A stretch of DNA of 64,000 nucleotides, from NCBI GenBank assembly GCA_030407315.1, contig JALQPE010000284.1:1-64000 (forward strand), given 5' to 3'. Under the pieces are notes generated by a model. That model was not told the DNA's origin. It was given only the letters and a program-made list of their open reading frames with translations, and ran no database searches. Every line of letters starts with the position of its first letter. Position 1 is the stretch's first letter. The translations under genes and the position numbers were made by a program. This document shows positions 1 to 64,000 of the stretch, piece by piece. The stretch comes from Asparagopsis taxiformis (lineage: Eukaryota; Rhodophyta; Florideophyceae; Bonnemaisoniales; Bonnemaisoniaceae).

Positions 1-300
1 CCGCCACGATAGACTCTTCTCGCATAGGAATCGTAACGCCAGGAGGAAAGACGCCCTTCTCCATTCCACGTACAATTGCCATGCACCGGTGCGCTCCATC
101 CAATATCTCCAGAACGCCTTCTCGAAACCTGCCAGTCACGGGATGAGCTGTGTTCATAACCGCTGTGCGAATGCTCTCCATGAGCGCTTCCACATGACTT
201 GCATCAACATCGCGAATCGATACGAATTTGCTGACTTGATTGGGTCGATGAACACCCATCCGTCGTGCTTTTCACCGTGATTGTGGAACGTTCCTTCCAT
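1..300 (-). pseudogene. ParB-like domain, N-terminal fragment (left copy)
   Basis: On the minus strand this encodes about the first 100 residues of the ParB-like domain that is intact at 10,381-11,115. The likely start is the ATG at 298-300, inside a CCATGG context shared with the other copy. Against that copy there is a one-base loss near 247, plus compensating one-base changes near 153 and 170, so the frame is broken. The gene runs off the window edge and its fate beyond is unknown. Function is inferred only from the intact copy. Confidence 0.6.
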
Positions 301-565
301 GGCGACAAAGGTAGAGTTATAAGAAAGGGATAGTTGGTTGCTGCTTGACCAGGGTGGCGCAAAGCAGAAGTTGGTTGTTTAAAACAAAGTGTCAGCGAGT
401 GGTAGCACTTCGGTGGCTGTTCCTTTCCACCCCTGTCCGACCTTACAAGATAACTACATCGACTGTTAGCTCAATATCAATGTAATGTAATACTAGAATA
501 TCAAAATATTTTCATGCAATATGGGCCCCGTAACATCTCTAAGCGATCTTTGTGTAGTCCAATCG

Positions 566-940
566 TGACTCTTCCACCTACGTGATAAGGCTACTGTTAC
601 TTATGGAGCAACGTTTTCGTTACTGTGGAGACGTATTTCAGCGCCGAGCTTGTTACAGCACTTTCCAGCCTCTTATCAACCGCAGAGACGTTTGGTACAC
701 TACATCTACGCTTACCTTGCTTTACTGTATTTCAGTGGTACTACTATATGCCAGGAGCTTGAAGACATTGGCTATGAGGCTATCTCTCGTCTTGGCTTCA
801 ATGCGGATTCAGACACTACCCACCCACCCTCTCCTCCACCTGCCCCCTGCAGTCCGGAGCAAAAATGATAAAGCACACCTATCCGTAGTTATTCCTGTTC
901 CTGGGTATTCCATTCTAGAGCTCCTGTGGCCACAATTTTA
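566..940 (+). pseudogene. Remnant of unknown gene Y (3' part)
   Basis: This matches the 3' part of gene Y in the right copy (about 12,680-13,010). Everything upstream is missing. The break lies at an ATCGT pentamer (562-566) that in the right copy occurs at both ends of the lost 1,297 bases (11,378-11,382 and 12,675-12,679). A one-base T indel near 632 also shifts the frame. No known domain is visible. It is a deletion derivative of gene Y, not a functional gene. Confidence 0.6.
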
Positions 941-1128
941 GTAAAGGACGGATACCCTCGCCCTTCTTACTTCGACTATTCCACTACCTGTCTCTGCGCT
1001 TTTCCTTCGACTTGACACTATCGTGACTGGTTTCTGATGTCTCGCATCTATCTACTCCATTATTACAAAATTCAACTCAACAGAATTTCTTTCTTCATTC
1101 TTCGTCTACTACACCGAAATGGTTTCAT

Positions 1129-2628
1129 CCGATACCTCCCCTTCATCTCGATTTCATCATCGACGAAACCCTTCACATATTCTGCATCTCCTCCGTCCTC
1201 TTCCATAGACCTGAAGCTCTCCTCCAGCACTGATTCCCCCATCGTCTACATTCAGTTCTTCATATCTATCACGCGATATAGTCAAAACCTCCTCATTCAT
1301 GAACCGACTACTCACCCGCTCCCGGGAGAAGCAGTTTCACTGCTTCATTGATTTCCGGATTGCGCTCCTTCCACCTCTGTTCCACTTTGAAATTTCAAAA
1401 TCGTTCGGAACCCGTATGCAAGTATGTAGATGAATTGCAAGGAGTATTCTGAACGTCGCAGGAACATGTTCTTATCAGAACATGCATGTAGGCGACTGCA
1501 AAGTCAGTGCAACCTCTACTAAATTGATCCTCCTAGTCAAAAACCTCTTGTCCGGTTCTCCAATTATTTGAACTTCGTACTCGACTTTGAATAGCATTTC
1601 TTTTCGCACTGCAATGAAGTCGCGAAGAATCTTCATATTCTTGTCATCCATTGCTGCACGCTCCGCTGCATTCATTTCCTCTGCGCCGAGTACAGACTTG
1701 GAACTGACTCAATGTCCAGCCCACCGTCGTGCAAATGATGCTCCATTCGGACTGAACCTTGAAACCCACTGTATAGAAAGAATCCAAGATCTCGGATGAA
1801 CCCGGTTCGCACATGATCTCTGGACTTGTTCATAACCCGGTCACTGCCGTCAGTGCCGATTTCGTCACAGTGATGCCTACCTCCTTTCTGTGCAACGGCC
1901 CATTGTCACCAATTCTTCGCTTCTGCTTTCGAGCGGCCCATCACTCCCTCGGACGTCCCATGCATTCATCCATGCGAGCAGAGTCCGTTCGCGAATGTCT
2001 CCTCAATGGTCCCCGGTAGTCACAATACCCCGCGCCCCCACCGTTCGATACCTTCCGACGTTCCATTGGAGCTGGAACGGTCCCTCCCTGTCTGAAAGAA
2101 TTGTTTTGACACGTATTCTTGATTAAAGAGGTCACAACTTGGCAGCGCAATTCAAGTGGTTCCGCCGGCAAGCGTCCTATTGAACACATCCTTTCGCTCA
2201 TTCTCTGCCTGGCGAACATCAGCGTATTGATTAGCTGGCATCCGTTGAAATGCCTATCCCTCTTATCCCCCATGCCTTCGTGTACGTTGGAACAACAGCA
2301 CACAGCACAGCACACACCTTTCGAACGGAACGATTTCTCGCATCCGCCCAATGCGGAGGACGTTCCCCTGTCCTTCTCGGAGGCGATCTTCTTCGGATGT
2401 CCTTGTCCCTGGCTCAGAAGCCATCGACGATGCTCTTGACCTCCTGCATATCGTGTTAGCATGGAGACAGTCTTGGCGACATTCCGAGAGTCTCTAGCTT
2501 AGTTTAGAATGCTGGTCTTTCTCGACGGCATCCATTTTATCACTCAGGGCTTTCAACTCTGCAGTGATGTCGAAAAGCCCTCACGCGTTATTGGAAAATG
2601 CGGCGATGCTTACGGAGTTTCGGGATCA
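1129..2628 (-). pseudogene. Unknown gene X, left copy (decayed)
   Basis: Minus-strand copy of gene X, collinear with 13,257-14,785. Recognisable pieces are the conserved block read from about 1,675 down to 1,475, beginning NAAERAAMDDKN, and a central block around 2,230-2,400. Several frameshifts and stops interrupt it. At the site where the right copy has an in-frame TAG (14,429-14,431) this copy reads ACG. The two copies are therefore broken at different places, and their common ancestor was more intact than either. Function is unknown. Confidence 0.6.
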
Positions 2629-3159
2629 TCTTGACCTTGCAATGGGAGTTTGCTAAAAGGAGAATGCTTTGAAGGAAGGATGTCACGCTTAGTACAGCAG
2701 TGGTGTAGCAAATATCATTTCAGGGATGCATCCATCCTGGTCTATCTACATAATTAATAATGCTTCCCAGTGCTCCGTAACGTTATTTTTCATAATTTAG
2801 TGGTGGATGGTGGTATTCTTTCCTTTGCCAACACCCACGTCCTGGCATACCACACCTCGCTACCAGACTGACGTCTCCTACTAGACACTTTCAATGCAAA
2901 GATAGATAGGTATAATTTGAAATGCTAAACTCAACATATTATAGCTACTCTGTACATTCTCTCCTTACGGTGAGACAAACCAGATATGTTCTGTTCTCCC
3001 AATCTTCCTTTCTACAACTTCCTATTCAGCATCTAGCTTCCCCGCACCCAACTATCTGTAAAGCACCATCACAATTAATATAGTCGTATACCACACACCA
3101 TTCCAATATTTACCTTCACACCAACACTATGCTCCATATTCCTCTAAGTCCACTCCACC

Positions 3160-3505
3160 AGACAGTGTTGTCAAACAATGCACGGTACTACCCGCAGACA
3201 ATACAATTTGCTATCTACACTACTGTCTACAGATTTCCCCAGACAGTTCAGTAATACAGTACAATGTATTGTCTCAGACAGTAAAAGTACTGTCTGCACA
3301 TACTGTCTGGCGGCAACACTGGCGGACAGTAAAATTTACTGTTCTGGACAGTAAATTTTACTGTTTTGGTACTGTCCAGATTTCGTGCCAGTTTACTGCT
3401 GCAGCAGTATTCTGAAATTTCCAGACAGTAAATTTTACTGTCTCCGCGCACCGTCTTGGCCAGACAGTAATTTTTACTGTCTCAGACAGTAAATTTACTG
3501 TCTGT
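3160..3505. repeat. Cluster of AGACAGTAAATTTACTGTCT-type palindromes
   Basis: At least five near-identical palindromes lie in about 350 bases: 3276-3295 (arms AGACAGTA/TACTGTCT), 3325-3343, 3347-3366, 3423-3443, 3461-3482 and a perfect 20-mer at 3484-3504. Half-sites such as TACTGTCT and AGACA occur between them from about 3160. The array ends 46 bases before the ATG of the 2OG-oxygenase-like gene. It could be a set of protein-binding operators, hairpins in a leader transcript or a foldback element. The sequence does not distinguish these. Confidence 0.85.
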
Positions 3506-3550
3506 TTTCATTCTCAACACCGTAGTGTCGGTTGGTACCATTGGGCAGGA

Positions 3551-5883
3551 ATGGATTGCTGGTTGTTGAAAAACCTTCGGGTACTGAAGGAGGTGGGCGG
3601 AGTATTGGAACGTTTCGGATGTGATGAGGATGCTGATGGCTCAATTCCCAGCGTGGGTGACCCGAGCAAGAGCTCAACATTCGCTCGCGCGTTGTCGAAG
3701 TTCTGCTCAGATGGTCCCAAGAAGGGGTGTTGGGCAGACTTCCGTCCCAAGGAAGGCCCCCCCCCCGATGGTTACCGTTACGAAAATATTTTTCCCCGTA
3801 AGAAGTCTGTCTTCGGGAAGGACGCCAGGAAAATGCTCCTGCGCGTCACTGGGTACCGCGACATGATTATGCGGAAACGCTTTCACGCGATGTACCCAGA
3901 CATCCCACATGCTGCGCTCTCAGCCACATGTGGTGATGATGCCCCCATCCCTTCCTCTTCCAATTCCTTGCCCATCCCTTCATCCTCCATTCCTTTGCCC
4001 CCACCACCTCAACTGGAATCTTCCAGCGATTCCGAGGTTGCCCCTGTTCCTGTCTCTACCCCTGCCGTGTCGGTATCCTCCCCTGCGGTGACTCCGGTCA
4101 AGCCGACTGCGCGTGGTCCCCAGGATGGCAGCGAATGCTCTGGTCCAGTTTCCCACGCTGGGACTGGTACCCCCAACCGTCCCGTCCAAGCCGCGCAGGA
4201 GCAGGTCTCACCGTCTTCGCAGCCTGAGCCTGCGACTCCGGCTGCCGAGCAGCACCCTGCTGCTCCGGCCCCCCGCTGTCGAAGCTTCCCGTTCTGCATC
4301 TGCTAGCAGTTCGGGAAGCTCCAGCGATGACAGTTTCGTCCCCTTCACCATCCGGTGGGGTTGGACAGAAGACGGTTGCGCGGATTTCGACGGAGAAGCC
4401 TACTCCCGAGAATATGGTCAAGGACGGTTCGGGTGAGCAGGGAGGCAGCAGTGCGAAGGATGGTGCAGATCTTGACGAAGATGTCATTGAAGTCAGTGAT
4501 TCTTCACCGTCCGGAGTTGAAACTTCTGGGAAAGTGATGCCCAGAAGGAGTACCCGCCTGCAAGAGAGTCGTTCCGGTCGTGGTGGAACGGCGGGTGGTG
4601 CGAACCCCGTTGAGGTCGTCGAACTGGAGAGCGCCCCCGAGGATGCGGGTGAAAGCTCCATCCTCGGGAAGCGTAACTTGGAAGCCGCTTCTGCGACGCC
4701 CGAGCCCTCTACCATAAAGAGGAAGCTCGGTGAGACTTCTTCGAAGTCGTCGTCAAAGAAATCCAAGTCATCTTCCAGAGGACGTTCTCGGGAGCCGGTT
4801 CTCCAGTTCGACGACGCCCAGGAGAATCCCATTCCCGACAGTATCGTCGATGAGAATGTGGCCGCCGTTCTCCCCAGTGCAATTGCATCTGGCAGCCAAA
4901 TGAAGTACTACATGGAAAGTACGACGGTGGAGACGGTTCGGGCGTAAATGAGGGCGGTAGTATTCCAGGCAGCTGCGTCGCCGGGTGCTGAGGATACGGT
5001 GGTGGACAGGTACTTTGCGGTGAAGCGGGCGTTGTTGGAACACTTAGGGGTTATTGTTATGGAAGGCCTCTTGGCATCGTCCACGGCTGGTAGTGCGACG
5101 CATGAGTTGTTCAGTCACTTGGCTAGGCAGTTCTCGCTGGTTGAAGAGGTTGAAAAACCACAGAAACCCTCCCAGCAGTCTGATTCTAATGATGACGACA
5201 GGGAACCACAGGAAGAGCCGCCAGCTTTCGCAAATCCCGGCTTCAGTCCTTCGCCGTGGCAGTTCATCCAAAACGTGGGTGCTGCGAAGGACCGCATCGA
5301 TGGTGGTCGTAGGCGCCTCTCTCTGCCGCGGCGTGAGTTGTGCGACAAGCTGGAGGGGGGGAATTTGGATATGTACAGGAACAAGTTGTTGCCAGAGCTT
5401 GCTCTTGGTGTTTGTGCGGAGTTCCTGAGGTTGGGAACGGAGGGTGATGATCCTGTCTTCTTCCCGAAGACAGGATTGCGGCTGCTTCTTACAGCAGATG
5501 GGGCTGCGGACCAGGATGGGCACACGGACTTCCGAGTATCGAAGAGTAGTGTTGGCGGACCTACCGATTCTCCATCATATTTCATGATGTCGAGCGGAGC
5601 CGATGGGTTCTTTATAGTAGCTGCCTCTTATAGTTATGTATGCCTGGCCAATCCGGACGCCGATATGTGGAAGGTTCCCCCTCTCCACTTTTGGGTGCCA
5701 CCCTATTCCGTCTTTGTTGGTCGCGGTGACCTTTACCATTACGGGGTCGGCTTCAGCCGAGGAGATCTTCCTGCGGGCAAAAAGCTGTTCTATGGCCTGC
5801 CCACGCGCGGCCACATCTACTTGAAGACGGAGACGGACGTCCTCACGGACCACATCCACAACCGTCGGATATTACAAGTATGA
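3551..5883 (+). pseudogene. 2OG-Fe(II) oxygenase-like protein, frame broken
   Basis: The gene has three consecutive open parts. An N-terminal part from the ATG at 3551 ends at TAG 4304-4306. A Ser/Pro/Glu-rich, charged middle part runs about 4327-4947 and contains the basic motif RRSTRL. The C-terminal part is 4948-5883 (311 codons). The C-terminal part resembles a double-stranded beta-helix oxygenase: a GHTDF segment gives an HxD iron-binding pair (His192, Asp194) and a VPPxSVFxGxG...YH segment gives a distal His264. The middle and C-terminal parts share one frame, separated only by TAA 4945-4947, and a 42-base in-frame intron (GT at about 4928, AG at 4969) would remove that stop. The N-terminal break coincides with a C6 run near 4270. 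The second 2OG gene at 61.9-64.0 kb is a paralogue. Substrate is unknown; a nucleic-acid base is possible but unproven. Confidence 0.55.
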
Positions 5884-6373
5884 TAGGAGCAATAGATAGC
5901 ATACCAGAAGTATTAAAAACTATACTATTGTTCCCTGCTATGAATTTCTGTCTTTCTCATCTCAACATTGTTATCTTAGCCCACCTTTCAGTTTTCATCT
6001 CTACATCTGGCCTTCATCTCATAGTTTACTGCTACTCAGCAGATTGCTTGCTACTTTTTAATATTAGTCTACAACGTTGCATGATTTTACTAGCTTGACC
6101 GTAGGGGAAGACTAGTTTCAACCCTTGACAACGCGCAAATTTCGACTACAAGAGCCGTCGCTGTGATAAATTCTTGGTAGCATTTTCGTCTATCTTCCCA
6201 CCTACACTAGGCTACCTATATACCCTGAACAGAGAACACGTGAGGTAAAATAATCCTGAGAGCTGCTCACAGCCGTACAGAACTTTTCTGAGCAATGTTC
6301 CCGACTTCACACTTCCCTTCTCACCTTTCCCAAGGTGGGAGAAGGACGAAACTCCCTGCTGCTTACAACCGAA
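5884..6373. other. Gene-free stretch
   Basis: Between the 2OG-like gene and the foldback element I see no coding signal, only short random frames. It may hold the 3' untranslated region of the upstream gene. Confidence 0.5.
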
Positions 6374-6664
6374 GCCGTTTACCAGGGATGCTTACAGCAA
6401 AAGTCATCGTCACGATGAATTTGCTGTAAGGAACCGTTTCATTGAAGTGGCTGAAGAATTTTTTACCGGGTAAAAATCAGCAAGAATTTTTACCGGGTAA
6501 ATAAATTGTGGCCGCTGTAATGATTTGCTGTAAGAAAACGTTTCATTACAGTGGCCGAGGAATGTTTTACCCGGTAAAGAAATCGTGGCTGCTGTAATGT
6601 TTTCTTTTCTTACAGCGAAGTCATCGTAATGATGTCTTTGCTGTCAGCATCCCCGGTAAACGGC
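6374..6664. mobile_element. Foldback/MITE-like element with ACCGGGT palindromes
   Basis: Imperfect inverted repeat of about 290 bases. Its ends are GCCGTTTACC and GGTAAACGGC, followed inward by GGATGCT..ACAGCAAA and its complement, then ATCGT..CGATGA and CTGTAA blocks, each mirrored. The centre holds three copies of TTTTACC(G/C)GGTAAA, at 6460-6475, 6487-6500 and 6564-6577. No reading frame is present and I find no clear TSD. A non-autonomous foldback element fits best. The arms may extend slightly beyond these ends. Confidence 0.65.
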
Positions 6665-7082
6665 CCGCACTGTAATGGGTTGACTGCTCCTACATCGCTC
6701 TCTTCCTGGTGTTCTACATGCTGCGTTGCTACGCAATTTCTCTCTCACATCTTTCTAGTTTCTCTTCTTTTCGTACCCATAGGTATAGCAGTAGAAAAGT
6801 GGGTAGTTTGCACTCCAGGCTGCAGATGCCTTCCTGCAGTCACGTCACGATTGTTGTAGTCTATAGACTATTATATATAATATCTAGCGCTCTTGGAAGA
6901 TGATGCACAGTCTATTGTCCCTGCCAATGCGTGTTTACTCAAATATATCAAAGTAGCTCAGTTAGCTGGCCAATATTTTCTACCATAGTCGGCAAATATC
7001 TCCTCATCAGCTTCAACGTCTCTGGTCAGAACGACCTTGACTGCATGGGGATTCTTGATATTTGAAGCAAAGTCCGGTTTGT
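6665..7082. other. Gene-free stretch
   Basis: No coding or repeat structure recognised between the foldback element and the 3' end of the SET-like gene. It is AT-rich near 6,860-6,900. Confidence 0.5.
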
Positions 7083-7726
7083 CTATGGCATCGCCTTGTC
7101 GAAACTCGGCTGACTGTACAGTCGAACACGCGTTCGACTCACCTCAGTCGCTTTCTCCGTTCCGTCAATGACCCGACAATCATTGAGGTAGCTGGTACAA
7201 TTATAGACCGCTGGAACGAGCCAAACCTTCCGAACAGGTGCACCCCTCCCTATGTACGTGGTTTCCAATTCCATGTTGTAGTCCTGGAACCTCTCTCCTG
7301 TGCACCCAAATCCTTCCGGGCCGTACATCACTGATCTCTGCGGTTCCGAGTCTCGAATCTTCGCATAGAAAATCGTCCCGTTGTACCAGCCAATGACCGT
7401 CCCCTTCTTCAGTTTCTTCGCCGCGAATACGCCAAACCCACCACCTCTTACCTCCGATTGCGAAACATAGACACCGTAGAATGCGGCATCGGCAGCCAGA
7501 ATCGCGTCCGGGTCTATGCTCCAGAACGAGTGCATGTCCTCGGCAGGCCACTGGTCCATAGGCACCCCGCTCAATCTGTGAAGCATCGACCCGTCCTTCT
7601 TCATTGACGCAACGAACACAAGCAGATGGTTCGGCAATGCTGTCACAGCAGGCAAACCTTCTGGTGCATCTGAGATGTGCTTCTGACGAAGCCTTGGAGC
7701 TTTTCCTGTGACCGGTACCGACTCGT
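7083..7726 (-). CDS. SET-like domain protein (start unresolved)
   Basis: This minus-strand frame is open from a stop near 7,745 to the TAG at 7,083. There is no convincing ATG at its 5' end, so its first residues probably come from an upstream exon or from a frame change out of the methyltransferase gene, whose last codons it overlaps. The centre matches the start of a SET domain: G-V-Y-V, then RGGGFGVFA, then LKKGTVIGWYNG (residues 61-93 counted from 7,655). A later YNCTSYLNDC segment sits where SET proteins have their conserved Asn-His-Ser/Cys motif, but here it is atypical. The product would be about 190-215 residues. SET domains methylate lysines on histones or other proteins. Activity here is doubtful because the catalytic motif is not canonical. 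Confidence 0.5.
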
Positions 7727-9426
7727 CCCAAGAATACTCTCCACCTCACGCTGCAAGATCCCCCCATATCGCCCGGCTTTCACCTCACTGACGAAAGCAT
7801 GCAGTATCCACTCCTGCGATGCATCGTGGCACCTTTTTTCCTTCTCACACCCAATGAACCGACGATACGTACCATCCCTCAACGTCATACACGCTATGGC
7901 TGTGCTGTACGTTCCCGAGAAGAAATCCATCACGATATCGTTCTGCTTCGAAAATCGTTCCAGAAGCTCACGAAGAGTGGTCAACGCCTTCTGCTCATGG
8001 CGCAGTCGGTTGTTCTGCCCATCGTATTGAGCTTCACCAGCCGACAACCTCGGAACGTTGTCAATCGCGCTGGTGAACCCAGGGTGCCTCGATATGTCCG
8101 GATTGTGCAACCTGTAATCCACCATATCGTACGCAGCCATACCCTTCCCCCGCTTATACGCATGGATAACGAAATCGTGCATATTATGCAGTGTGCACGT
8201 TTTCGTCGATGGATTGGACGTAAAGCTGTGTGGTCGGCGAGATAGCACGACTGGAACACTGTCCACAATCATCTTGCCAGGCTCGGCATTTCTGATTGCA
8301 TCCATCCATGCCACGAGTTGGCGCACGCTGGAATAGATCAGAGCATGGCCGCCAGGCCGAAGAACTCGAACTATTTCACACGCAACACTCGCCAACTCTT
8401 CCGGCTCCAGAATATCGTACTCCGAGTTTTCTCTGCCGCCTTCCCGCCTCGTGTTGAATGGAGGATCAGTGAGCACAAGCTGATCACTGTCCTCCAACAC
8501 GCCATCTTCCAGGAAACTAATTTTGTCCTCCACCTCTTTGGCTACATCAGTGGCGTCACAATTCACAGTGTGAATGTAACACCCCATCACAGCTTCCAGC
8601 TTGGTGACGTATTCTGGCTTGGTTTCCTTTCCGACGTCAACGAACGGTGCTTCTGTAGGCGATACAGTGTTAACCTCCATAGCGTCATCCTCGTCCGCAC
8701 CTTCTCTTTTTGCTGTATCGCTAGCAACCGCCGCATTGCCGCCCTCTCCACCACCGCGCTCCAGCCTAACCTTCTTCCTCTGTGGCTCCAGACTATCGTC
8801 TTCCATATCCTCGTTGCCATTGTTTGGCACTGCTGTGGATATTTCCATCTGCGCAGGTGCACCTTCAAGGATGCCAGGCTCGGGCGTATCCTCAAGACTG
8901 TGCATCTCATCCATGGTCAGAGGAAGCTTTCGTTGCTCTCGGGTTCGCAATAACCAAGCCCTAAGCCTCCTCTGACCATCCAGGGCATGAGACGTGTTCA
9001 ACTTGGCTCGCATGAACGAGTTCAATCCAAACTTGTCAGGAGTGTCGAAAAGCAAGGCTCGAAGTCTCTGCATCAGCTGACCACGCTCGGCGAACACACT
9101 CACCTCAATGACACATTGGCGTATCGACAGCAGGAAGGCGCTTGTCAATGATCGCAGCCTTGCATCCACAGCCACTGGAAGGTCGGCACAGAACCCGTTT
9201 TCACTGTCTACAGTTTTCGGGACAATGGTCAGGTTTTTTCGATGCTCCTCGACCGCACAGCCATCAGACCGATTCGGGAGTGACCTGAAGCAAAGGCTCG
9301 CGGGATCGAATACCATGAACGGCCAGCACATCGATGCAACATCCTCATACCCCAACACTCTTGCCCCGGTATCCCACGCAGCTAACACACGGTCGACAAC
9401 AAATCCAAGCTGGTTGGCTTGCGCAC
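7643..9426 (-). pseudogene. DNA methyltransferase part of ParB-MTase gene
   Basis: This is the 3' portion of a gene that begins at 11,115, and a solo LTR splits it. Counting from the Met at 9,388, the frame has an acidic linker with a basic cluster (about residues 190-215). The DPPF catalytic motif is at 308-311, and a DFFSGTYST motif, the AdoMet-binding FxG type, is at 488-496. Catalytic motif before AdoMet motif is the beta-group order of the N4/N6 methylase family. DPPF favours adenine-N6 over cytosine-N4 activity. Upstream of 9,388 the frame is open to the LTR boundary (…QANQLGFVVDRV). Removing the LTR plus one TSD joins it in frame to the ParB side. It overlaps the SET-like gene by 13 bases at its 3' end. 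Confidence 0.75.
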
Positions 9427-10090
9427 TGTGAAACGATAGTTCGGTAGAAGTAGCTGGTACGAGCTAGTGGACACGCTGTCCTTAACGAAACGAACGAACA
9501 GTGCCACCCGCTGGTGTTTGACTGTATGTTAGGTAGAAAGGTAGAAGGTAGAGAATATGTTAGCGAGTAGACACGAGCGTCACGACGAACGATCCACGCG
9601 AGGATTACGTTAACGAACGAGGTGGTACGTCACCGGAGGCGCTCTCAACCAAGCCCGTAGGCACTACACGCGATCAGCCTCACGTGTGGCGATGGGTAGG
9701 GAGTGCGCAGCTCGACGGAGACGAAGCCTCGTTAGGCGAAAACGTAAAACGTAGAAGTCAGTCGTATACTAGAGCACGTTGCCCGTTCGATAATTGTCCC
9801 CTTTCCCTCCCGGCACGATGCCAATACCAATTTAGCCACGATGGCATCGCTTTACAGTGTAAACACTGGTCGTAACGTCCCCGAATGGGAAAGGACCTTG
9901 TGGGTCGCACGTGTGGACCTGTTGGCCCGTTGGCCGCGTGCCAGTTCGTTCGCTGCACACGTGTGCCGGTTGCGCGCGCGCATGCGCCAGCAATGTTCGT
10001 ACATTGCTGTCGCCGGTCGTGTCCGCCGAAACTAGAATTCCGCGGAAATCGTAAATATTTGCCATTTTCGAATTGGCCACGTATACTACA
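9427..10090 (-). mobile_element. Solo copia LTR inserted in ParB-MTase gene
   Basis: This 664-base unit is the inverted counterpart of the copia LTR at 15,249-15,908. On its own strand it starts TGTAGTATAC and ends TTTCACA. It is flanked by the perfect TSD CGCAC at 9,422-9,426 and 10,091-10,095. No internal copia sequence adjoins it, so it is a solo LTR left by recombination between two LTRs. Taking out the LTR and one TSD joins the flanking codons (…IATSSA / QANQL…) without a shift. This proves that the host gene was continuous before insertion. Confidence 0.93.
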
Positions 10091-11115
10091 CGCACTGGAT
10101 GTTGCAATTCCAACCATTCCACCACCACCAATTGCCCCGGATGTGGCTCTGGCCCGCCTAGATGGCACACTACCCATCTCCTTACTGCGAATAGCCAAGA
10201 TACACTGGCACATCATAACCATCAGCCTCCTGAACCTCTTCTGGCTAGCTTGCAAAGAATCTTGCATGTCGGATGTAGCGCCGTCCAGAAAGTACCTGCT
10301 CGAAAGCAGTTCGCGGTTCAGTGGAGAGGACAATTCTCCGCGGGGTGTCTTGCTAAACATTTCGACGGCACGAGAACTAGTCACCCCACCTGTTTCGGAA
10401 ACTCAACCATCCTTGGAGAATCACCCATCTCTGCATTGAGTCCCCATGCATGACAAAACATTTGCCACAGACGCAAATCAATCGCACTCGAATCTTCTGC
10501 TCGGTGATACAGTCGAAGCACAGCCAAGATAGACATGCATGAGCTGTACTGCGATTTCCCACTCAGGCTTGAAGCAATTTGGCCGCTTGGATCACAGGAT
10601 TTGATCCAGCCCAACACATCAGCCATCCTCACAGACGAAATATGAGCGTACTTTTCCTTTCCGTTTTGGACCCAGTACTCGTCTCTGAGATCAACGGCGA
10701 TCATCAGATACTCAACAAACATCATGCGCCTTTGCAGGCCTGCAATGTCGTTAGATGTCGTCGCTCTCACACGGTCCAGCACAGCAGCAATACTGCTATT
10801 GGTGTCCGCCACGATAGACTCTTCTCGCATAGGAATCGTAACGCCAGGAGGAAAGACGCCCTTCTCCATTCCACGCACAATTGCCATGCACCGGTGCGTT
10901 CCATCCAATATCTCCAGAACGCCTTCTCGAAACCTGCCAGTCACGGGATGAGCTGTGTCATAACCGCTGTTGCGAATGCTCTCCATGAGCGCTTCCACAT
11001 GACTTGCATCAACATCGCGAATCGATACGAATTTGCTGACTTGATTGGGATCGATGAACACCCATCCGTCGTGCTTTTCACCGTGATTGTGGAACGTTCC
11101 TTCCATGGCGAACAA
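10091..11115 (-). pseudogene. ParB-like domain part of ParB-MTase gene
   Basis: This is the 5' portion of the split gene. The frame from 11,115 (a second in-frame ATG is at 11,106) has FIDPNQVSKFVSIRDVD, then an LDGTHRCMAIVRG segment. The latter fits the ParB-like nucleotide-binding motif (GxxRxxA type). A helical region follows. The frame stops at TGA 10,381-10,383, but one extra G in the G4 run just before it would carry the reading on (…KQVGVTSSRAV…) to the LTR and so to the methyltransferase. The reconstructed product would be about 934 residues, close to the 936-residue ParB-MTase protein at 32.7-35.5 kb. ParB-like domains bind DNA and CTP in bacteria; here they probably steer the methylase to DNA (inference). 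Confidence 0.72.
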
Positions 11116-11620
11116 AGGTAGAGTTTTTAAGAAAGGGATAGTTGGTTGCTGCTTGACCAGGGTGGCGCAAAGCAGAAGTTGGTTGTTTAAAACAAAGTGT
11201 CAGCGAGTGGTAGCACTTCGGTGGCTGTTTCCTTTCCACCCCTGTCCGAACCTTTACAAGATAACTACATCGACTGTTAGCTCAATAATCAATGTAATAC
11301 TAAAGTAATACTCAAAATATTGTTTCCATGCAATTTATTGGGCCCCGTAACATCTCTAAACGTATCTTTATAGTCCAATCGTATGCATCCGACATTCACT
11401 TCTAGAACGATTATTCACATCAAATTTTATGCTGCAATCAGTTCATGGCAGACATCATCCACACTGACGTGTCAATTTTGTCAATTGTCCATTCTATTTC
11501 TACACCACCTAAACATCTCTTCTCGACCTTTCCAATCCTCCTAGTATATACTACTCTTTAGCAGAAGGTAACGGTTAGGCTTTCACTAATACAACAATTC
11601 TATCCCATAGCTATCCCAAC
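11116..11620. promoter_or_regulatory. Divergent intergenic region, ParB-MTase / gene Y
   Basis: About 500 bases separate the outward-facing 5' ends of the ParB-MTase gene (minus) and gene Y (plus). It must hold both promoters if these genes are or were expressed. I see no firm motif. The left copy of the duplication preserves its first half, up to the ATCGT deletion point. Confidence 0.4.
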
Positions 11621-12990
11621 ATGCTTCCTCTCGCTCCAAACGACGTTATAGAAGTTCAATTGGAACTTCGGCCGTTTGGAGGAAACGAAAAATTGTGTGG
11701 TGGTCTGCAATCGTCAAGGAAATTACTCAGTTTAAGACTGAAACAGACCCATTCCTCCATGCATTGCTCGAATACAAAGCTGAATATGGTTTCGATTCTA
11801 CCCTTTCTCAAGTCAAGATTTCAGATCGTACCAAGCTCGTCGACAAGGATTCCGGAAGGGTTCTCCCGTGGCGAAGTGGTGAGCTTCGCAGTATGGACTC
11901 ACCTCCATCCCCAGCAGAGAGAGACCCGGACCTCGACATTTACCACACTCGCCACCGCTACCGCGGCATCCTTCAATATTTCACTGCGGATCAAATGAAG
12001 AAGACCCTAGCAGAAATGCTGGCAAGATTGGAAAAGCTGGAGTCAGCTGCCAAACATCCTCTTCCCCCTCCATTCGATTCCAACAGCTCCATGACCTCCT
12101 CTGCTCTGACTGTATGTAGCATTCTGTTTCAGAAGCTTGGTGTGTACACGGACAAGCCCCTCTCCCTCCGGATGACAAAATCCGAGCACTCCAGGGGAAT
12201 GCGACAAACATCGCAAGAAGAAATCAGAGTACAGGCTGACTGCTCCCTTGCTCAATTCCGCACTATTGCCATTCAATGCAAGGCGAAAGAGAATCGTGAA
12301 ATTCTCTTCCAGCCGTCCTTTGAGGGAATCACCTTTCCCTCTGGAAATGAGTCGGATCTTTCCATCATTTTCCCCACCTTTCAGGCACTATGTGACTCCA
12401 TAGGTACCTCGCAACACGGGTTCCAGAAAATATTGGTAAAAAGAAGGACGGAACGCAATGGAGGCAGCTCGATTGTCCGAATTCTAGGAAATATAGTCGA
12501 CGTTGATTGCGCTCATTATGCTCCTTCTTCTGCATTTCTCGTCGGCTCATCTGCTTACGTCCTGTCCAGCCCAGACCAAAGTATGACAGTTCTTTGCAGG
12601 ACTCTTACGAGTTTGACCACGTCAACAATACATTTTTACATCCCCTATGTCTTAGCCAACTATCACAGCCTAGCATCGTGGACTCTTTCCACCTACGTGA
12701 TAAGGCTACTGTTACCTATGGAGCAACGTTTTCGTTACTGTGGAGACGTATTCAGCGCCGAGCATGTTACAGCACTTTCCATCCTTTATTAACCGCAGAG
12801 ACGTTTGGTACACTACATCTACGCTTACCTTGCTGTATTTTCAGTGGTACTACTACATGCCAGGAGCTTGAAGACATTGGCTATGAGGCTATCTCTCGTC
12901 TTGGCTTCAATGCGGATTCAGCCACTACCCACCCACCCTCCCTCTCCTCCACCTGGCACCTGCAGTCCTGAGCAAAAATGATAAAGTACA
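11621..12990 (+). pseudogene. Unknown gene Y
   Basis: A likely start is the ATG at 11,621 (MLPLAPNDVIEVQLELRP…). The frame must shift at an A5 run near 11,690 to enter the long frame 11,695-12,792 (365 codons). It must shift again at an A3 run near 12,580 to enter the frame with …SFHLRDKATVTYG…. Both breaks need one added A. The product has a short coiled-coil-like stretch (TADQMKKTLAEMLARLEKLE) and otherwise no domain I recognise. It lies divergent to the ParB-MTase gene and convergent with gene X. The reading is 'unknown protein, damaged or mis-sequenced'. Confidence 0.5.
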
Positions 12991-13256
12991 TCTATCCGTA
13001 GTTATCCTGTTCCTGGGTATTCCATTTTAGAGCTCCTGTGGCCATCAATTTCTAGTAAAGACGGATACCCTCGCCCCTTCCTACTTCGACTATTCCACTG
13101 CCTTTCTCTGCACTGTTCCTTCGACTTGACACTATCGTCTGACTGGTTTCCTGATGTCTCGTATCTATCTACTTCCATCTATTACAAAATTCAGCTCAAC
13201 AGAAATTTTATTTCTTCATTCTTCGTCTACTACACCGAAACCGGTTTCATCCGATA

Positions 13257-14785
13257 CTACTCCCCTTCATTCTCGATTTCATCATCGACAAATACCTTCA
13301 CATATTCTTCATCTCCTCCGTCCTCTTCCATAGACCTGAAGCTCTCCTCCAGCACTGAGTTCCCTCCATCGTCTACATTCAGTTCTTCATATCTATCACG
13401 CGATATAGTCAATACCTCCTCATTCATGAACCGACTACTCGCTCCCCGGGAAGAAACAGTTTCACTGCTTCATTGATTTCCCGGATTTGCGCTCCTCCCA
13501 CCTCTGCTCCACTTTGAAATTTCAAAATCGTTCGGAACCCGTATGCAAGTATGTAGATGAATTGCAAGGAGTATTCTGAACGTCGCAGGAACATGTTCTT
13601 ATCAGAACATTGCGTGTAGGCGACTGCAAAGTTCAGTGCAACCTCTACTAAATTGATCCTCCTAGTCGAAAACCTCTTGTCCGGTTCTCCAATTATTTGA
13701 ACTTCGTACTCGACTTTGAATACCATTTCTTTTCGCAACGCAATGAAGTCGCGAAGAATCTTCATATTCTTGTCATCCATTGCTGCACGCTCCGCTGCAT
13801 TCATTTTCCTCTGCGCCGAGTACAGACGAGTACAGACTTGGAACTGACATTTCCAGCCCACCGTCGTGCAAATGATGCTCCATGCGGACTGAACCTTTAA
13901 ACCCACTGTATAGAACGAATCCAAAATCTCGGATGAACCGGTTTCGCACATGATCTCTGGACTTTTTATAAACCCGGTCACTGCCGTGAGTGCCGATTTC
14001 GTCACAGTGATGCCTACCTCCTTTCTGTGCAACGGCCCATTGTCACCAACCTTTCTTCGCTTCTGCTTTCGAGCGGCCCCATCACTTGCCTCGGACGTCC
14101 CATGCATTCTATCCATGCGAGCAGAGTCCGCTCCGCGAATTGTCTCCTCAATGTTCCTGGTAGTCACATACCCCCGCGCCCTCCACCGTTCGATACCTTC
14201 CGACGTTCCATTGGAGCTGGAACGGTCTCCTCCATCTCTGAACGAATTGTTTTGACACGTATTCTTGATTGAAGAGGTCACAACTTGGCAGCGCAATTCA
14301 ATGTGGTTCCGGCCGGCAAGCGTCCTATTGAACACATCCTTTCGCTCATTGCTCTGCCTGACGAACATCAGCGTATTGATTAGCTCGCATCCGTTGAAAT
14401 GCCTATCCCTCTTATCCACCATTGCCTTCTAGTACTTTGGAACAACAGCACACAGCACAGCACACACCATTTCGAACGTGAACGATTTCTCCGCATCCTG
14501 CGCAATGCGGAGACGTTCCCTGTCCTTCTCGGAGGCGATCTTCTTCGGATGTCCTTGTCCCTGGCTCAGAAGCCCATCGACGATGCTCTTGACCTCCTGC
14601 ACATCGGTGTTTAGCATGGAGACAGTCTTACCGACATTTCCGAGAGTCTCGCGTAATTGAATGGTGCTCTTCTCGACGGCATCCATTTTATCACTCAGGG
14701 CTTCCAGCTCTGCAGTGATGTTCGAAAAGCCCTCATGCGTTATTTCGGAAAATGCGGCGATGCTTACGGAGGTTTTGGGATTCAT
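13257..14785 (-). pseudogene. Unknown gene X, right copy
   Basis: The probable start is ATG at 14,785 (MNPKTSVSIAAFSEIT…), followed by a coiled-coil segment rich in heptad Leu/Val (about residues 15-75). An in-frame TAG at 14,429-14,431 interrupts it; the left copy has ACG there. The frame then continues to 13,424. At a G4 run near 13,438 one extra G would extend it into an acidic tail (…SRFMNEEVLTISRDRYEEL…) ending at TAG 13,257. The gene at 57.7-59.4 kb has the same order of segments, including a [L/I]PGG turn before the acidic tail. I take this as evidence that the tail belongs to the protein. The family and function are unknown to me. Confidence 0.55.
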
Positions 14786-15248
14786 GTTGAACTTGCGATT
14801 GGAGTTTGCTAAAAGGAGAAGTGGAGAAGTGCTTTGAAGGAAGGATTTCACGCTTAGTACAGCAGTGTTGTAGCAAATATCATTCCAGTGCATGCATCCA
14901 TCCTGTTCTACTCTACATAATAATGATGCTTCTCAGTGCTCCGTAACGGTTATTTTTAATAATTTAGTGGTGGATGGTGCGTATTCTTTCCTTTGCCACC
15001 ACCCACGTCCTGTGCATACCACACCTCGCTACCAGACTGACGTCTCCTACTCAACACTTTCAATGAAAAGATAGATAGGTGTAATTTGAAATGCTAAACT
15101 CAACATAATATAGTCTACTCTGTACTTTCTCTCCCTACGCTGAGACAAACCAGATATGTTTTGTTCTCCCAATCTTTCTTTCTACGACGTCCTATTCAGC
15201 ATCTAGCTTCCCCGCACCCAACCATCTGTAAAGCTCCATCACAATTAC
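14786..15248. other. Gene-free stretch before the copia LTR
   Basis: No gene visible. The sequence is shared with about 2,640-3,077 in the left copy, so it was part of the duplicated unit. Confidence 0.5.
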
Positions 15249-15908
15249 TGTAGTATACGTGGCCAATTCGAAAATGGCAAATATTTACGATTTCCCCCGG
15301 AATTCTAATTTCGGCGGACACGACCGGCGACAGCAATGTACGAACATTGCTGGCGCATGCGCGCGCGCAACCGGCACACGTGTGCAGCGAACGAACTGGC
15401 ACGCGGCCAACGGGCCAACAGGTCCACACGTGCGACCCACAAGGTCCTTTCCCATTCGGGGACGTTACGACCAGTGTTTACACTGTAATGCGATGCCACC
15501 GTGGCTAAATAGGTATTGGCATCGTGCCGGGAGGGAAAGGGGACAAGCATCGAACGGGCAACGAGCTCTAGTCTACGACTGACTTCTACGTTTTACGTTT
15601 TCGCCTAACGAGGCTTCGTCTCCGTCGAGCTGCGCACTCCCTACCCATCGCCACACGTGAGGATGATCGCGTGTAGTGCCTACGGGCTTGGTTGAGAGCG
15701 CCTCCGGTGACGTGCCACCTCGTTCAGCGGACGTAATCCTCGCGTGGATTGTTGCGTCGTGACGTTCGTGTCTACTCGCTAACTACTCTACCTTCCTACC
15801 TACCAATACAGTTAAACACCATCAGGTGGCACTATTTGTTTCGTTTCGTTCGAAGGACAGCGTGTCCACTAGCTCGTACCAGCTACGCTAGAACTACGTA
15901 CCACAACA
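15249..15908 (+). repeat. 5' LTR of the copia element
   Basis: A 660-base LTR beginning TGTAGTATAC and ending CCACAACA. It is closely related to the solo LTR at 9,427-10,090 but opposite in direction. The start is fixed by comparison of the two LTRs and by the point where the duplication match ends. The 3' LTR needed to confirm the TSD is missing. Confidence 0.88.
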
Positions 15909-16231
15909 TTCAATTCAACTTGAATCCGCGGCTCCGAACCGCTTAAATCAAGTTGAAACCGCTCATCTACAGAGCTGGTCCTGTCTCATTACATCTCAAA
16001 AATTCTATAAAAGGGAAGCCAAAGGATAGTTTTATCGTGAACCGATACGAACAACATCCATACCCTGAGACATTAATGGACAGCGAACACGTATTCGACA
16101 TTTTGGAGTACAGACACCCCTCTACTTCATTGTTGGACTCCCTCTATTGATGTGTTCGTAGAGGTGCAGGTACGGGAAGACTACTACCCCAAGACTGGCG
16201 ACGGAAGCTGGCCACAAATCAATCAAGAAGG

Positions 16232-17203
16232 ATGGAATCTACAGAACAAGAATCAGTTCATCGGATTCAAAAGCTAAACAATCCTACTGAATACATTCAA
16301 TGGAAAAGGAGACTTTACGCATATCTCCGACGCGACGATCCTCTATTGGTAAGCCTTTCAGATCAACCTGAAAATGTTTCTGCAGCGCAACAAATGACAT
16401 GGCTTAAGAAATCGACGCGTGCGAAAAGCAACATTATCTTGAGTCTGGGTGACGCAGCTTTAGCCCAAACAAGACTCATTGTCGACAATGATGATAAGAC
16501 AGCAAAAGATCTTTGGGATGAACTTGAACGAATTTACGCTTCTAGTAACCAGCAAGCAGTTCAGAACATCAGGAAAAAACTCTACTCGCTTCAGTTCAAG
16601 GATGGATCCGATTGGAAACAACACGTGACAAAATTCATGGTACTTGTAGGAGAGCTTGCAACATATGATGATGAACTATCGGACAAAGACAAAGTATCCA
16701 AGCTCATAAGATCTCTCCCCGAGTCCTTCTCACCTCTTGCATTGGTATCGCACTTATCTTCCATCCCGTTGGAAGGCCTCATCAGTGCTGTACAAGCGGA
16801 GATCGCAAGGCGATCCAACCCGTTCCAAACGCCACACAATAGCAACGATGTTTCAAACATCCCCATCGCAAAGTCCAATGTTTCCAAGTTTGGAAAAGGA
16901 GGTACTCAAGATCTTTACCGAGAAAGGGAAAGTCTTCGTCTACTTTCTTTCTTCAATTGTGGGAAACAAGGTCACAAGCTGGCAGACTGCTGGTATCGCG
17001 ACCAACATCAGCGCTCTCGTGATAACAATTTTCCTAGAAGAGGAAGAGGATCTTGTGGGGAAAAAGTCGAAACGCGCGAGCATCCAATGCAAACACCAGT
17101 AGCTATCGTTTCTCTCCAGCAGTTTCCTTGCGTAATTCGGAAATTTTCGAAATTGTGTAGAATTGGCGGTCGCACATGCGAGCATGACGTGCGCCACGTG
17201 TAG
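16232..17203 (+). pseudogene. Copia gag polyprotein (UBN2-type)
   Basis: ATG at 16,232 (MESTEQESVHRIQKLNN…). The WKRRLYAYL and LWDELERIYASSNQQAVQN segments and the following LRSLPESF-like block are typical of the copia gag family (UBN2). The zinc-knuckle position reads FFNCGKQGHKLADC: the first Cys of CX2CX4HX4C is replaced by Phe, so nucleic-acid binding is probably lost. The last 30-odd codons run into unrelated sequence. Confidence 0.8.
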
Positions 17204-17930
17204 GGTTACTGATCGTAGTACACGTACTGCAATACCACCGCGGCCGCCGGCGCGGCCCGCCCCATTGGGCCCTCGGAACGGACTACTCGGCCCCGGTACG
17301 CAATTACAAGTAGTGACCCATCTGCAATGAGTAAAGGACAACAAACCCCCTCTAAGGTACCGATCCAAGTCAATCCAAGAGGTGACGCATTGTTTTCGAC
17401 TCTTTTGTCCATTGTTTCCGTCTTAGGGATTGTTCCGTTCCGCATCACGGCGTGGGTGCGTAACGTACCGTGGTTCCCGGGTTGTCACGGAACGCCAACA
17501 CGACGTCTACGCGTGTGAGGCCGATCAAGGTCAACAGTTTCGTCTAAGCGTGAGTGCTCGGAACCGACATACACTGTGTGTCACGCCGCCCGTTCCGAGT
17601 TGACTATCCGCTACAGCGCCCGCCCGTTTCCGTGATCCAACCTAGCCACCTTTGGCTCGTGTGTCACCCTGGTGGATTTTCCTCTAAGGGTGATCAAGAT
17701 CCGTCCGATTCAAACCGCTCTACCACCTACCGAGTCGAGGCCAGTGGACGGTCGTCAGCAGTGCGACTACGCTTCACCGGTTCGGGTTAACAGAAACCAG
17801 GAGTGCGAAGCCGCCCCTCCGGCGACTACTCGAGACGTTTGGACGGCTACCCGAGTCATTACGTCTAAGCGTCAGTTAAGTCCTACAGGTCTTCTTTTCG
17901 AGGCTGCCGCGGGAGAGGTCCCGTTCAAAG
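17130..17930. other. Insert of unknown origin inside copia
   Basis: GC-rich sequence that interrupts the copia reading between the gag zinc-knuckle region and the protease. It has the look of an LTR (no long frame, short CCGG-rich blocks). I could not find a matching second copy or a convincing TSD, so its type and ends are uncertain. Confidence 0.4.
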
Positions 17931-18009
17931 AAACGCCAATAGAACCCCATGGAATGACATACAACCATTATACGGAGACAATTCTGAACCTCCATCCTTT
18001 GGGAACAGT

Positions 18010-18360
18010 ATGCCTCCCTCTGGAAACCTCTCTACGCATCGATCAATGCCGGAAAATCATGTAAACAATCCCCCATTCTATCAAGGGTGGGCCACTAGGA
18101 AATTCAGAAGCAATACGGCTCGCATATCAGAAGAAAATTCGGAACAATTCATAATTGATTCTGGAGCAACCCATCATTTCTTCCACAGAAGGTCTATATT
18201 ATCTGAATATGAGGGAATGGAATCAGACATTGTTCAAGCAGCCTCATCCGAATCCAGGCTGGTTGGAAAAGGGAATGTATGGATACCCTTGCACGGGGGG
18301 ATGTACATTGAATGGTATCACGCACCACAGTTCCGCTCTCACATATTATCCGTTGCGTAA
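18010..18360 (+). pseudogene. Copia aspartic protease fragment
   Basis: The frame contains IIDSGATHHF, the catalytic motif of copia proteases, followed by an …VGKGNVWIPL… strand. It is a fragment of the original polyprotein, no longer joined to gag, and stops at 18,358-18,360. Confidence 0.8.
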
Positions 18361-18539
18361 CTTAGCTCCCAATTCATCGTCACTTTCACCAAGACGATCA
18401 AGCCTTTCAACAGATGTTTCATAATGCTTCCAAACACCATTGAGGTGATATAGGAAACTAAAATTCACGATGGACTTTGGAATATGGATCTTTCAAGCTT
18501 TCGCGACAAGAGCTCATTGATTTCAGCAAACACGGCTGT

Positions 18540-19614
18540 CAGACCCAAGAATGAATAACTCCACTGGCATAAAAAGGTTGTTCACCCGAGTCCACAGCGT
18601 TATCAAGATATCTCGAGAGAAATTCCTTCTGTTCCCCACTTCGAGAGTTCCATACTCAATAACTTGAATTTTATTCCATGCACAACCGCCAAAGCACACC
18701 AGGCACCAGTTTTTCAAAAGATCAACAGAAGTTCTAGACATTTGGAAGTTATTCATCTTTATATATCTGGGCCAGTCAAAGCAAGCCTCGGCGGAAGTAA
18801 ATTCGCGCTTTCAATTCTGGACTCTATGAAATCGAAGTCTGACTTATTCTTCCTATCGACGAAATCCGAGCCTCTAGAAAAATTCGAGTACAACAAGATG
18901 TCTGAAATGGAATACTGGAACTCCAGTTTCAAAGTCACTAACATTAGACTTTATCAAGCTGTCGAAAACACGAGAGACTACCTCCGGCAGTTCTGCCGGA
19001 ACATGAGAATAAAGCTTCAGTATTCACCTTCCTATGCATCTGAAAGTAACGGAAGCGCCGAACAACATGTAAAATAGCATTGGACGAGAACAAGAGTCCT
19101 TCTTTTCGCAAGCAACCTACTAAATGAGCTTTGAGCGGAGCCCATGAAACACAGAAATTGGCTAAGGAACAGACTTCCATCAAGAAGAATACATGGAAAT
19201 ATTCCCATCATTCTTTGGTCTCCTGGAACAACAATTGACTCCAATTACGTCCCAACATTAGGTCAACTAGGTTTCGCCTTTTTTTATCGCTCCAAAAGAA
19301 CTGTGAACACGAAATTTCTTCCAAGATCAATATTTGGACACTTTGTTGGGATGGAAAGCAACCAAACTCTTTTTCGAGTATTTATCTCATCGTCCGAAAA
19401 TATTATTCTCACAAGGCGTTCTGATTTCCGTGAATCCAATTCAGATCTTCTTCCAAGCGTCTCTGTACTTCTCAATGGACTTTCAAGACAACACGAACAA
19501 GAAGTTTCTGACCAAAACGATGGAGAATTGGAATGTCAGCTCATGCAGTCCATGTTTGTACTGCACTTGGAAAACCCCTATCTTTCATTCTCTGCTAAGT
19601 GTGATGGTGCGTAG
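18540..19614 (+). pseudogene. Copia integrase fragments
   Basis: The pre-integrase helix segment (WHKKVVHPSPQRYQDIS) appears near 18,565. Core pieces in the frame 18,664-19,077 follow (ISGPVKASLGGSKFALSILD… SPSYASESNGSAEQ, the last matching the [P]xxNGxAE motif). C-terminal pieces lie at 19,144-19,614 (…FGHFVGMESNQTLFRVF…). At least three stops or shifts separate them. The element is dead. Confidence 0.72.
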
Positions 19615-19837
19615 CTCTCACGGCTTGCAGGAGATCCTTGTTTATGTTGTTCTGTCTGTATAAATATATGTTCACGGGCTACCTATTGCCGGTGAAGCCG
19701 GCGGCGGGTCATACTGATTGGTTACGGTGTTTACAGTGTGGCAGGTATGATTAGCATCCTGACACTAAGCACAGGAGAATAGATCCCAACTAGACCTCCT
19801 CGGTGCCTCAGTCTTGTCGTGGTCTTGTGGAAATGAC

Positions 19838-22290
19838 TAGGCCTGTGCATGGTCCGACTGGATTCCAGTCCGGACTAGTCCACCTCCTTGTGGTTCCTAG
19901 ATTCGTCCAAATGCATCTGAACCCGTCCGATTAAATGGGAATAAGGCAGGTCTGCAGTCTGAGAAACAGTGTGAAGACTGTACCGAGGTCCGGTCACTTT
20001 TTTTGGTGAACCAGTCTGGTCCGTATCCATTATAGCATAGAACTGGACCGGACTGGTTCAAAACCCATACGGACCCTGAAGTTCAAATTTGAACGTGCCC
20101 AAGACATCCATACTCTCTCATTCCACGTATTTCCCTCTCCAAACAAACTGTTCGTTCAATACTGTGGTTTTCCTGCATTGCACCATGGATAAGTCCGCGA
20201 ATGATTCTAGCATCGAAAGCCGCGCTCTGGTAGAGACGCCATCCCTGCAGTCTCAGGAATCGACTAGAAGAGGAAATCAAGATTCTGCAACCACGAAGAA
20301 ACGGAAGTTGAGTTCGGTTTGGAAATACTTCACAGAGTCTGCAAATGGGGAGGAAATCAGACAAAAGTGCATCAAATGCTCCACATCATTTAGTATCAAC
20401 AGTGGTGTGTCAACGCTGACCAGACATGTGCGTAAGCATGGTTTTCTACTTGATAACCGTTAGAAAACGTTCAACAGGGATGGGTCATTGGCAGAAAAAT
20501 TAATGCTCCCACGAGCAGAACTACAAGAGTGTGTTTTTACGCAACTATCTCTTTGGATTGTGAGCAGTTTAAATCCATTCTCCGTAGTAGAGAACGTTGA
20601 ATTTGTTAAGCTCCTGAAGCTATTGAACGAAAATGTCGATGTACCTTGCAGAACGACAATACAGAGGAGAATTGATGGGATGTACGAAAGAAAGCTCATC
20701 CACATGAAGGCCGCCCTCCAAAAAGTTCCCGGAAAATTTAGTTTGACCACTGATGCATGGTCATCTCGTATCTCGTGTATACAAAGGATACATGGCCATT
20801 ACAGCACATTGGGTGGACAGTAACTGGTTTCAAAAGGATGCCTGCTAGATTTTTTCCGTTTCCCTACTCCGCATACGGGTGACGCTACTGCTCAGATCCT
20901 GTTTAAAGCCATTGAAAAATGGGACTTGCGCGATTCCGTAGGATCGGTAACAACTGACAACGCTAGTGATATTTGCACCGGTGTGCGTATATTTCATGCG
21001 AAACTATACGATGGAAGAAGAAGTTTTGTACCTCTGCAGGACTTTCATGTGCGTTGCATGGCACATATTATCAACATTGCAGTTAAAGATGCTTTATCAT
21101 TGATATGTAGAGAGGTAAGCTCTGTAAGAACAATTTTGAATTTATTAAGGGCCTCTGTCAAACGGCGTGATACGTTTGAGAACGTTGCAATAGCTCTTGG
21201 GGAATCGAATGCAACACTTCCTGGGATAGATGTTGATACAAGGTGGTCGTCGACTTTCAACATGATGCAGAAAGCGTTTGAAGTGAAAAATGTTTTAAAT
21301 ACTGTTGTCAGTAACATTCCAGAGCTTGCGGAGTGGTCAATTACTGACTCGGATTGGCTCCAATAGAGGAAAATATGTGACTTTCTACAGACTGCAGCTG
21401 CTCTGACCGAAAATCAGTCAGGTAAGAAATATGTCACGTTGAATGTATGTTCGAAGGGATTCAAGCTCCTTTTGAGAAATTGCAGCTCTGTTATTGATGA
21501 AAATGACACTGTTTTGAGACCAATCGCCGAAAAAATGAAGATGAAACTTGAGAAATATGAGAGTTTGGTGTGTTCCGACATAGCCTGTTTGGCGAGAATA
21601 CTTGATCCTCGTTTTCCCAACGACATTCTACGGGATAGCGACATACTACGGCGTTATGTACCAATATCAACTGGCTCCAGCAATTCATCCGGAATTCAAG
21701 CGGGTGGAAGTATTTCTAAATCACTCTATGACCAACTATGGGATGATGAAGATTTTTGTCTTTCCGGAACGTCTGATGACGAAATTAATCGTTTTCTGCA
21801 GGCAACAAATGCAGGGGATCGTTTAATTGACCCACTAACCTGGTGGGGAAATAATCAGGGTAGATTTCCTTCTATTGCAACGCGAAATGTGCTAGCTATT
21901 CAGGCCTCTTCTGTACCGAGTGAGAGCACTTTTTCTCTAGCAGGTATGATGGTAGATACTAGCAGGTGCTCGCTAAGTGACAGATCAATCAAGTCTTGCC
22001 TACTTCTGAATTCCTGGAATCGATATATGGAGTAAAGGGTAGTTCAGTCCATGAGACTGCGGTCTTGCACGGTTCGGTCCACAATAGGGAGCCGTCAGTG
22101 AGGTCCTTTCTGAGGGTTCAATGTCCGGTCCAAATCCTTAGTGAACGTATGTATCAGGACCGCAGTCCCAATTCGTCAACGTGTCTGAGACTGCAGTCTG
22201 TTTCTGGCTAATCATTGGACTGTTCAAGTTCAGTCCACTATTCGTATTCTAACCAGATTTCGGACCAAAGTGGGACCATGCACAGGCCTA
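19838..22290 (+). mobile_element. hAT DNA transposon
   Basis: TIRs TAGGCCTGTGCATGGTCC (19,838-19,855) and its exact complement (22,273-22,290) are flanked by the perfect 8-bp TSD GAAATGAC (19,830-19,837 and 22,291-22,298). This is the standard hAT signature. The 2,453-base element holds one damaged transposase. Perfect TIRs and TSD despite a broken transposase suggest that it was moved by a transposase supplied from elsewhere, or that it died recently. Confidence 0.95.
20185..22035 (+). pseudogene. hAT transposase
   Basis: Starts at ATG 20,185 (MDKSANDSSIESR…). A BED-type zinc finger follows (VWKYF…CIKCSTSF…LTRHVRKH). The RNase H-like core has LTTDAWSS, TTDNASD and FHVRCMAHIINIAV. A C-terminal hAT dimerisation region (PLTWWGNNQ…FPSIATRNVLAIQASSVPSESTFSLAG) ends at 22,035. 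In-frame stops are TAG 20,461-20,463 and TAG 21,364-21,366. A frame change near 20,805 is followed by TAG near 20,848 and a return of frame near 20,850. About 600 residues would be normal for the family, so length is preserved. Confidence 0.9.
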
Positions 22291-22298
22291 GAAATGAC

Positions 22299-22623
22299 TT
22301 TTTTAAGAAAACTTCTATAGATAATTTCTACCAGAAATTTAATTTAGGGTTAGATGGACATCTGGAAAGTTGAAGACCTCCACCCGGCTGAAGCTTAAAG
22401 CAGCTCCCAGCGGCCGAAAAACAACGTGGGCAGAGTAGCTACACTTGGTAAAATCTATCTTTTCTCCCTTCCACTATTCTACAGCTTTCCTCCACAACTG
22501 CCACGTACAACATACTTGACTCCATTCGTCTTGTCTTGAGATCGCCGACGGTTCTGATGACAGGCTGTCTTGTATTAGCATCCTGAAACAGACAATGGCA
22601 CCGTAGTAGTTGGAGACGAAATT
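22299..22623. other. Gene-free stretch after the hAT element
   Basis: No coding signal or repeat recognised. Confidence 0.4.
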
Positions 22624-23100
22624 CTCCTTATAGTAACGATTTACCTGGAATCACTATTAAATTTCTATTGTATTTCATGGTCGCTGAAAGTCTTTCCTAG
22701 CCAATAGACCCGTTTTTCTTCATAGTTACATCCAAAATTCAACCCCCAACTACCCAATAAAAAAATTCAGCAGCAGCGAATCTCATAATCTACTCGCCCA
22801 CTTGGCACAGTACAGTACGCTACTTTACGAAATACTCTAACACTACTGGCTCCTGTGGCCACACGATGCACACATGGCATGCTTAGTTATATTTTGCCGT
22901 GTGCAGTGCAACTGGCCTGCCATCTGGCCTGGCAACCACTGCACATGGCCGGCGCAGTAGTGTACAGTGCAGCTTCAGCCAGGATAGTGTATCCACTGAG
23001 TGCACTGTACGCGAGTGCGACACTATTATCCTGTACAATAAAAGTGTATCCTACGCATGGTAGATTAGTGAATACAGTACTATAGGGGCATAATACACTA
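22624..23100 (+). repeat. 480-bp repeat shared with the long-TIR arms
   Basis: Clearly related, at roughly 80% by eye, to 25,502-25,985 in the left TIR arm and to its mirror at about 51,161-51,644. Anchors are TAGTAACGATTTACCTG, ATTCAGCAGCAGCGAATCTC and a CACACATGGCA block. This copy lies upstream of the Helitron gene, outside the TIR element. It is either a repeat of its own or Helitron 5' DNA captured by the TIR element. Confidence 0.75.
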
Positions 23101-23898
23101 GAAAATTATGTGAAGGTGTATCGCACCATGCAACGCTCCATGCAATGTTGGTTGTGTTGCACACTGTACTAAACGGTAGGCTGCACGGTTGTTTCGAGAC
23201 CTCCACGTCTCTGTTGCGAGCGCGTTGCGAGCGAAGCGAACATCTTTCCGGGAAGGAAATTCAGTGCACGAGCAAGTCGGTCCGTTGCTGTGGCTCTCTG
23301 GCGCGCCGGCGGGTGGGAAACGCCTTCCGTCGATCAGTCCGCGGTTGCTGTAGGAAGATACGCCCCCCTCGAACTCCTCACTATACCCGAGTACTGTGCC
23401 GAGTCACACACTACTCGGGGAAGGAGCAGCTCAACGGGTGACCCCTTTTGACACGTACGAGTACAGTAGAGGACCGTGACTGTGGACCACCGGGGAAAGT
23501 TTCTTTAAGTTAGTACCCGACCCACAGTCGTGGTCCAAACCCGCTCCTGAGAAGGGAAACTGGAGGAGCACAAGTCCTGGTCTACTTACAGGCAAAACCG
23601 GGGGTTACTCGTACCCTCAGAGTGCAAACTCAAAGTGTTGAGCTGGGTTGCAAGACCCCCACTGGCCGCAAGAAGGAGTAGCGTCCTGAGGCACAAAGCG
23701 AACGAACATTGATCAAAATGCCCAACCCGACAACAACACCAGAGAGGGCTTCACGGGGCGGAGCACAGGCAAACAGCGGCGGGCGGAGGTGCAAGAAGAG
23801 GAGCTGGGCGTCCCCGTTCTGTGAATCGCCAGGATGGTTCATCGGCGCATCAACCGAGCAGCAGAAATGGGCAGCGACGGAGGGGATAAGCAGTCACC

Positions 23899-25174
23899 GT
23901 GCCTGAGCCGGACGAAGGGAATATGCATGCTGAGGGTGATCATGTATCTGTGGGACCTGCCGTAGAGGCCGTTGAAAACGAAGGAGCTGGAGGAGTAGAT
24001 GAGATCCAGCCGTCAGGGAGGCCCGAAGTCGATCGCGTGAGACTCACTGGAGTAGCTGAACCTAGAAGCAGATCCTTTCCAGTTCACTACGTATGGGATT
24101 CTGGAGCGCCTAGGTCGACTGGAACTACTAGAGAACGTTGCTGTGGACGATGTGGCAGTCGTTCGCATACCGTTTCGAGATGTCCATTGACTGATTGGAC
24201 TCTACGCGTCCTGTACTGCAAGTTCTGTGGGTCAATCCTGTTCGGAAAAGAGTCGGAAGGTGTATGCTGTGGCGGAAGCAGTAGATTTGCTGGGATCTCA
24301 TTCCGACGACGCCACACGAATGAGTCACTCAAAGAGCTGTACTCATGGCGATCTATGCGCAAGAGCTCCGTGCAGATTAATTCTCTCTTTGCTACTGTCT
24401 TGACATTCATGGACATGAAGTATGTAAGAGGCGGAGGTCCATCATTCCTACATCTCCACGGAAATGCCGCAGTAGCTCTCCCACTGAAGGACAACAACCG
24501 TTACACCTTTCTGTGGTCAAGCGAATTAGGGCCCAGCTTGCGGCAAAATGACTATAGGTCCTCACTGATTAGGAATGCAGTCGTTGACGGAAGTGTTATG
24601 CACGCTGTACGAGTTCTCTAGCGGCATATGGACCCGAGGCCTTCTATAATGCGTGAATCTTATCGTTCACTGTTTCAAAGAGGCAGTTCCTTCACTGAAT
24701 TGCAGACAAACGTGCAAGGAAGCGATGTTGAAATATCTCCTGACTCTGTCGGAAGTGATGGCATCTCCGTGCGGAACTTCACAGGGAGACACGTTGGAAG
24801 CGTAGAGACCGAAAGAGCAAGTGGTCCACTCGATGAAGAAAACCCAGGAATGCCAACATATCTACAGGCGTACACAGTTCAACAGAATGGTCTTTTCTCG
24901 ACCCAAACGCCCATGGCACAATTAGTTGGAGGGAGTGACACAACGAGGGAAGAAGGAGGAGGAAGAGTTGTAAAGTACCGAACTCTAAAACCCTCTTCAC
25001 GAATCGCCGAAAAAGGTGCATTCCCGCTTCTGTACCCCTACGGAAGAGACCAAGAGCCGTTTGATATGGATGTCTACCTGAGGGCAAAGAGAAACCCTTC
25101 GTCTTCTGGAGATGAAGTGAAAAAGAAGCTGGAGCGAATGACCTGGGCGGAAAATGTCAAAAGACGCCTTTATA
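23899..25174 (+). pseudogene. Helitron Rep protein, N-terminal part
   Basis: The frame starts in a GTG at 23,899; the first ATG is at 23,923. It has a Cys-rich segment (CCGRCGSRSHTVSRC…LYCKFCG…CCGG) and a block RKSSVQINSLFATVLTF…GGGPSFLHLHGNAAV, which matches the N-terminal region of Helitron Rep/helicase proteins. The later GAFPLLYPYGRDQEPF also fits. One in-frame stop (TAG 24,619-24,621) splits it. At 25,174 the 26.8-kb insertion cuts the frame, and it resumes at 51,977. Confidence 0.82.
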
Positions 25175-28100
25175 ACACTGATTTCCAGTAATTCAGAAAA
25201 AAATATTTATATCAGAAAAGTTCAAAAGTCTGGATTTATGTTTGCTGTTGGTAAAGGGCTAATTGGAGCCTCATTCTAGCGGGTGGATATGATTTGAGCG
25301 CTTTTTGAGCTTTTAAACAGTTTATATGGATTCTGTTCTGCCTCAGTTGGTATCATGACGATGGGACACGTGTCCTATATGTTGTGGGTAGCTTCTGGAC
25401 AAGCTGCAATCGGTACGCACTGCGAGAAACTAAAGAGGACAGCTGTCTCTAGGAAGCGTTCACTTCATGAGTGCACAATGCCTAGCTCAAAGGTAAGCTT
25501 CTTGTAGTAACGATTTACCTGAAATCGCTATTAAATTTCTGCTGTATTTAATGCTTGCCGAAAGCCCCTCCCAGCCAATCGACTCGTTTTCCTTCATAGT
25601 TACATCCAAAAATCAACCCCCAACTACCCAATAAAAAATTCAGCAGCAGCGAATCTCATAATCTACTCGCCCACTTCGCACTGTACATTACGATACTTTA
25701 CGAAATACTATGGTCCTACTGGCTCATATGACCACACGTTGCACACATGGCACGCTCAGTTGTACTTGGCCATGTGCCGTGCAACTTCCCTAGCAACCGC
25801 TGCACATGGCCATTTCAGTAGTGTACAGAGAAGTAGAGGGAGAATGGTGTATGGACAGGGTGCTCTTTCTGCAGTTGCGACACTATAATCCAGTCCTGTA
25901 AAAGTGTATTCAAGCCTAGATAGAGATGCGAATACGGTAGTTATGAGGACATGCTACACTACCATAGTATGTGAGAGTGTATGGGTATATTGGAATGGGA
26001 AATATTTGGGGATTGCGAGCCAAGACTTGCCTGCTCTGGCAAATACAATTCCGGCCGATCGGATACACGCGCGCGAAGCGCGCGCCAGTGCGTAGAGGGT
26101 ACTTTTCTCGGTTCAACGATACGCATGAACAGGACATATCTCCAGATTCTTTGTGAAGATTATGAGATATCATGGCGACATGAACGCTAAGAATGTCCAC
26201 TGAGAGAAGTAAGCGTATCCCAGCACACTCAAATATACGCCTCGTGCACTGTTGAGACTTCCCGAAAGCACGCCGGTTCCCTGGGAGCAGCTTCGCGAAG
26301 TGGAGGCCTTTATCACATCACGAATGTCAAACGATTTGTTAGCCAAGTTTCGCATGTTCTCGAACAAGTCTCACAGGCGCAACGGGGCAACAATGATGGG
26401 GGAACGAAGCGTGCTTGTCGTCATTTTCGTCGCATAGGACTGCCAACTTGTGACGATGAAGAACCTCCGCTCCATTATCTGGACCATGTCAAGAAACTTG
26501 AGTCACTGGAGGCGATCTGTATGGAGCTTTACGCCGACCGCGAAAATAATTCTGTGGCAGATTGTTGTTACGAATCCAAGCCCTTGCGAGACACTCCTTT
26601 CACCAACAGCCTTTCATACTGACCTTTCTACCTTGTTCTCTCAATCATGGCTACTCTCCACCGCGCAGCTCCTCAACTGCTTCCCGACACCATCGACTAA
26701 TGTAGCCAACGTCAAATGCTCACAGCGGAACTATTTCTATCTTTCATCAATGAGTTTGTTATACTACAAAGGTCCTCAGCGATTTGTTACTATATGGCTC
26801 CAGATTTGAACATGTTCAGCACAGTGATATTAGCGGGCGAGAGCTAGACGAAGGTGATGGTGATGGGAATGAATTGGTGAATGGCCAATATTCTCTGTCT
26901 TTTTGGAGATATGACTATGTGCTATGTGAATTGCAAAGTGGATTAGTGGAGTAATGTCACCCATTTTAACCGGGAGCGAATATGTCGAGGTGCAACCATT
27001 GACAAAACAATCGTCAGCAAGAATCGAGGTGGAATGGCGCGACTATAGCTCGATGGAGGGCCAAAGCGGCAGTGCAGATGTCTCACGGACGGTCCTCACA
27101 TCTCAATTGATGAAGGGATGATAATGTAATCGTTCATGGTCCGATTGCTGTAAAGTCGCCGCTTCGCTCCCATTATGTTTGCGCGATTGCCGTACAAGCA
27201 TGACGCCAATCTTGAGATTTTACCACTGGCAAGATTGAATGGGCAGTATACAACTATTTCACCTCTCAATCAATTGCAGCAGGAAGGATTAGCACCCATC
27301 GAACAAGCATACGACAATCGTCGCGAGACGCTGAATCGGATCAATGAGCATCTACTATGTCAGGGTGCGTTGAAAGAAATGAATGTTGACTTTGTGGACA
27401 ATTGTGAGTGTATTTGATTGCAGTGCATATGGTTGAGGCGCTCAGGAGAGGCACTGACTTGTACCATAACCAGTATCCTTATCCGTGGTATGAAGCTGAA
27501 AAACGCGGACTATTCGCGAACTAGGTGAACTAATTGTACATCTACCGGCACTGCTTTATTCTTTCGCTGAGAAGATTGATTACTCAAGTTGAGTGGAACC
27601 CTTCGTCTCATCGTGGATCGCAATGTCGCTAACCAAATCCCATCGAAGAACAACGTGAATGTACCATTCAAAGACATGTCTCACTCGAACTGCTGTGGTG
27701 TGATGAGAAGCCTTCAGTTCTCGACGTTTGTTATTTCCACCCATTCTATTGTACTGTCTGCAGGGGGATTTTCAAGATTTAATTGATTCATCCGTGCAAG
27801 TCTGTTAAGATGAACTCGTCCAGTGTCGATATTCTTGTCACCGCTGCACACAAGTCGCTAGTATCCAAACTGTCCTTGCTTTCGGCAAATTTTTCAAATG
27901 ATCAATATGCTCCGGGAAGTGAAGAAGGTACCTCAACAGAGTTTTGGATTGATATCGCGTTGCGCTGGGGAGACTATGATTCGCATACCGCTGAAAAGTA
28001 TTCCAGAGCAAAATTTCACGACTATGAGACCGACGACATGACGATAGATATGAAAGTCTGACAGGATTGCTGATCGCAGCGATCGCGGCTGTCGACATTG

Positions 28101-28817
28101 TCAAAAGAAAAAACAAGCGATAGAGCACGCAGAAGCGACTAGGCGCATCTGGGATAGTCTTCATTAGACTTTGGGGTGGGCAGGAGGATTATGACACAGT
28201 CTGGGTCGATCACTGCAAATGAGAAGGCATGAATGTACATCCCACGCGTGACGACACAACTCCTCTTTGTATGCCATTACTAAGGTACAAAGATGAATTG
28301 TCTAGCGTCATACCTGACGCGCCATCGGTGCGTCTTACATACTCACTGCTGCAATCTAACAGTTTCGCTCACGTGTAAAGACTTCATCCACCATACGATC
28401 GAACCTAGTTACATAGGGCTGGTGGTGTGCTCACGCGATGTATTTTTTTCCAAAGGGCTTTGTAGGAATGCCAGAGGTGAATTGGTGTCACAAAGAGATG
28501 TGATGTGTAGCATAGGTGCGGCGTCTGCTTTCTTTGCGCTGAACGACCAAACCATGACTTCCCATCCCGGCACCACGCACGCATATATCCGCCGTGCACA
28601 TCCTCACCTCTTATGAAACTCGTCTCATTGTTACCAGCCCATCTATGGATACTGCAAAATCTACGCCTCGCTTCGAACAACGCCAAGCGCGTTCGAGATC
28701 GCCGAGCGCCACTGCTGATTCGGACGATGGTTCAGCGCACATTTCTAATCCAGATAGCGATTCTGGCGTATCTAAACCTGCTCAGTTTCCTAAGAGATTG
28801 ATGCACAACTATTTTCA
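25175..28817 (+). repeat. Left terminal inverted repeat arm
   Basis: This 3.64-kb arm is mirrored by 35,864-37,193 joined to 49,659-51,970. Positions 25,175-27,490 pair with the right arm as x and 77,146-x. Positions 27,500-28,817 pair as x and 64,681-x. Only a few differences are visible, for example A7 versus A6 near 25,196 and one base near 27,213. The arm contains the 480-bp repeat (25,502-25,985), a GC palindrome near 26,070 and the PRP8 fragment. The match breaks up after the TTCA at 28,814-28,817. Confidence 0.93.
26130..28061 (+). pseudogene. PRP8: Captured PRP8 (U5 snRNP core factor) fragment
   Basis: Conceptual translation gives, in PRP8 order, IMRYHGDM…LKYTPRALLRLPESTPVPWEQLREVE (26,148-26,310), CDDEEPPLHYLDHVKKLESLEAI…SKPLRDTPF (26,450-26,620), [19 protein letters not shown] (about 26,970-27,030), YKHDANLEILPLARL…LIEQAYDN-type block (27,193-27,400), QYPYPWYEAEKRGLF (27,470-27,520), LRLIVDRNVANQ…NVPFKDMSHSN (27,600-27,700) and IHPCKSVKMNSSSVDIL…WIDIALRWGDYDSH (27,786-28,000). 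PRP8 is the most conserved spliceosomal protein, so the match is clear. Stops, shifts and large internal deletions make it a pseudogene. It lies inside the TIR arm and is copied in the other arm, so the element captured it from the host. Confidence 0.9.
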
Positions 28818-28870
28818 TGGATCTATGAATGTGCTTGGAAAAGGCTGAGGTCCACTGCAGAGGCAGTCCT
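28071..28870 (+). other. Inner part of the left TIR arm, no firm gene
   Basis: A short frame at 28,594-28,848 with a Ser/Arg/Asp-rich composition recurs in the right arm only because the arms are duplicates. I do not accept it as a gene. The arms lose similarity beyond 28,817. Confidence 0.4.
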
Positions 28871-31510
28871 TCAGCTCAGGCATTGCCGTATCTTATTTAT
28901 TGTACGAGTTCCAATCTTGTTAGAACTTGAAAGCCGATGGAAGTTTACATGGACACTCTCCACGGGGACTAAATCGACCCAAGGTACACTACTGTTCCCC
29001 TTTTGTATGAATGAAGGTGCGTAAGACCCTGAGTATGCTGAGGTCCCTTTCCGCAATTCCCACCAATGCACTTCCAGCTTAGATACATTTCCAGCCTCGC
29101 TCCGCACCACATTTCTGATGTTTCCGAGCCAGAAAGGAAGGATAGCTGACTGTTGCTCTCCTTTCACTACCACGAATGTATTGATTTCATATTCGAGATC
29201 CTGGAAGGCTTCTGCTCTATCATGGTGATCTCTTTCTTCGTTATAGTCCTCTCCAGTGTTGTCAGTCCTGCAGATAGAATTTGCGAGTTCAAAACATTCT
29301 CGAAGGTTCCAATGAAATGAGATATCCCTAGATTGATACACTTGGTCCCTTAGATGTCTCAGTTTCTGCATTTTTGCCGGGTCATTGATCCGTGTCTCTT
29401 CAGATTGAAGTCTCTTATTAACCTCTATGTAGTTAGAAGGAGCAACTACTGAGGTGGGTGGGGTCTTGTGTAAGCTAGGAACAGACTTAAGAAAGCCTGA
29501 ATCGCTGTCATTCTCTAGAAGCGGTATCCAGTCGTCGTCACTGTTAGTCTTCACACAGCACTTTGTACGGAAGTATCTTGTCGTATTATTAATATCTGAA
29601 GCATTTTGTGTCGCAAACTCTGGAGAAAGCTCAGAAGATGTGTGATTAAACTTGAAATACCTAAAGCTAGTGAATCGCTTCACTTTCTTCAAGCAGTTAT
29701 CTTGTTTGCACAGGCCCGAGAAATTGATGATATTGGACATATTGTTGACAACAGGAGAGGGTGTGTAGGCAAGCTGGAGCTGTCTCATCAAGTCCTGCAT
29801 CGTAATTGCGTCGTTTGTACGTAGGCGTCGTGATGTACAACTAAATGTTTGGTCTATATCGGTGTGAGTATGCCCGATTGGTAAAAATGAAGCGTGGACT
29901 TCTCTGAAGACACCCCAAGAGAAAAGAGATTCTAAATAAGCAAGCAAAAAGCTGTTCTTATTCTCTCGAATACAGTTATCAAGCTGTACGTAGAGCACAG
30001 GTGGGAGCGATGGATATGAAAGTGTCTTCATTTGAATAGTACGGTGCAAAGCTTCGATAATATGATTTGCCCCCGTCTCAAACTCCTCTGTGAGTGTGTA
30101 AAGTGATAAATGCTTGACACTACCATGTTCCAATACCCCTACGAGCTTCACCTTGAGAGAATGACCTTTTGTATTCTTCGTTGAGAATGTAAAATGTGGA
30201 AGGCCGAAAGACGACTGGTCGGCACCGTCAACAATCAGAGACATGTACTGCGAGGGGTATAAGATAGATTGTTCGCATTTTCGCAAATATTCTTGTCTCT
30301 CACGTGAAACCATTTCATTATGTTTACGCTTCGCTTTCAGCACATCTTCTGATTTTCCCTTATCGGTCCCAGCCCGGTTCAGGGCCGAGCGGAATGACTC
30401 ACACTCATGGCAGATGGTAAAGCGATGGACTTTTCGGATCTTGAGGTTTGGAACATAAAGCTTCCATGTCTTGTAGAAATAGATTCTTGAAGGTGGCTTG
30501 GAGTTGTATATTTGCTCGAACTCTGTCTTGAACCAGTCATACACTTGCCCCTTCTGGAAGAAAGGCAAATGGTGTTCTGCAGAGTCGGGCATTTGGTCTC
30601 CAGTACTTTCCGACAGTCTCTTTAGGAAGGTAATGATCCTCTCCCTGCCATCAGCCACAGTGGTTCCACCAACTCCAGTTATACGCATAGTTTTTCGACT
30701 CATGGGTGTTCCCTTTACAGAACATTGAAGATCAGTAGAGAAACCGAAACATTTATCAAGGAAACGGCTGCAAACGCGATTCTTGTTAAAGTAAAATGCA
30801 TTGGTGCTGGTGTCGAGCATCCTCTGAAGATAATTCCTCCTTTCATACTGTTTCATCAAGAGAACTTTTGAAAGTTGTGACGCCAGGAAACGTTGGTCAA
30901 CTTTCTGAAGACATTTTATCCTTTTACAGCACTTTTCTTTGGTGAGTATGTTCATCAAATGACTCTGGTCGTCACCACGAACTTGAATTGTGTGAGAAAA
31001 TGGGATGATTAAATCCCTTCCAATCCCTGTTTCCTTTGCTTCCTTCTTCCGGCGCTTCCGCAAGTCCGAATCCTCATCTTCTGCAGGAACCCTAGCCTTG
31101 AACGAGTACTTTCTCTTTCCTGTTTCGACATTGAAAGGAGGGTAATGTGGGGATTTATTGAGATCGTTCTCTGTACTGTCATTTCCCTCATCAATCGAAT
31201 GTTCATCCATGCAGTTTTCATGCGCAGCTGATTCGAGCTCATCATATGTGGGCGAGCAGAAAAGATCATAATTCTTGGGGTTCGCAAAATAACTTTCAGA
31301 GAGCTCATCATAGTTAGCTTCCGAGATTGACATTGTAGACCCCTCTGATGAAGTCATGTATTCATCTGAACCGTGTAATAGATGCGGCAAGAATGAACGA
31401 CAATTGTTCAATTTATGAGAAACTGGTTTCTGGGAGTTGCACAGTTCTCCGAGTGGGGATGATCTATATCGTTCTGTGGCTGAATATTGAATGTATGTTA
31501 ACGGAAACAT
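28871..31510 (-). CDS. DUF7869-like protein, candidate transposase
   Basis: ATG at 31,510 gives 879 residues with one uninterrupted frame to TGA 28,871. The N-terminal third is acidic with a basic cluster (LRKRRKKEAK). A CHEC pair (CxxC) lies near residue 367. The core has SLIVDGADQ (Asp428/431), YVQLDNCIRENKN (Asp511) and FLPIGHTHTDIDQTFS (Asp551/553). The last two match, as far as I recall, the DUF7869 family of uncharacterised eukaryotic proteins. Spaced acidic residues in strand-like contexts suggest an RNase H-like DDE/D fold, hence a possible transposase (inference). It is the only gene in the element that looks able to act on the TIRs, and it lies divergent to the ParB-MTase gene with a 1.2-kb gap. 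Its last codons overlap a sequence repeated at 35,586-35,673. Confidence 0.65.
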   Translation of the reverse strand: MFPLTYIQYSATERYRSSPLGELCNSQKPVSHKLNNCRSFLPHLLHGSDEYMTSSEGSTMSISEANYDELSESYFANPKNYDLFCSPTYDELESAAHENCMDEHSIDEGNDSTENDLNKSPHYPPFNVETGKRKYSFKARVPAEDEDSDLRKRRKKEAKETGIGRDLIIPFSHTIQVRGDDQSHLMNILTKEKCCKRIKCLQKVDQRFLASQLSKVLLMKQYERRNYLQRMLDTSTNAFYFNKNRVCSRFLDKCFGFSTDLQCSVKGTPMSRKTMRITGVGGTTVADGRERIITFLKRLSESTGDQMPDSAEHHLPFFQKGQVYDWFKTEFEQIYNSKPPSRIYFYKTWKLYVPNLKIRKVHRFTICHECESFRSALNRAGTDKGKSEDVLKAKRKHNEMVSRERQEYLRKCEQSILYPSQYMSLIVDGADQSSFGLPHFTFSTKNTKGHSLKVKLVGVLEHGSVKHLSLYTLTEEFETGANHIIEALHRTIQMKTLSYPSLPPVLYVQLDNCIRENKNSFLLAYLESLFSWGVFREVHASFLPIGHTHTDIDQTFSCTSRRLRTNDAITMQDLMRQLQLAYTPSPVVNNMSNIINFSGLCKQDNCLKKVKRFTSFRYFKFNHTSSELSPEFATQNASDINNTTRYFRTKCCVKTNSDDDWIPLLENDSDSGFLKSVPSLHKTPPTSVVAPSNYIEVNKRLQSEETRINDPAKMQKLRHLRDQVYQSRDISFHWNLRECFELANSICRTDNTGEDYNEERDHHDRAEAFQDLEYEINTFVVVKGEQQSAILPFWLGNIRNVVRSEAGNVSKLEVHWWELRKGTSAYSGSYAPSFIQKGNSSVPWVDLVPVESVHVNFHRLSSSNKIGTRTINKIRQCLS

Positions 31511-32692
31511 TTTGAAGAGCTCAGTGATGATGGATAGATCGTACAGCGCAAACAATTGAGAACCTATTCATGCATACTGATATTCAGTTGAAAGCAGACA
31601 AACCTTTTCTAGAGCTTACCTATGGCGATATGTTTCATATGTGAAGATGAATTCATTGTATACAGATTGTTGTTTGACCTGGATCGTGACACGTTATTCA
31701 TCGATATCTCATAACTTCATACCAAATACCGATTCCGATATGATACTAGGGTCAAATTTACAGCTTTTATATGAGCATCCGTGCTGCTGTCTCCGTGACT
31801 TCTTCTGTTCGTTATTCATATTGGCTTTTCGATTGTTCTGTACACATCACTGATGGTTCTTTCTCAATGAGCTGGCACTCGTCACATTTCTGCCAAGTGA
31901 TGAGAATCACTCCACGGCGGATATGGAAGTAGTTTCTCCGCGTATGAGTCACATTTCATCATTATGTAAAAGTCATGTGACTACCACTTTGTCTCACTGA
32001 ATGAAACTGACGAAGATATGAAATAAAACTTGTTCGAGGACTCCTGTATACAATGTGATACAGCTGGTATGTCAACTGTCACATTTTTGGCAACTAAAAT
32101 ATTGACCTAGCCACTGAGAATTACCAATCACAATACTCCACTCAAGCAAATTGTATTGCATGTATGTTGAAAAGTATGGCCCGATAGTGTTAATCGTATG
32201 GCAGCTTCGCAATCTAACCTCTTCAACACTGTTCTATCCTTCTAGAGCTTGAGGAGAACTAATTTTTTACCGTTAACAAAAACTAATCACTTTGACAGGT
32301 GATCCTGGAATCGTGAACGACAGAGACGCCGTATGTGTTTTCTTGTGTGTTTTCTTGTAATACTTTCCAGACAGTATCAATCAGGCCCTCGAAGCTCGCC
32401 CATCGCCTAGGCTAGCCTAACCAACAGCTGTTGGTCAAGCTTCAGGTCGTCTCCACAGGAATCTTTCCACTGCGCACCAAACTCACAATATCATTTTCGT
32501 CTGGGAAAGCAACTCTGTGGTCCTGATTTATGTTTGTGCCCGATTTTGTTTGTGATCTGGTCTTACTAAAGATATTATGGGTCGGAACACATGTGCCACC
32601 AGAGAAAGACCTTCCTCACCGCCAAGAACAAAACAGGTTGAAATGGCAAAAGCTTTATTCGTGGATATCATGGAGGGTTCTAAAACTGTTCG
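31511..32692. promoter_or_regulatory. Divergent intergenic region in the TIR element
   Basis: About 1.2 kb between the 5' ends of the DUF7869-like gene (minus) and the ParB-MTase gene (plus). It is AT-rich, with no long frame. It should contain both promoters and perhaps an upstream exon of the ParB-MTase gene. I see no specific motif to report. Confidence 0.45.
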
Positions 32693-35503
32693 GTGGATCC
32701 TCTCTCTTGCATTCCATTGACAAATATTCGATGTATATCTCCGTCAGGAGTTGAGCGCCTGAAACGATCGCTCAGCAACGGAAATGGAGGGCTGAACTAT
32801 ATAGCAGGATCTGATACACCAATTGTTGTCTCTCTTTCGGGCTCATTCCATCATTACATCAGCAACTACTTCCAATCCGAATGCGGATTGCCGGAGTCCG
32901 AAGCAGACACGAAAATAAAGAGCAGGAAGGATTGGTACGGAGTTGTAGACGGCATGCATCGTCTGAAAGCCATTACTGATCTTGCTGCCGAGTACCCAGA
33001 TTCCTGGGAAGGATTTTTGTGGCCAGTTACCATTATCAAGGGTGATTGTAATATTCAAGTATTGAAACAATTGGCGCGACAACAGAATATAAAACACAGT
33101 GATGCATTCTATGTTGAGTCTACTTTCTACGATATGCTTCAAGGGTTGAGGGATGAAGCAGACCGGCTCACGACACTTCGTAATGGGAAAAGACCTGTTG
33201 CAAAAGAGGTTGCCGCAGCATATGATGGCTTTGGTCATCAGAAAGAAAGCACTGTAAAACAAACAGCCTCAACTGCAATGCGGCTTCCAATGAGGGTGAT
33301 AAAGACTATAGGTGAAATTACAAATGGTGAACACCCTGACCTTGCTGGTGATGGTGACAACTCCGATGAGAAGAAAGTCATGGAAACCGTAGATTGTCGA
33401 GTGTTCCGGAAGTTTGTACACATCACATCGCTGAAGTCTTCAACAGTGTTTATGACCGCACCAGAGTCTATGCCCGGAGAAGAAGGAATCGAATGTCAGA
33501 TAAATACTCTTCATCGAATTGCAGAGTTGGGATTGATGCACCGGAAGAAATCGTCTTGCTCGTACATCAAACCCGCTCAACCGGCAACCGTTGTCGAACA
33601 ATTCAAAAAGGCTGTTCTTGCTCACAAGGAAGTTCAAAAGTTCAAGGCATTCCTTGAAAGAGAGAAATGGCCGAATGAAATGACAACAGTACTACACAAT
33701 CTGCTACGTACCACTAAACTTGACGAGGATGTCCAGCAAAACGTTGGGAACCGTGAGATACTACCAATTCTCATTGAGCAGTACAGGAAACATTACCCCG
33801 CGATAGCTGCACAAAAGGAGCTCAAGTTTCTCGCATCTCTAAAGATTTCGGAGAGGGAAACTAGGGAAATGCAATGTGCAGTACAACAGAGCAATATCAA
33901 TACAAAGGATAAGCCAGTGGGTCAGTCTCAGTACTCTAAACGTAAGCCAGATGAGAACGGAGATGCACGTACAGCACAAGCTCCGATCAAAACTGATACA
34001 GATTCTACCATTGGTAATCAGAACAGTTCTTTCCGCATTGAATCTGCAGAAAACCCGAGCTCAATTGTCTTGAACGACTCTATTTTACCAGAACAAGGAG
34101 TTTGTCCGACTAATGCCTCAGAGAGACTTGAAACCCGGAAAAGAGTGATACAGGAAGTATCCAGTCCATCATCAAAAGCCACTTTCGAAAACAATGTAGA
34201 CATCCTAACCGACATTGGGATTCACTGTCACCAAATGCGATGGCAGGATTTCGATAAAACAATTCGGAAGACTACTGATTCCCGGTTCGACATGATGTTG
34301 ATAGACCCTCCTTATGGAACTCCGGAGTGTCGTTCTCGAGCAGGAAGTTTGTACGATAATTTTGTCGATGACAAAGAGATGCGGGCTGTTTCTCAATTTG
34401 CCCGTCGGGTGTTGGTACCAGGAGGTTCTGTCTTTCTATTTTCCTCAATTCAGTATGCAACTGGGTGGATGAAATCTCTCGAGACTGAGAATTTTAAAGT
34501 TATGAAGCATCTCTTCGTCGTTGTTAAGAAAACGGAACGATTGCAGTTCACAAGGGCGGAGCTATTCCCCCAGAATGCATGTGAGTATGGGATACTGGCG
34601 TATGCGCCAGGAAGGCATCCTGAAAACTTCAAACCTGACTTTATTAGCCCATACTCAATGGTACAATGCTCTGAAAAGCGAAAATTCTCAACGATATCGG
34701 GTGTCCTTGTTCCACAACACAAGTTACTCAAGCCAGGAACCAAATCACCAGTGCTAACTGAAGAGAAAAACCCTGACCTTCTTGCAGAGCTAATGACAAC
34801 TTTCTGTCCGCAGAAAGGATCCGTCATCGATATATACGCGGGAACTTTAACAACCGCGATAGCAGCAATGAGAACAAATCGAAAATGCACATCTGTGGAG
34901 GCTGACAGTGCACTTTTCCGTTTGGCACATCAAAGGTTGAAACTTATAGCATCATCTCTCCAGGCAGGTCTCAGGAAGAATAACAAGAGATTGAGACCAA
35001 CGACCGTATCAAATACAGTCACACGTTCCAAATCTAGATCTGCTGTCTCACAGGCCGAAGAGTCCGCTACAATCGCCAAAACTTCTGTGCTCCTTGGCTC
35101 TCAATTGAAGACTCAATCAAACACCGAACATTTTATTCATGAGAAAAATGTGCAACATACGTTCATGGCTGGTGAGGAGGTTCTTCTTTTACATGAGGGA
35201 AAGGAGGTCGGGCTAGCTCAGCTTTTCCCACCGAAACAGAATGGACAAACGTTCTGCACAACAATTCATGGAACACGTCTCAACGAGGAATTAGCAGGTT
35301 CGAGTGGCAAACATGGAGGGAAACCTCCATTTCTTGCTGCAATTACGAAATGTTTCATTTACGATGAACATAAGAGCACAAAGAACCCTTACTCTTGTCC
35401 CGGCCCTGAAGAACCGCCCACGACTCTGGGAGGTCTTCACGCAGCTGGAATATACGTGTGGGATGTGGGTTGTATGAAACCAAAGAGATACTCCAAAACG
35501 TAA
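32693..35503 (+). CDS. ParB-like / N6-adenine-type DNA methyltransferase fusion
   Basis: One frame of 936 residues, ending at TAA 35,501-35,503. The N-terminal ParB-like domain has LTNIRCISPSGVERLKRSL (9-27), a WYGVVDGMHRLKAITD segment (81-96) and LKQLARQQN (124-132). A long helical and low-complexity linker follows (about 300-500). The methyltransferase has DPPY at 538-541, VLVPGGSVFLFSS (573-585) and the AdoMet motif DIYAGTLTTAIAA at 713-725. The order is catalytic before AdoMet motif, so beta-group, and DPPY suggests adenine-N6. About 200 residues of tail lack a recognised domain. The frame's first codon is not ATG and the first internal Met lies inside the ParB motif, so the true start is probably upstream (short exon or a one-base error; an ATG in another frame is at 32,671). 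All key motifs are intact, unlike in the split paralogue at 7.6-11.1 kb. Confidence 0.82.
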   Translation: MDPLSCIPLTNIRCISPSGVERLKRSLSNGNGGLNYIAGSDTPIVVSLSGSFHHYISNYFQSECGLPESEADTKIKSRKDWYGVVDGMHRLKAITDLAAEYPDSWEGFLWPVTIIKGDCNIQVLKQLARQQNIKHSDAFYVESTFYDMLQGLRDEADRLTTLRNGKRPVAKEVAAAYDGFGHQKESTVKQTASTAMRLPMRVIKTIGEITNGEHPDLAGDGDNSDEKKVMETVDCRVFRKFVHITSLKSSTVFMTAPESMPGEEGIECQINTLHRIAELGLMHRKKSSCSYIKPAQPATVVEQFKKAVLAHKEVQKFKAFLEREKWPNEMTTVLHNLLRTTKLDEDVQQNVGNREILPILIEQYRKHYPAIAAQKELKFLASLKISERETREMQCAVQQSNINTKDKPVGQSQYSKRKPDENGDARTAQAPIKTDTDSTIGNQNSSFRIESAENPSSIVLNDSILPEQGVCPTNASERLETRKRVIQEVSSPSSKATFENNVDILTDIGIHCHQMRWQDFDKTIRKTTDSRFDMMLIDPPYGTPECRSRAGSLYDNFVDDKEMRAVSQFARRVLVPGGSVFLFSSIQYATGWMKSLETENFKVMKHLFVVVKKTERLQFTRAELFPQNACEYGILAYAPGRHPENFKPDFISPYSMVQCSEKRKFSTISGVLVPQHKLLKPGTKSPVLTEEKNPDLLAELMTTFCPQKGSVIDIYAGTLTTAIAAMRTNRKCTSVEADSALFRLAHQRLKLIASSLQAGLRKNNKRLRPTTVSNTVTRSKSRSAVSQAEESATIAKTSVLLGSQLKTQSNTEHFIHEKNVQHTFMAGEEVLLLHEGKEVGLAQLFPPKQNGQTFCTTIHGTRLNEELAGSSGKHGGKPPFLAAITKCFIYDEHKSTKNPYSCPGPEEPPTTLGGLHAAGIYVWDVGCMKPKRYSKT

Positions 35504-35585
35504 CGATTTCCTCTACTTCGGAATGGTGGTCTAAGGTAATTCATGCACAGTAACTAATCGAGTTCATCCAAAAGAGGAACTGTCA

Positions 35586-35673
35586 TGTACCTTGGGTCTA
35601 TTTAGTCCCCGTGGATAGTGTCCATGTAAACTTCCATTGGCTTTCAAGTTTTAGCAGGATTGGAATTCTTACG
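35586..35673 (+). pseudogene. Duplicate of the 3' end of the DUF7869-like gene
   Basis: About 88 bases match the last coding stretch of the DUF7869-like gene (28,901-28,988, minus strand). This fragment is on the plus strand beside the right arm. It shows that the inverted repeat once reached further inward than the well-matched arms, and that the inverted duplication that formed the arms included the 3' end of this gene. Confidence 0.8.
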
Positions 35674-35863
35674 GTAAACAGTTAGTAGGCCTAGTTTTTT
35701 CCAGAAGCCGATGTTGTTGTGTGCTATGGGAAAAATAGTGCACCAGATGCAACACCATGGCACACCACCATAGACAATAATTTTTCCCTGGAGATCCACA
35801 ATAATTCCCTAGCGAGTCTGGAATAGAAATAGACCAGACACTGGAACCAGTAGCCCCACATGG
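35674..35863. other. Diverged spacer at the inner edge of the right arm
   Basis: About 190 bases with no match to the 83-base spacer at the same place beside the left arm. No gene. Confidence 0.4.
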
Positions 35864-37193
35864 TGAACATAGTTTTGCATCAATCTCTTAGGAAACTGAG
35901 CAGGTTTAGATACGCCAGAATCGCTATCTGGATTAGAAATGTGCGCTGAACCATCGTCCGAATCAGCAGTGGCGCTCGGCGATCTCGAACGCGCTTGGCG
36001 TTGTTCGAAGCGAGGCGTAGATTTTGCAGTATCCATAGATGGGCTGGTAACAATGAGACGAGTTTCATAAGAGGTGAGGATGTGCACGGCGGATATATGC
36101 GTGCGTGGTGCCGGGATGGGAAGTCATGGTTTGGTCGTTCAGCGCAAAGAAAGCAGACGCCGCACCTACGCTACACATCACATCTCTTTGTGACACCAAT
36201 TCACCTCTGGCATTCCTACAAAGCCCTTTGGAAAAAATACATCGCGTGAGCACACCACCAGCCCTATGTAACTAGGTTCGATCGTATGGTGGATGAAGTC
36301 TTTACACGTGAGCGAAACTGTTAGATTGCAGCAGTGAGTATGTAAGACGCACCGATGGCGCGTCAGGTATGACGCTAGACAATTCATCTTTGTACCTTAG
36401 TAATGGCATACAAAGAGGAGTTGTGTCGTCACGCGTGGGATGTACATTCATGCCTTCTCATTTGCAGTGATCGACCCAGACTGTGTCATAATCCTCCTGC
36501 CCACCCCAAAGTCTAATGAAGACTATCCCAGATGCGCCTAGTCGCTTCTGCGTGCTCTATCGCTTGTTTTTTTCTTTTGACAATGTCGACAGCCGCGATC
36601 GCTGCGATCAGCAATCCTGTCAGACTTTCATATCTATCGTCATGTCGTCGGTCTCATAGTCGTGAAATTTTGCTCTGGAATACTTTTCAGCGGTATGCGA
36701 ATCATAGTCTCCCCAGCGCAACGCGATATCAATCCAAAACTCTGTTGAGGTACCTTCTTCACTTCCCGGAGCATATTGATCATTTGAAAAATTTGCCGAA
36801 AGCAAGGACAGTTTGGATACTAGCGACTTGTGTGCAGCGGTGACAAGAATATCGACACTGGACGAGTTCATCTTAACAGACTTGCACGGATGAATCAATT
36901 AAATCTTGAAAATCCCCCTGCAGACAGTACAATAGAATGGGTGGAAATAACAAACGTCGAGAACTGAAGGCTTCTCATCACACCACAGCAGTTCGAGTGA
37001 GACATGTCTTTGAATGGTACATTCACGTTGTTCTTCGATGGGATTTGGTTAGCGACATTGCGATCCACGATGAGACGAAGGGTTCCACTCAACTTGAGTA
37101 ATCAATCTTCTCAGCGAAAGAATAAAGCAGTGCCGGTAGATGTACAATTAGTTCACCTAGTTCGCGAATAGTCCGCGTTTTTCAGCTACATAC
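35864..37193 (-). repeat. Right terminal inverted repeat arm, inner part
   Basis: Mirror of 27,488-28,817. The gypsy element interrupts the arm at 37,193, and the arm resumes at 49,659. The left arm gives the empty site for that insertion. Confidence 0.92.
36620..37193 (-). pseudogene. PRP8: PRP8 fragment, right-arm copy (3' part)
   Basis: Minus-strand copy of the PRP8-derived sequence 27,488-28,061, including the block with WIDIALRWGDYDSH and the MNSSSVDIL segment. It is nearly identical to the left-arm copy, including its damage, so it was already a pseudogene when the arms were formed. Confidence 0.88.
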
Positions 37194-37876
37194 TGTCGTA
37201 CCGCCTGGCGGTCCTCGCTGATCGAGCCGTGTCGCTTCCCTATTGGGTACCCACTTACGGGATGTGCCAATCAGAAGGCACCAGCCAACTGGCGTGTTTC
37301 CTATACTTAGGACCAGCTATGGCTGACAAATAACCCCACCCGGGCCTATCGGCCCCGGCCAAGACCCCACAAGGGGCAAATTTTAACTTAGGCTGATCAG
37401 CCATACATTACAATGTAAGCCTATTGGCAATGACCTCGCGGGTAGGCGAGCGCCAGTAATTGGGTTCTGATTGGTCACTAACTGGATATTTATTCCTAAC
37501 CACTAACCCTAGCTTACAGTAGACTTAGTATAAAACGGCCACTGGAATAGCCAGTAGGCACGGTTTCTAGAGTAACGTAAACTCAAGTGGAATTACGACC
37601 CACAGGAACAGTGTTCGCATACCTATTGTTCAACCCCTCTCCGGGAAAACCTTAGGGTTAGCCAACAGCTCGACGGATTACGTCATCTTGCTCCATTAAT
37701 ACGCACCTCGCGTGAGCGCTATAATCGCACAACCCCCTCCGGGTAGCGATACCTTCTCTCTTACGAGACTACCCGCCGGGTACCTATAAGGTTCATCTGC
37801 TCTACCACTTCCTCTACCGAGGCTCGGGACACCTGTCGGGTGGTTTGCCGCTCTAGCGGATTTTCTACCTGCTACA
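37194..37876 (+). repeat. 5' LTR of the gypsy element
   Basis: 683 bases beginning TGTCGTACC and ending CTGCTACA. It differs at 3 of 683 positions from the 3' LTR (48,971-49,653). Confidence 0.97.
37529..37535 (+). promoter_or_regulatory. LTR TATA box
   Basis: TATAAAA inside the 5' LTR, at a sensible place for the promoter that starts the genomic RNA. The same heptamer is at 49,306-49,312 in the 3' LTR. Confidence 0.6.
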
Positions 37877-37877
37877 T

Positions 37878-37890
37878 TGGTCTCTCGACC
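37878..37890 (+). promoter_or_regulatory. Candidate primer-binding site
   Basis: TGGTCTCTCGACC starts one base after the 5' LTR and opens with TGG, the complement of a tRNA 3' CCA end. The tRNA species was not identified. Confidence 0.55.
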
Positions 37891-37953
37891 TAGAACCTTG
37901 TACCCTCGGGTAAGTCTCTTTGAGAGAAATTTTCCTTCACAATCATCTTCACG

Positions 37954-39891
37954 ATGCCTCGTAACCCTACAGCGGGACCCTCTAGTGAGGACATAGCGCC
38001 TGCCAGCGACTTATCCGATTCGGATCTGATCGCCGAAGAGGGCGTGGTGATTAACACCCTGCAAGACCGAGCTGACCGAATCTTCAACGAGCGGTTGGAA
38101 GAATTCAAGGCTGAATTCAGCACCGTCGTCGAGAAGACTGTTCAAGACCGCAGGGCGGAAATCGTAGACGCTACGGTCGAAACCGTCATGGAACTGGTCG
38201 AGCCAAAGCTGATGGCCGCCAGCCGAGAAGCCACCCAAGATCGGGACGCCGAGTTCCTAGCGGAAACCTGGAATCAGGTCAAAGCCGAATTCGCTAAACG
38301 CGTATCCCTTTTGGAAACTCGTCTGGAGGAGCTTTCGATTCACGGCTTTAGTGCCAGTCCATTAGGACAACAGGAGTTTCCTGCTCGCCGCAGCCGATCG
38401 GCTGACTTCCCTGACCCTACATCCGATAGGGAGGAAGAAGAAGATCCCCGATTGGATCAAGTTGCAGAAGCAACCCGACACCTGTCGGACCGTGTCGACG
38501 CCCTCGCCGAATCACTATCCCAAACAGGGAATATCTCTCGCACGAGACAGCACACTCGTGCCACCGGATCTATACCGGAAAACCCCTCGTGGGATGATGA
38601 AGAAGGACCTCTTGAGGAAGGCTTAGTGCCTTTGAAGGCCCGCGAACCCGCGTTCGACCAGGTGGTCTCCTATCGGTACTACCGACTCAAGAACAAGTCC
38701 CTAACGACTGATACCCCAACGGGTAAATCAAGAAGCATGTATAAGCTAACGGAGAAGATCCGTAATTTCAACGCGTCATTCACGCCGTTCGATGGTACGG
38801 AACCCATCGATATCCTCCGGTTCCTCGCGGAATTTCAAGATGCATGTGATTCATGCGGAGTCTCGGAGGGAGAAGCTACCAAGTTACTCAAGTATTTCCT
38901 GGAAGGAGAACCTCAACGGTTTATCGCCGCTGAGGCGCGAAAGCGCAAGCTTCTCAACCACCTGCACCAGCAGATCACTTGGCCTCAAGCCGTTAACGCC
39001 CTTCTGGCTCGCTACGCGACGGACAATGTCCTAGCGGACGCATATGACGCAGTAACGCGTATACGGCAAGGGCCGGATGAAGACGAAGCTGCATACGCAG
39101 ACAGACTGCAGGACGCTGCACTCCTGTGTGCGAACGTCTTCTCGGAAAGAGACTTGGTCAACTACTACCTCAAGGGCCTACGCCCAGAGGTTAAACACAC
39201 CGTCAAGGTGACTATAGGCCGCAGTGGCGGAGAAGATTTTCTTGCTGTCCGTAACCTTGCTAAAGGACTCGGGGACTCTTTAAGAGCTTCGCTACCCGCA
39301 AAGCCGAAGGCTTACCCTACTCGGGAAATCGCGGACCGTAAACGCAAAGCGTTGCTCGCTACCGTACCCGGAGAACCGGCTGTGATACCGCGGACCCCGC
39401 CGCCGACCTTACCTTCCCCTACCGGGAACCCAATGGGCGCGCCAATGCAGGCCCCTACCCTAACGGGAGAACATCTTAAACTCGCTGAGAGTATGATCCC
39501 CGAAGGGGCTGTTACTTGGAGATGCTCTGGCTGTCGCCAACCGGGGCATGTGTTATACACTTGCCCTTACCTACCACCCTCAGTGGGAACTTACTTCGCC
39601 TTTGCGAACTACGCTTACCAGCAAGAACCGGAGCAGGTTATGCGCCGCCAACAGCGCCAGTCCAATCGGTTCAACCGAAAAAGGGATTACCCTAAAGCCG
39701 TGCTCCAACGGTCAAACCCTCCAACACGCATGGTTGCGTTCGCCGATGACGAAAATCATCCCAAATTGGGCCCTCTGAGGCGAGACGTTTTAGAACGTAA
39801 CGGATCTTCCGTAACGGCTCAAGACGTTGCCGACGCCTTGACACCACCGACGACTCCGACACGTCGTCGGAAAACTAATGACGGGGAGTGA
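37954..39891 (+). CDS. Gypsy gag polyprotein
   Basis: 645 residues from ATG 37,954. The N-terminal half is acidic and helical with coiled-coil potential. The middle has the capsid-like block FTPFDGTEPIDILRFL…FLEGEPQRFIA (retrotransposon gag family). A single zinc knuckle CSGCRQPGHVLYTC (CX2CX4HX4C) lies near residue 525. The frame ends at TGA 39,889, overlapping the protease frame (from 39,878) by 14 bases in a +1 relation. All motifs are intact. Confidence 0.92.
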   Translation: MPRNPTAGPSSEDIAPASDLSDSDLIAEEGVVINTLQDRADRIFNERLEEFKAEFSTVVEKTVQDRRAEIVDATVETVMELVEPKLMAASREATQDRDAEFLAETWNQVKAEFAKRVSLLETRLEELSIHGFSASPLGQQEFPARRSRSADFPDPTSDREEEEDPRLDQVAEATRHLSDRVDALAESLSQTGNISRTRQHTRATGSIPENPSWDDEEGPLEEGLVPLKAREPAFDQVVSYRYYRLKNKSLTTDTPTGKSRSMYKLTEKIRNFNASFTPFDGTEPIDILRFLAEFQDACDSCGVSEGEATKLLKYFLEGEPQRFIAAEARKRKLLNHLHQQITWPQAVNALLARYATDNVLADAYDAVTRIRQGPDEDEAAYADRLQDAALLCANVFSERDLVNYYLKGLRPEVKHTVKVTIGRSGGEDFLAVRNLAKGLGDSLRASLPAKPKAYPTREIADRKRKALLATVPGEPAVIPRTPPPTLPSPTGNPMGAPMQAPTLTGEHLKLAESMIPEGAVTWRCSGCRQPGHVLYTCPYLPPSVGTYFAFANYAYQQEPEQVMRRQQRQSNRFNRKRDYPKAVLQRSNPPTRMVAFADDENHPKLGPLRRDVLERNGSSVTAQDVADALTPPTTPTRRRKTNDGE

Positions 39892-40252
39892 GGTGTCGCA
39901 CTCCCGTCAGGAGGTGGAGCGATTACGCTACTCGGTGGACATCTCACCACAACCACCTCCGCAGGAAAAGGCTGCAACTCCCTCTAGGGACCAAAGTCTT
40001 TCCCAGACACCAACCCCTTCGGGTTCCCCCACAGGGACTCGAACCTCAAGGCCGAAAGCCTCATGCCTGCTTAAGGCCGCCCATTACGTAGTAATGGGTT
40101 CCATCGGACTCGATCCGTCAATTCTCACGCCTATGCGTATGGTGATGGACACCGGGTCCGGACCATCGGTCATCCATGAAAGGAGCTTACCCCAACAATT
40201 GGGAACAATTCCAAGTCCCTACGGGGAAAGTTCCGCAACTGGCCGATGCTAA
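39878..40252 (+). CDS. Gypsy protease frame (5' pol)
   Basis: A 124-codon frame, +1 relative to gag, with the retroviral-type aspartic protease motif MDTGSGPSVI near 40,145. After LPQQ the protein sense continues one frame further on (…WEQFQVPTGKV…) in the long pol frame. The break lies at about 40,195-40,205 (CAACAATTGGGAAC). One of the two frame changes (gag to protease, protease to reverse transcriptase) may be programmed. The other is probably a one-base mutation or sequence error. Confidence 0.8.
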   Translation: MTGSEVSHSRQEVERLRYSVDISPQPPPQEKAATPSRDQSLSQTPTPSGSPTGTRTSRPKASCLLKAAHYVVMGSIGLDPSILTPMRMVMDTGSGPSVIHERSLPQQLGTIPSPYGESSATGRC

Positions 40253-43200
40253 CGGCAATCCTCTTCGGATAAAAGGCAAGATAATACTGTCCTTACAGTT
40301 AGGCCACAAGTCCTTTGAGGAAGAATTCTTCGTCGCGCCTAAGTTGGCCGTACCCCTCATCTTGGGAACTGGGGCAATGAATACCCACGTAGACGCAATT
40401 AGGTGCCGGGCCCAACGAATTGATATTCACGACGGCGGGTCGATAGCTATCCTAGTGATGTCGCCTACGCGTAAAACATCCCCCACCCTTTCGTGCTACG
40501 TGGATGCCTCGCGACCCTCTAATGGGATTAACTTAGACCGCCAGCCTCATGGCATTCGATTGTCACAAAGTGTGAATGTTCCTCCGCGGAGTCAAGTAAC
40601 AACTACTGTTGTATGCGCCGGTGGCGGCTTGAGTATACTCTCTCCGAGAGATCGGATCCTTCACCGACATCGTGTCTCTATCCCGAATGGGGTTGCGGAA
40701 GTCATCCCGCGACAGGAATTCCTGACTATATTAACTAACTTCGGTACATCCGACAAGTACCTCCCTAAAGGGACAATTATAGGCTATGCCCTTCGGGCAC
40801 CCGAACGGCCAATGCGCCCCATGGCTCTCAGCCGTTCTACCCCTTCCTCCCAAGAGGCCTCCACTATGGTGACTACTCTCCCTCAGGAGCAAGAGGCCGA
40901 GGCCACCCAACCATCAAGCTGGAAGCAAGAAGTCTCTCTGGACCACCTTGGTCAAATCCCGTTGAGGGAACGCATCCTTAGCATGCTATCTCGACACGAG
41001 TCTATGTGGGATGGATCCCTAGGGGACATCCGCGCTACGGAACACCGAATCGACATAGTCGAAGGGAGCAAGCCTAGACGGCAACAACCCTACCGGATGG
41101 GACCCGCTCGTCGAGAGATTGCCCGTAAGGAAATAACCAGCATGCTGGAAAAAGGAGTGATCGAACCGTCGACCTCCGAATGGGCTAGCCCAGTGGTTCT
41201 TGTCCCGAAGAAGGATGGTAAATTACGCTTTTGCGTCGACTATAGGGGTCTTAACGACATCACTGTCAATGATGTGTACCCCCTTCCACGAATGGATGAT
41301 TGTATTGACTCCCTCGGAGATGCTCAAGTATTCACCACATTGGATTGTAATTCTGGCTATTGGCAGATCCCTGTTGCACAGGACGACCGTGACAAAACGG
41401 CATTCACCTCCCACTTGGGGACATATCGCTTCAAGCGTTTGCCTTTTGGCTTAAAGAATGCTCCGGCAACGTTTCAGCGTGCCATCGACATTATTCTTAG
41501 CAGCGTTCGCTGGCAGACCTGTCTGATTTACTTAGACGATGTGATCGTATTCTCTCGGGACGAGGCCGAACATCTCCACCATGTGGACCAAGTACTCTCC
41601 CTCCTACGGGAAGCAGGTGTCACCCTGAAGTTGACAAAGTGTCATTTCTTCGAAAAGAAGGTTGATTACCTGGGACATGTCGTGATGCCAGGAAAGCTAG
41701 CTGTTGCACAGAACGCCACTTCGGCTATCGCTGACGCGATCTTTCCGCAAACGCCTACGCAAATGCGATCCTTCCTCGGAAGCTGTGGCGTCTTTCGACG
41801 ATTCATCAAAGGGTATGCCGCAATTGCGCACCCCTTGAACGAAATGCTGACCAAAGACAGCCTCCCTAAATTCGGGAAAGAACCTCCTACCGAGGACCAA
41901 CAGCGCGCGTTCAACGCTCTCAAAGAGGTCATGATCAAGCCGCCGATACTGGCTCTACCCAAGTTGGGTCAACCCTACACCGTAGACACGGACGCTTCCG
42001 CATACCAAATAGGATGCGCTCTGCTTCAGCAGCAAGGGGAAGAGAACGATCTCAAGCCAATTGGCTATTGGTCGCGGACCTTGACTAAACCTGAAAGAGG
42101 TTACTCCCCTACGGAGCGTGAATGTCTAGCCGTCGTATGGGCTGTCACTATCCTACGTCCATACTTGGAGCAAACAAAGTTTGTAGTCCGGACGGACCAT
42201 AACGCGCTGCGTTGGCTCATGAATATCAACGACCCTTCAGGGAGACTATGCCGTGGGCGCCTCCGACTTGCGGAATTTGACTATCAAATAGTCTACCGAC
42301 CCGGTCGGGTTCACCAACTACCAGACGCCCTTTCGCGTGTTGAAACTAACGGCGAGACGCCCGTCACTATTGACGATGAAATACCAACTCTGTTGGCCAC
42401 GCACGCACCGCTAGGTGAAACATCCTTGGATGATGACACTGATGTTTGGTTCTACGACCTTTCTCTAGCAAGAGACCACGCCAAGGAGGCGCCTAATCGC
42501 AACGGTACACCCGTCTTAACAACCCATCCGCAAACGGAAAACTACTGCCCGATAACTCTCCAAGAGTGGCTCGAAGAGCAAAGAACGGACGACTTCTGCC
42601 AACAGGCCCTGGCCTCGCAGAAGTCTGACTCTCTCTTCTTCGAAGATGAAGACGGTGTCCTTTGTAGGAAGTCCAGACTGGATGGGTCATCCCAAATCGT
42701 AGTACCTAAAGCCTTACGGCAACGTCTATTGACGATGTGCCACCACGGCATATTGGCAGGACATCCGGGACAGAATCGCATGTATGACACGATGCGCCTA
42801 TCTTACTACTGGCCTGCAATGGCTGCGGACATAACCGGAACGGTTGAACGCTGTTCAGCGTGTGCGAGAAACCGATTACGGTTGCGCAAACATGCGAGTA
42901 CCCTCCAGCTGTTCCCAGCTACCACACCATTGGATGACGTTGCAATTGACCTCCTCGGTCCTCTACCTCGTACCAAGAAAGGTAACGTGCACCTACTGGT
43001 GATTTCATGTCGCTTCTCCAGGCTCACCCAAGTGGTGCCCCTGCGAAGCATTACGGCTTACCATGTGGCAGTAGCCTTTTGTACACATTGGGTGTTTAAG
43101 TATGGTCCTCCACGGACATTACTATCCGATAACGGTCCGCAATTTGCGTCGAAGTTCTTCCAGGCTGTCTGCCTCCAGTTAGGAACGAAGAACGTCTTCA

Positions 43201-44924
43201 CGACGGCATACCATCCCCAGACAAATGGGCAAGTCGAACGGTATAACCGTACTCTATTGAGCATGCTACGTAATTACGTAAATGATAACCAGGACGACTG
43301 GGATGTCTACGCATCAGCGTTAACCTATGCGTACAACACGCACGTGCATCGCACAACGGGAACTACACCCTTCGACCTCATCCTAAGCCGACCTCCACCG
43401 CCATATGCGACACACCATTCGGTGAAAAGGAGTGCAACGCCAGACGCGTTCACGAAGCAAGACTTCTTACGCCGTATTACGGATACCATTGATATGGCAG
43501 GTAAACGCCTTCACAGCGCGCAAGCACGCTACAAGCGTAACTTCGACCGGTCAATCCGGAAGTCTAAACGACTCATCACTACCGATGATTACGTTTATCT
43601 GGATAATCCAGAAGTCCGTGAACGGAACAAGCTAACTCCAATAGCTCAAGGTCCCTATAGGGTTATCCGTGCCGGACGGCGAACGGTTTACATCGACCGC
43701 GATGGTATCACCGAAAAGGTTAGTCTCGATAGAGTTGCACTCGCTCCGCGACCAACCGAGGAACCAACCTTGCCACCTAGGCCACAGTCCGTTAACGCAC
43801 AAGCGTCACCATCAGGTGCAGACGCCCTCGCGCCGAATACACAACCACGCCAGCCGCCGGGCGACGGCCAACAATACGCGCCAAACAAATCACCTTCACC
43901 AACTCCTAATCAGGAATACCCCTTCAGGGATCAACCATCGTCTCCACGACAACCTACAATTAGGATAACACCTGAAGGTAGTGGTTTGGGACAAACCACC
44001 CTTCAGGAGGGGGCCCCCGACGCTGTGCGCGTAAGCAAAAATTTTGCAACTCCCTCTCGGGATCAACCTTGTAGTCTTTCACCCTTCGGTAACTCACCCA
44101 CAATTGGGAACGACGCACACGACCCAAGTCGTTCACCCACCCAGCCGGTAACTACCAACCGCAATCGCACACAATTGCGAAGAAGTCAACAAAGACGCCA
44201 TGACAACTCTGCCAATGCAGACCAAGACCAAGACGTCAACCCAGACCGGGCTCTTACATCGCACAAGCGAACGTTGCGACAAGACACGACAAATGTCGAC
44301 GCTGCTGAAGCCGCCCGAAGACGTTCAAACCGCACAATTGCGACGAGAGGACAACCATCCAGGTCATGCGTACAGACGCCGAGTTCCCCTCAACGGGACG
44401 CGAACGCTCCATCGGGAGCCGAACTTCACATAGCGAACCAAGCAAGTCAAGCACCCGCCCATTTGGCAATACCCAAACCGGGTCGACAAACTCGCTCAAG
44501 CGCGAAGAAGAAGAAAGCCACGGCAAACCCCGTAAGGTCTTTGGAAACCACCCCCAATGGGGAACAAGAGAAAGCGCCACAGGGTACGCAGCCGAACTCG
44601 GAACGAGTAGCTCTCCCTGAAGGGACGAAGGAAACCCCAGAGGGAAGTAGCGACGCCGAACGCGCAACCTCAGAGGAGGAATATCCCATCGATGATCTCC
44701 TAGATTACGTCACTGACGACGACGGGGAACAATGGTTCCTGGTGAAGTGGTATGGCTACCGAAAGCCGACATGGACGCAACGCGCGAACGTCCCCCCTGA
44801 ATGGGCATCAAGGTACTTCCGTCGAAGACAACACCGCGAAGGTGACAGGCAACCACGCCGAGCGCGCACGCGCAAACCCAAGAGAGGGAAGAAGATGCGT
44901 AACCCCACAGGGATAAGAACCTAA
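40176..44924 (+). CDS. Gypsy pol: RT, RNase H, integrase, chromodomain
   Basis: 1,582 codons. The first residues are the second half of the protease (…LILGTGAM…). Reverse transcriptase follows (VLVPKKDGKLRFCVDYR, LDCNSGYWQI, LPFGLKNAPATFQ, and YLDD near residue 452). RNase H has DTDAS near 605. Integrase has an H-H-C-C zinc domain (HHGILAGHPGQ…CSACARN, about 855-900) and a D,D-35-E core (VAIDLLGPL, LSDNGPQF, TNGQVERYN, about 921-1020). A long Pro/Ser-rich linker leads to a C-terminal chromodomain (YPIDDLLDYVTDD…WFLVKWYGYRKPTW, about 1500-1550). Chromodomains guide integration to particular chromatin. The TAA is at 44,922. RT, RNase H and IN appear catalytically complete. Confidence 0.96.
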   Translation: MKGAYPNNWEQFQVPTGKVPQLADANGNPLRIKGKIILSLQLGHKSFEEEFFVAPKLAVPLILGTGAMNTHVDAIRCRAQRIDIHDGGSIAILVMSPTRKTSPTLSCYVDASRPSNGINLDRQPHGIRLSQSVNVPPRSQVTTTVVCAGGGLSILSPRDRILHRHRVSIPNGVAEVIPRQEFLTILTNFGTSDKYLPKGTIIGYALRAPERPMRPMALSRSTPSSQEASTMVTTLPQEQEAEATQPSSWKQEVSLDHLGQIPLRERILSMLSRHESMWDGSLGDIRATEHRIDIVEGSKPRRQQPYRMGPARREIARKEITSMLEKGVIEPSTSEWASPVVLVPKKDGKLRFCVDYRGLNDITVNDVYPLPRMDDCIDSLGDAQVFTTLDCNSGYWQIPVAQDDRDKTAFTSHLGTYRFKRLPFGLKNAPATFQRAIDIILSSVRWQTCLIYLDDVIVFSRDEAEHLHHVDQVLSLLREAGVTLKLTKCHFFEKKVDYLGHVVMPGKLAVAQNATSAIADAIFPQTPTQMRSFLGSCGVFRRFIKGYAAIAHPLNEMLTKDSLPKFGKEPPTEDQQRAFNALKEVMIKPPILALPKLGQPYTVDTDASAYQIGCALLQQQGEENDLKPIGYWSRTLTKPERGYSPTERECLAVVWAVTILRPYLEQTKFVVRTDHNALRWLMNINDPSGRLCRGRLRLAEFDYQIVYRPGRVHQLPDALSRVETNGETPVTIDDEIPTLLATHAPLGETSLDDDTDVWFYDLSLARDHAKEAPNRNGTPVLTTHPQTENYCPITLQEWLEEQRTDDFCQQALASQKSDSLFFEDEDGVLCRKSRLDGSSQIVVPKALRQRLLTMCHHGILAGHPGQNRMYDTMRLSYYWPAMAADITGTVERCSACARNRLRLRKHASTLQLFPATTPLDDVAIDLLGPLPRTKKGNVHLLVISCRFSRLTQVVPLRSITAYHVAVAFCTHWVFKYGPPRTLLSDNGPQFASKFFQAVCLQLGTKNVFTTAYHPQTNGQVERYNRTLLSMLRNYVNDNQDDWDVYASALTYAYNTHVHRTTGTTPFDLILSRPPPPYATHHSVKRSATPDAFTKQDFLRRITDTIDMAGKRLHSAQARYKRNFDRSIRKSKRLITTDDYVYLDNPEVRERNKLTPIAQGPYRVIRAGRRTVYIDRDGITEKVSLDRVALAPRPTEEPTLPPRPQSVNAQASPSGADALAPNTQPRQPPGDGQQYAPNKSPSPTPNQEYPFRDQPSSPRQPTIRITPEGSGLGQTTLQEGAPDAVRVSKNFATPSRDQPCSLSPFGNSPTIGNDAHDPSRSPTQPVTTNRNRTQLRRSQQRRHDNSANADQDQDVNPDRALTSHKRTLRQDTTNVDAAEAARRRSNRTIATRGQPSRSCVQTPSSPQRDANAPSGAELHIANQASQAPAHLAIPKPGRQTRSSAKKKKATANPVRSLETTPNGEQEKAPQGTQPNSERVALPEGTKETPEGSSDAERATSEEEYPIDDLLDYVTDDDGEQWFLVKWYGYRKPTWTQRANVPPEWASRYFRRRQHREGDRQPRRARTRKPKRGKKMRNPTGIRT

Positions 44925-45204
44925 CAAGGTACCCACTGGGTGGAGCTACCAAACCTCGGAGGGTCAAGCCAAAAAGGGCGCACTTTATCACCGCCAACCG
45001 GAGCCATTGCGGAAATTAAGATTTTCAGGAAATGAAAAAATTGCCAAAAAAGGGTCTCAACAAACAAATCCGCACGTCAGCGTGATGATGCATCTTTAAT
45101 GTACCTCAGAGGTGCCTCAGGACTACCTGATGAACAATGGCGCAACGCAAAAGCGTGTTCAAACTATCGTTAGAGGTTATTCTCCCAAAGGCAATTGCCA
45201 GTCC

Positions 45205-48200
45205 TTAGCGACGATAATGGCTAGAAGGCCGAGGCCGATGAGAGGCAGACGGTGCCGTAGGGGCAGGAGCGCGTACATTCGTCGAAGGACGAGGATGGCG
45301 GGGTGCAACCCTTGCGAAGGTAGGATTACGACGCAAACCGCGTTGCGGAACTGCACTAGAACCCCGACGACGGGCAGGCACAGGGCCATGCGAAGACGCA
45401 ACCGCAGAGGCGGATAACCCAACTGCTGGGATGGACGCGGGAGGCGGAGAAACATCTGGCGACTCAGGCGACCCTAACCGGGCATCAAGACGCGCAAGTA
45501 AAGGATTACTAGCATCCGCAGCACCCACGGGGGAATGAAGACGAGTACGCACGTTGCGTTCGGGAAGACCCTCATCGGGAGACCTAGCGCGACGACGCGA
45601 GTAACCAGGCTGAACTGCCTCCTCGCCACCCTCTTCGGGAATAACTGCTTGCTGCAGTAGACGCCTGGCGTCCTCCAACTCACCTTCTAATTCCCCAATC
45701 CGGGTTCGCAATTCTGCTGCCTCCAGGCGTGCGGCCTCAACCTCCCTATCCGCTGTGCGGCGACGCTCTCGGGCGATGTTACGCTGTTCGCGTCCTTGCT
45801 TATAGCGAGCAGCTAACGTGATGCACGACAATGCGAGTCCATCCAACGCGGATCTTACGATGTAACGCCCATTGGCAGAGGCAAAAATGGAAGCCACCGT
45901 ACCATCCCCGAGATCATCGGCCAACCGCCGCACATGCGGAATCGATAGCAATTCGCGACTCGACAATTCCCCACGTAGGATATCAACAGCAGGAGGCTGA
46001 CGCGTGACTACATCATCACCGTTCACGGATGGCTCAGAGCCTTGGTCGGATGTCAGAAGCGCCTCCATGGCGGGACCCACTTGGGATGAAGGGGCAGCTG
46101 TAGGCTGAGGGGTTGGCGCGGTAGGCGCGACGGTCATCGGGACCTGACTTTCGTACAAGTCATCAGCACCACTGGGTGGTAAGGAAGCAACGGGAGCGAA
46201 GCTCCGTCCTGCGTAAGGCGAACGCCCAGCTGGGCCCCCCGCCTCGGCGGCCGTCCACCACGGACGCGGCACAAATGCCTCGCCAACAGGCTGATATTTG
46301 TAAGAGTCGGGGTGACCGTCGGAATACCTGTCAGGCTCCACGCCGTAATACCCATCTTCGGTGAACTCACCATCTCTGCGATAAGGCGGCAGCTCTGCGA
46401 CTGTACCATCTCGATGGTTTAACACGTTAATACGTAACGCCCTCACCGGCAAGTCAACAGTCCTGTAGATAACCACCTTCTCCGGTGCCACTCCCGTGAT
46501 GTTGGTACTGACCAATTCCTGCGGATAATCATCACCCCCAAGGGCCACCTTCAGCAACCGACGCACTACCGAACCAGGTAACTCCCGACTATAGGGGACC
46601 ACGTCCGACACCGGAACCTTCGGGATATCGTACCAAGTACTGCTCACCCTATTGAGGAGTTCCTCCGCCATCACCAGCACAAACCCCCGCGTCTCGGCGG
46701 TACGAGCCAACTCGATACCTATAAGGATATCCCTCTCCAACTCGAGGTACGATCGGAACCTGTCCATTCGCCATTCGGGCGCGTCGCGAAGAGCGGAATT
46801 GTGGAAATACACCAGCGACGGAGGGTCGGCAACGGGCAAACACATCGGTGGAGATGACTTGCCTTCCCAAGTGGGATCATCCCATAGCGGGTCCAAATCT
46901 TCCCTAGCTACCTCCATGGGTCTAGTGGCCGGCTCAGCAGAGCTACCATGACGGTGCGCGAACACGCGATAATCATTCGCCGTCACCTGACGCCCCATCC
47001 TTCGGGAAGTAACCCTAGCGTGCAAACGCATATGATGCTCGTAGCTACCCGTATCGGGACGTGGAGGGTACGCAAACCAGCGTGACCGAACCATCGGTAG
47101 ATCCGCTACGGAGCCTTGGTACGATTCCTCTTGGAACAAGCGACGATTCATACGTTCGACGTAAAGCGCATCTCCGGGATGGAGCAGGAAAGTCCTGTCG
47201 CTACATAGCGTATGGGGGACACGGAAGTGACGCATAGGGCGACTCGAAGGGAGACGGGAGTAAGCCGACCAACATTCGTTTTGAACCTGATGGTTTTGAC
47301 CCCGGAGGGAGCCCATGAGAAGCATATCGCGACGTAACTCGCTTCTCGGGCGATCCGTAAAGTCCCTACGAGGGAGTCGCGCAAACGGGTAGTGTTCCCA
47401 AGGAGCGGCGAGCTCACGCCTGAAAGGCAAGGCTTGCGAGTCGAATACCACCAGTTCATCAGCATTGGCTGGGTAGAATTCTCCCATGGAGCGCCAATTG
47501 GCAGTCGGCTTAGGTGCCCGAGGGGGAGTGTCGTGTGACGGAACAGCTGGTGCTGGAGCAGACGCAACCGCGTAAGGGTCAACTAGGGCGGTGCCCGACG
47601 GTCTTACGCCTACAGAGGCATCGGCGGCAGCCGCACCAGACCCACTTCGGGTAACTCTGCCAGTAGAGGCATATGGGTCTATGACCTTCTCGACAGGTTG
47701 AGCATTAGCCTTTTCGGCTGCTGCCTTCTTGGCTTCTGCTCGAGCAGCCTCGCGGCGCAACTCTTCTTCCCTACGCTTTCGAGCGTCCGCCAGTATCTGT
47801 TGGTTGCGGCGGCCATAGTCCTCATAGGGATTCGCTGAAGCGTCATGACCAGAAGAGGTACGAGCCGCCGGGGCGGAAGGACGAGAAGTAATCGGACGCG
47901 AACTTGGCGAAGGCCTGACGTTCGGCTGCCTTGTTGGCCTGGGCGTAGCGCCTCCCTCGGCGACGACTTCTATCACCTCCTCGGTGTCGGCCGGCATGGC
48001 TCCCCTTGGAGACGGGCCGGCGGCCTTCGATGACTCACCTTCGCGTGACGGCGGATTAACCGATGACGGTTTGACACTTGCCACTGGGGTGGAAGGCTTC
48101 GGGGAAGCAGGCGATTCAGCCGGAACAGAGTCGCGCTCTTGTGCGCTTGCCCTGGTAGGGGGGACCGTCTCTTCGGAACGCGCTTGTGTGTTCACAACCT

Positions 48201-48576
48201 TGCCAGCAGGCGACGCTGGATCAGCGGTGCCTTTGGCGGCAGTCGAACGCGTTCGCGTTTGCGATTGAGCCGCGGTGGCTGACGGCACGCGTGGCGCTGA
48301 AGTCGACGAAGACTTAGCCGGTGTAGGCGGAACCCCGGTGCGGGAGGAGGAAGCCTAGTGGCGCGTCGTGGGACGGCGAACGCTGGAGCGTGTGGTAGGA
48401 CGGTTGGGCGAACCCATATTGTCTCCTTCCTCTTCAGAGGATTCGAATTGAATCGGAGCACGAGGGGTCATCCTAAAAGCCAGTAGAGGCGATGACGGAC
48501 GTTGATAAAAACCCTGAAGCGGGACGAACAAGTAGCCTATTGGCTTAAGTCTCCGGGAGGGAGCTGCGCTATTCAA
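45205..48576 (-). CDS. Large antisense ORF in the gypsy element (unknown)
   Basis: A minus-strand frame lies between pol and the 3' LTR. The upper part (48,576-48,358) has a Met start (MNSAAPSRRLKP…). An in-frame TAG (48,355-48,357) separates it from 1,027 codons down to 45,205; the first Met after that stop is codon 98 of the lower part. If the TAG is read through or is an error, the protein has about 1,120 residues. It has a low-complexity N-terminal region, an Arg/Glu/Ala-rich helix (EDYGRRNQQILADARKR…), a compact middle (NWRSMGEFYPAN…YPFARLPRRDF…) and a C-terminal coiled coil (RNIARERRRTADREVEAARL…LEGELEDARRLLQQ). No known domain is recognised. Extra antisense frames are known in some gypsy lineages. 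Confidence 0.75.
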
Positions 48577-48609
48577 CCCAGGAAGGGGGATCGCGAGGCA
48601 ATGGGCCGA

Positions 48610-48958
48610 AACGGCGAATGCAAGCCTCGAATTGGCACCGCTCGTGCGATCACGCGGCTAATTATTTAGCAGATGGACGCAAAAACCCTTTGAGGGATAA
48701 TGGAAAGGACGCGAATGCGTGGACGCAGTTGGACACCGAAGGGGTGAATACGCTGTGTTGCGTTAGGGCGATGATGAACCTGAAACAGGTATTGATTCCA
48801 ATAGGAAACGGTCGGGCGGAACTCGGGAAGAGTCGGATGGACAACACATTTAGTGTGCACGCGCCGCGCGCGGGAAAATTTTGAATTGCACAATGCAACG
48901 GCCACAGCCAAAAATTGTAATTTATTTGATCAAATTTTGTCGGGACGACAAATCTCTC
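48610..48958. other. Gypsy sequence upstream of the polypurine tract
   Basis: No gene. It contains the presumed promoter region of the antisense frame, since that frame starts at about 48,576 and reads away from the 3' LTR. Confidence 0.4.
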
Positions 48959-48967
48959 AGGAGGGGG
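48959..48967 (+). promoter_or_regulatory. Polypurine tract
   Basis: AGGAGGGGG just before the 3' LTR (48,971) is the expected primer for plus-strand DNA synthesis. Confidence 0.7.
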
Positions 48968-48970
48968 CCG

Positions 48971-49653
48971 TGTCGTACCGCCTGGCGGTCCTCGCTGATC
49001 GAGCCGTGTCGCTTCCCTATTGGGTACCCACTTACGGGATGTGCCAATCAGAAGGCACCAGCCAACTGGCGTGTTTCCTATACTTAGGACCAGCTATGGC
49101 TGACAAATAACCCCACCCGGGCCTATCGGCCCCGGCCAAGACCCCACAAGGGGCAAATTTTAACTTAGGCTGATCAGCCATACATTACAATGTAAGCCTA
49201 TTGGCAATGACCTCGCGGGTAGGCGAGCGCCAGTAATTGGGTTCTGATTGGTCACTAACTGGATATTTATTCCTAACCACTAACCCTAGCTTACAGTAGA
49301 CTTAGTATAAAACGGCCACTGGAATAGCCAGTAGGTACGGTTTCTAGAGTAACGTAAACTCAAGTGGAATTACGACCCACAGGAACAGTGTTCGCATACC
49401 TATTGTTCAACCCCTCTCCGGGAAAACCTTAGGGTTAGCCAACAGCTCGACGGATTACGTAATCTTGCTCCATTAATACGCACCTCGCGTGAGCGCTATA
49501 ATCGCACAACCCCCTCCGGGTAGCGATACCTTCTCTCTTACGAGACTACCCGCCGGGTACCTATAAGTTTCATCTGCTCTACCACTTCCTCTACCGAGGC
49601 TCGGGACACCTGTCGGGTGGTTTGCCGCTCTAGCGGATTTTCTACCTGCTACA
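48971..49653 (+). repeat. 3' LTR of the gypsy element
   Basis: 683 bases, 99.6% identical to the 5' LTR, ending CTGCTACA and followed by the TSD CATAC at 49,654-49,658. Confidence 0.97.
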
Positions 49654-49658
49654 CATAC

Positions 49659-51016
49659 CACGGATAAGGATACTGGTTATGGTACAAGTCAGTGCCTCTC
49701 CTGAGCGCCTCAACCATATGCACTGCAATCAAATACACTCACAATTGTCCACAAAGTCAACATTCATTTCTTTCAACGCACCCTGACATAGTAGATGCTC
49801 ATTGATCCGATTCAGCGTCTCGCGACGATTGTCGTATGCTTGTTCGATGGGTGCTAATCCTTCCTGCTGCAATTGATTGAGAGGTGAAATAGTTGTATAC
49901 TGCCCATTCAATCTTGCCAGTGGTAAAATCGCAAGATTGGCGTCATGCTTGTACGGCAATCGCGCAAACATAATGGGAGCGAAGCGGCGACTTTACAGCA
50001 ATCGGACCATGAACGATTACATTATCATCCCTTCATCAATTGAGATGTGAGGACCGTCCGTGAGACATCTGCACTGCCGCTTTGGCCCTCCATCGAGCTA
50101 TAGTCGCGCCATTCCACCTCGATTCTTGCTGACGATTGTTTTGTCAATGGTTGCACCTCGACATATTCGCTCCCGGTTAAAATGGGTGACATTACTCCAC
50201 TAATCCACTTTGCAATTCACATAGCACATAGTCATATCTCCAAAAAGACAGAGAATATTGGCCATTCACCAATTCATTCCCATCACCATCACCTTCGTCT
50301 AGCTCTCGCCCGCTAATATCACTGTGCTGAACATGTTCAAATCTGGAGCCATATAGTAACAAATCGCTGAGGACCTTTGTAGTATAACAAACTCATTGAT
50401 GAAAGATAGAAATAGTTCCGCTGTGAGCATTTGACGTTGGCTACATTAGTCGATGGTGTCGGGAAGCAGTTGAGGAGCTGCGCGGTGGAGAGTAGCCATG
50501 ATTGAGAGAACAAGGTAGAAAGGTCAGTATGAAAGGCTGTTGGTGAAAGGAGTGTCTCGCAAGGGCTTGGATTCGTAACAACAATCTGCCACAGAATTAT
50601 TTTCGCGGTCGGCGTAAAGCTCCATACAGATCGCCTCCAGTGACTCAAGTTTCTTGACATGGTCCAGATAATGGAGCGGAGGTTCTTCATCGTCACAAGT
50701 TGGCAGTCCTATGCGACGAAAATGACGACAAGCACGCTTCGTTCCCCCATCATTGTTGCCCCGTTGCGCCTGTGAGACTTGTTCGAGAACATGCGAAACT
50801 TGGCTAACAAATCGTTTGACATTCGTGATGTGATAAAGGCCTCCACTTCGCGAAGCTGCTCCCAGGGAACCGGCGTGCTTTCGGGAAGTCTCAACAGTGC
50901 ACGAGGCGTATATTTGAGTGTGCTGGGATACGCTTACTTCTCTCAGTGGACATTCTTAGCGTTCATGTCGCCATGATATCTCATAATCTTCACAAAGAAT
51001 CTGGAGATATGTCCTG
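49659..51016 (-). pseudogene. PRP8: PRP8 fragment, right-arm copy (5' part)
   Basis: Minus-strand mirror of 26,130-27,487, with the PVPWEQLREVE, DDEEPPLHYLDH and YKHDANL blocks. It was contiguous with 36,620-37,193 before the gypsy insertion. Confidence 0.88.
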
Positions 51017-51970
51017 TTCATGCGTATCGTTGAACCGAGAAAAGTACCCTCTACGCACTGGCGCGCGCTTCGCGCGCGTGTATCCGATCGGCCGGAATTG
51101 TATTTGCCAGAGCAGGCAAGTCTTGGCTCGCAATCCCCAAATATTTCCCATTCCAATATACCCATACACTCTCACATACTATGGTAGTGTAGCATGTCCT
51201 CATAACTACCGTATTCGCATCTCTATCTAGGCTTGAATACACTTTTACAGGACTGGATTATAGTGTCGCAACTGCAGAAAGAGCACCCTGTCCATACACC
51301 ATTCTCCCTCTACTTCTCTGTACACTACTGAAATGGCCATGTGCAGCGGTTGCTAGGGAAGTTGCACGGCACATGGCCAAGTACAACTGAGCGTGCCATG
51401 TGTGCAACGTGTGGTCATATGAGCCAGTAGGACCATAGTATTTCGTAAAGTATCGTAATGTACAGTGCGAAGTGGGCGAGTAGATTATGAGATTCGCTGC
51501 TGCTGAATTTTTTATTGGGTAGTTGGGGGTTGATTTTTGGATGTAACTATGAAGGAGAACGAGTCGATTGGCTGGGAGGGGCTTTCGGCAAGCATTAAAT
51601 ACAGCAGAAATTTAATAGCGATTTCAGGTAAATCGTTACTACAAGAAGCTTACCTTTGAGCTAGGCATTGTGCACTCATGAAGTGAACGCTTCCTAGAGA
51701 CAGCTGTCCTCTTTAGTTTCTCGCAGTGCGTACCGATTGCAGCTTGTCCAGAAGCTACCCACAACATATAGGACACGTGTCCCATCGTCATGATACCAAC
51801 TGAGGCAGAACAGAATCCATATAAACTGTTTAAAAGCTCAAAAAGCGCTCAAATCATATCCACCCGCTAGAATGAGGCTCCAATTAGCCCTTTACCAACA
51901 GCAAACATAAATCCAGACTTTTAAACTTTTCTGATATAAATATTTTTTCTGAATTACTGGAAATCAGTGT
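49659..51970 (-). repeat. Right terminal inverted repeat arm, outer part
   Basis: Mirror of 25,175-27,487, ending in the complement of ACACTGATTTCC and then the TSD TTTATA (51,971-51,976). It includes the outer PRP8-derived segments and the mirrored 480-bp repeat. Confidence 0.93.
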
Positions 51971-51976
51971 TTTATA

Positions 51977-53869
51977 CAGACAATATTCTCGTCAACTCCG
52001 GTGTAGTCTTACAATCATGGTTGCTGCGTACCAAAACAAATATCGAAGATCTGCGGCTCCAATTCATTGAATCAGAACAGATCGGAAGGGTCGTTTCCGA
52101 GCGTGAGCTCAATGCCACTACACTTGCCGCTGACGATACGTACCGACCTGGGAGGCTTTTCCTACCTGATACTCACGTGAACTCTCCTGCGTACTGGAAA
52201 TCCAAACTTCTTGATGTTCAAGCTTTGGTCGCGAGGCGGCAGTCCCCGTCTCTCCTTATTACGTTGACCATGAACCCGTGGCGCGAAGGAATGGGACGTC
52301 TTGGGTTGGACATTCAGAACAGGTCTGCACATTCTGCTACTTGTGAAAAGCCCAGAGTGTTTGATCGCCCAGACATCGTTGCTCGCGTATACAATCAGAT
52401 GGCGAATGATGTCATGACAGAGTTGGAAAAGAACGCAGAGCATTATTTCGGACGGAAGTGCATTGCAATCGCATGTAAGCTTGAATTTAAGGCTCGTAAC
52501 ACACCCCATCATCATATTATTCTCTTTCTGGAGGGAGGAGTTCTCGAAGACATGGACGAAATAGATGGAATGATAAGCGCAGAGCTTCCCTCACAAAATG
52601 ACGACCCTGAGCTTCGTGAACTGGTCAAAAAGTTCAACAGACACAGACACTCCAGCTATTGCAGAGGAAGGGCCAGAAACGGGAGGTGTCGGTTTGGGTA
52701 CGAGGATCTGCAGGTCAACCCGACCACGTATGTTGATGAAACGTGTGACCGAATAGTGTACCGTCGAAGGAGCAGTGAAGATCTCAAGGTAGTCCCTTAC
52801 AACCCAAAACTCACGAAACGTTACAGGTGTCACATTAACGTGGAACGTACACAAGGGGGCGGGGCGGTTGCATACCTCATGAAGTACACTTTCAAGCCAC
52901 CAAAACTTCACGATGTCTTCGTAAACTCCCGTGAAGAGTCCAGGGGAGCTTCGTCGAGTACTGCACCACGCAATCCAGCTCGAGACAACATTCGAAACGA
53001 TATTAGGCTCTTCATGCGTGCCAGGGTTACTGGAACCGTCGAAGCAGCCTGGTCTCTATTCGAGTTCAGACATGTTCGAATCCATCCGACTGTCAATGCG
53101 TACACAATTCACCTTGATGGCGAGCGCCAAATGATCATAAGAAACCCTTACTTACCCAGTGAGATCCTAAATGACTCCCCGCTTCTTCGATACTACAAGC
53201 GCCCTGCATCGTACAGCTCTTTGAAATTTCTGGACTACATGGAAAAAGTGAAGCTCACGAAGAATCTGACTGCAACTCAGAGACGGGTAGACGTACTTCC
53301 ACCCCGGGACTCTGGCTCACCCCCTCACTATGTCATTGACAAAGGAGCAGATGGTGAGACAGTCGCGAGAATCCGTTTCGTCCCCCCCCTCAAACTCTGA
53401 GCTTTTCTCCCTCCGGATCATGCTTCTTCACAAGGCTGTTTCGTCTTATAGCGATGCAAAAACAGTTGAAGGTCACCTCCACAGGTCTTTCCGAGATGCT
53501 GCTGTGGCGATGGGGCTTTACGCAGACGGAAATGAGTTTGAGAAAAGCTTTGATGAAGCTGTTCGAATGCATTGCACCCCATCTAGTATGCGGTTTCAGC
53601 TGGTCACTCTGTACCAGCAAGGTGCTGATCCTGAACGAATGTACAATAAGCACAAGAACTTTTTGATGTCAGACATAAGTAGATCATCACCTGAAGCGAA
53701 AGAGCGAGAGTTGGCTTCAAGGCTCTTCTCCATATCTGATCAACATGGCGGAAAGTTATTGCGTGAGATTCCATATTTCCGGCACAAACTGCCTTCCAAT
53801 TCTCGAACCTCAGAGTTTGAAAGAGCCCGCCAGGACGTCGAAACTTTGTCCTCCCCTTCTTCCCGGTAG
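51977..53869 (+). pseudogene. Helitron Rep domain (C-terminal part of split gene)
   Basis: This continues the Helitron frame broken at 25,174. The Rep block has SPSLLITLTMNPW, then NTPHHHIILFLEGG, where the His pair of the HUH nuclease sits. GGAVAYLMKYTFK follows, with the two catalytic-type tyrosines spaced Y-x3-Y. The segment to 53,400 and the next frame (SELFSLRIMLLHKAV…, to 53,869) are joined if one base is changed at the C8 run at about 53,383-53,390. The second segment matches the region between Rep and helicase. No helicase motifs follow, so the gene is truncated at its 3' end. With the TIR insertion as well, this copy cannot act alone. Confidence 0.85.
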
Positions 53870-53929
53870 ACAATCAACACAGCATGAGGAAAAATGGCTA
53901 TTTTTCCAGCCCAGAATTTAGTTCGTACA

Positions 53930-54345
53930 GTGGTGAAAAACCAGGCCACGTCGCTGGTTAAAACGATCCCCAACCTCTGGATAAGCCCCATCGAATATTT
54001 TAGTAAATTTGCTGGTGAAATTCCAGTGCTTGTACAGTACGAGTGGCCTGGTTGAAAACCAGTGGTTTGGATGGTTTGGCCAGGGGGTACTGGTTTGCAC
54101 CAGGCCACGGCGGTGGGTCGGACAGTGGTTATGATCCAGCGTACTGTGCTGGTTAATTTCAGGAGGTGATCTGGATTTTGACCAGCCAATGAAGTGGAGT
54201 ATATCAGTTTTGGTGATGGAATATGACCAGAGGGTAGGCTGGTTGTTGGCACAGTGAGTGCTGGTTGGAAACCAGCACATCAGCTGGTTGAAACCAGCCT
54301 ACCCACTGGTTTTCAACCAGACCCGACACTGGTTTGAAGCAGTCG
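53930..54345. repeat. Array of CTGGTT…AACCAG palindromes
   Basis: A dense run of short inverted repeats of the type CTGGTTGAAAACCAG, with varied 2-6 base centres and half-sites between. Clear units are at about 54,049-54,062, 54,262-54,276, 54,282-54,296 and 54,306-54,320. No reading frame. It begins just after the truncated Helitron frame. Confidence 0.75.
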
Positions 54346-55750
54346 AAAGACTGGAATAATTCCATCGTCTGAAGTAGATTCTACCAATGTACACACAGGT
54401 TTTTTCCATCATATTGTATGGATTTTTGTTGCAGTGTAATGGTTGCAAACCAGCAGTATAGATGGATTGTAGTACTGATTTGAGTGGTAAAGTACCATCA
54501 AAGAAGGTGGTTGAAGGGCTGGAAGGACGGGAAATTTACCACCGGACGGGATGGAATGGATAGGGTGGGACGCTGGCTTTCGGCGGGTGGGAGACGCCAC
54601 TATTCTAATCATAGGATCTAGGATGGGAAGTGTAGGACAGATAAGAACTGAACATATGACAGATTGGTCATGTCGACCAGAATTACATCTTCTTCCTGGT
54701 AGGGAAGGGGACTGCAAGTTTATTCTAACGAGCGCTGAATTAAAGTATTGATAGTACTACCATTTCTACTCTACAAAACTGCTATCTATGTACTGTGAGC
54801 TGTAGAAAACTAAAGCCTATTTCCTATTTCGGAGTAGAGACGAAATAAAGTATGGATATGATGAATAGAGGAAAAAGTTAGAAATTGAAATGAACCCATA
54901 GCGATTGAAGAGAAGGTGAAAATACGTACCGAAAGGGGAGCGGGAGGGGAGAATGAGAAGAAAGAACCGAATTATGGGAGAGAGAAAGTCTGTTAGTATT
55001 TGTTGTAGCGTCTTGGTCAGAGTAGAGATGGAGAACTTACATGGTTACATGGGAAGGGAATTGAGAAAGCAGAAGGAGATCCCCTATAGGGGAAAAACCT
55101 GGGTGATAACGAGAGAGAGTGACGAGAAGAGTGGAAAAGAGTGACGGTAGGCGCTTAAATGTCGACAGAAGGTGCCCGTGGCGGTCAGAAACGACGCTTG
55201 GCACGACGCTTGGCGAGACTAAAGCGCGCACTTTTTTCTATTTCAAAAAATGGCGGACAATTGTGCCGCACAGCAAATGAAGACGTCCAAGATGGTCACA
55301 AATCTTACAGCGCACCATGCGCCGTGAGTACAGTGAAAGAACAAAGATGTTCAGAGAATGAGAATTAAATCAGAAGGATAAAGTCGAAAGGACGCGGTAT
55401 GGAATATGTGTAAAGAGGGATGTACAAGTAGTGGTTAAAAAGCACAAAAAGATATTAGAGTGTAAGTACGTATAGATGGAATGAGTTATTATCAGGGAGC
55501 AGAGCAGAAAAGACTTTCACGTAAAGATTTAATGTTTTGATGTTGTGTGAGGTGGGAAAGTAGAGAAGGGCACATAGATTGTTAGCGATATATAAATTTA
55601 TATGAACAATATTGTACCGAGTAGTAATAGAAAGCTAGCCTGCCCTCGGAGGGTGTCTATTTCCTCTAGTGGTGATAGAAGAAGGTCCGCCATCGAGGAA
55701 AGATGGACCACCATGTGTAATAGAACGAGTAGAAAAGTTGACGGAGCATA
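54346..55750. other. Gene-free, purine-rich stretch
   Basis: I see no supported gene. From about 54,830 to 55,150 the plus strand is strongly purine-rich (GAGAAAG-type runs). A short frame at 55,159-55,368 has no family resemblance. Confidence 0.5.
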
Positions 55751-55752
55751 TA

Positions 55753-56465
55753 TGCTCTCATCCACAACTGTACTCCTGAACTATAGTTCAGCAGTACAGT
55801 TGTGGATGAGACAGACCTTTCGAACACCAGCGGTAAGAGGCCGAAACCAGCTTCCCATGAGCTTCTGTACCTCGCATTCTCCAGATTCATACTTTGAGAC
55901 AGGATAGACTAGCGCACATGGATGTAGAGGATATGAAACGGTATCGGAAGCAGTAGTCTGATCGGTTCTCTGTTCTCGAAGAAATACTTCCAGGACTATC
56001 CAGAGTGTAGGATAAGATGACATGGAAAGAACAGGAGTCGATCAACTCCTGTTCTTTCCATGTCTTCGAAGACAGAAACCGGCAGCACGCCTGAAGGACA
56101 GAACCCTTTGTGACCTCCTCAGGTTTAGAGCAATCACGGAAAGCAGAAGTACTGGAGGTGCCGGATGTTTAACCATCCGGTACCTCCAGTACCAATTGGT
56201 CAGAAGAGGTCCACCGGACGCCTTTGGCGAGATACCCGAGAATATTCTCAGGCAAATCTACTTCTCATCCATATGGATGAGAAGCTACTCACTACTAGTA
56301 GTTCTGCTTGCACATTCGTAAACAGCTGTAGAACTGGAGAGCTTCACCGTCACCCACGAGTAGTGGTTGTATAGGGAGAAGAAGCACGGGTGGAAGGATG
56401 TGCAAAGATGATTGAGAAATGGGTCAACGGTAGTGCACCATGGTGCACAATCGTTGACCCACTTC
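55753..56465. repeat. Series of five perfect or near-perfect hairpins
   Basis: Five inverted repeats of unrelated sequence: 55,757-55,810 (54 bases, one mismatch, no loop), 56,019-56,062 (arms of about 20, loop CGATCA), 56,150-56,193 (arms of about 19), 56,262-56,285 (24-base perfect palindrome) and 56,421-56,464 (arms of about 21, two mismatches). Their spacing is 100-260 bases. No frame crosses them convincingly. They may be small foldback insertions or hairpins of one structured transcript. Confidence 0.8.
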
Positions 56466-56574
56466 ACTAGAAAACCAAGATACCATATTGGACACTGGTT
56501 TACTTGAGACACACGCTTGTCCAGGAAGACGAAGAGAGGGGCAATACCCCGTTCGGGACCTCCTGACGCTGTTT

Positions 56575-57660
56575 TTTCATACTCGACTAGTCGAGCAAAA
56601 CTCAATCTGGGTAGCAAACTAGTCCGGATTGAGTTTTGCTCGACCAGTTCCAGTATGCCAAATATTTGGCCCCTCTGCAGATTTCGCTCTAGTCTACGAA
56701 TGTGCTGGTAATTACAATGTAATTGAAGTAATTGTAATTACATTTTTTGGAGCACACTAGATTCTCGAGACCGACTAGCTGGCGAGATAATTACTTCCCG
56801 TAATTAGTAGTTGAAATTGACGCTCAATTACAATTACTTCAATTACAATGTAATTACCACTATATTCAGAAACTAAAGTGAAATCTACAGGGGGGGTCAA
56901 AAAATTTGTCATACCGGAATTGGTCGAGTAAAACTCAATCCGGCCTAGTCCGTTTCCCGGATTGAGTTTCACTCGACCAATTCCGGTATGACAAATTTTT
57001 TGACCCCCCTGTAGATTTCACTCTAGTTTCCAAACATGGTGGTAATTACATTGTAATTGAAGTAATTGTAATTACATTTTTTGGAGCACACTAGACTCTC
57101 GAGACCGACTCGCTGGCAAGATAATTACTTTCCGTGATTAGTACTTTGAAATTGACACTCAATTGCAATTACTTCAATTACAATGTAACTACCGCCATAT
57201 TTGGAAACTAGAGCAAATTCTATGGGAGGGTCAAGAAATTTGTCATACCGGAATTTGTCGAGTAAAACTCAATCCGGGAAACGGACTAGGCCGGATTGAG
57301 TTTTGCTCGACCAATTCCGGTATGACAAATTTTTTGACCCCCTTGTAGATTTCACTGTAGTTTCCGAATATGGTATTAATTACATTGTAATTGAAGTAAT
57401 TGCAATTGAGTGTCAATTCCAACTACTAATTACGGAAAGTAATTATCTCGCCAGCGAGTCGGTCTCGAGAATCTAGTGTGCTCCAAAAAATGTGATTGCA
57501 ACTACTCTAATTACATTGTAATTACCACCATATTCGTAAACTAGAGTGAAATTTACAGGGGGGTTAAAAAATTTGTCATACCGGAATTAGTCGAGCAAAA
57601 CTCAATCTGGAAATCAAGCAACGCCGGATTGAGTATTGCCAAACTAGTCTTTGAGCTGTA
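56575..57660. repeat. Compound foldback array, about 330-bp period
   Basis: Two kinds of inverted repeat alternate. One is a GACAAATTTTTTGACCCCC / CCGGAATTGGTCGAG…CTCAATCCGG hairpin (centres near 56,610, 56,950, 57,290 and a partial one near 57,620). The other is an AT-rich GTAATTACAATGTAATT hairpin with a TCTCGAGACCGACT core (near 56,760, 57,110 and, inverted, 57,450). The copies differ by a few percent and in direction, so this looks like foldback elements nested or amplified in place. No coding signal. Confidence 0.82.
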
Positions 57661-57685
57661 ACGTCCATCCATAGTCACCTACAAC

Positions 57686-59410
57686 ATGTCTGCTAGTCCT
57701 CCAGCCTCACCCGCTTTGGATGCGACGCCTATGCTCTTTGCCCCTCTCCACACCATACAATTCCGTCATGCCTCCTCCCAACGAAAACAACGACCTGCTC
57801 TGCGAAATAGAAGAGATGTACTCCGCACTTCTTCAACGGTTTCTCGCTCCTATCCATGATGGATTGGCCGCTTTGCGCTATCTAGCTTCAATTCTAGAGG
57901 GTACCAACACGCGTGGCGTTTCATGCCGGGACCACGGTCCCGACATGCACATTGCTTGCCAGGTCGTGAACAGCATTTTCACCAACAAAGCCACCGTCTC
58001 CCGCTTTGTAGCTCACTGCACCATAAAGGAATTGGCGAGGACTGGCACTCCGTTCGAAAACTCCTCTGCAAACCCTTCTGAACCTTCCAATTCATGTCCA
58101 ACTCTGCTCCTCGCCGCGTTGTCCTTCTCCCAATTCTCTTCCGCCCCTTCAGACACCACACAGTCCAAGCGGTCCCTCATCACCAGCCCTGTCGGGAAGA
58201 AACACGTCTACCTTCAGCGGTCCATCGCCGGCTCTGCTTTCTTGTCGATGGCCAATGACCACATCGTTAGGTGGAAGGATTCTACCATGCGCAAGGCAGG
58301 ACTAGCAGACCCTGGAGAAGAAGATGACCTTAAAATGTCGACAGAACTCCGCAGCTATCCACTTCGCAATGCGACTGTTGTGCCTCTGAACAAGCCCGCC
58401 TGGGTGCGCCTCCCATCTCATGCTCTTCGCGAAGCATTTGCTCTCGCGATGCCTACCGACGAAGACAACCTCTTCGTGCCCCCTTCAAAGCGGAAAAGAC
58501 TATCTACCGACTCCGACATGGAATCCATTCAAGCTCCCTCACCCTCGTCCCCCACTTTCAGAAATTCCGGTCTCGCTCCCGCCGACACTGCACCAGTTCT
58601 AATCGCTACTTCCGCGCTGCGTGCACTCACAAAGTTCTTCAACAACTCCAGAAAGACTGTGAAACTGGAGCTCCTCAAATCGTCCTTTCTTCTCCACCAA
58701 GACTTCGGCGCCGCTCTCCTCGAAAATCCTGCGAGCAGAAACCATGGTTCGTTCATGACTGGAAGCAATGAGCTCCCCATTCGTCCCCCGACGATTCCAT
58801 TCCGACCACAACGAGAGCGTACGGAAACAGTGCCGAAGCACACAAAGTTTATGAAGAAAACGACAAAATCTTCAACGCTTTCACACTCGGCTGTGAGGAG
58901 CTCATGGTTCAGCTCACCTATACAGTTTCCGTCACAGACACAGATGCTGTCTCCTCATCCCCCAGTACCTCAAAGCAGAGAAAAGCGGTGATAAAATTCT
59001 CCTTCCTCACTACTGCCATGATTCTTATCAGCAGTCTCACTCAGTGCAATCAACGTCACATTCTCTGTTACAGCATGCAAAGTATTCTCGCCGCTTACAA
59101 AATTGCTCTATGTTTGAAGTCCCTCTTCTGCACAATGCTCAATGCAGAATATTATGCAGAAGATGGCTTCCCATGTGTTGGACATCACGGCTGCCTCGAC
59201 ATTCGCGACTACATCCCGGGTGGCGAGCTACTCTCCAGTTTGATTCGGAAGAAGAGGAACGTATCTGCCCATGAATATGAGACCATCAAATTTGATGAAT
59301 CTGACCTTCACTCTACGGCGTCTGAGGACCCCAATCCTTCCTGCAACGCCACAGAAGATTTGCAACCTCTCTACGAAGATGAACAGCTTGTAATATCCCT
59401 CGTAAAGTGA
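57686..59410 (+). pseudogene. Unknown gene X family member (second locus)
   Basis: An ATG at 57,686 (MSASPPASPALDATP…) or 57,720 opens the gene. The main frame is 57,720-58,991. A one-base gain at the C5 run 58,785-58,789 would move it to the frame that ends at TGA 59,408 (…AEAHKVYEENDKIFNAFTLGCEELM…). So joined, it has the same segment order as gene X at 13.3-14.8 kb: helical N-terminus, KxxxxxxxxAG block, a basic nuclear-localisation-like PSKRKRL, SALRALTKFF, EENDKIFNAF, an SLTQC helix, IPGG, then an acidic tail. No known domain is visible. It faces the 2OG-oxygenase-like gene convergently across 2.5 kb, echoing the company of X and 2OG genes at the left end. Confidence 0.6.
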
Positions 59411-59535
59411 GTCTTGCCCCATACCTAGAGCTAGCTACTTCAAACCCTGCCGTAAAACTTTGTGTTTGTTGTCACCTTCATACTTGGTAAGTGCCCATTT
59501 TACTGCTTTCACCTCCTTCCTTCTACTAGCACCTT
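59411..59535. other. Short gap after the X-family gene
   Basis: Probable 3' untranslated region. Nothing else seen. Confidence 0.3.
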
Positions 59536-59850
59536 CGTCTGTGTTCTCGGAAATGGACGCGGACGTCCACAACCTCTAGTACACCTAGTATTACTAGGCG
59601 GACGTCCATGTTCTCCAGTATTTTTGGATGTCCGCCTAGAACCGGACGTCCATGCGGTCTAGTACGTCTAGAATTACTAGGGCGACATTCATTGTTTCTA
59701 GTACCACGGATGTCCCCCTCGGGATGGACTTCCGCCATGTCTATGTCCACCTAGGACGGGCGCCGGTTCAGAAATTCAAAAATTTCGACCCCAGAAATTT
59801 CTGCCGCCGTGCTCGACATGGATGTCCGCATCCATCACGGCGCCCACTCT
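59536..59850. repeat. GGACGTCC / CTAGTA inverted-repeat block
   Basis: Repeated GGACGTCC or GGATGTCC palindromes alternate with CTAGTA..TACTAG pieces (for example TAGTATTACTA near 59,590 and TAGAATTACTA near 59,670). A AAATTC..GAAATTT inverted pair lies at about 59,773-59,800. It looks like another small foldback cluster. The same GGACGTCC core recurs at 61.2 and 61.6 kb. Confidence 0.65.
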
Positions 59851-61150
59851 ATTTTTCCTTGTCGGTCGACTCCAATTTCGTCTTTAATTTTTTCATCCTC
59901 TCGCTCACACCCCCTTCCAGTTGGCGCTCACCTCCCCCGTACTGTACCTCAAACACCCCCAATACCACTCTAGCACGCATTTTCAGCTACCTATCCCCGC
60001 TTCCACGGTGCACACCTCCATTCCATACCTACTTTTCTGCTCTACCGTACAGATTTCGTATAACCAGTCCTCATACTACCTCAGAATAGCGAAAAACACC
60101 CCCTATCTCCTCGACCATGCTCTCCCCCATCACCTTTGCAACGTATTGTTCTTCAATACCCTCTCTCCTCTACCTTCAACCCCTCTCCTTCGCCCTCTCC
60201 ACAAACTTCCCCTACAGCTTACTCTTCCAAAACCTCTCAGTCCCCATCCAGTACCCGACCTGCTCCACCCCTCCCTCCCTCAGCTGCTCCATGCCCCCCA
60301 CGCCATCCGCATCTTCGATACCGTATACACCACCACCACTGGCCCACGCTCCCGCTCCCCCGCCGTCTCCCCAGAAACCTCCCCGCTCTGAAACACATAT
60401 CAACCCCCCACTTCGCACCCTTCCTCCCACTCCCCTCCCTCCCCAAATACAATAACCCCCTTCTTCTCCATCACATCCCCACTCACCACAGCCAGAACAG
60501 ACGCCACCCCTCCCCCTCTTTCTCCTCACTTTCCTAAAACCCCCTCCTCTCGGCGCCTTCAACCGCACCCTCCTACGGTCCCACCTAAACACCTCCTCCG
60601 CCCTCACTACCCCAACACCCCGCAGCGTCTCCCCAATCCCCATAATATGCTTGTCGGCACTCCTCTCCGAATCACACTCCAATCTAAACCCGCACTCCGT
60701 ACATTTCCACCTCCCCCTGTACCATCCCAAGATTGCATCCCTCCACAGAACACATCCTCATACCACAGAAGAATTTTCTTCCTCTCATACCTCATCCTTA
60801 AAACCTTCATCTGCTCCATGTAAATTTCGATGTAAATATTTTCTCCACTATGCAATCTCAAACATGTATGAGCCTATGCCTTTCCGCTTTGTTAACCCTG
60901 AATATTGGTACTCATGTATTCATAAAATAGGGCCACCCACATCCCTATCCCGTTCTGCAAGCTTTACAAACCACTAGACGCATACTCCACAACTATACAA
61001 CAAACACTACCCGCTATTTCAGACGACGCGGTACACAAGTAGCGTAGTCTCAACCTTCCGTGCAGCCTTCCCTGATGCATACAAGTGCGAAACACGTCTA
61101 GACTACTACTACTACGATATAGTATATCAGAAGTGACTGCGGGAATTTTC
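59851..61150. other. Pyrimidine-rich gene-free stretch
   Basis: From about 59,890 to 60,560 the plus strand is C/T-rich (CCCTCCC-type), which keeps several frames open by composition alone. A minus-strand frame from 60,730 starts with a possible zinc-ribbon piece (KCTECGFRLECDSERSADKH) and then turns into low complexity. I rate it below the level of a gene call. Confidence 0.5.
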
Positions 61151-61154
61151 GGCA

Positions 61155-61665
61155 CAGGAGATGCTGGGCCACCAAATTGATTTTTCGGAAATTCTAGAAT
61201 TTCTGGGCTGGCCAGCAGTGCAATCGAGCTGGACATCCACCGGACGTCCATTTCAGGTTGGTTGTGAGAGAGTGGGGCGGGACCATGATGAAACAAGGAC
61301 CAAGACCTGTCCCTGGCGTATTGAGCCTGAAATCGACCCTTCGTGAGACGCGATTTTGGCTTACAGTTAGTGCTTACAGAAGCCAGTGACAACCCCACTC
61401 GGGGCGGCGGTCGGTTCCTGGGGCCGTTGTGGCCAAATTAGACACCTTGATTTCAATTAAAATTTGGGCTATTCTCAAAAACATGCACATGTGAACATGT
61501 TTTTGAGATGGGGGTGTGCCGTACGGCACAATCGACCGCCCAAATCGATGTTTTTTGCAATATTTTTTTCTGCCCGAAATTGTAGAATTTCTGGGCTGGC
61601 CAGCAATGCATCTGAGCTGGACATCCACCGGACGTCCATTTCAGGTTGATCGTGTATCGTGCACG
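61155..61665. repeat. Two related palindromic repeat units
   Basis: An approximately 85-base unit occurs at 61,176-61,262 and 61,572-61,650. Both contain GAATTTCTGGGCTGGCCAGCA and GGACATCCACCGGACGTCCA, each self-complementary. Between them lie a hairpin TCTCAAAAACATG…CATGTTTTTGAGA (61,471-61,507) and the perfect palindrome TGTGCCGTACGGCACA (61,516-61,531). No gene. Confidence 0.75.
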
Positions 61666-61918
61666 TCCACCCATTACCGGAAGCAAGTAGGCGATGAAGC
61701 ACGTACAAACCCAATTGTTCTGCTATTTCTACCATAGACCATCGAGTCTAGAGATGTGAGGGAATCGTCCTGGAAATCATGCTCCAACCCACGAGGGAAT
61801 GGACAATCTAGTTTGAAAGCATGGAACGGAAGTACATTATACTAGGTTCATAGATTGAAAGTGATAAAGGAGATGATTATATTCTCGATAATTGTTTACC
61901 AAAGTAGTAGTTGTTAAG

Positions 61919-64000
61919 CTATCTAGCCGTCGGAAAATTGTTCTTCTCTTCGTCCTCACTATATTCAGGATCTCCCGGCAGAATAGGCGTTATCGGCAAC
62001 TGTGGAGTTGATCTGCTCAAGATGAATTCTTCACCCGCTGTGAGGGTTCTCTTCTTGGGAGCTTCTGTCGTCTTCATCCGCATGATTCCGAGCTGCCCTG
62101 TCTTCGGCCTACGATCTTTCTTGACCGGGATGGGAACAACTGTCTTGTGGCGAACATTGACAGGTGCCGGTTGACTTTGCCTGGCAGACCGGCGCGGAGC
62201 ATTGGGGATTACTTCTTCTTCGAATCCCAACCGCCTGATGAAACCAAACGAAACATTGTCGGGAATCGGATACGACGCATTCCTGAAATACGTGTGATAC
62301 CTCGTTGTCGTGTGTGACACAACTCTGTCGACATGCCCTGCCCCGGCATGTTGTACATGGCCGTGACCGATGAAGACTGAACGTGGCGGAACGATTACCT
62401 TCTTCAGCTTCATCGTCTTGGCGTACATATCTAATTCCAGCGCTTTGGAAAAGACGTACTTGTGGGACCCTGGACACACCCAGATAGGGAATGGGTCATC
62501 TCCGTTGGCAATAACAAAGTAACCCGGAAGTTGATCTTTGCGGTCGCGAGGAGGAACAGGGAAATCATTGTGTGGGACCTGCCGAGGACACCCCTTTCCC
62601 GTTATCAAAAACCGTCCCCCAGATGCCGGCATGACAAGTTTTTCTCCCGGTAAACCGCACTCCTCCAGCCCTATCAGCCGGACAAGGATTCCCAACCACA
62701 CATCCAGCAGGGCTCGCCGCGTCACAAACTTGAACCGGTCGATATGCGTCTCATCGTTCTCGGCATAGTCAACCAGGCAGTGGCGCGTAGACGTGAAGCG
62801 AGCCCTCCCCTCATTCCGGTTCTTCTCATCTGTTTCATCGTCCCCTGTATTGACAATGGGACTCCACAGCTGCCGGTTCCCAGGGTCCTTGTGCACCTCC
62901 TCCCCCTCCCACGTTCCCAAAAAGTACCGAAACAATTCCTGGTTAGGAATTTCTTCCATGAGACCCAAGTCAAATGGGAACTTGTCCGACGCATCGAGGT
63001 AGCTTACATCCGCGAAATTGTGCATCACCGTATACCCTCGCTCGTTGATTTCCGTTCGGCAATTGTGGAAGTACGCCATACCAGTGCCGGCCTCATACGA
63101 ATCCTTCCAGCTTGTAGACATTCGCGCAACCTGGGCGAAGTCCAGCCTCGAGGGTAGAAACGTCGATGTAGGCTCACACATCGCCTTGGCAGCCATCTTC
63201 CACGCTGCGAAAAACATCGGATAGATGGTGTCGATCTCCAAAACAAGATGACGAGCCCGATGTTGTTCCGGAATATGCAGCCCCTCAAACACAGGGTCCA
63301 TCGCCACTTGCTTCAAATACCTCACCTCTCTGCCCTCCTCATCGATTTCCACACTCTCCAATAACAACCTGAGCTCAATCGGGGGCAGACAGCCAACCCT
63401 CACCGATGCGATGACGTCCGCGGGACGCTGCGCCAGATGATGCCCTTCGGCTCGGTCTTTGACTTCGAAATCGTCAGGAAGAGATGGCATACGGTCGTCG
63501 AACAGGAGGTCGTGTTCAGAAGGAGAGTCACGAACGATGTAACCGTCTTCATCGACTTCCACTCCTTCCGGAACAGTGAATGTAATTGTCACTTCGCGGA
63601 CCCCCTTGCTTTCGACTTGGCCCTCGTCTGCACCCTGTTTTCTTCCTCGTCCGAAGCGGTATGGACAGATTCTTGGTTGGAGGGAGTCGCACCAGCACGT
63701 TGGTTATCTTGGGGGACAATCTCAACGGCAGAATCGGGGGAACGGGCGGAGTCTTCGTCACCCTCATCACCGGAAACAGTGGCTTGTTGTTGATCGGTGG
63801 GTTTATCAACAACGGCCTGCTCTTCTTCCCCGGCGGATTGTTGTACCACAACCGGCTCTTCTTCCTCGAGGCGTGTGCTCCCCGTCGAGCGAAGTCGCTG
63901 TGAACGGCGGCGGATGCCATGCGAAGCAGGCTCATGTTCGACATTCCGCTGCTTCTTGTGAGTGAGTCTCACATTGGCAGCAGAAGGGCGGCGTTTGCGT
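61919..64000 (-). CDS. 2OG-Fe(II) oxygenase-like protein (5' end outside window)
   Basis: The C-terminal frame is 63,592-61,919 (557 codons). The upstream frame from the window edge to 63,589 encodes a charged, RRRSQRL-containing N-terminal region; it is still open at base 64,000, so the start is not in the window. One G fewer in the G5 run at 63,601-63,605 joins the two. The oxygenase core has PHNDF (His341, Asp343), YFVIANGDD, a VCPGSHK turn, VPPRSVFIGHGHVQH (distal His415) and TRYHTYF, whose Arg could bind 2-oxoglutarate. The GSHK and VPPxSVF blocks recall phytanoyl-CoA dioxygenase-like beta-helix enzymes. The paralogue at 3.6-5.9 kb shares the HxD, VPPxSVF and distal His spacing. Substrate is unknown. 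Confidence 0.68.

Follow-up and report, generated by a model that had tools for sequence, protein, structure and literature searches.

What kind of DNA interrupts a Helitron reading frame in the red alga Asparagopsis taxiformis, flanked by arms that mirror each other over several kilobases? The window, by which we mean the whole 64,000-nucleotide stretch that was analysed (assembly GCA_030407315.1, contig JALQPE010000284.1), is contig C284 of a 141.5-Mb assembly. An initial annotation, made from the letters alone, had described an insertion at 25169..51976 that seemed to belong to no described transposon superfamily, with a 6-bp target-site duplication (TSD), a DUF7869-like gene and a ParB/N6-adenine-type methyltransferase (MTase) gene. 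Two marker families in the same assembly suggest a red alga as host: the chlorophyll-binding family PF00504, with 10 matches, and the phycobilisome linker family PF00427, with 13.

Limits, target site and copies of the element

At this locus lies a genuine mobile DNA element, long-armed and carrying both a DUF7869 and an MTase gene, as its ends, empty sites and other copies agree (Table 1). Because an A precedes ACACTG at each end inspected, the terminus is AACACTG, and the limits of the element move inward to 25174-51971. The TSD is accordingly 4 bp long; the 6-bp TTTATA described initially appeared because the terminal A/T of the element adjoins TTAT. With the AACACTG terminus, exact 4-bp TSDs are found at four of the six full-length loci (TTAT/TTAT in the window, GTAT/GTAT in C1591, ATAG/ATAG in C2159 and GTTG/GTTG in C403; chance of at least four exact 4-mers in six loci, P ~3.5e-9) and are absent at the two others, C786 (flanks CGTT/ATTT) and C2815 (AGCA/CAAA). 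C1590 has the flanks of C1591 bar small length differences and was not tallied separately.

The insertion lies within the coding frame of the Helitron, PF14214 being found in the ORF that starts at 51967. As the initial annotation had stated, taking away the element and one TSD copy restores this frame: the joined flanks are open, with no stop across the junction. The 258-bp joined flanks are present uninterrupted at 12 genomic places, some of which may be duplicate haplotypes (at least 254 of 258 bp, 91-100% identity; one each in C268, C1000, C2358 and C895, two each in C3022, C1097, C3021 and C2357). The remaining 6 of the 18 joined-flank matches are C2618, with 253 bp at 79%, and partial matches that include the window's own two flanks and C341.

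A 12.46-kb Gypsy retrotransposon with 683-bp LTRs (99.56% alike) and the 5-bp TSD CATAC splits the right arm; without it the element measures 14,333 bp. Full-length copies of 14,309-14,329 bp lie on six other contigs, with unchanged ends and with the DNA of the two genes arranged alike, whereas the initial annotation had named differing ends or missing genes as grounds for its refutation; not all of their reading frames are open as assembled. A 332-bp query from the left end matches 27 genomic places, counting the two of the window itself, all with the same outer base and between them with many different flanks. Three sets of contigs (C1590/C1591, C2947/C2948 and C2814-C2816) look like duplicate haplotypes. 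The element is recently active.

Table 1. Features of the element and its insertion site in the window.
Feature	Coordinates	Strand	Remarks
Whole element, AACACTG...CAGTGTT, nested Gypsy included	25174..51971	no strand	arm pairing, ends
Left TSD copy, TTAT	25170..25173	+	
Left arm (TIR), 3,644 bp	25174..28817	+	
DUF7869 (PF25273) protein, predicted DDD transposase	28871..31555	-	PF25273 E 2.9e-48
BAH-like C-terminal domain, residues 785-886	28898..29203	-	
RNase H-like core, residues 437-600	29756..30247	-	predicted fold
DNA methyltransferase fusion, window reading of 936 aa	32693..35503	+	
ParB/sulfiredoxin-like N-terminal region, weakly supported	32693..33082	+	WYGVVDGMHRL motif
Beta-class N6A/N4C methyltransferase domain	34196..34960	+	DPPYG
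~100-aa C-terminal domain, also N-terminal in some DUF7869 transposases	35156..35482	+	
Decayed duplicate of transposase 3' coding end (28902-29011), just inside right arm	35563..35672	-	88% over 110 bp
Right arm, inner part	35864..37193	-	
Nested Gypsy LTR retrotransposon, not belonging to the element	37194..49653	+	
Right arm, outer part	49659..51971	-	49654-49658 is the duplicated Gypsy target CATAC
Right TSD copy, TTAT	51972..51975	+	

Concerted evolution of the arms

The mirror-image ends are real: the inverted arms are near-perfect over 3,644 bp, with 25198-27492 pairing with 49654-51948, and 27488-28113, 28103-28456 and 28444-28817 pairing with pieces of 35864-37193. Within the left arm there is no ORF longer than 117 aa and no direct repeat family, and no k-mers of 5-8 in the arm exceed the maxima of 200 shuffles, which speaks against ParB-type centromere motifs.

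Over 3,640 bp, 11 of the 12 arms on the six other contigs are free of any mutual substitution, and the twelfth, the left arm of C2815, has six; length differences among arms are frequent and resemble run-length sequencing errors. The window arms differ by 23-25 substitutions from the 11 identical arms and by 29-30 from the left arm of C2815. Judged by these sequence comparisons, the window copy is older than the other full-length copies. At 21 alignment columns both window arms share one variant against all other arms with a base there, and the two differ from each other by 7 substitutions. Since 21 shared against 7 between-arm substitutions make independent mutation implausible, the window arms evolve in concert, presumably by mutual conversion or by the copying of one from the other. 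The 110-bp decayed duplicate just inside the right arm is in line with this and means that the copied stretch formerly extended further. Relative to the open-licence PMC literature, this concerted evolution is apparently new.

A predicted DDD transposase

The DUF7869 ORF encodes 894 aa from TTG or 879 aa from ATG, and PF25273 is the only family above cut-off for its product. In the predicted model the protein has the fold of an RNase H/DDD transposase followed by a BAH-like tail, and the core contains the conserved aspartates D443, D446, D526, D566 and D568. The RNase H-like fold that the initial annotation had suggested looking for is thus supported by a predicted model, as distinct from a solved structure; in a sequence search against solved structures the single DUF7869 protein retrieved nothing and a profile was uninformative (best E 0.065). 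DUF7869 (PF25273) gains a candidate enzymatic identity, that of a transposase of RNase H type whose tail is BAH-like. Of 375 open-licence PMC papers matching on Sola, DNA transposons, transposases or concerted evolution, none of the best 12 mentions a BAH domain.

The methyltransferase and a domain common to both proteins

The partner gene is a beta-class N6A/N4C DNA methyltransferase, with a DPPY-type motif ahead of the SAM-binding motif and the PF01555 fold. While this half of the proposed fusion stands, a ParB-like N-terminus is weakly supported: the region contains the motif WYGVVDGMHRL, which we take to be ParB/sulfiredoxin-like, and has no ParB family match; four of the 15 members match DndB (best E 0.0084) and one matches GmrSD_N. 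The fold-search list for the protein was filled by its MTase domain, and NCBIfam added only MTases and chance-level matches.

The two genes had been called the only intact ones in the element. Both are present, and the MTase frame of the window is broken near its 5' end, reading 936 aa from GTG or 849 aa from the first ATG; the break may be genuine or may stem from an indel in the assembly. In C1591, C2159, C2947 and C2814 the MTase runs to 975 aa from ATG, and interrupted frames are also seen in C1590, C403, C2815, C2948 and C2816.

A domain of about 100 aa at the MTase C-terminus recurs at the N-termini of DUF7869 proteins, which is apparently new. A profile built from nine MTase C-termini matches 10 of 75 DUF7869 proteins, starting at residue 2-58 (E from 1.8e-26 in P0010 to 3.5e-13 in P0075), and in direct BLASTP comparison with three MTase C-termini the P0010 N-terminus reaches E values of 9e-20, 5e-17 and 4e-15. 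In the window MTase, no Pfam family matches this stretch at E <=1. The domain is found in 9 of 16 MTases, eight of the nine having been profile seeds and P0084 being left out because its own ill-chosen seed makes it match by construction. Going by lengths alone, the transposase P0010, with the domain, and the MTase P0082, without it, probably come from one contig (shared length 8,748), and the reverse pattern, in which the MTase has the domain and the transposase lacks it, is seen in P0003/P0077 (7,140) and P0008/P0079 (7,926); in any of these pairs a cut contig could hide a domain.

Genome-wide setting and families seemingly without a catalytic core

DUF7869 occupies at least 150 places in the genome (502 candidates), as does PF01555 (2,605 candidates), numbers that are apparently new for each gene family and in which neighbouring contig numbers often resemble duplicate haplotypes. 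The 150 DUF7869 matches listed do not include the gene of the window itself. When the two lists were matched by eye, an unlisted MTase not being the same as an absent one, 41 of the 150 listed DUF7869 matches lay on contigs with MTase evidence, 24 of them with it within 8 kb. These 24 pairs comprise 17 divergent, four same-strand with the MTase upstream, two same-strand with it downstream and one convergent; the last two kinds may be nested insertions. The MTase C-terminal domain is the sole MTase evidence in 5 of the 17 divergent pairs and in all four same-strand-upstream pairs, and the count excludes three MTase C-terminal fragments of 31-34 residues that adjoin DUF7869 matches (C613:66937, C593 and C645:24620). 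In a tandem on C589, the C-terminal domain stands at the end of the MTase frame, and the transposase frame begins a few hundred bases downstream.

Among the 50 best MTase matches, 15 have a 987-aa and 12 a 1021-aa MTase frame. On the sequence of 3.5-4 kb on the MTase 5' side in one contig per family (C275 and C167), beyond which a core could lie farther off, two high-copy MTase families seem to have a transposase gene without its catalytic core and to have kept the MTase, an apparently new arrangement. In C275 one ORF fuses in frame an N-terminal Cys-motif region, recognised by eye, and a BAH-like region, and the window transposase, used as tblastn query, matches over 790-875, apart from one piece at chance level. 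In C167 the same query matches over 209-276 and 772-811, the stretch between them being unmatched; the other matches are MTase pieces at chance level.

The initial annotation had named the same genes found consistently outside TIRs as an argument against its reading. Relatives of both do occur in other arrangements, and those of the MTase apparently also belong to another element. A viral origin was rejected, as neither protein has a confirmed relative in viral contigs (viral_contigs). A search of genome_contigs gave two distant matches in 'Bacteroidetes' bins, probably eukaryotic contaminants.

Proposed mechanism

We consider it probable that the locus carries a recently active Sola-type transposon, most likely Sola1, with a DDD transposase, an MTase that marks its own DNA and arms homogenised by conversion. 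The class is assigned by the DDD fold, the 4-bp TSD and the partner gene, with Sola1 compared by description. The predicted RNase H core would cut at AACACTG and join the element into staggered 4-bp targets, the arms would be bound by the transposase, and the BAH-like domain may bind nucleosomes at the donor or target. The MTase, through its N-terminal DNA-binding-type module, would methylate adenine or N4-cytosine of the element's own DNA and so license or protect it in cis, and conversion between the 3.64-kb arms would keep them alike. We prefer self-methylation because of this module, the retention of the MTase in the seemingly core-less families and the domain common with some transposases. 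The benefit could be replication coupling, as adenine methylation provides for IS10 (PMC3627910, in part), but the mark could also shield the element from silencing or guide the transposase.

A wider scheme can be put forward tentatively: the transposon would write its own adenine or N4-cytosine methylation as a cis licence, much as Dam controls IS10/IS50 in bacteria, core-less families would borrow the transposase in trans while their MTase stays, a moving docking domain of about 100 aa would link the two enzymes, and the BAH-like domain would read chromatin. A transposase usable in trans would allow high-copy non-autonomous families to lose the RNase H core, the MTase being retained to mark its own element, and tandems of the C589 type, which place the docking domain just upstream of a transposase start, may offer a route of transfer. 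If methylation does act in cis, a eukaryotic transposon would here be writing an epigenetic mark of its own. The accessory gene of algal transposons becomes a testable system, with young near-identical copies, known empty sites and at least 150 places per gene family.

Alternative explanations

The MTase could be a passenger without a role in transposition, acquired once and persisting since the copies are young. Its relatives are found in more than one orientation, related MTases seem to occupy another element, and most of the 150 listed DUF7869 matches have no MTase among the matches listed. We nonetheless think a passenger rather unlikely, because the two high-copy families sampled by one contig each keep a long MTase frame beside a core-less transposase, 12 of 14 more distant MTase relatives from a protein search are still 844-1010 aa long, and one domain is common to both proteins.

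Assignment to Sola raises the question of whether DUF7869 elements are a separate superfamily, unrelated to Sola1, with a coincidental 4-bp TSD and the same kind of MTase. The likeness to Sola1 comes from description rather than direct sequence comparison, the arms exceed the reported Sola TIR range, and no open-licence PMC paper searched names DUF7869 or PF25273. A separate origin is unlikely, however, given that Sola1-1_Ec32 encodes the same uncommon partner opposite its transposase and that the DDD fold and 4-bp TSD agree with Sola.

That the MTase gene forms one part of a two-part module for defence or addiction, guarding against a nuclease, as the resemblance of its catalytic domain to restriction-modification MTases might suggest, is highly improbable: the element has no further ORF of at least 150 aa besides the two genes and the Gypsy, and its two proteins match no nuclease family. 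Some contigs are uneven in run length and some resemble duplicate haplotypes, but an assembly or palindrome artefact is scarcely credible for arms whose 27 left-end matches reach the same outer base amid many different flanks and which recur in 14.31-14.33-kb copies on six other contigs.

Comparison with known systems

Polinton/Maverick elements have a 6-bp TSD, a protein-primed DNA polymerase and an rve integrase; they are ruled out by the 4-bp TSD and by two proteins that match neither polymerase nor rve. Ginger, whose transposase is a Gypsy-type integrase (rve), is excluded as well, since among seven proteins scanned rve occurs only in the nested Gypsy, as are the giant KDZ and EnSpm transposons, whose TSDs are 8 bp and 2-3 bp, by the 4-bp TSD.

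Phage ParB-CTPase/N6_N4 methyltransferase fusions (phrog_67; PMC12704722, in part) are a published case of a ParB fold joined to the same MTase family, and differ in belonging to prokaryotic mobile elements; among the best 12 of 36 tblastn matches to phage records, the MTase part alone was matched. The Sola superfamily (PMC10741241, in part) has the DDD/E RNase H-like transposase, here predicted, as well as TIRs and a 4-bp TSD, but its TIRs are reported as 11-1124 bp, a range that the 3,644-bp arms exceed, and the accessory MTase and BAH-like domain are further differences. SrosS, a Sola1 element of Salpingoeca rosetta, likewise makes a 4-bp TSD but is 3,270 bp long with a 32-bp TIR (PMC6875170, in part). 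The Sola2-Fanzor elements DFa-1/2/3 also have a 4-bp TSD, and in DFa-1 and DFa-3 most of the transposase region is gone and the accessory gene kept, in parallel to the core-less MTase families; their accessory gene is Fanzor, however, and their TIRs are 12-13 bp (PMC3627910, in part). The trans-mobilised giant elements of Ectocarpus offer another parallel to a lost core and a kept MTase.

The closest likeness in gene content bears on the initial view that no described superfamily combines this gene pair with arms of such length and a 6-bp TSD. Sola1-1_Ec32, a giant 21.5-kb element of the brown alga Ectocarpus described in 2025, combines a transposase with an opposite-strand ParB-like/N4C/N6A methyltransferase of 1104 aa, and differs in size from the present 14.3-kb element with its 3.64-kb arms (PMC12477816, in part). 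Its authors, citing green and red algal reports (Iyer 2011; Petroll 2025), propose that proteins of this sort act on the transposon that encodes them, binding and modifying it (same source, in part). The gene pair is therefore not new, and the element, striking as it is, represents a variant within a known kind of transposon rather than a new class.

Methyltransferase genes in a possible second element context

In the Asparagopsis taxiformis genome, mobile elements of two or more kinds seem to carry PF01555-type DNA methyltransferase (MTase) genes. Among the 150 PF01555 genome matches listed, 78 had one identical score, and a 1,186-aa frame was common among these 78. At one such locus, on contig C92, two other ORFs (403 aa and, antisense, 453 aa) lie 5' of the MTase, and sequence comparison at this one locus found no match upstream of the MTase to DUF7869, the predicted transposase of the Sola-like element. 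On contig C2081 (L028), a truncated copy of the element is followed by ORFs whose ends are identical to those of the C92 ORFs.

Flanks, fragments and repeats

A common 30-bp flank, identical except for its last two bases (AT versus GC), adjoins the element on the right side in contig C786 and on the left in C2814, and the C786 copy lacks a TSD. This pattern could have arisen by recombination, re-insertion or assembly.

Outside the element, a 500-bp stretch of the window with 79% identity to arm positions 325-809 is perhaps the remnant of a related arm. At three other loci, pieces of the MTase C-terminal domain (31-34 residues) lie about 1 kb past the DUF7869 domain, a placement that would fit arms extending into the MTase 3' end in that family. 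The Gypsy retrotransposon nested in the right arm contains a 1,027-aa antisense ORF, for which no Pfam match was found. The three long repeat pairs comprise direct and inverted types, with identities of 92-95%.

Coordinates of MTase-related loci and other window features
Feature	Location	Remark
Same-score PF01555 locus (L044)	C92:46600-50100
Arm-like stretch	window 22624-23121
MTase C-terminal domain pieces	C613:66937; C593:18594; C645:24620
Antisense ORF in Gypsy	window 45205-48288	minus strand
Long repeat pair	window 1-566 / 10806-11382	left part of window
Long repeat pair	window 562-3084 / 12675-15254	left part of window
Long repeat pair	window 9450-10090 / 15886-15249	left part of window
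Clustered nested direct and inverted repeats	window 56590-57639	75-92%

DUF7869 relatives also occur on two contigs (L040 and L041) binned as Bacteroidetes MAGs, where they probably represent eukaryotic contamination.
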